Positions 1 to 26,832 of a DNA stretch of 26,832 bases are shown in pieces. Each line of letters opens with the position of its first letter. Positions within the stretch are counted from its first letter, which is position 1. The position numbers were made by a program, and so were the translations under genes. The DNA is from a virus: IMG/VR virus record IMGVR_UViG_3300030118_002635, positions 1 to 26,832 of that record; one strand, given 5' to 3'. The notes under the pieces are model-generated. The model did not search any database. It saw only the letters and a program-made list of their open reading frames with translations, and had not been told where the DNA came from.

Positions 1-249
1 TTAATCTTCGTACGAACAGACTTTGATCTTCGCGCCAAGTGCATCTAACCAACACGTTAACATGAAACCAGACGGCACACGTTTGTATTGCTCCCATTTG
101 TGGATTAAAGATAAGGTGCAGCCAATCTCCATTGCAAGCCTTTCTTGTGACAAGCCCAGATGTTTGCGTCTAGCTATCAGAGCATCAACAAGATCTGTGT
201 AACTTTCAGTTACTTCTGTTGCTTTTGTGTAGTTTTGAAACTGCGCCAT
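1..249 (-). CDS. Xre-type helix-turn-helix DNA-binding protein
   Basis: This 82-residue protein ends with a TAA at the very edge of the window, so it is complete. Residues about 24-62 (ALIARRKHLGLSQERLAMEI, then the recognition-helix region around SLIHKWEQ) match the Xre/Cro helix-turn-helix pattern, including the LGLSQE turn and a W-E-x-x-x-x-x-P ending. Proteins of this family bind operator DNA as repressors or Cro-like switches. It is the last visible gene of the leftward cluster, so early-gene control is a reasonable inference. No clear Shine-Dalgarno site precedes the ATG at 249, and its start lies inside the end of the upstream gene, which suggests translational coupling. The target operator is unknown. 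Confidence 0.85.
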   Translation of the reverse strand: MAQFQNYTKATEVTESYTDLVDALIARRKHLGLSQERLAMEIGCTLSLIHKWEQYKRVPSGFMLTCWLDALGAKIKVCSYED

Positions 250-487
250 TGATTTTCTTTGGTGTAACCAAACCTGTAGGCCACCGTTTAGATAATCTAT
301 CTAATGTTTGATAAACTTTCTTTGCAGTTTCATAGCTTATTTCACTACGCCCATTGACTGTTCGGTAGTAAGTAGACGTAGGTATCTTTGCTACAATAAA
401 AACTTTATGCAACGGCATGTCTACGTAACGATGTTTTTCTAGGATTTGATCCCAATAACTTTTCAACATGCCGAAGCATATGCACAT
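206..487 (-). CDS. Small probable helix-turn-helix protein
   Basis: This 93-residue protein has a central stretch (HKVFIVAKIPTSTYYRTVNG, then SYETAKKVYQTLDRL) that resembles a Cro/Xre-like DNA-binding core: a helix, the turn IPTSTYYR, then a second amphipathic helix. The C-terminal tail is basic (KPKK- and HKSNR-type residues). The ATG at 487 has no convincing ribosome-binding site; the in-frame ATG at 469 (MLKSYWDQ) is an equally good start. Its last 44 bases overlap the next leftward gene in another frame. A role as a second small transcription regulator is inferred from sequence pattern and position only. Confidence 0.65.
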   Translation of the reverse strand: MCICFGMLKSYWDQILEKHRYVDMPLHKVFIVAKIPTSTYYRTVNGRSEISYETAKKVYQTLDRLSKRWPTGLVTPKKINGAVSKLHKSNRSN

Positions 488-501
488 ATGCAGCTAGATA
501 G

Positions 502-729
502 TCAAGACTTCTTCCATGCATGTGTCTCATGTGCATCTAACCAATACATTGCATATCGTCTGCCCTGTTTGTTTGTAACCATACGTTTTTTAATACTCAT
601 ACCAGTGTCTTTTAGATCCTTGATACGTGCGGCTAATCTAAAGCAACCAAAGTTTGCAAGGGCTGATATTGCAGTGATTGTATTGCCTTGCTCAAGATGT
701 GCTTTGATTAGTTTGTTCTGTGACTCCAT
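502..729 (-). CDS. HTH_39-like winged-helix protein
   Basis: This 75-residue protein resembles the short phage helix-turn-helix family often labelled HTH_39: residues 1-40 contain IKAHLEQGNTITAISALANF followed by the signature GCFRLAARIKDLKDTG, and a short strand-rich end (MVTNKQGRRYAMYWLD) follows. Members are thought to bind DNA, but their targets are mostly unknown. The ATG at 729 has a strong GAGGAG ribosome-binding site upstream, which fixes the start. It overlaps the end of a 36-residue ORF (692-802) in another frame and precedes two other small DNA-binding candidates. Confidence 0.8.
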   Translation of the reverse strand: MESQNKLIKAHLEQGNTITAISALANFGCFRLAARIKDLKDTGMSIKKRMVTNKQGRRYAMYWLDAHETHAWKKS

Positions 730-802
730 TGTGTTTCTCCTCTAAGTATTTCCAGAACGATGCTTTGAATGCTTGGTTAAGAATTGTATCTATGTCTCGC
801 AT
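692..802 (-). CDS. Very small ORF, 36 residues, unknown
   Basis: A short reading frame starts at the ATG at 802 (MRDIDTILNQAFKASFWKYL onward) and stops at 692. The first 24 residues look like a normal amphipathic helix (LNQAFKASFWKYLEEK). A GGAAG sequence lies about eight bases before the ATG. It fills the gap between the stop of the zinc-type gene (790) and the start of the HTH_39-like gene (729), overlapping both slightly, in keeping with the tightly packed cluster. I do not recognise a family. Its short length means chance cannot be excluded. Confidence 0.45.
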   Translation of the reverse strand: MRDIDTILNQAFKASFWKYLEEKHNGVTEQTNQSTS

Positions 803-960
803 GGTATTCTTCCATCACCATTGCATTGATCGCACGTTTCAATAGTTGAACTCTCGCAACCAATGTCACGATCAAAGTTATGGGGATGCCAAACTACTTT
901 TTCTATGTCACCATCCCCTTTACATTTACTACATTCAACAGATTCCATGTCGATTAACAT
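790..960 (-). CDS. Small CxxCxGxG zinc-type protein
   Basis: This 56-residue protein (from the ATG at 960) carries two CxxCxGxG motifs, CSKCKGDGD and CDQCNGDGR, the pattern of the DnaJ cysteine-rich domain, where paired motifs bind zinc. A further cysteine sits between them (GCESS) and one lies at the end (PCET). There is no J domain, so it is not a DnaJ. I chose the ATG at 960 because it follows directly after the stop of the upstream gene; a TTG at 1020 would add 20 residues but would overlap that gene by 55 bases. Tiny CxxCxGxG proteins are common in phage early regions; partner and function are unknown. Confidence 0.7.
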   Translation of the reverse strand: MLIDMESVECSKCKGDGDIEKVVWHPHNFDRDIGCESSTIETCDQCNGDGRIPCET

Positions 961-965
961 TTGTT

Positions 966-1187
966 TTACTCTACCCAATCGTCTATCTCCTCTTGCTTTG
1001 ATTGATAGTTCTTTTCCCAAGCCTCATTAGCTTCATTCATAAACTCAACTATGTTAATATCGTCACACTCCTGCATTAAAAGTGTGCCGATCTCTTGGAT
1101 ACCTGTAGGCCAGTGAACATGAGGGCATATCTTTTCAGCTATGAACCTCAATTGATGTGGTTTGAATTGCATCTTGCTTTGAGACAT
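966..1187 (-). CDS. Hypothetical small protein
   Basis: This 73-residue protein starts at the ATG at 1187, which has a near-consensus GGAGGAA ribosome-binding site, so it is very likely translated. It is soluble and acidic toward the C-terminus (MNEANEAWEKNYQ, then KQEEIDDWVE), probably helical, with two cysteines and a CPHVHW stretch. No family is recognised. It overlaps the end of the upstream gene by about 53 bases in a different frame and is followed closely by the zinc-type protein, so it is part of the same leftward transcription unit. Confidence 0.7.
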   Translation of the reverse strand: MSQSKMQFKPHQLRFIAEKICPHVHWPTGIQEIGTLLMQECDDINIVEFMNEANEAWEKNYQSKQEEIDDWVE

Positions 1188-1323
1188 TTGTTAATTCCTC
1201 CATAGAAATAAAAAATTTTACATGAACAAAACCACCTTGCATTGATGATATTGCGTAATCATGTGGGCATGTCTTGAGCCATTGTAATAATGACTCAATG
1301 TTTTGAACTTGAACTGTAATCAT
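1135..1323 (-). CDS. Hypothetical small protein coupled to DUF932 gene
   Basis: This 62-residue protein has an alternating pattern (MITVQVQNIESLLQWLKTCP, then a GGFVHVKFFISMEEL stretch) that suggests a small alpha/beta fold. I chose the ATG at 1323 because it forms a 4-base ATGA overlap with the stop codon of the DUF932 gene, the classic translational-coupling arrangement; an upstream GTG at 1335 is less likely. No family is recognised. The C-terminal third overlaps the next gene in another frame. Confidence 0.6.
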   Translation of the reverse strand: MITVQVQNIESLLQWLKTCPHDYAISSMQGGFVHVKFFISMEELTNVSKQDAIQTTSIEVHS

Positions 1324-2162
1324 AATGCGTACCACCTGTCTGAATTCATTGCTTTGGCAATCTCATTCTCACGTAACCGACGAGCATTCTCTGGACTACC
1401 CAAGTGATCCGTATGTGTAGCCCATTCAGTCAATGTATTATATAATGCCCACTGATTGTTACCAATGTGGGCGCGGTTTTCATCCCACATGCGTAAGAGT
1501 TCTTCGCGTCTACGCATATTGAAATGTGGATTACCTAAACTGCCACGCTGTTTTACTTTGCAAAGCATATCATTGATAAACATTTCTGCTGTTTCATAAC
1601 TTATTCTGTTATCAACATATGATTTGAATAAAGTATCTGATTGTTTGAACGCTTCAAAACCTGCTAAGATTTTAGCTGATGATGCTGTAACAGATACGTT
1701 AGTCGTATGCTTTGCCCAAGTCTTAGCTACAGTATTAGGTGTAGTACAACCATTCTTACACCACAGTCTGAATGCTTCAGCCATATGTTGAAATGCCCAA
1801 CTGGTATCGTATGAATTGTAAAACTGAATACGAAATGTACATATGTCATCTACTACTGGTTCGATCTTCCAATCAGGAAAGTTAATCTCACCTCGTAGCT
1901 TACGACCACCATCAATGATGTGTATCTTTTCTTCGTATGCAGTACCAAGAGTATTAGCTACATCATCAATAGAATCCATGATGCTGTTGACTACATCACT
2001 GTGTGTAATGATCTTGTACTTGTCCCCAACACCACGACTCATGTGTTCACCAGTGTCAGTGCGTACAACCACACGATTGCCTTCAATCTTTTTACCATCA
2101 CGGTCAAAAGTTTCTTGTAGTTCTACTGGGAAATCCCAAGTAGGATTAGTAAAGTCCAACAT
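1320..2162 (-). CDS. DUF932 (phage/plasmid-like) protein
   Basis: This 280-residue protein matches the DUF932 family, found in phages and plasmids (the TIGR03299-type group). Recognisable segments are the N-terminal VVRTDTGEHMSRGVGDKYKI, the central RIQFYNSYDTSWAFQHMAEA with FRLWCKNGC, and the later helix-rich part. The biochemical function of the family is unknown; a role in DNA metabolism or early takeover is sometimes proposed from gene neighbourhood. The ATG at 2162 has an AAGGAG ribosome-binding site that overlaps the stop of the membrane-peptide gene upstream. It is the largest gene of the leftward arm. Confidence 0.9.
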   Translation of the reverse strand: MLDFTNPTWDFPVELQETFDRDGKKIEGNRVVVRTDTGEHMSRGVGDKYKIITHSDVVNSIMDSIDDVANTLGTAYEEKIHIIDGGRKLRGEINFPDWKIEPVVDDICTFRIQFYNSYDTSWAFQHMAEAFRLWCKNGCTTPNTVAKTWAKHTTNVSVTASSAKILAGFEAFKQSDTLFKSYVDNRISYETAEMFINDMLCKVKQRGSLGNPHFNMRRREELLRMWDENRAHIGNNQWALYNTLTEWATHTDHLGSPENARRLRENEIAKAMNSDRWYAL

Positions 2163-2172
2163 TGTTAACTCC

Positions 2173-2262
2173 TTATGTTAATGTTGATATAAAATAAAAT
2201 AGTAAACCAAATATGATAATAGCTTTCAATAGCTCTACCATAATATCAAATGCTTTTTTCAT
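2173..2262 (-). CDS. 29-residue single-span membrane peptide
   Basis: A short frame from the ATG at 2262 to the TAA at 2173 encodes 29 residues: a lysine-containing start (MKKAFDIMVELLK), then a hydrophobic stretch (AIIIFGLLFYFIS) long enough for one membrane span. A GAGGAG sequence lies upstream, and its stop codon merges into the AAGGAG site of the DUF932 gene, so it fits the operon as a translated unit. Small membrane peptides in phage early regions can inhibit host functions, act as holin-like proteins or regulate lysis, but nothing here distinguishes these. It is well below the length limit of ordinary gene calling. Confidence 0.65.
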   Translation of the reverse strand: MKKAFDIMVELLKAIIIFGLLFYFISTLT

Positions 2263-2327
2263 TCGCCTCGCTCCTCAGTAATGTTTGCGTCAAAGCTTGA
2301 GTGCCCTCGGGAAGTAACCCCTGCACC

Positions 2328-2401
2328 TGCGCTCCGCTTCGGTTGCCACCGCGCCATTGCGCGGAAGCGATCCGCTATGGCGGACGCACACTTTCAGCGC
2401 A
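2328..2401 (-). other. GC-rich three-way-junction-like structured element
   Basis: This segment is markedly GC-richer than its surroundings. A closing helix TGCGCT (2328-2333) / AGCGCA (2396-2401) encloses two adjacent hairpins: CGGT-TGCC-ACCG (2340-2351) and CGCCAT...ATGGCG (2352-2382) with an inner GCGGA/TCCGC stem and an AGCGA loop. It lies in the leader between the 146-residue gene and the membrane-peptide gene, so on the minus strand it would be transcribed as part of the operon messenger. It could be an RNA processing or regulatory element or a small RNA. Base pairing is seen directly; function is inference. Confidence 0.5.
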
Positions 2402-2412
2402 CTTTGTTGCAA

Positions 2413-2436
2413 AAGGGGCAGCTGTTGCTACCCCTT
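2413..2436 (-). terminator. Strong hairpin, possible leftward terminator or attenuator
   Basis: AAGGGG (2413-2418) pairs with CCCCTT (2431-2436), with a further AGC/GCT pairing inside and a TGTT loop. Read leftward, the stem ends in CCCCTTTT, a short U-run, so it could terminate or attenuate transcription just after the 146-residue gene. The U-run is only four long and partly in the stem, so termination may be partial, letting downstream early genes be transcribed. Confidence 0.45.
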
Positions 2437-2439
2437 GTC

Positions 2440-2458
2440 GGTGGCTATCTACGCCACC
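2440..2458 (-). other. Perfect 6-bp hairpin at gene end
   Basis: GGTGGC (2440-2445) and GCCACC (2453-2458) form a perfect stem with a seven-base loop. It straddles the stop codon of the 146-residue gene and sits directly beside the hairpin at 2413-2436, giving two back-to-back stems at the 3' end of that gene. It may protect messenger ends or help termination. Confidence 0.4.
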
Positions 2459-2889
2459 TTTGCTTTCAAAGCTGCTAGTCTTTCATCAGACATTTTTGCA
2501 GGTGCGGTTCTTTTAGGTGCTGGCTCCCAAGCCTTACCTGTTACTTGTTCATAAACACTGAGGTCAGCCTCATGTCTGGTTTCAAGTAACGCTAGCTCTT
2601 CTTCGATGCTATCTATAACTTTTTGCAGCCTATCAAGCTGTATTGGTGTTATTGATGAGTTAACTTGTTGAGCTAGCGTCATTGCTTCTCCATGAGCAAT
2701 AGATTCATACTGAGCTAACCTATCAGCTAACATTCTTTTCTTATAGTTAAGTGAGTTATGTGAAGTGTAACATTCATCTTTTGCAATGCTTTCGATAAAT
2801 TGTTCATTCGGTATAACATCTTGAGTACCTTGAAACCAGTCTAGAACTGCAAGTTTTCTTTCAACGAGTGTAAGTTGCTTCTTAGTCAT
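2449..2889 (-). CDS. Hypothetical helical protein, first gene of leftward arm
   Basis: This 146-residue protein starts at the ATG at 2889, preceded by AAGGAGAA at good spacing; an upstream in-frame ATG at 2943 would run into the inverted-repeat region and lacks such a site. The middle (about residues 45-115) is rich in heptad-like leucines and charged residues (RLQKVIDSIEEELALLETRH) and is probably a coiled coil. The end is proline/alanine-rich (PAPKRTAPAKMSDERLAALK). No family is recognised. As the first gene left of the divergent junction it is probably among the earliest leftward genes expressed. Confidence 0.75.
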   Translation of the reverse strand: MTKKQLTLVERKLAVLDWFQGTQDVIPNEQFIESIAKDECYTSHNSLNYKKRMLADRLAQYESIAHGEAMTLAQQVNSSITPIQLDRLQKVIDSIEEELALLETRHEADLSVYEQVTGKAWEPAPKRTAPAKMSDERLAALKAKVA

Positions 2890-2912
2890 GTGTATTCTCC
2901 TTGTTTCATTTG

Positions 2913-3110
2913 CGAGGACCATCCTCGACACAGACCTTAACAAGACAACTGGGAAAACCTGTCCACTGACAGGTTGTTATTCGCAACTTCTTCCCACACA
3001 AGTTGACCTAACCGCAACTAGACACAGCTATCACAAGAGCACTCTCGCCAGTGCAAGAGGGAAGTTGTTGCGAATGACTTTTCCCTGTTGTCAAGGTCTT
3101 TGACGAGGAT
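2913..3110. repeat. Large interrupted inverted repeat with internal hairpins
   Basis: Arms seen directly: ATCCTCG (2921-2927)/CGAGGAT (3104-3110); AGACCTT (2932-2938)/AAGGTCT (3093-3099); GACAAC (2944-2949)/GTTGTC (3087-3092); GGGAAAA (2951-2957)/TTTTCCC (3079-3085); ATTCGCAAC (2979-2987)/GTTGCGAAT (3067-3075); CTTCCC (2990-2995)/GGGAAG (3059-3064). Local hairpins branch from it: CGAGGA-CCA-TCCTCG (2913-2927, competing with the outer arm), ACCTGTC-CACT-GACAGGT (2957-2974), AGTTG/CAACT (3001-3019) and GCACT/AGTGC (3039-3054). The result is a long helix of about 40 pairs with side branches, lying between divergent leftward and rightward genes. Candidate roles are replication origin, terminase recognition site or a structured RNA. 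No coding sequence is supported here. Confidence 0.85.
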
Positions 3111-3116
3111 GACCGC

Positions 3117-3216
3117 AGCTTGGAACACGGGGAATACGCTATGATCTAAGACGCCACTGGAACGAGGAAGGAAGAAAACTTGCAGCTTCTAGACCCTTTA
3201 TAGTATGTTCCAAGCT
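3117..3216. repeat. Second inverted repeat, 11-bp perfect arms
   Basis: AGCTTGGAACA (3117-3127) and TGTTCCAAGCT (3206-3216) are perfect inverted copies separated by 78 bases. It begins six bases after the larger inverted repeat, so the two form one structured block. The enclosed sequence includes a TATGAT (3140-3145) and a TATAGT (3199-3204), which look like -10 elements, but neither has a good -35 at normal spacing. A paired regulator-binding site or part of the origin/packaging region are possible. No gene is seen in it. Confidence 0.6.
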
Positions 3217-3246
3217 TTTATAGAATGAGTTACTGCAGATGTGTCA

Positions 3247-3282
3247 TTTGTGCGTTGACAAGCCTTTACGTTGATGTGCTAA
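3247..3282 (+). promoter_or_regulatory. TTTGTGCGTTG motif, putative promoter before terS
   Basis: TTTGTGCGTTG lies at 3247-3257, about 70 bases before terS, and is shared with sites before the capsid and fibre genes. Here it runs into a TTGACA (3255-3260), followed after 16 bases by TGCTAA (3277-3282), a fair sigma-70-like pair. This copy might therefore serve host RNA polymerase as well as any phage polymerase recognising the motif. Promoter activity is inferred. Confidence 0.55.
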
Positions 3283-3324
3283 GAAAGGGGGGAACAAAGA
3301 AGGGGGGTTGATACAGGAGATAAA

Positions 3325-3714
3325 ATGACACAGGGTGCAGTAACACGTTTTAAGCGTGATCTAACAGATCGACAACGTAGATTGGTAGAAGCGTTTGTAG
3401 CAAATGGAGGCAACCTTACACAAGCTGCACATGAGGCAGGATACGCTCAAGGCAATAGCGGTAGAGTTTCAGCATACAAGGCGATGAAAACTGCACATGT
3501 GCGACAGTACTTGATGGAAGCAATGAGTGATGCGTTTGGAATGAATGCAGCTAAAGCATTAGGTAGAGTTGTGCAGTTATCATCTGGGGCTAAGTCAGAG
3601 TATGTGCAGCTTGAAGCCTCGAAGGATCTGTTAGATCGTGCAGGGTTTAAGCCTATAGATCGTTCGCAGGTGCAGGTAGCAGGGGATATTAAAGTGTCGA
3701 TTGACCTAACGTGA
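3325..3714 (+). CDS. terS: Terminase small subunit
   Basis: This 129-residue protein matches the Terminase_2 small-subunit family: residues 14-34 (LTDRQRRLVEAFVANGGNLT then QAAHEAGY) form the typical helix-turn-helix DNA-recognition start, followed by KAMKTAHVRQYLMEAM and a C-terminal segment ending VAGDIKVSIDLT. The small subunit binds the packaging start on concatemeric DNA as an oligomer and hands it to the large subunit. An AGGAG ribosome-binding site precedes the ATG. It is the first rightward gene after the structured junction, and terL lies about 1.3 kb downstream with six tiny genes between, a wider separation than usual. Confidence 0.9.
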   Translation: MTQGAVTRFKRDLTDRQRRLVEAFVANGGNLTQAAHEAGYAQGNSGRVSAYKAMKTAHVRQYLMEAMSDAFGMNAAKALGRVVQLSSGAKSEYVQLEASKDLLDRAGFKPIDRSQVQVAGDIKVSIDLT

Positions 3715-3744
3715 GGGGGGTGGGGTCAAAAACTGCTCTATGTA

Positions 3745-3776
3745 GAGTGACAGTAGTCCTACACTCACATTTTTTT
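3745..3776 (+). terminator. Possible weak intrinsic terminator after terS
   Basis: GAGTG (3745-3749) can pair with CACTC (3762-3766), with a small inner TAG/CTA pairing, followed by a run of seven T at 3770-3776. The stem is short, so read-through into the next genes is likely. A CTCTA-TG-TAGAG palindrome overlaps its left side and competes for pairing. This would lower, not end, expression of the tiny-gene cassette relative to terS. Confidence 0.35.
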
Positions 3777-3793
3777 CTAGAAAGGTACGCAAC

Positions 3794-4063
3794 ATGAGAA
3801 AGATACACAAGAGTCCGTCAGGTGGGTTGACTGCAGCAGGTAGGAAATATTTTAAACGCAAAGAAGGTGCGAATCTTAAACCTCCTGTTCGCAGTGGTAC
3901 AAATCCTCGTAGGGTTTCTTTTGCTGCTAGGTTTGCAGGGATGAAGGGTCCGATGAAAGATGAAAAGGGTAGACCTACAAGAAAAGCTCTGGCATTAAAG
4001 AAGTGGGGGTTTGGTAGTGTAGCAGCAGCTAGGTCATTTGCAGCAAGGAATAAGAAATCATGA
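3794..4063 (+). CDS. Small basic protein, DUF6321-like
   Basis: This 89-residue, strongly basic protein has the segments KSPSGGLTAAGRKYFKRKEG, SFAARFAGMKGPMKDEKGRP and ALALKKWGFGS. I associate this pattern with the DUF6321 family of marine virus proteins; the name is from memory and could be confirmed by a profile search. Function is unknown. High lysine/arginine content suggests nucleic-acid or virion-DNA binding (inference). The ATG follows an AAGG sequence. Its stop overlaps the start of the next gene as ATGA, beginning a chain of coupled tiny genes between terS and terL. Confidence 0.8.
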   Translation: MRKIHKSPSGGLTAAGRKYFKRKEGANLKPPVRSGTNPRRVSFAARFAGMKGPMKDEKGRPTRKALALKKWGFGSVAAARSFAARNKKS

Positions 4064-4233
4064 GTAAGGTTAATCAAGCAGGGGTTTACACAAAGCCTAA
4101 ATTACGTAAGAGTTTATTTCAGTCTATAAAGGCAAGGGCTACTCATGGCACTGCGGCAGGACAATGGTCTGCTCGAAAGGCTCAGTTACTTGCCAAGACT
4201 TATAAGGCTAGAGGTGGAGGCTACAAGTCGTGA
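4060..4233 (+). CDS. 57-residue basic protein
   Basis: This short gene starts at an ATG that overlaps the stop of the upstream gene (ATGA) and ends in a TGA overlapping the GTG of the next (GTGA). It encodes 57 residues, very basic, with the segment GQWSARKAQLLAKTYKARGG, a pattern I recall from small marine phage proteins. The seamless overlaps on both sides and the protein-like composition support it as real despite its length. Function unknown; being basic, it may act with its neighbours on DNA or RNA. Confidence 0.8.
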   Translation: MSKVNQAGVYTKPKLRKSLFQSIKARATHGTAAGQWSARKAQLLAKTYKARGGGYKS

Positions 4234-4469
4234 AAGCTACACAGCGATCATTATTAAACTGGGGCAAACAGAAGTGGAGAACTAAGTCTGGTAAGAAGTC
4301 TAGCGAAACTGGTGAACGCTACCTTCCTTCTAAGGCTATCGCTGCTCTTAGTGATGCTGAGTATCGCGCTACAACCAGAGCAAAACGAGAGGGTAAGGCA
4401 AAGGGTAAGCAGTTTGTGGCTCAACCGAAAAAGATTGCTAACAAGGTAAGGAGATACAGAAATGCCTAA
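4230..4469 (+). CDS. Small basic protein, DUF5872-like
   Basis: This 79-residue basic protein starts with GTG (4230) inside the stop of the gene before it. Segments LLNWGKQKWRTKSGKKSSET, GERYLPSKAIAALSDAEYRA and AQPKKIANKVRRYRN resemble the DUF5872 family (assigned from memory), which is seen in environmental phages and larger viruses. No catalytic motif is visible. The W-x-x-x-x-W-R-T-K-S-G-K start and the GERYLP motif are the conserved core as I know it. Function unknown. Confidence 0.8.
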   Translation: MKATQRSLLNWGKQKWRTKSGKKSSETGERYLPSKAIAALSDAEYRATTRAKREGKAKGKQFVAQPKKIANKVRRYRNA

Positions 4470-4590
4470 TGTTAATGGAAAGAAGTTCCCATATACAAAG
4501 AAGGGAATAGCTGCGGCTAAGAAAGCTGCGGATGAAAAGAAAAAGCCAATGAAGAAAAAGAAAACACTTATGTCAGGAAGCTATAAGTAA
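4462..4590 (+). CDS. 42-residue lysine-rich peptide
   Basis: This gene begins at the ATG at 4462, with AAGGAGA upstream at good spacing, overlaps the end of the previous gene by eight bases, and ends in a TAA that shares its last base with the next ATG (TAATG). The peptide starts MPNVNGKKFPYTKKGIAAAK and continues with a run of lysines (about a third of all residues). Such KFPYTKKGIAAAKKA peptides recur beside terminase genes in marine phages as far as I recall. Probably binds nucleic acid by charge; function unknown. Confidence 0.75.
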   Translation: MPNVNGKKFPYTKKGIAAAKKAADEKKKPMKKKKTLMSGSYK

Positions 4591-4838
4591 TGGCTTTTTA
4601 TTTGACTAGTGGTGAATTGTATACAGGCGAAACTCACGTTCTAGCAGGAACAACTTATACTGGTAAGACAAGAACCCCCGAGTCTCGCAGGTTGGTGGAA
4701 GGGCCAGAACCCAAGAGAGCCAGAAGCTCCAATGGCAGACTCAAAGGCGATGACCCTTCTACACCAGATATAAACGAAGCGTATGCAAAACCCAAGAAGA
4801 AGGCTGCGCCTAAGAGGGTAGAACTAGAGGACGAATGA
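4590..4838 (+). CDS. Hypothetical protein in terS-terL cassette
   Basis: This 82-residue protein has an N-terminal part with a near-repeat, SGELYTGETHVLAG then TTYTGKTRTPESRR, and a C-terminal half rich in proline, lysine and arginine that looks disordered (KPKKKAAPKRVELEDE). No family is recognised with confidence. It is linked to its neighbours by a TAATG junction upstream and an ATGA overlap downstream, which supports expression as part of the same coupled unit. Confidence 0.7.
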   Translation: MAFYLTSGELYTGETHVLAGTTYTGKTRTPESRRLVEGPEPKRARSSNGRLKGDDPSTPDINEAYAKPKKKAAPKRVELEDE

Positions 4839-5029
4839 GTTTTAGTCATTCTATTTCTAAGCATGACCGCGAGTTACTACGCAGAATTGTAAAGAAAGTA
4901 CACCTTCAGCATCACCCTAAAGACTTCCAGACTAACATGGAAGCTGACAAGGTTATTGATGTTATTGCCCCTGATGTGGTCGAGCGTATGCTAAAGTTTG
5001 CGGTGGATCACAAAATTGACAGACTTTAA
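4835..5029 (+). CDS. Hypothetical protein upstream of terL
   Basis: This 64-residue protein is probably all-helical (KHDRELLRRIVKKVHLQHHP then DKVIDVIAPDVVERMLKFAV). It starts in an ATGA overlap with the gene before it and its last bases overlap the start of terL in another frame. The end (APDVVERMLKFAVDHK) is the most protein-like segment. A role with the terminase, such as a packaging accessory, is suggested only by its position. Confidence 0.7.
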   Translation: MSFSHSISKHDRELLRRIVKKVHLQHHPKDFQTNMEADKVIDVIAPDVVERMLKFAVDHKIDRL

Positions 5030-6545
5030 ATACAAACCTGATGGTGAAGTCCTAAAAAAATTTATGAAAGACGATACGTTCTTTCGTGGCATTCGCGGTC
5101 CTGTAGGTTCTGGTAAGTCTGTTGGTTGTTGCGTAGAAGTATTTAGACGAGCTCTTTCTCAAAAGAAAAACGATAGTGGCATACGCAGAAGTCGATGGGC
5201 TATTATAAGAAACACAAACCCACAGCTTAGAACTACAACAATTAAGACTTGGCTTGATTGGTTTCCAGAAAATGAGTGGGGTAAATTTATTTGGTCTGTG
5301 CCTTATACCCATCACATAAAGAAAGGAGACATAGACCTTGAGGTAATCTTCCTTGCTCTTGACCGTCCAGAAGATGTTAAAAAACTATTGTCCCTCGAAC
5401 TAACAGGCATCTGGATTAACGAGGCAAGGGAGATACCCAAAAGTATTATTGATGCTTGTACCATGAGGGTTGGACGATTCCCTTCTATGCGTGAAGGTGG
5501 ACCTAGTTGGACAGGCGTTATTGCAGATACCAACGCGCCAGAAGAAGATCACTGGTGGCCTATTATGTCAGGCGAAGTTCCTATACCAGATCATATTCCT
5601 AGAGATCAGGCTAAAATGTTAGTCAAACCTGATAACTGGGAGTTCTTTACACAACCATCTGGCATGAAAGAAATATACAATGAAGATGGTGAAGTAGAAA
5701 ACTATAAGTCTAATGATGAAGCTGAAAATAAAAAGAACATGCTTCAAAACTATTATACAAATTTAATACAAGGTAAAACAAAGTCTTGGATTGATGTCTA
5801 TGTAATGAATAGGCTTGGTACTATACAAGATGGAAAGCCAGTATATCCTATGTTTGCTAGTGAAACACACATTGCTAAAGAAGAAATACCAGTAGCAGCA
5901 GGTCTGCCTTTATATATTGGTATAGACTTTGGGCTTACTCCTGCGGCTGTTATAGGTCAAAAGGTTAGAAACAGGTGGTTAATTCAATCTGAGGTAGTTG
6001 CTTTTGATATGGGCATCGTTAGATTTGCAGAGGTATTAAGAAATGAAATCGCTACTCGTTTTTCTCAAGCTTCCGATGTGTATATATATGGTGATCCAGC
6101 AGGGGATTTTCGGGCGCAAACGGACGAATCTACCCCTTTTCACATACTTAGAGGTGCTGGTTTACGCGCATTTCCCGCCCCAAGCAATTCTGTGGATCTT
6201 CGCTTGGAGTCAGTGGCTCAACAACTTAACAAGATGGTTGAAGGTAAACCTGCGTTTTTAGTTGATAGACGTTGCTCTCAGCTTATAAAGGGATTTGACG
6301 GTGGCTATGCTTACAAACGCATGGAAGTAAGTGGTGAACGATATGCAGATAAACCTGATAAGAATATGTACTCTCACATACACGATGCACTACAATATTT
6401 AATGTTGGGAGCAGGAGAAGGTCGTGCTTTAATGTCAAACCAAAAACCTGCACAAGTTGTAAATGGCAGAAAAGACTTTGATGTATTTACCAGAAAACCA
6501 AAAAGTTCTGCTAAAAAACCTAGCGTATGGTCACTTGTGCGTTGA
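5016..6545 (+). CDS. terL: Terminase large subunit (packaging ATPase/nuclease)
   Basis: This protein of about 509 residues is the DNA-packaging motor. From the TTG at 5016: Walker A is GPVGSGKS (residues 28-35), the Walker B/catalytic region is TGIWINEARE with E136, and the C-terminal RNase H-like nuclease shows YIGIDFGLTPA (D304), IYGDPAGDF (D360) and HIHDALQYL (D457). All expected catalytic acids are present, so it should be active. No ATG lies near the expected N-terminus. TTG at 5016 has a GGTGGA sequence eight bases upstream and would start LTDFKYKPDGE; TTG at 4998 or ATG at 5064 are alternatives, and a stop at 4992 blocks longer forms. A copy of the TTGTGCGTTG motif covers its stop codon. 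Confidence 0.95.
   Translation: MTDFKYKPDGEVLKKFMKDDTFFRGIRGPVGSGKSVGCCVEVFRRALSQKKNDSGIRRSRWAIIRNTNPQLRTTTIKTWLDWFPENEWGKFIWSVPYTHHIKKGDIDLEVIFLALDRPEDVKKLLSLELTGIWINEAREIPKSIIDACTMRVGRFPSMREGGPSWTGVIADTNAPEEDHWWPIMSGEVPIPDHIPRDQAKMLVKPDNWEFFTQPSGMKEIYNEDGEVENYKSNDEAENKKNMLQNYYTNLIQGKTKSWIDVYVMNRLGTIQDGKPVYPMFASETHIAKEEIPVAAGLPLYIGIDFGLTPAAVIGQKVRNRWLIQSEVVAFDMGIVRFAEVLRNEIATRFSQASDVYIYGDPAGDFRAQTDESTPFHILRGAGLRAFPAPSNSVDLRLESVAQQLNKMVEGKPAFLVDRRCSQLIKGFDGGYAYKRMEVSGERYADKPDKNMYSHIHDALQYLMLGAGEGRALMSNQKPAQVVNGRKDFDVFTRKPKSSAKKPSVWSLVR
6535..6545 (+). promoter_or_regulatory. TTGTGCGTTGA motif, putative promoter before GNAT-portal block
   Basis: TTGTGCGTTGA lies at the very end of terL (its TGA is the last three bases), 33 bases before the acetyltransferase ATG. 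AT-rich sequence follows (AAATTATTTTAAATC). No good sigma-70 -10 is found at the expected distance, so if it is a promoter it more likely serves a phage polymerase or modified host polymerase. Confidence 0.5.
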
Positions 6546-6577
6546 AATTATTTTAAATCTATGTTTTTCAAGGAAAC

Positions 6578-7048
6578 ATGATGAACCGCAAAGCAATATA
6601 TAGACGCGCTGCAAGGGATGATGTTCTCTGTATTTTTGAAATGGCAAGAGACTTTCATGCTGAAAGTGAGTTAAATGACATACCTTTTGACGATGCTGTG
6701 TTTGCTAGGTACTTAGAAGGTCAAATAGAAGATGATATGTCTTGTATATTTGTTGCTGAAGTAAGTGGAGAAAACGTAGGATTTATATTTGGAAGCATAT
6801 ATCAGCTTTACTTTTCTCAAACTTTTGCTGCTAATAGTGACATATGGTATGTAAGACCTGAGTATCGTGGTGGTTTAATAGGCGTTCTATTGCTAAGAAA
6901 CTTTGAGAAGTGGGCAATAGGAAAAGGCGCTAGGTTCTTAGTTAATGGTAGTTCGTCAGGTATATCTTTAGAAAGAACGCATAAATTAATAGAAAGACTT
7001 GGGTATGAATCTGTAGGTTCTGAATACAGGAGAGATTTAAATGGGTAG
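6578..7048 (+). CDS. GNAT-family N-acetyltransferase
   Basis: This 156-residue protein fits the GNAT fold. The acetyl-CoA-binding motif A is DIWYVRPEYRGGLIGVLLLR (residues 88-107), with the R-G-x-x-I-G pyrophosphate loop in a slightly unusual R-G-G-L-I-G form; the preceding strands (SCIFVAEVSGENVGFIFGS) and the C-terminal ERLGYESVGSEYRRD complete the family pattern. It should transfer an acetyl group from acetyl-CoA to an amine; the substrate cannot be told from sequence. AAGGAAA lies before the start and either of two adjacent ATGs (6578, 6581) may be used. Its position between terL and portal suggests late expression. Confidence 0.88.
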   Translation: MMNRKAIYRRAARDDVLCIFEMARDFHAESELNDIPFDDAVFARYLEGQIEDDMSCIFVAEVSGENVGFIFGSIYQLYFSQTFAANSDIWYVRPEYRGGLIGVLLLRNFEKWAIGKGARFLVNGSSSGISLERTHKLIERLGYESVGSEYRRDLNG

Positions 7049-7655
7049 TTGTTTTAAAAAGAAAAACAAAAATGTATCAGTAAAAAAGAAAAAGAGTGGT
7101 TCTGTTACTGCTAAATCTTCTGGTTACTATCCAGAGTTAACAACTTCAGCAGGTCCAGAGTCAGATAAAAGAACCGCTAAAGAAAAATTTGATGCTAACC
7201 CTGCTCGTCAAGCATTTATAAGAGCTAGAGAGAGAAGAAAAAAAAGAAGAAGTAGAGTTACTAATGATGATATTATAACTAATGATGATACTACTAATAC
7301 TAATACTAATACTACTACTACTATTATTGGTGAGGGCATTGGCGATACATCTGTAACTCCAGAAAGTATTTATACCCAAGACCCAAATGATGCTATGGAG
7401 GCACAAGAGCTTTTAGCACAAGATGAATTAAGGCGGCAAAGAATAAAAAGAGCTAGAGCAAAACAATCTTTACTAAGAAAAAGAATAGAAAGAAATAGAG
7501 AAGTAGGTTCTGGACGTAGGGTTTTATCTGGAACTGAAAGAGAATTGAATGTTCAAACTAGACAAGCAGGAACTGGTCGCAGAGGTGGCACAGGTAGAAG
7601 ATCTTTGATTACTGGTTCTACTGGTGGAATCGGATACTATAGTAGGTTCTTATGA
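7041..7655 (+). CDS. Low-complexity basic protein upstream of portal
   Basis: This 204-residue protein starts in an overlap with the acetyltransferase, with AGGAGAG before the ATG, and ends in an ATGA overlap with the portal gene. It is basic and repetitive: a lysine-rich start (MGSCFKKKNKNVSVKKKKSG), an arginine-rich helix (RARERRKKRRSRV), an Asp/Asn/Thr low-complexity stretch around residues 75-97 encoded by GAT/ACT/AAT microsatellite-like DNA, an RRQRIKRARAKQSLLRKRIE helix and a glycine/arginine-rich end. No family is recognised. It may be a minor virion or head-assembly protein given its neighbours. Confidence 0.8.
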   Translation: MGSCFKKKNKNVSVKKKKSGSVTAKSSGYYPELTTSAGPESDKRTAKEKFDANPARQAFIRARERRKKRRSRVTNDDIITNDDTTNTNTNTTTTIIGEGIGDTSVTPESIYTQDPNDAMEAQELLAQDELRRQRIKRARAKQSLLRKRIERNREVGSGRRVLSGTERELNVQTRQAGTGRRGGTGRRSLITGSTGGIGYYSRFL

Positions 7656-9199
7656 TACAAAATTCAAAAAAATATTTAGAAAGATATGAAAAAGCAAAAG
7701 CTCACAGGCAAAACTTTGTTGATCTTTTTGAAGAATGTTATGAATATGCGTTACCCCAACGTGAATCTTTTTACTATGAAACAGCAGGGCAACGCAGGGA
7801 TGATAAAATTTTTGACGAAACAGCAGTAGTTGGTGTTCAAGAGTTTGCATCTAGATTACAGTCAGGTTTAGTTCCTAACTTTGCAAGATGGGCTGATTTA
7901 ACAGCAGGGTCAGAAGTACCAGACTCTGAAAAAGATTTTATTGAAAATGATCTTGATGAAGTAACAGAGTATGTATTTGAGATACTACAAAACTCTAACT
8001 TTTCTCAGGAAGTACATGAAGCATTTATGGATTTAGCAGTAGGTACTGGTGTATTATGTGTGGATGAAGGTGATGCTGTTAACCCTATAATGTTTTCTGC
8101 AATACCATTGCCTCATGTTGTTCTTGATACTGGGCCTGATGATAAGATTGATCATGTTTTTCGAGAACGTAAAAATATTAGAAACTCCGATCTTCCTATA
8201 CTTTATGAAGATGCAAAGTTTGATATGAAGATACAAAATAGGATTGATAGAGATCCAGAAGGCAAATGCACAACTCTTGAGATTATATGCAAAGACTATA
8301 CAAAACGTAATGAAGAGGCTCATCTCTATTATGTAATAGATATGTCTACAAAAGAAACTATTGTAGAAAGAAAGTTTTCTGGTGTTGGTTCTAATCCGTA
8401 TGTATGTTTTAGATGGTCTAAGTGTGCAGGAGAAGTATACGGTAGAGGTCCATTAATAAATGCTTTATCAGCTATAAAAACTACAAACCTTACTATTCAA
8501 CTTATATTAGAAAATGCACAGATGGCTATCTCTGGTATCTATCAAATGGACGATGATGGTATAATAAACCCTGATACTATTAATCTAGTCCCTGGAACTA
8601 TAATACCTAAGTCTCCCCAATCTAATGGACTACAGCCTATACAATCAGCAGGAAGATTTGATGTTGCTGACATAGTTTTAGGTGATATGCGCTTGAATAT
8701 AAAACGTGCATTATACAATGATATGTTAGGAAATCCAGATAAAACTCCTGCATCTGCTACAGAAGTGGCTGAACGTATGGCAGATTTATCACGCAGGATA
8801 GGGTCAGCGTTTGGTAGACTGCAAGCTGAGTTAGTGCAGCCTGTATTGCAAAGAGTTATACACATTCTTAAAAAACAGGGGCGTATTGAAGTGCCTACTG
8901 TTAACGGTAGAGAAGTTAAAATAAGATCTACCTCTCCATTAGCACAGGCTCAATCTAATCAAGATATAACTTCTGTTTCTAGATTTCTTGAATTAGTTAA
9001 TGCGTACTTTGGACCCGAGACTACAAACATATTAATTGACTCAGAAGAAACAGCTATTCACCTTGCTAAAAAATTTGGTGTACCTGACACCTTGATTCGT
9101 GACGCAGAAGAGCGTAGACAGATAGTTGCAATGATGCAGCAAATGCAACAAATGCAACAACAACAACAACAAGCAGGGCCACCTATTGCCGCAGAATAG
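7652..9199 (+). CDS. Portal (head-tail connector) protein
   Basis: This 515-residue protein matches the T7 gp8-type head-to-tail connecting protein family, of normal length. Family-like segments are YEYALPQRESFY near the N-terminus, DETAVVGVQEFASRLQSGLV, the central KCAGEVYGRGPLINALSAIK and the helical NPDKTPASATEVAERMADLS. Portals form a 12-subunit ring at one vertex through which DNA is packaged and ejected. The C-terminus ends in a Met/Gln repeat (MMQQMQQMQQQQQQ), encoded by CAA/CAG-rich DNA, likely a flexible tail inside the crown. It overlaps the upstream gene by ATGA. Confidence 0.95.
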   Translation: MIQNSKKYLERYEKAKAHRQNFVDLFEECYEYALPQRESFYYETAGQRRDDKIFDETAVVGVQEFASRLQSGLVPNFARWADLTAGSEVPDSEKDFIENDLDEVTEYVFEILQNSNFSQEVHEAFMDLAVGTGVLCVDEGDAVNPIMFSAIPLPHVVLDTGPDDKIDHVFRERKNIRNSDLPILYEDAKFDMKIQNRIDRDPEGKCTTLEIICKDYTKRNEEAHLYYVIDMSTKETIVERKFSGVGSNPYVCFRWSKCAGEVYGRGPLINALSAIKTTNLTIQLILENAQMAISGIYQMDDDGIINPDTINLVPGTIIPKSPQSNGLQPIQSAGRFDVADIVLGDMRLNIKRALYNDMLGNPDKTPASATEVAERMADLSRRIGSAFGRLQAELVQPVLQRVIHILKKQGRIEVPTVNGREVKIRSTSPLAQAQSNQDITSVSRFLELVNAYFGPETTNILIDSEETAIHLAKKFGVPDTLIRDAEERRQIVAMMQQMQQMQQQQQQAGPPIAAE

Positions 9200-9449
9200 T
9201 CATATTGGTTTAGACGGAATAGCAAGAAAGAAAACACAAGAAGATAAGATAAGCCTTAACTTTGGCTCTTTATTTTCTCAACCTACTGGTCAAGAAATTC
9301 TTAAATACTTGCGTAGTATAACTATTGAAATGGTAAGTGGTCCTAACATTTCTACTGATGAACTGCGTCATTTAGAAGGTCAACGGTATCTTGTTGGCCT
9401 AATAGAGCGTCATATTCAAAGATCACATAAGGTAAAAAACAATGAGTGA
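9186..9449 (+). CDS. Small Bbp19-like phage protein
   Basis: This 87-residue protein resembles the small Bbp19-type proteins found between portal and scaffold in many podoviruses (assigned from memory): FGSLFSQPTGQEILKYLRS then ELRHLEGQRYLVGLIERHIQ. Its role is unknown. No ATG precedes the conserved part; the frame opens with TTG at 9186, inside the end of the portal gene, so it is probably translated by coupling. It overlaps the scaffold gene by eight bases. Confidence 0.75.
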   Translation: MPQNSHIGLDGIARKKTQEDKISLNFGSLFSQPTGQEILKYLRSITIEMVSGPNISTDELRHLEGQRYLVGLIERHIQRSHKVKNNE

Positions 9450-10194
9450 AGAAGTTCAACAAACAGAAGCAACAACAGAATTACCGCCACAAGAAGAAAG
9501 GGATTTTGTGGTTGCAGAAGATTTAGAAACTAAGACAGAGGAACGCCCTGAGTGGTTGCCAGAAAAATACAAAACAGGTGAGGATTTAGCAAAGGCTTAT
9601 AAAGAACTTGAATCTAAGCTAGGCACTAAAGACGAAGATATTCGTGCTGAATTATTAAAAGAAATAGAAACAGAAAGTTTTAAGGACAGACCGGATAGTG
9701 TAGGTGATTATCAACTTCCTGATTTTATAGATGTAGATAATATTGATACAAATGATGAAACTCTTAAATGGTGGGCAGATCATGCTTTTACTTATGGTTT
9801 TAGCCAAGAAGAATTTGCTGAAGGATTAGAAAAAGTAATGCAAGCACAAGATGCTTATTTACCAGACCCAGAAGAAGAAATAAAAAAACTTGGTGATAAT
9901 GCTAATGTAAGATTAGAAGCTGTTGATTTATTTGCTAGACAGTTTTTTCCAGAAGAATATATGGAGTCTATAGAAGACTTAGCCTCTACGGCAGAAGGAG
10001 TACAGGCTTTAGAATTTATTATGGCCAAGTTGCAATCTCCTGCAATTGGCTCTGATGGTACGCCAGTAGATAGAATTACCGAAGAAGGTCTTAGAGAAAT
10101 GATGGCTGATGAAAAATATTGGCATCCTGCGCGTAGAAATGCAGACTTTATTAAACAGGTTAATGAAGGTTTTCAAAAGCTATATAATCAATAA
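9442..10194 (+). CDS. Capsid scaffolding protein
   Basis: This 250-residue, very acidic protein has the typical phage scaffold start, an acidic disordered leader followed by RPEWLPEKYKTGEDLAKAYK and ELESKLG. The body is helical and the C-terminus has the mixed-charge helix (HPARRNADFIKQVNEGFQKL) expected to touch the capsid shell. Scaffolds guide procapsid assembly and leave before or during DNA packaging. It lies directly before the capsid gene and ahead of a motif-bearing intergenic region, as in T7. Confidence 0.88.
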   Translation: MSEEVQQTEATTELPPQEERDFVVAEDLETKTEERPEWLPEKYKTGEDLAKAYKELESKLGTKDEDIRAELLKEIETESFKDRPDSVGDYQLPDFIDVDNIDTNDETLKWWADHAFTYGFSQEEFAEGLEKVMQAQDAYLPDPEEEIKKLGDNANVRLEAVDLFARQFFPEEYMESIEDLASTAEGVQALEFIMAKLQSPAIGSDGTPVDRITEEGLREMMADEKYWHPARRNADFIKQVNEGFQKLYNQ

Positions 10195-10200
10195 ATTTAA

Positions 10201-10211
10201 TTTGTGCGTTG
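10201..10211 (+). promoter_or_regulatory. TTTGTGCGTTG motif, putative capsid promoter
   Basis: TTTGTGCGTTG begins seven bases after the scaffold stop codon and is followed by very AT-rich DNA (CATTTTAAATAAAATTATTG). It is identical in 11 bases to the copies before terS and the tail fibre. In T7 the phi10 promoter sits at this position, before the capsid gene. Confidence 0.6.
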
Positions 10212-10236
10212 CATTTTAAATAAAATTATTGTTTGA

Positions 10237-10311
10237 ATGGGTCATTACGACCCATATCGCGTTGATCGGCCCTTATTGGATACCCGAATTGATATGTAAG
10301 AGTGGACACTC
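10237..10311 (+). promoter_or_regulatory. Structured 5' leader of the capsid gene
   Basis: The 150-base gap before the capsid gene contains a perfect hairpin ATGGGTC-ATTAC-GACCCAT (10237-10255) and a smaller one GAGT-GGAC-ACTC (10300-10311). The first is not followed by a T-run, so it is not a simple terminator. It would lie at or near the 5' end of a messenger started at the 10201 motif, where stem-loops often stabilise or mark processing of late phage messengers. The capsid start follows an AGGA at 10334-10337. Confidence 0.5.
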
Positions 10312-10345
10312 GTAGCAATCTGAAACTTAATTTAGGACTGTAAAA

Positions 10346-11155
10346 ATGGCTAATACAATAGACCAAGCCTTTATAAAGCAGTTTGAAACTGAAGTTCACA
10401 TGGCGTATCAGCGTATGGGTTCTAAGCTACGGAATACTATTCGCTCTACAAATGTGTCAGGATCAACTGCACGATTCCAGAAAATAGGCACTGGATCAGC
10501 AACAACTAAATCACGCAATGGTAATGTAACTCCAATGGATCTTGCGCATACCAATGTCGAAGTAACAATGAGCGACTTTTACGCTGCTGAGTATATCGAC
10601 AAGCTTGATGAGTTGAAAACAAATATCAACGAGCGACAAGCTGTGGCACAATCTGCTGCTGCTGCTCTTGGTAGAAAAACAGATGAGCTTATCATTACTG
10701 CTATGGACGCAGGTGCTAACTCTACTCAAATACATGATACTGGTTCTGCTCTTGCTAAAGCAGATCTTCTATCATTGTTTGAAACAATGGGTACAGCAGA
10801 TGTTCCAGAAGATGGGCAACGCTATCTTGCAATGTCTCCTGCAGGTTATGCTGATTTGTTTTCAATCACTGAGTTTGCCTCGTCAGACTTTGTTGGTCCG
10901 CAAAACCTACCATTCGCAGGTGGTATGACAATGAAAGAATTCTTGGGCTTCAAGATTTTTTCAACGTCTGCTGTAGCAGGTGGTAAGAATTTTGCTTACC
11001 ATACGAGTGCGATAGGTATTGGTGTGAACTCTGATGTTCAAACTGAAGTAAACTATGTTGCTGAGAAAGTATCTCACTTAGCAACATCAATGATGTCAAT
11101 GGGCGCAGTAGCTATCGATGATAACGGTATCTACGAAGTCCTAGACAATAACTAA
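10346..11155 (+). CDS. Major capsid protein
   Basis: This 269-residue protein forms the icosahedral shell. The start (MANTIDQAFIKQFETEVHMA then YQRMGSKLRNTIR) and the later DELKTNINERQAVAQSAAAA plus LGRKTDELIITAMDAG match a short HK97-fold capsid family (Phage_capsid_2-like, from memory), distinct from the longer T7 gp10 sequence. Position after the scaffold and before a small conserved partner supports the call. Codon use is less AT-rich than neighbouring genes, as expected for the most abundant late protein. It is preceded by its own motif and leader. Confidence 0.93.
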   Translation: MANTIDQAFIKQFETEVHMAYQRMGSKLRNTIRSTNVSGSTARFQKIGTGSATTKSRNGNVTPMDLAHTNVEVTMSDFYAAEYIDKLDELKTNINERQAVAQSAAAALGRKTDELIITAMDAGANSTQIHDTGSALAKADLLSLFETMGTADVPEDGQRYLAMSPAGYADLFSITEFASSDFVGPQNLPFAGGMTMKEFLGFKIFSTSAVAGGKNFAYHTSAIGIGVNSDVQTEVNYVAEKVSHLATSMMSMGAVAIDDNGIYEVLDNN

Positions 11156-11169
11156 GAGGAGGATCTAAA

Positions 11170-11433
11170 ATGGCTTATAGTGCAAGCGGTCTTACTCGTA
11201 TCGGTGGTGATTCAAATGGAAGCGTGTGGAGATATTCAACTACAGACGCAATCGCTGCTATAAACTCAGCAGGTTATTTTAACAGTGCAGCTAACATGCT
11301 TGCTGTTCGTGATCTGATTATTGTTTGCGATACAAACACTCCAACAACTAATTTTTGTACTGTGCTTTCTAACACTGGTACAGTTGTGGATGTATCCGAT
11401 GGTACTGCTGTCGCAGAAACCGATGGTGACTAA
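11170..11433 (+). CDS. Small capsid-associated protein, probable decoration
   Basis: This 87-residue protein follows the capsid gene by 14 bases with a very strong GAGGAGG ribosome-binding site, implying high expression. It has a conserved-looking pattern: MAYSASGLTRIGGDSNGSVW, a DAIAAINSAGYFN segment, MLAVRDLIIV and an acidic end (VAETDGD). I recall this kind of protein directly after this capsid family in many phages; a role as shell decoration or cement protein is inferred from position and expression signals. A terminator follows immediately. Confidence 0.8.
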   Translation: MAYSASGLTRIGGDSNGSVWRYSTTDAIAAINSAGYFNSAANMLAVRDLIIVCDTNTPTTNFCTVLSNTGTVVDVSDGTAVAETDGD

Positions 11434-11435
11434 TA

Positions 11436-11462
11436 GAGTGGGGGCTTTTGCCCCCCTCTTTT
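11436..11462 (+). terminator. Strong intrinsic terminator after capsid block
   Basis: GGGGGC (11440-11445), loop TTTT, GCCCCC (11450-11455), with an additional GAG/CTC pairing outside a bulged T, followed by TTTT. This is a textbook GC stem plus T-run. Its place after the capsid and decoration genes corresponds to the T-phi terminator of T7, separating highly expressed capsid genes from the tail and ejection genes, which must be reached by read-through. Confidence 0.85.
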
Positions 11463-11476
11463 CATAGGGGTTTATA

Positions 11477-12064
11477 ATGGCATTAAGCACACCTGCTAAT
11501 AGCGCAATTGATATTTGTAGTCGTGCGCTTATTTTGGTTGGCGCAGAACCAATTACTTCTTTTAATGATGATACTACAGAAGCCCTAATTGCAGGGAATA
11601 TGTATGAAGATATTGCAAGAACTAATCTTACATCTACTAGATGGAGGTTTTCGACTAACCAAGCTGTATTAAATAGATTGTCTGATGCTCCTACTGGAAG
11701 ATTTGATGCTGCATATCAATTACCAGATTATCTTTTTGTTCATGCTGTAACGGTAAGAGATCTTCAAATAGAATATAATATATATGGGGATAAAGTTTTT
11801 TGTGATGCTAGTGCTAATGATGAATTAATATTAGATTATACTTATAGGGCTGATGAGGTTGATTGGCCTTCTTATTTTTCTCTTTGTGTTGAATATGCAA
11901 TGGCAACTGTATTTGCTACAGCTTTAATAAGAGATACATCTTTATCATCATTAATGTCTACTCAGTATGATTTTCTTATAGCAAAAGCTAGATCAACTGA
12001 CTCACAACAACAAACAACTAGAAAAGTTACAACATCGAGGTTTATTACAAATAGGCGCAGCTAA
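11477..12064 (+). CDS. Tail tubular protein A-like (gatekeeper)
   Basis: This 195-residue protein matches the T7 gp11-type family in length and pattern: AIDICSRALILVGAEPITSF near the start, EDIARTNLTSTRWRFSTNQA, then FDAAYQLPDYLFVHAVTVRD. In T7 it forms a 12-subunit ring below the portal to which the nozzle and fibres attach. It follows the terminator and overlaps the next gene as TAATG. Confidence 0.92.
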   Translation: MALSTPANSAIDICSRALILVGAEPITSFNDDTTEALIAGNMYEDIARTNLTSTRWRFSTNQAVLNRLSDAPTGRFDAAYQLPDYLFVHAVTVRDLQIEYNIYGDKVFCDASANDELILDYTYRADEVDWPSYFSLCVEYAMATVFATALIRDTSLSSLMSTQYDFLIAKARSTDSQQQTTRKVTTSRFITNRRS

Positions 12065-14334
12065 TGCAAAAAGCACGAATACCGATTACAAATTTTCAGT
12101 ATGGAGAAATTAGTCCGTCTTTGGTTTCAAGGACGGATTCTGCTATTTATAACTCGTCTGCTCAGAGTGTTAAAAATTTTTTTATAAGAACAGAAGGCGG
12201 TGTGGCTAAAAGAGGTGGGTTTCAAGCACTGCATGACTTTACTAGTGTAACAGAAGACACAAATATAAGGCAGCAAGTAAGGTTAATACCTTTTATATTT
12301 TCAGATGATGAGCAATATGTAATAGCTTTATCACATCAAAAATGTGAAATATTTTTTATCAACCCTACTACTGGGGCATTAAGTTTAGCAACTACATTAA
12401 CTCAGGATATAGATGGCGCAACACTTCAATGGGATCAGGCATACCTACATGAAATAACATATGCTCAAGGCGGTGATGTATTATTTCTTTGTCATAATAC
12501 TTTTATGTGTCAGCAATTAGTAAGAACTGGTTTAAATAGTTTTCAAGTAGAGCAGTTTAATTTTCAGCTTCAAGCAGGAAATGCCAGAACCTATCAGCCA
12601 TATTATTCTTTTCACGCTACTGGAGTTACCTTAAATCCTTCTGCTTCTACTGGAACTGGGATTACTGTTACAACAAGCGCAGCATACTTTGATACAACAG
12701 GCAGTCAGTCTGGTGGTAACTATCCTGATTCTAAGCACGTTGGGCTTACTTTATTATACCATGATTCTGAGATATTAATTACTTCTGTTCAATCTACTAC
12801 TCAAGCTACAGGAAATGTAGTTGATGAGTTATTTGTTGAGTTAGATCCTAATTCATTAAGAACTATTGATGGATCTACTACAGTAGAAATTACTCATGTA
12901 AATCATGGTATGACTGCAAGCGATTCGATTACTTTAAGAAATGCTTCTGGTGTTGGAAATATATCTGCATCAAATCTAAATGGTGCTAGGTCTATTCAAA
13001 AAATAATTGATGAAAATAGATATACAATTACCGCAGGTGGGTCAGCAAATGCTACGGAAGATGGTGGCGGTAATGTACAAATTGTAACTCATGCACCTTC
13101 AAAAGAATGGATGGAGCAGTCGTATTCTTCATTGCGAGGTTATCCTGCTGCTGTTGGTTTCCATGAAAATAGGTTATGGTTTGGTGGTACACTTGCTCAA
13201 CCTGATACAGTTTGGGCTAGTAAATCTGGTTTGTATTATAACTTTGATATTGGTACTGCTGCTGATGATGATTCTTTAGAACTTGTTATGAGTATTGGTG
13301 AAGTAGCTACTATACGTCACTTTGTTTCTAACAGGGATATACATATTTTTACCGCAGGTTCAGAGTTTTTTATTCCTACATTTGAAAACCAACCTATTAC
13401 ACCTACAAATGCTAGAGTAAAAAGACAGACATCTTTTGGCTCTACGTTTGTAAGGCCGCAACCTTTCTATGGTGCTACAATTTTTAGTCAGATTGGTGGT
13501 AAGATGATACGTCAGTTTGTATTTGATGACAGCGAACAAGCCTATAAAGCTGATCCTATTTCATTGCTTTCTTCTCATTTAATAAGCGACCCTGTTCAAA
13601 TGTGTGTTGTTAGTGGCGCAGTAAACACAGCAGAATCATTTGTTTTTGTTCAGAATTTCACAGGAGAAATTGCTGTTTATAATCTAAATAGAGTTGAGGG
13701 TGTTGCAGGTTGGACAAGATTTGAAACAGACGGTTCATTTCATTCTGTTACTGCTATTGATAACAGGGTTTTTGCTGTTGTTAAAACCGATCTTGGATCA
13801 GGTACAAATAGTTTTGTCTTTACTGAGCTAAATCAAAATGTAAGTTTAGATTTTGGAAATGCTTATACAGGTACAGCAGGTGTTTTTACTGTATCAAACT
13901 TTTTTGAAAATGGTGCTAAAGTTGATGTAATAAGCTCTACTGATTATTTAGGGGAATTTACGGTAGCTTCTGGCAAAGTTGATGTTTCTTCTGTAGATAG
14001 TTCTCTTACAAGTTGTCAGGTAGGTTTTGGTTTTGATGTAGAGCTAAAGACTAATCCCATAGATGTTAATACTGCTATCGGTCCAGAAACAGGACAGCCT
14101 AGAAGTTTGTCTAGAGTAATACTTGATTTATCTGAGACTCTTTCTGTTTCTGTAAACAGTAAAAAATTAATAATAAGAAAAGTAAATAATGATTTTAGTA
14201 AAGCAAGGGAAGCAGTTACAGGTAAACGAGAGTTTTATTTGCTTGGGTACAACAAAGACCCACAAGTTACAGTAACGCAAACTGCACCTATGTTTATTCA
14301 AGTTAATGGTTTGGTTGCAGAGGTATCTTTCTAA
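12064..14334 (+). CDS. Tail tubular protein B-like (nozzle)
   Basis: This 756-residue protein matches the T7 gp12-type tail nozzle in length and position. The N-terminus has the typical PITNFQYGEISPSLVSRTDS, then SAQSVKNFFIRTEGGVAKRG, and the middle has the RGYPAAVGFHENRLWFGGTL and QPDTVWASKSGLYYNF segments seen in this family. It forms the closing end of the tail tube. TAATG junctions on both sides couple its translation to the flanking genes. Confidence 0.93.
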   Translation: MQKARIPITNFQYGEISPSLVSRTDSAIYNSSAQSVKNFFIRTEGGVAKRGGFQALHDFTSVTEDTNIRQQVRLIPFIFSDDEQYVIALSHQKCEIFFINPTTGALSLATTLTQDIDGATLQWDQAYLHEITYAQGGDVLFLCHNTFMCQQLVRTGLNSFQVEQFNFQLQAGNARTYQPYYSFHATGVTLNPSASTGTGITVTTSAAYFDTTGSQSGGNYPDSKHVGLTLLYHDSEILITSVQSTTQATGNVVDELFVELDPNSLRTIDGSTTVEITHVNHGMTASDSITLRNASGVGNISASNLNGARSIQKIIDENRYTITAGGSANATEDGGGNVQIVTHAPSKEWMEQSYSSLRGYPAAVGFHENRLWFGGTLAQPDTVWASKSGLYYNFDIGTAADDDSLELVMSIGEVATIRHFVSNRDIHIFTAGSEFFIPTFENQPITPTNARVKRQTSFGSTFVRPQPFYGATIFSQIGGKMIRQFVFDDSEQAYKADPISLLSSHLISDPVQMCVVSGAVNTAESFVFVQNFTGEIAVYNLNRVEGVAGWTRFETDGSFHSVTAIDNRVFAVVKTDLGSGTNSFVFTELNQNVSLDFGNAYTGTAGVFTVSNFFENGAKVDVISSTDYLGEFTVASGKVDVSSVDSSLTSCQVGFGFDVELKTNPIDVNTAIGPETGQPRSLSRVILDLSETLSVSVNSKKLIIRKVNNDFSKAREAVTGKREFYLLGYNKDPQVTVTQTAPMFIQVNGLVAEVSF

Positions 14335-14819
14335 TGGCTATTAATCCTCTTACTGTTATTACTACTGGTCTTAGTCTTTTAGGCACAAAGAAACAATATG
14401 ATTACCAAAAAGCAGAGGCAAAACGTAGAGCCGAGATAGGTAAGTTTGAAGCAAGGCAATATGTTAATGATTTGTTTCTTACTAAAGCTCAAGCAATAGA
14501 TGAATCTAATAGACGTATTAGAGATATGCAGGTTGCTGAATCTCAGAACATTGCTTTTTTTAGTGCGTTAGGTAGAGAAGATAGATCTGTTGGTGCGTTT
14601 CTTAAAGAAAATAGAAGAATTGCATCTGAAGATTTAGAAACAATAGAAAGAGGTGCTGAACTGCAAACTGCAAAATTAGCTACAGCTTCTTCTGTTGCTT
14701 ATAAGTATGGGCAGGGTGCAGCCGCAGGTATAAAGGCAGAAGCAACTGCAAATCTTATTACAGGCATTATGGATATTGCTAAGAATCTAGATCCAAAGTT
14801 TTTTAAAGGAACTGGCTAA
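14334..14819 (+). CDS. Internal virion protein, gp14-like
   Basis: This 161-residue protein occupies the position of T7 gp14 and has a similar composition: a hydrophobic start (NPLTVITTGLSLLG), long charged helices (QKAEAKRRAEIGKFEARQYV), and an Ala/Gly-rich C-terminal helix (GQGAAAGIKAEATANLITGI). The T7 counterpart is ejected and forms the outer-membrane channel. Direct sequence similarity to T7 is not claimed; the call rests on gene order, size and helix pattern. Confidence 0.8.
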   Translation: MAINPLTVITTGLSLLGTKKQYDYQKAEAKRRAEIGKFEARQYVNDLFLTKAQAIDESNRRIRDMQVAESQNIAFFSALGREDRSVGAFLKENRRIASEDLETIERGAELQTAKLATASSVAYKYGQGAAAGIKAEATANLITGIMDIAKNLDPKFFKGTG

Positions 14820-17800
14820 ATGGGTGTTATTGCAGGAAAAAGACAAGTAGGTAGTATTGGTCCTGTTGGGGTTATTCGACAGCAAAGCAGTAATCAATAC
14901 CAAAGAATAGCTGCTGCTACAAATAAGTTAACAGAATTAGCTATTGGCGAAATGGGTAGGCAAGCTGCTATTAGTGGTGAGCAACTTGCTCAAGAAGAAA
15001 ACATATCAAAAATTACAACTCTTGATCCTATTACAAATAAACCAGAAGCACTTAGTTGGGTAGAAGATAATAGTTTCTTAGGTCGTGTAGGTAAAGAAGC
15101 ATATCAAGAAACAATAGCTAAACGGTTTCAATTTGAAATTGATAATCAGTTAAAAATAAAAGCCAAAGAACTTGCTATAAAATATCAAGATAAAGATGGT
15201 GGCGTAGAGTTATTTAAAGATCAAATGCACCAGTATATTGATAGCATGGCAACTGGTTCTGAAGCTACTGGCTATAGTAATTATATTATGCAGTCAGGTG
15301 TAGCTCTTACAACTACAACAAGCCTTAACCTTATGGACAAGGCGGCAGCAAGAGAAAGAACAAAAACAACTTCTGTAATTGTTACTGGTCTTGAAGATCA
15401 GTTAGATGCATTAGAAACATTAGTATCTAATGGAGATCTTGATAGAGCAGATATTATTAGAAAAGATATAATATCAACTTCAGAAAATGCTTTTGCATCA
15501 AGTCATTTTACAAGAGAAGAGGCTAGGGCTTACAAAAAAGCTGCTGCACTTTCTTATGCAAGAGGTTATCTACGTGATAAATTAGTAGGTTTAAACTCAG
15601 ATCAAATTTCTAATGTTTTAAATTCTTTAGTTAGTGGAAACTATGACAGTTTAAATGAAGAACTTCATGATACAGAAATACAAGTTTTATCAGGTGCGGT
15701 TGAGTTCTTAACAAAAGACATTGAAGTAAATGGCGAAACTATAACAACTGTAGATTATGATGCTATTAAATCATTATCAACTTTTGTTGAAGGTCAGTAT
15801 CAATCTGTAAAACTTGCTGAAGATAGGCGTGCAACTGAGGCTCTTCTTGGTACAACAAAATATGACACAGCTATAAATAATTCTAGAGGTGTTGGCCCAG
15901 AGGTATTAGACTCTTCTGATTTTCCTACTGAAGATTCTAAGATTAATGAACTTAAGAATAGGTATGATGCAACTGAAACTTTATTAAATGATAGAGAATT
16001 AAAAGACCCTGTTCTACGTCAAGGTATTCCTTCTACAGATCAAGAAAAGCTAGACGTTAGAATGAGAATGTCTTTTGGTTTATTAATTCCTGCATATGAG
16101 TGGCTACAAGACAATACAGATTTATCACCACCAGATATAGTAAAAGCATTACAAGAATCCTATGACACAGGTAACACAGGGCGTAACTTTGGAAGCTTTA
16201 TAAAAGGCGATGCTCGTGTAGCTATGGAAGTAATTAAACATCTTAAAGCACAAACAGGTGGTCTTAACGATCCTCAAATGGATGAGTTTATTACAGGTTT
16301 AGGGCAAGTTGATATAAGAAATAGTGAAAAAGCTAAGATTCAAGAAGAAGTTAAAGTTAATGAAACTATTGAGAATTTTATTCTAAATCCAGTAGCTAAC
16401 TATGATGAAGCTATAAAATATATAAATGCATCATCTTTAAGCCAACCTCAAAAGAATGCAAGAACAACAGAGTTAAATGTAGCTAGAGCTAATGTTATTT
16501 TAAATAATGCAATACAAAGAGACTCAAGTATTACTTCAGATAAAATTGTTGATGCAGCAACATATGCAAGTATGGGAATAGAAAAAGAATCTCTTACACC
16601 AGAACTTAAAGCTGCTGTTGATGAATCTAAGGAATATTTAAATGAAGGTCAGATTTCATCATTGCTTTCTACAAAAGCTACTAGACTAAACTCAAGTGAA
16701 TCTGCAGCTAATGTTGGCTCTGCAAAAAGAGAGGCGCAAAACGCAATACTTAGTGGTCAAACATTAGCTAATACTGCATCAAATAAAGAAGCTGCCGAAG
16801 AACTTATTGTTAGTTTTTCTGGTGGTATGAATGCAACAGAGTTTTTTTTAAGTGACCAAACATTTGCAACTAGGCCAGATGGTACACCTCAAAACCCTGC
16901 TGCTCTTGCTCTTATGCAATCAATTCATGCAGGAGTTCTTCCAACAACCTTAAACACTCTACTTAAAAATCTTGCTGATGGAGTGCCGACACAAAATCCA
17001 GATCAGGCACTAAACTTAATAACATTATATAAACAGTTTTCTTCTCAGCCTAAAGGCGGTTTACCTAGTGTAAATATAATATCTCATTTACTTGGAAAAG
17101 AAACATCAGGAAAATTAGAAGCTATAATTACTGCAAGATTAATGACTAATGAATCAGTTAATGAGATTGCAAAAAGATTAGCTGATACAGATTTAGAAGA
17201 AGTTAAACTTAGTATGAAAAGAAAGTTTGGCGATAAGCACAGTAAGCCTGAGTTAACTGTAAATGATTTTGTAGCTTTAGAAGTTCCTGATGCTAAGAAC
17301 AATTCTCAAGCAATAAAAATGCTAGGCTCTTATGCTTTGTATATGGGTTCTCTTGGTATGAGTGCTGACAGTATAGGTGAAAATTTAGAGATTTATTATA
17401 ACAGAATGTTTTCAAATACAGAGGGTTATGTAATAGATGCAGCCTCTGAAAGCGGTCAAAAGTCTAGATATTCTTTTAATCATATTTTTACAGATGCTGA
17501 TGTAAAAAAGTTTTTTGTTGAAAAAGTAAATAAAGAGTTAATGGATATTCTTCCTAACGGTCAATCATTAATGATTTCTACTGACGATAGTCCAGTATCT
17601 AACAGAGCTTATCTTATGCCAATAGGTGTAGATCAGGGTGGTGGAGTTAGGTTTATGGTCGTTATGAATGACAATGGTAATTATATTCCTGTTGTTGGTA
17701 AAGCAGGTTATCCTGTTGGATTTTCTACAGGAGAAAGTGATGTTGTAGATTATGCAAAAAGTATCAATAGAGAAAAATTTATGAACACTTACACACTGCA

Positions 17801-17939
17801 AGAAATCAATGCTATAAGAGAAAGCAAGATAGCAGGTGATGAAATCCAAGAAGGATTATCTACTGATGTAGATGAAGGCTATGTTGTTCCAGAAGAGTAC
17901 CAAGATGTTACTAATCCTCTTATTGGGGCAGGTCAGTAA
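14820..17939 (+). CDS. Internal virion (ejection) protein, gp15-like
   Basis: This 1039-residue protein begins immediately after the preceding stop and ends in a TAATG junction. It is almost entirely helical and hydrophilic, with a start (GKRQVGSIGPVGVIRQQSSN) that I associate with podovirus internal core proteins. It is longer than T7 gp15 (about 750 residues). No enzymatic motif is apparent. In T7, gp15 and gp16 form the core stack and periplasmic tube for DNA ejection; this role is inferred from order. Confidence 0.82.
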   Translation: MGVIAGKRQVGSIGPVGVIRQQSSNQYQRIAAATNKLTELAIGEMGRQAAISGEQLAQEENISKITTLDPITNKPEALSWVEDNSFLGRVGKEAYQETIAKRFQFEIDNQLKIKAKELAIKYQDKDGGVELFKDQMHQYIDSMATGSEATGYSNYIMQSGVALTTTTSLNLMDKAAARERTKTTSVIVTGLEDQLDALETLVSNGDLDRADIIRKDIISTSENAFASSHFTREEARAYKKAAALSYARGYLRDKLVGLNSDQISNVLNSLVSGNYDSLNEELHDTEIQVLSGAVEFLTKDIEVNGETITTVDYDAIKSLSTFVEGQYQSVKLAEDRRATEALLGTTKYDTAINNSRGVGPEVLDSSDFPTEDSKINELKNRYDATETLLNDRELKDPVLRQGIPSTDQEKLDVRMRMSFGLLIPAYEWLQDNTDLSPPDIVKALQESYDTGNTGRNFGSFIKGDARVAMEVIKHLKAQTGGLNDPQMDEFITGLGQVDIRNSEKAKIQEEVKVNETIENFILNPVANYDEAIKYINASSLSQPQKNARTTELNVARANVILNNAIQRDSSITSDKIVDAATYASMGIEKESLTPELKAAVDESKEYLNEGQISSLLSTKATRLNSSESAANVGSAKREAQNAILSGQTLANTASNKEAAEELIVSFSGGMNATEFFLSDQTFATRPDGTPQNPAALALMQSIHAGVLPTTLNTLLKNLADGVPTQNPDQALNLITLYKQFSSQPKGGLPSVNIISHLLGKETSGKLEAIITARLMTNESVNEIAKRLADTDLEEVKLSMKRKFGDKHSKPELTVNDFVALEVPDAKNNSQAIKMLGSYALYMGSLGMSADSIGENLEIYYNRMFSNTEGYVIDAASESGQKSRYSFNHIFTDADVKKFFVEKVNKELMDILPNGQSLMISTDDSPVSNRAYLMPIGVDQGGGVRFMVVMNDNGNYIPVVGKAGYPVGFSTGESDVVDYAKSINREKFMNTYTLQEINAIRESKIAGDEIQEGLSTDVDEGYVVPEEYQDVTNPLIGAGQ

Positions 17940-20900
17940 TGGCAATCAATGTTTTATTTTCTGAAACTCAATTAGGTGCTTTAGATAATTTTAAAGCAGA
18001 AGAAAGAAAGCCTAAGTTTTTTGAACTTGTTGGTGCTCAGTTAGGATACACATATCAACCTATTATTAACCAAGCTAGAAACCAAGCAAGGTTTGGTGAT
18101 GTTGAAATGGATTTTAGTTATGATCCTAGACCAGACATAGAAGGCTATGAAGAATACTTTGATACATTAGTACATGCTAAAAATGCAGAACATATGAGTG
18201 TCCTTAAATCTCAATTATTTGAACTTGAAGATAATAGGGAAACTATGGGGAGAGCAGGGTTCTGGATGAACATGGGAGCAGGGTTTATTGATCCTGTTAA
18301 TCTTGTAGCCTTACCTTTTGGTGGTCCTGCTATTGGAGTTGGAAGATCAGCTGTTAGAGGTGCTGTTGCAGCAGGTACAACACAAGCAGGGCTAGAGTTA
18401 TTAAGAGCTCCTTATGATCCTACTGGTACAGCAGGAGAAGCAGCATTAAACATTGGAGCAACAACTGTATTCGGTGCATTGTTAAATAGTGCAATTAGTA
18501 TTCCATTAACTAGAAGAGCAGCAGCTTATAGAAAGATGGAACAAACTCATAAAGAGTTTCTTGAAGCAGCAGGAGTTTCTGAACAGGTTGGTAAGTTAAC
18601 ACCAGAAGATTTAATTAATGCTCGAGCAAGAGATGAAAGAGCCTTTGCAGGTAAAAGTGCAAAAGACTTAGAGGCTGAAATAAAAGCAAACGAAGGTACG
18701 ATCTTTGGTGTAAATAAAAGAATAGAAGAGATAGATCAATCTTTTAAAGATGATTCTTTTTCTGCAGAAAAGGTTGAAGAATTAATTAAAGAACAAACTG
18801 CTTTATTAAGAATTAAGTCAGAAGCACAAGACTCTATTGATATTGTTAATCGTGAACGTGCTTTGAGAGGTGTAGAAGATGCTAAGATTGCAGGAGTAAA
18901 AGATCCTTATGATATTGCACCTAATTTATTTATTAACAGCCCATTCTTTAAGTTTGTACCAACGCCAATAAAAACTGTATTGCAATCTAAAATGGATAAC
19001 AGTGCTAAGAAAGCAATGCTTATGCTTGGTGGTGATAGTGGTTTACTTCTTAATATGAATAAACTGGGTATATCTATTGGCCCTTCTATATATCAAAAAG
19101 CTAAGATTATGGAGGGAGAATGGGTACAAGTAAATAATAATCTTATTAATCATTGGGCTAATAGTTTGGGCATTAAAGAGCCTAGCAGACCTCTTGGCAT
19201 TAATACAAATGATATTATTGAAAGAAGTGCAAATTTTAAAAACAAAATATTTAAGAAACCACCTAGCGGTAGAAGTTATAGAGAATGGCTAACAGAGGTT
19301 AATCGTAAAAGAGTTAATGGTGTCAAAGATCTTACACCAGAAGAACAGTTAGCTGTTGATGCTATGAATGTATTTTACAAAAGGTGGCAAGATAGGCTTG
19401 AAGAAATAGGTTTACTTGGAAATACATTTAACATTTCAAATAAAATTAGAGTTCAAGAAATAAGATTAAAAAGGTATCAAGAAAAATTAGCTTCTTGGAC
19501 AGAAAAAGAACGAGCAGGTAAATTAGTTGGATGGGCAAAGAAAAATAAAAAAAGCCCTGCTGTTGTTACAAGACTTTACGAAAGAAGAATTACAGAACTT
19601 ACTGCTGCTATAGACGAAAATAGATTATCTCTTGAGAATATTCCCAAAGGAAAACTTCCTGCCAATGAAGATGTGTTTATGCCTAGATATTGGGATATTA
19701 ATAAAATTAAAAAAGACAGAGGGTCTTTAGAAAAGATATTAGTTAATTGGTATAGAGATAATAATACTATTTTTGTAAAACAAAATGGTAAGTTTGTTGC
19801 CAAAAAAATGCCAACTGATGATGATGCTTTAGGCAAAAGAGCAAAAGAAACTGTTGATAATATACTTGGCATTAAAGATATAGTTGATCCAGAACAAATA
19901 GCTTATGGACTTGGTAAGTCTAAACATCTTAGACACAGACAACTAGATATACCTAATCGTTTAGTTTTTGATTTTATTGTTCAAGACCCAATAGCAATTA
20001 TGAAATCATACAGTCACAGAACTGGTGGTGTTTATCAATTTAACAAAGCATTTGGTAATAGAAATATTAAAGAAGTTGTTGAAGATATTGAAGAGCAAAT
20101 GCTGTTAAAGGGTAATAGTCAAAAAGAAATTGATAAATTTAAACTAAACTTTAAGCATATGTATGACAGAATTGTTGGGTCACCTGTTAGAAACTTTGAC
20201 AGATTTGATTTTAAATCAGCCCAAATAATGAAAGACTTAGCATACATGAATTATCTGGGTGCAGCAGGATTTTCTGCTATACCTGATTTTTCTCGTATTG
20301 TTATGGAGCATGAGTTTGGTGATATTCTTAAAGGGCTTCTGTCTGTCTTTGATAAAAATGTTCGTAACTTTAATAGAAAAGAATTAGATGCAATAGCAGA
20401 AGCTATTGAGATTATTCAAGGTTCTGCTCATATAAGATTTACAGACAACATGACAAACAATCCTTTGCAATCTTCAGCTTGGGATACAATGCGAAGTGTT
20501 TACAATGTTGCTAATCTTTTAGGTCCAGTTACTCAAGTAGCAAAAGAATTAGATGGAATTATTCGAGGACATAAATTAGTTCAGCTTTCTAAGCGTTGGG
20601 CAGCTAAAGATCCTAATGATCCTATTAGTGCTCAAGATATACAATACTTAGCTAGATATAATATTACTGAAGAAATAGCTGAAGAGATAGCATCAGCGCC
20701 AGTACAACAAACGGCTAGAGGTTTGTATCTTCCTAATACTTCAGCGTGGGATGGTACTCTTAGATTTCCAGATCATACAGCAAAAATAGTTACTGGTCCT
20801 ACAGGTTTATACAGCAAGAAAACTGGTGATTATGTACCTGCTTACTATGACAATAAAACTAAAAAAATATTTATAGATGAAGAGTATATTCGTACTGAGT

Positions 20901-22165
20901 ATTTTGAATCTAGAGTATGGGCGCAGGATTCTAAAAAGATAGAAGGTGTAAAGGCTTTACCTAAAGGTTTAATTAGAACGCCTGATGATTTAGTTCAGTT
21001 TGTTAAGATGCATGAGATAATGCATAATCTCTACAGTGCCAAAAAATTAGGTACTCTAAAAGATGTAGAGGTTGAAGGTACTGTTTCTAAACGAATTAGA
21101 GTCAAAAAGTTTGATATAGAAAAAAGTTTTGAAGATAATTCAATTATAGAAAGTATGCCTAAAGCAAAACAAGCAGAAGCAAAAAAATTACAAGAAGAAT
21201 ATGAATCTATATATAATGTTCAAGATGATGATAGCGATACTTTTAAGGCTGTCATGCAGTCAAGAATAAAAAAGTTTGAAAGAAAATATAAAAAATTTGT
21301 TAAGTCTTTGCCTAAAACAAGAACTACAAAAATAAAAGGCAAGGTTAAACAAAAAGTAACCGATCAAGCAGCATACGAAAATGCAATTAATGATTTGGCA
21401 ATAAAAGAAATACAATCTCAACCTAGAGTAAGACCAGACACAACTGAAACATTTAGAACTGCTCTTCAAAGCGGAATACTAAATACTGTTATGATGGGTA
21501 CTCCTGCTGATAAACCAATACTTACAGATGGTGTTGTGTATATTCCGCATAGGATAGCAAAAAGATTTGGGTATGAAGAAGATAATATTATTACTGGATA
21601 CTCAAGAGTAGAGTCTGGTATTCTTGGTTTACCATTTCAATTTTTTAGTTATTCACTAGCAGCAATGAATAAAGTAACTGGTGCTTATTCTCAGGGTCAG
21701 ATTAAAAATAGAATGGCAGGAGTTATAACAGCTATGGGATTGGGTTATATGGCTGTTGCTATTAAAAGTAACTTAAGTGCAGGTGGTGCTAGGCAGTGGG
21801 ATGAAATGGCATACTCAGATAGATTTGCTAGAGCATTTGATCAAAGTGGTTTATTAGCTCTTTATTCAGATCTTTTGTATACTTCTATGAATACAAGTAT
21901 GGCTCTTGGCAGAGGTAACTATATGGAGGGTGTTCTTGAGCCTAAGTTCCCTCAAGATGAAGATTATATAGATGCTTTTACTGGTGTTATGGGTGCAGGT
22001 CCAAGCATTGCAGCTGATCTTACAATCAATCCCTTAAGAGATTTTTTAAATGGTGATGCAGGTGAAGGTATGAAAACATTTGCTAGAAGTTTACCGTTTA
22101 TGAGGGTGTGGCTTTGGAAAGGCGACATGAATTCAATGACTCTTGGTTTGTCTAGATCTTTCTAA
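17939..22165 (+). CDS. Large internal virion (ejection) protein, gp16-like, with HExxH motif
   Basis: This 1408-residue protein sits at the gp16 position and has a similar size. Hydrophobic segments occur near residues 100-125 (GFWMNMGAGFIDPVNLVALP) and 165-185 (NIGATTVFGALLNSAISIPL), and again near the C-terminus (MAGVITAMGLGYMAVAIKSN), compatible with membrane insertion on ejection. Unlike T7 gp16, I see no N-terminal lytic transglycosylase motif. Instead H1025-E-I-M-H1029 (FVKMHEIMHNLYSAKKLG) is a zinc-metallopeptidase-type HExxH, within a module preceded by YDNKTKKIFIDEEYIRTEYF. A long lysine-rich helical stretch follows (about 1060-1150). Confidence 0.85.
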   Translation: MAINVLFSETQLGALDNFKAEERKPKFFELVGAQLGYTYQPIINQARNQARFGDVEMDFSYDPRPDIEGYEEYFDTLVHAKNAEHMSVLKSQLFELEDNRETMGRAGFWMNMGAGFIDPVNLVALPFGGPAIGVGRSAVRGAVAAGTTQAGLELLRAPYDPTGTAGEAALNIGATTVFGALLNSAISIPLTRRAAAYRKMEQTHKEFLEAAGVSEQVGKLTPEDLINARARDERAFAGKSAKDLEAEIKANEGTIFGVNKRIEEIDQSFKDDSFSAEKVEELIKEQTALLRIKSEAQDSIDIVNRERALRGVEDAKIAGVKDPYDIAPNLFINSPFFKFVPTPIKTVLQSKMDNSAKKAMLMLGGDSGLLLNMNKLGISIGPSIYQKAKIMEGEWVQVNNNLINHWANSLGIKEPSRPLGINTNDIIERSANFKNKIFKKPPSGRSYREWLTEVNRKRVNGVKDLTPEEQLAVDAMNVFYKRWQDRLEEIGLLGNTFNISNKIRVQEIRLKRYQEKLASWTEKERAGKLVGWAKKNKKSPAVVTRLYERRITELTAAIDENRLSLENIPKGKLPANEDVFMPRYWDINKIKKDRGSLEKILVNWYRDNNTIFVKQNGKFVAKKMPTDDDALGKRAKETVDNILGIKDIVDPEQIAYGLGKSKHLRHRQLDIPNRLVFDFIVQDPIAIMKSYSHRTGGVYQFNKAFGNRNIKEVVEDIEEQMLLKGNSQKEIDKFKLNFKHMYDRIVGSPVRNFDRFDFKSAQIMKDLAYMNYLGAAGFSAIPDFSRIVMEHEFGDILKGLLSVFDKNVRNFNRKELDAIAEAIEIIQGSAHIRFTDNMTNNPLQSSAWDTMRSVYNVANLLGPVTQVAKELDGIIRGHKLVQLSKRWAAKDPNDPISAQDIQYLARYNITEEIAEEIASAPVQQTARGLYLPNTSAWDGTLRFPDHTAKIVTGPTGLYSKKTGDYVPAYYDNKTKKIFIDEEYIRTEYFESRVWAQDSKKIEGVKALPKGLIRTPDDLVQFVKMHEIMHNLYSAKKLGTLKDVEVEGTVSKRIRVKKFDIEKSFEDNSIIESMPKAKQAEAKKLQEEYESIYNVQDDDSDTFKAVMQSRIKKFERKYKKFVKSLPKTRTTKIKGKVKQKVTDQAAYENAINDLAIKEIQSQPRVRPDTTETFRTALQSGILNTVMMGTPADKPILTDGVVYIPHRIAKRFGYEEDNIITGYSRVESGILGLPFQFFSYSLAAMNKVTGAYSQGQIKNRMAGVITAMGLGYMAVAIKSNLSAGGARQWDEMAYSDRFARAFDQSGLLALYSDLLYTSMNTSMALGRGNYMEGVLEPKFPQDEDYIDAFTGVMGAGPSIAADLTINPLRDFLNGDAGEGMKTFARSLPFMRVWLWKGDMNSMTLGLSRSF

Positions 22166-22190
22166 TTTGTGCGTCTTTTTTTGTGCGTTG
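22166..22190 (+). promoter_or_regulatory. Doubled TTTGTGCGT motif before tail fibre
   Basis: Two copies lie 14 bases apart: TTTGTGCGTC at 22166-22175, directly after the stop of the ejection protein, and the full TTTGTGCGTTG at 22180-22190. AT-rich DNA follows (ATAGAAAATATAAAC). T7 has its phi17 promoter at the same place, before the fibre gene. A small ATTTG/CAAAT inverted repeat (22213-22226) lies between the motif and the fibre ribosome-binding site. Confidence 0.6.
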
Positions 22191-22237
22191 ATAGAAAATA
22201 TAAACACAGCTAATTTGTGACCAAATGAGGATTTATT

Positions 22238-24787
22238 ATGACAATTAATATTGCAGACAATTCACCGCGTATTTCTTATTCAGTATCACAAGGGGCAACA
22301 ACAACAAGTTTTGCAGTACCATTTGAGTTTTTTGATAATGCAGATTTGAATGTATATGTAGATGGCACGCTCAAAACAATTACTACTCATTACACTGTTT
22401 CGGGTGGCGATGGTTCTACTGGTACTGTTTCTATGTCTGTCACAGGTATCACTGGTGGGTCTACTGTTGTTATTACCCGTGATATTGCCTTAGAAAGAAC
22501 TACTGACTTTCCTGTTTCTGGTGCATTTAATATTGTTTCATTAAACACAGAACTAGATAGAATGATTGCTATTGCTGCTGATTTAGAAGATCAAGCTAAT
22601 CGTGCATTGCAGCTTACAGATTTTGATGCTGCGGTATCACTTGTCCTCCCAGATGTTGATACTCGTAAAGGAAAGACGCTTGCTTTCAATGCATCAACTG
22701 GCGCAGTAGAAGCAGGTCCAAGTATTTCTGACACTCAAGCTGTTTCTGCTGCGTCTGCTGACATAGCATTACTTGCTGATATACAAGACGGTACTACAGC
22801 AACAAATGCCATTACTACTGCTGCAAGTAATAATGCTAATATTTCTACAGTTGCAGGAATATCTGGTAATGTAACAACAGTAGCAGGAGTTGCTAGCAAC
22901 GTAACTACAGTTGCAGGTAGTATTTCAAATGTAAATACAGTAGCAAGTAATATATCTAGTGTTAATTCAGTAGCTACAAACATTGCTAGTGTAGTATCTG
23001 TTGCTAATGATCTTGCCGAAACTGTTTCTGAAATAGAAACGGTAGCAAATGATCTTAATGAGTCCACTTCTGAAATTGACACTGTTGCTCAAAATATAGC
23101 TAATGTTAATGCAGTTGGTACTGACATTTCGAATGTTAATACAGTTGCCTCTGGAATATCTAACATAAATACAGTTGCAGGTATTAACGCTAATGTTACG
23201 ACTGTTGCAGGTATAAGCAGTAATGTTAGTACTGTAGCAGGAATAGCAAGTAATGTTACCGCAGTAGCAGGTGACGCAACAGATATAGGTACTGTTGCAA
23301 CAAATATATCTAATGTAAATGCTGTTGGCGGTATATCAGCTAATGTTACAACGGTTGCAGGTATAGCATCTAATGTAACTACAGTAGCAGGTATAAGTTC
23401 TAATGTAAGCACCGTTGCAGGTGTAGCAAGTAACGTAACTACTGTTGCAACAGATATAAGTGGCTCTAATAATATTGGTGCAGTTGCAGGTGCAATTACA
23501 AATGTTAATAATGTTGGCGGCTCAATATCTAATGTTAACACTGTTGCTAATAATCTTACTTCTGTAAACTCATTTAGTAATCAGTATGTAATTAGTGGTA
23601 GTGCGCCTAGTTCTCCTAACGAGGGTTTGTTATGGTTTGATACTTCCTCAGACACCATGAAAGTATATAATGGTTCAAGCTTTCAAAACGCTGGATCTTC
23701 AGTAAACGGCACAACGAATAGAGTTAATTATGTAGTAGGAACTAACTCTGGTTCTTATAATGGGTCTACTACTGTTTTTCCTGCAACTTATGATGCAGGT
23801 TTTTTAGATGTTTATCTTAATGGTGTTCGTCTTGATCCTGCTGATTTTACTGCAACAAATGGGACATCGGTTACATTAGGTAGTGCAGCAACAAATGGTG
23901 ATACAGTTGGTATTGTTGGGTATGGTACATTTGAGTTAGCAGATCATTACAATAAAACTAATTCAGACGCTCGATATGCACAGTTATCAGGAGCAACATT
24001 TACTGGTGATATAAGCGGTACAAATGCTACCTTATCTGGCTACTTACGTGGACCATCTACATTTACAATAGACCCTGCAACACATGGAGATAATACTGGT
24101 ACTTTAGTTGTAGCAGGTAATTTACAAGTTGATGGAACTACAACTACGATTAACAGTACTACGCTTACTGTTGATGATTTGAATGTTGTTGTTGCTTCTG
24201 GTGCGGCTGATGCTGCGGCTGCAAACGGCGCAGGTCTTACAGTAGATGGAGCAAGTGCTACATTTAACTACGCATCATCGGGTGACAAATGGACAATGAA
24301 CAAGCCATTAGATGTTACTGGTGCAATTACTTCAAGTGCTGCATTAAATGCTGCAAGTGCAAGCCTTACTGGTTCTATTACTTCTACTGGCGCAGATATT
24401 AATGGGCCTCTTGCTATAGAAGAAGTAAAAGAAAAAGTAACTATAGATACTACAACAACAGGCACACTTTCTTTTGATACACAAACACAAGCTGTTATTT
24501 TTCTTAGCGCAAATCAAGGTGCAAACAGAACAATAAATTTTACAAACGTAAATTCAAATATGGCTGTAGGTGAGAGCATGACATTTGCTGTTCTCGCTAC
24601 GCAAGGAAGCACAGCTTATTATCTTAATGCTTATCAAGTAGATAGCTCATCTGTTACACCAAAATGGCAAGGTGGTTCTGCACCATCAGCAGGTAACGCA
24701 TCAGGAATAGACGCTTATTCATTTACATTAGTTAAAACAGCCGATGCTACATTTACAGTTTTAGCATCAGTTACACAGTACGCATAG
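22238..24787 (+). CDS. Tail fibre protein with T7-type N-terminal domain
   Basis: This 849-residue protein has three parts. Residues 1-130 match the T7 tail-fibre attachment domain (ISYSVSQGATTTSFAVPFEF, then FNIVSLNTELDRMIAIAADL and EDQANRAL). Residues about 200-447 are a tandem decapeptide array (NVTTVAGISS type), likely a thin trimeric shaft. The rest contains APSSPNEGLLWFDTSSDTMK, a fibre segment with GTLVVAGNLQVDGTTTTINS, and a C-terminal receptor-binding candidate. It should attach through its N-terminus to the tail tubular ring and contact the cell surface. A GAGGA site precedes the ATG. Confidence 0.93.
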   Translation: MTINIADNSPRISYSVSQGATTTSFAVPFEFFDNADLNVYVDGTLKTITTHYTVSGGDGSTGTVSMSVTGITGGSTVVITRDIALERTTDFPVSGAFNIVSLNTELDRMIAIAADLEDQANRALQLTDFDAAVSLVLPDVDTRKGKTLAFNASTGAVEAGPSISDTQAVSAASADIALLADIQDGTTATNAITTAASNNANISTVAGISGNVTTVAGVASNVTTVAGSISNVNTVASNISSVNSVATNIASVVSVANDLAETVSEIETVANDLNESTSEIDTVAQNIANVNAVGTDISNVNTVASGISNINTVAGINANVTTVAGISSNVSTVAGIASNVTAVAGDATDIGTVATNISNVNAVGGISANVTTVAGIASNVTTVAGISSNVSTVAGVASNVTTVATDISGSNNIGAVAGAITNVNNVGGSISNVNTVANNLTSVNSFSNQYVISGSAPSSPNEGLLWFDTSSDTMKVYNGSSFQNAGSSVNGTTNRVNYVVGTNSGSYNGSTTVFPATYDAGFLDVYLNGVRLDPADFTATNGTSVTLGSAATNGDTVGIVGYGTFELADHYNKTNSDARYAQLSGATFTGDISGTNATLSGYLRGPSTFTIDPATHGDNTGTLVVAGNLQVDGTTTTINSTTLTVDDLNVVVASGAADAAAANGAGLTVDGASATFNYASSGDKWTMNKPLDVTGAITSSAALNAASASLTGSITSTGADINGPLAIEEVKEKVTIDTTTTGTLSFDTQTQAVIFLSANQGANRTINFTNVNSNMAVGESMTFAVLATQGSTAYYLNAYQVDSSSVTPKWQGGSAPSAGNASGIDAYSFTLVKTADATFTVLASVTQYA
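22835..23581 (+). repeat. Imperfect 30-bp tandem repeats in fibre shaft
   Basis: Coding DNA with a period of about 30 bases encodes a decapeptide pattern N-V-x-T-V-A-x-x-x-S/A repeated more than twenty times, with some 11-residue units. Third-codon positions differ between units while the peptide stays similar, so the array is old and under protein-level constraint, not a recent expansion. Such arrays are typical of fibre shafts and can change length by recombination. Confidence 0.85.
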
Positions 24788-24796
24788 GGAATATAC

Positions 24797-26773
24797 ATGC
24801 CTTTACTTTCAACATTCGGTGCAGCTTCAACTAGAAGTTTTGGTGGCATTGGTGCAGCAGCAGCAGGAGGTGGTCTTGATATAGACGAGTGTTTTTCCTG
24901 TCATTTGTATAACGGAACTGGTTCTTCACAAGCCATTAACAACGGAATTGACCTTTCTAATGAAGGTGGTTTGGTTTGGATTAAGAGCAGAGCTACATCT
25001 GACACTCATCTTTTGTTTGATACTATTCGTGGCACAGGCAAATATTTAATATCTCACGAAACAGATCAGGAAGCTACAAACAATCAACTACTTAGTGCAT
25101 TTAACAGCAATGGTTTTTCGCTTGGAACAGATAATGGCGCAAATCAATCAACTCAAGATTATGTTGCTTGGAGTTTTCGTAAATCCAAAGGTTTTTTTGA
25201 TGTTGTAAAAATAACAGGGGATGGAACTAGTGGCAGAAATATAAGCCATAATCTAGGGCAAAAGCCCGGAATGATTATTGGCACCAGATATGATGCTAAT
25301 TTTGAACATTGGCACGTTTATCATAGGGCTATTGATAGTACTAACCCATCACACTACGCAGTACAAATAAACCGAGGCAATGCTAGACAGGATGAAAGTA
25401 GTTATTGGAATGACACTGAACCTACTAGCACTCAATTTACGGTTGGTAATAATCTAAATCACAGTGGTGGAAGTTTTATTTTTTATTTATTTGCACACAA
25501 CGATGGTGACGGTGGGTTTGGTCCTGATGGTGACAAAGATGTTATCAAGTGTGGAAGTTATACTGGTAATACTTCTACTAAACCTACTATTAATCTTGGG
25601 TTTGAGCCACAATGGTTGATGTTAAAAAATGTTTCTTCTGCTAATCAAGACTGGCATATGGTTGATACTATGCGTGGATGGTATAATGGCACAGGAGTTA
25701 GTGGTAGTGGTGGTGTTCAAGATGCAAGGCTTAGACCTAACGCTTCTAACGCAGAAGAAACAACATTTGGAATAATAGATATAACTCCTACTGGTTTTAA
25801 AATTGGTCCAGATCAATTAGATGAAACAAACAAAAATGGAGATACTATAATCTACATAGCAATTAGGCGTGGCCCACTAGCTGTGCCAGAAGATGCAACT
25901 AAGGTTTTTGGTATAGATAAATATGAAGATGGCAGTGGAGATGGACCAACAAATGGTATTGTAAATGATTTTAGTTTGTTAAAAGCCGTTTCAGGATCAG
26001 GCAATTGGCTTGCTACATCACGATTACAAGGGCCTCATAGATTTAAAACAGATAATAATTCAGCAGAAGCAGCTAATTCAAATGCCGTACATGATAGAAT
26101 GGATGGTGTTTGGAATACAAATCTTAATAATAATATCTTGTGGGGTTGGAAGCGTGCGCCCTCGTATTTTGATGTGGTTGCTTTTACGAAAACAACAAGT
26201 GGTGCACAAAATGTATCTCATAATCTTGGCGCTGTTCCAGAAATGATGTGGATAAAAGTAAGAAATGATACAGACAATTGGACAGTATATCACAAAGATT
26301 TAGGTAATGATAAAAGATTACTTTTAAATACTACAGATGCAGCAACAGGTTCAAATAATATTTTCTTCAACAATACTACTCCCACTGCTTCTCAATTTAC
26401 AATAGGATCAATAGCTGCCAATTCATATAACTTCATTTCCTATCTTTTTGCTACCGCAGCAGGTGTATCTAAGGTGGGAAGCTATACTGGAAACGGCTCT
26501 AGTCAAAACATAGACTGTGGTTTTAGTGGCGGCACTGGTGCTAGGTTTGTTTTAATCAAAAATGCAGATGCTACAGGTAGTTGGGTAATTTTTGATACAA
26601 CTCGTGGGCTTGTTGCAGGTAATGATAATTATTTAAGACTTGACGTAAATAATGCTCAAGGTGGTGGATATGATTTTATAGATCCTCTTGAAAGTGGTTT
26701 TACAATTAATCAAACTGGAGGGGTAGTTTTAAATGAATCTGGTGAAACATATATCTTCTACGCAATCGCATAA
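24797..26773 (+). CDS. Second adhesin-like tail protein, DUF7483-type repeats
   Basis: This 658-residue protein begins nine bases after the fibre gene and contains at least two related beta-rich modules. Shared landmarks are FDVVKITGDG with SHNLGQKPGMIIG (about residue 150) and FDVVAFTKTT with SHNLGAVPEMMWI (about residue 475); STQFTVGNN and SQFTIGSIA; FIFYLFAHN and FISYLFATA; GSYTGNTS and GSYTGNGSS. The WxxYHK/HVYHRA and DTxRG motifs also recur. I associate this with the DUF7483 family in marine phage tail proteins (from memory). It probably binds the cell surface or decorates the fibre; no enzyme active site is visible. Confidence 0.85.
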   Translation: MPLLSTFGAASTRSFGGIGAAAAGGGLDIDECFSCHLYNGTGSSQAINNGIDLSNEGGLVWIKSRATSDTHLLFDTIRGTGKYLISHETDQEATNNQLLSAFNSNGFSLGTDNGANQSTQDYVAWSFRKSKGFFDVVKITGDGTSGRNISHNLGQKPGMIIGTRYDANFEHWHVYHRAIDSTNPSHYAVQINRGNARQDESSYWNDTEPTSTQFTVGNNLNHSGGSFIFYLFAHNDGDGGFGPDGDKDVIKCGSYTGNTSTKPTINLGFEPQWLMLKNVSSANQDWHMVDTMRGWYNGTGVSGSGGVQDARLRPNASNAEETTFGIIDITPTGFKIGPDQLDETNKNGDTIIYIAIRRGPLAVPEDATKVFGIDKYEDGSGDGPTNGIVNDFSLLKAVSGSGNWLATSRLQGPHRFKTDNNSAEAANSNAVHDRMDGVWNTNLNNNILWGWKRAPSYFDVVAFTKTTSGAQNVSHNLGAVPEMMWIKVRNDTDNWTVYHKDLGNDKRLLLNTTDAATGSNNIFFNNTTPTASQFTIGSIAANSYNFISYLFATAAGVSKVGSYTGNGSSQNIDCGFSGGTGARFVLIKNADATGSWVIFDTTRGLVAGNDNYLRLDVNNAQGGGYDFIDPLESGFTINQTGGVVLNESGETYIFYAIA

Positions 26774-26788
26774 CACAAAAGGATTAAA

Positions 26789-26832
26789 ATGTTAAAAGAC
26801 TTATCAAAAACTTATAACGAGGATCAGACACA
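26789..26832 (+). CDS. Start of a further gene, cut by window end
   Basis: An ATG at 26789 follows an AAAGGA ribosome-binding site and opens a frame (MLKDLSKTYNEDQT) that stays open to the end of the window. It follows the adhesin gene by 15 bases, so it is likely co-transcribed. Too short to identify. Confidence 0.6.
   Translation, partial: MLKDLSKTYNEDQT

Follow-up and report, generated by a model that had tools for sequence, protein, structure and literature searches.

A ten-nucleotide box as a candidate late-promoter element in marine podophages of the T7 supergroup without an RNA polymerase gene

T7-like phages without an RNA polymerase, such as SIO1, VpV262 and the HTVC010P-type phages, have long been known, and how they switch on their late genes is unsettled. 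The locus analysed here is a 26,832-base virus fragment (IMG/VR record IMGVR_UViG_3300030118_002635, positions 1 to 26,832; this whole stretch is called the window), in which the ten-letter sequence TTGTGCGTTG precedes the late gene blocks. What is this box, and what reads it? I put the probability at roughly 0.6 that TTGTGCGTTG is a late-promoter box in marine T7-supergroup podophages with no RNA polymerase gene, used by the host polymerase together with a phage HTH activator.

Copies of the box in the window and in related phages

The window belongs to the T7 supergroup, since a T7-like portal, capsid, tail tubes A and B, internal virion proteins and fibre were recognised by PHROG order. The late genes and the box copies are as follows.

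3325..3714, + strand: terminase small subunit (terS), first gene of block 1 (PHROG 2538, E 5e-13)
4998..6545, + strand: terminase large subunit (terL), whose stop codon overlaps the second box (PHROG 2, ORF list)
6578..7048, + strand: GNAT acetyltransferase, first gene of block 2 (PHROG 1249, E 1.5e-29; Pfam Acetyltransf_1)
7652..9199, + strand: portal, or head-tail connector (PHROG 332, E 5.5e-94)
10346..11155, + strand: major capsid protein (PHROG 3437, E 7e-59)
22238..24787, + strand: tail fibre gene, first gene of the window's last block (PHROG 21412, E 7e-58)
3248..3257, + strand: late box, terS copy, exact 10-mer; ACA comes next, so that a TTGACA overlaps the 3′ end of the box
6535..6544, + strand: late box, post-terL copy, exact 10-mer, overlapping the terL stop codon (terL ends at 6545)
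10202..10211, + strand: late box, capsid copy, exact 10-mer, in a gap
22181..22190, + strand: late box, fibre copy, exact 10-mer, in a gap
22167..22176, + strand: partial upstream box TTGTGCGTCT, two mismatches, 14 nt before the fibre box

A preliminary description of this DNA had reported four rightward copies of the 10-mer, located in gaps or at a gene end, each ahead of a gene block and, as judged by eye, with none on the other strand. All of this was borne out. Exact TTGTGCGTTG occurs at 3248-3257, 6535-6544, 10202-10211 and 22181-22190, four of four on the + strand and none on the - strand of the window, while 0.04 copies are expected by dinucleotide shuffling and at least four were reached in 0 of 100 shuffles. 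Three copies lie in gaps, and the one at 6535 shares bases with the terL stop codon; the four precede terS (3325), the acetyltransferase and portal (6578 and 7652), the capsid gene (10346) and the fibre gene (22238). Five late-strand-only 10-mers have at least four copies in the window, and only TTGTGCGTTG has every copy upstream of ORF starts. When two mismatches were allowed, 20 matches were found against 22.6 expected. Thus, a match has weight only if it is exact or nearly so. The fifth, partial copy that had been placed at 22166 was found as TTGTGCGTCT at 22167-22176. This partial copy is not random: of 16 distinct fibre sites, 6 have TTGTGC (with at most one mismatch) at a distance of exactly 14 nt on the upstream side of the fibre box, and none has it elsewhere between offsets -20 and -6.

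Is the box common in relatives? A portal-based search of IMG/VR gave 80 loci with 74-98% identity; the nearest cultured relatives by portal are Pelagibacter phage EXVC031P Hodr (OQ414635; 62.7% identity) and Methylophilales phage MEP301 (MW452941; 37.2%). In 82 related loci plus the window (884 kb; the loci overlap and are not independent), the exact box was counted 117 times forward and 0 times in reverse, while the reversed control pattern gave 2 and 2. Longer contigs usually have three or four copies, which occupy the same four places and, within any one contig, a single strand. The exact box thus keeps to these places in relatives and is never on the opposite strand. The variants TTGTGCATTG and TTGTGAGTTG were accepted at the same places, and 24 distinct terS-class sites were found in relatives with zero or one mismatch. 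A single variant match in G029, on the strand opposite the late genes, was taken as chance.

Is the box maintained by coding constraints? In the subgroup of the window, the post-terL box and the terL stop codon overlap; in other relatives, the box comes after a TAA or TAG. The capsid box lies within a reading frame as F-V-R-C in 36 distinct relatives, with the codons TTT in 36/36, GTG in 33/36 and CGT in 36/36. In the window and in two relatives (L022 and L217), stop codons close the frame at the capsid site, and the 10-mer is intact. A coding explanation of the capsid copy was ruled out by the frozen codons and by the genomes with a broken frame. Thus, selection acts on the DNA.

The capsid and fibre copies had been likened to T7 phi10 and phi17, and their positions are indeed analogous. 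The accompanying comparison of a terminator with Tphi stood in part. A G/C hairpin (GGGGGC-loop-GCCCCC; 11440..11463, + strand, in window region 11434-11476) was found by a terminator scan in the gap between the capsid and tail-tube genes. A hairpin at the Tphi place is kept in the same gap of nearly all relatives examined and of Hodr, but a good T run is often absent.

Upstream of the late genes, the divergent early/late gap of the window contains two inverted repeats (2976-2995 / 3059-3078 and 3117-3127 / 3206-3216). They are possibly an origin or a control region for early promoters.

A second element and the promoter geometry

The predicted elements downstream of the boxes, together with one leader feature, are listed below.

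3277..3285, + strand: putative -10-like element of the terS copy, TGCTAAGAA, hexamer 3280-3285, predicted start about 3292 (by alignment to relatives with TGCTATNAAT)
6562..6571, + strand: putative -10-like element of the post-terL copy, TGTTTTTCAA, predicted start about 6577 (by column-wise alignment of 59 sites)
10230..10238, + strand: putative -10-like element of the capsid copy, TGTTTGAAT, predicted start about 10245 (by alignment to relatives with TGTTTACAAT)
22211..22216, + strand: putative weak -10-like element of the fibre copy, TAATTT, predicted start about 22223
10262..10297 (approximate limits), + strand: covarying hairpin region in the capsid-gene leader (37 divergent leaders)

In a class-wise alignment of relatives, the terS copies share TGCTATNAAT and the capsid copies share TGTTTACAAT. 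Among the 59 aligned post-terL sites, G at offset 28 is nearly invariant, and T-C-T-G/A-T-G is common at offsets 23-28 of the terL copies of relatives, followed by TTA. TA at offsets 30-31 is conserved in the 16 fibre sites. In summary, three of the four classes (terS, terL and capsid) have an extended -10-like TG-n-(n)-TA at 17-19 nt from the box, on its downstream side. It had been stated that no -10 is common to all copies; this is true of the window alone, but relatives show a near-fixed element in the terS, terL and capsid classes, the fibre element being weak.

Does the element recur independently of homology? A -10 profile taken from one class found the right offset in another class: from terL to capsid in 10/15 sites (shuffle mean 2.1, maximum 6), from terL to terS in 7/13 (mean 1.9, maximum 6) and from capsid to terS in 8/13 (mean 2.0, maximum 6). 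The fibre-class element was not confirmed in this cross-class test. I also scanned IMG/VR for TTGTGCGTTG-N13..20-TGTTTA without tying the search to homology. Among the matches listed, family contigs have spacers N16, N17 and N18 in 1, 9 and 72 cases, many of these being capsid sites of common ancestry, while the spacing in unrelated contigs is flat among the matches listed, with 2-7 per spacing.

Conservation outside the 10-mer is low until the -10-like box at offset 27-37, and the pattern is bipartite. A T7-type promoter, conserved without a break over about 20 bp up to the start site, was not seen, nor was a canonical sigma-70 TTGACA-N16-18-TATAAT. TTGACA is found in the terS class only, 18-19 nt from the -10-like box, and a consensus sigma-70 promoter scan of the window picked up no box copy. 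A good, well-spaced -35 is mostly absent; only the box-terminal TTG recurs (TTGCAA, TTGAAA, TTGCGT, TTGAGT). Rather, three of the four classes have a conserved box at about -35/-40 with a weak -35 and a -10. In a promoter for a multi-subunit polymerase, this geometry would put the 10-mer at about -44 to -34. In three relatives (G004, G005 and L191), 42 nt separate the box start from the fibre ATG, and a sigma-70 start at the box geometry would make a leaderless fibre message. Such messages may be genuine, or they may speak against the geometry at the fibre site.

The capsid leader has a structure of its own. In 37 related leaders (window about 10262-10345), a hairpin around CCC..GGAUA has four covarying pairs (GC/UA/AU etc.) that are 100% paired, with an additional outer CCGU-AUGG stem. 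It had no match in Rfam and is possibly an undescribed phage leader RNA. Just 3′ of the terS box, a G-rich stretch (GGGGGG..GGGGGG, window 3284-3310) is found, as it is at nearly all terS copies of relatives; it is perhaps a packaging or leader signal.

Candidates for the polymerase and the regulator

Which enzyme would use such promoters? It had been suggested that a phage RNA polymerase is encoded elsewhere in the genome. This was not supported: a single-subunit RNA polymerase (PF00940) was found in 0 of 24 related records, several of them near-complete, while the T7 control was recovered with E 1e-109. In 14 near-complete relatives, every ORF of at least 320 aa is on the late strand, and those assigned to a family group with virion genes; no early ORF large enough for a single-subunit polymerase (at least 320 aa) was found in these 14 genomes. 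A phage sigma factor of the T4 gp55, SPO1 or phiEco32 type was also considered and rejected; a Sigma70_r4 search of the 24 records gave only stray region-4 matches of HTH size, in 3/24. These three results point to the host RNA polymerase as the likely enzyme of the late genes. The absence of a phage polymerase is strong, not absolute, as some records may be incomplete. The other suggestion, a phage-modified host polymerase, was altered: a phage-encoded regulator working with the host polymerase seems to fit, and the best candidate for it lies inside the window, not outside as had been supposed.

1..249, - strand: 82-aa XRE-type HTH protein, candidate late regulator (Pfam HTH_3, 1.6e-07, above cut-off)
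206..487, - strand: 93-aa neighbour of the HTH gene, in 20/21 box-bearing and 2/6 box-less genomes (G002 and G003)

The HTH protein belongs to the XRE/HTH_3 group by both domain and fold. Its AlphaFold model has a pLDDT of 87.4, and Foldseek matched the model with HipB, P22 C2 and restriction-modification controller proteins at a probability of 1.00. The XRE-type HTH proteins of box-bearing phages are 67-84 aa in length. I performed phylogenetic profiling of 63 gene families with 21 box-bearing genomes covering the early region and 6 box-less ones. The HTH family ranks first of the 63, being present in 21/21 box-bearing genomes and in 1/6 box-less ones (Hodr, with a distant homologue). The 62 other families fit worse as the regulator, the best rival being present in 16/21. 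Conversely, the box was found in 31 of the 33 HTH-bearing contigs that extend at least 4 kb into the late side; the remaining L418 and L420 carry ATGTGCGTTG, with one mismatch, at the terS site in the same surroundings, which gives 33/33. The box is thus linked in both directions to a phage-encoded DNA-binding protein, the link being a statistical one. No box copy was found near the HTH gene itself. The HTH protein of 1-249 (-) is the best candidate for the box reader, as judged from the genomes compared. XRE proteins usually bind palindromes as dimers, and since the 10-mer is not palindromic, this counts against the HTH protein reading the box.

How independent is this correlation? A tree built from portal, capsid and tail-tube A places the four box-less genomes G002, G003, G028 and G029 within the box-bearing phages. 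Their grouping with G004, G005 and G007 has a support of 0.972, and the monophyly of the box-less four themselves 0.477. Both the box and the HTH gene are absent in this nested clade, whose position indicates one or two joint losses. The correlation between box and HTH gene rests on few independent evolutionary changes. G002 and G003 have short stretches without a box behind terL and ahead of the fibre gene, and TTGAGCGTTG at the capsid site. An early protein of 207-212 aa is common to the box-less four and was found in one box-bearing genome only; it is possibly a replacement regulator or unrelated. A de novo 10-mer search found no convincing replacement late box in the box-less genomes. Hodr has an HTH homologue with 41% identity over 63 aa, yet no box. 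On the other hand, a 44.8-kb contig (G032) with divergent virion genes has an HTH protein 77% identical to that of the window and boxes at two sites; this gene content marks it as a mosaic genome. A search of bacterial genome bins for the host gave six loci, in mixed metagenome bins, and no usable host.

The proposed switch, its rivals and known systems

It is proposed that the early leftward genes, including that of the HTH protein, would be made first by the host polymerase. The HTH protein would then bind the box at about -44 to -34 and recruit the host polymerase to the weak promoters of the four late sites (terS, post-terL, capsid and fibre). Late transcription would start at the TG-n-(n)-TA located 17-19 nt downstream of the box at the terS, terL and capsid promoters. 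Since these promoters mostly lack a good -35, a phage protein at the box may be needed to recruit the polymerase. The half of this model made up of a late promoter box and the host polymerase is well supported; the box has its synteny, strand, near-fixed spacing to a -10-like element and DNA-level conservation in its favour. I infer three things from sequence here, namely the promoter role, the binding of the box by the HTH protein and activation over repression. The HTH protein is taken as the binder because the box and the HTH gene co-occur, and activation is favoured because the -35 and -10 elements are weak. On a more general proposal I would stop just short of even odds: the T7 polymerase and its promoters may have been replaced by a minimal switch, gained and lost as a module, of one XRE activator of 67-84 aa and one non-palindromic 10-bp box per late block.

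Could the HTH protein act in the opposite sense? The box may be an operator, and the XRE protein a repressor silencing the late genes early in infection or in lysogeny. The nearest folds (HipB, P22 C2 and restriction-modification controllers) are mostly repressors, co-occurrence of the box and the HTH gene is equally expected, and the terS copies do have a TTGACA. However, most copies lack a good -35 and the -10s are degenerate, as expected of activated promoters, the box is absent near the HTH gene itself, and no integrase came to notice. Repression is thus unlikely, though worth keeping in view.

It is quite unlikely that the host polymerase works with a host activator or with no special factor, and that the HTH gene merely hitchhikes with the box. 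The box-terminal TTG with the TG-n-(n)-TA does resemble a weak extended -10 promoter, and further early genes partly track the box. Against this, an invariant 10-mer far exceeds the needs of a -35, the box and the HTH gene were lost together in the nested clade, and no other gene family reaches 21/21.

A signal in the nascent late transcript (for processing, antitermination or pausing) would also be strand-specific and upstream of gene blocks, and a clear -10 is lacking in the fibre class. The near-fixed spacing to the -10-like box across three non-homologous site classes, the co-occurrence with a protein of DNA-binding fold and the lack of an Rfam match make such an RNA-level role very improbable. 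That the box is a promoter for a T7-type single-subunit polymerase encoded outside the window is scarcely credible, because the T7-like gene order and promoter positions are outweighed by the PF00940 result (0/24 with a positive T7 control), by the late-strand position of all ORFs of at least 320 aa in the 14 near-complete relatives and by a bipartite conservation with no contiguous block up to the start site.

One abundant marine family thus gains a specific box, a candidate protein and four predicted starts per genome, which makes a testable question. The box and the HTH gene may also serve as sequence markers for recognising late operons in contigs of uncultured phages and for partitioning them.

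Is such a system already known? Among the matches listed, the papers containing TTGTGCGTTG all concern other subjects. In the open-access literature searched, the box, the HTH protein and their use in T7-supergroup phages lacking an RNA polymerase were not found described. Among such phages, SIO1 and VpV262 (PMC6775973) and the HTVC010P-type pelagiphages, e.g. Skadi (PMC10504331), have been reported. For Skadi, use of the host polymerase was proposed, and the promoters reported are sigma-70-like ones only, near DNA replication and manipulation genes (PMC10504331). A repeated late box is absent from the published descriptions of SIO1, VpV262 and the HTVC010P-type phages as far as these were consulted. 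Hodr and MEP301 have virion genes similar to those of the window, but neither has the box, and the HTH homologue is distant in Hodr and absent in MEP301.

The T7 class III promoters (phi10 and phi17; Autographiviridae) resemble the present sites in lying before the capsid and fibre genes, in the hairpin at the Tphi place and in the use of one strand. They differ in that the present phages have no phage RNA polymerase, a bipartite 10-mer with a -10-like box, and extra copies at terS and after terL. Lambda pRE, acted on by CII at the site TTGC-N6-TTGC, is an activator-dependent phage promoter using the host polymerase. Mu C at the late promoters and phi29 p4 at A3 are phage activators that work with the host polymerase (PMC4461284, PMC3100819). 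A phage activator with the host polymerase at late promoters is thus of a known kind (Mu C and phi29 p4, with lambda CII alike). The present model shares with these three a small early phage DNA-binding protein, a box near -35/-40, a degenerate -35 and the host polymerase. In contrast, activation here is a model, TTGTGCGTTG is unlike their sites, the candidate is a short XRE protein of 67-84 aa, and the same box recurs before three or four gene blocks.
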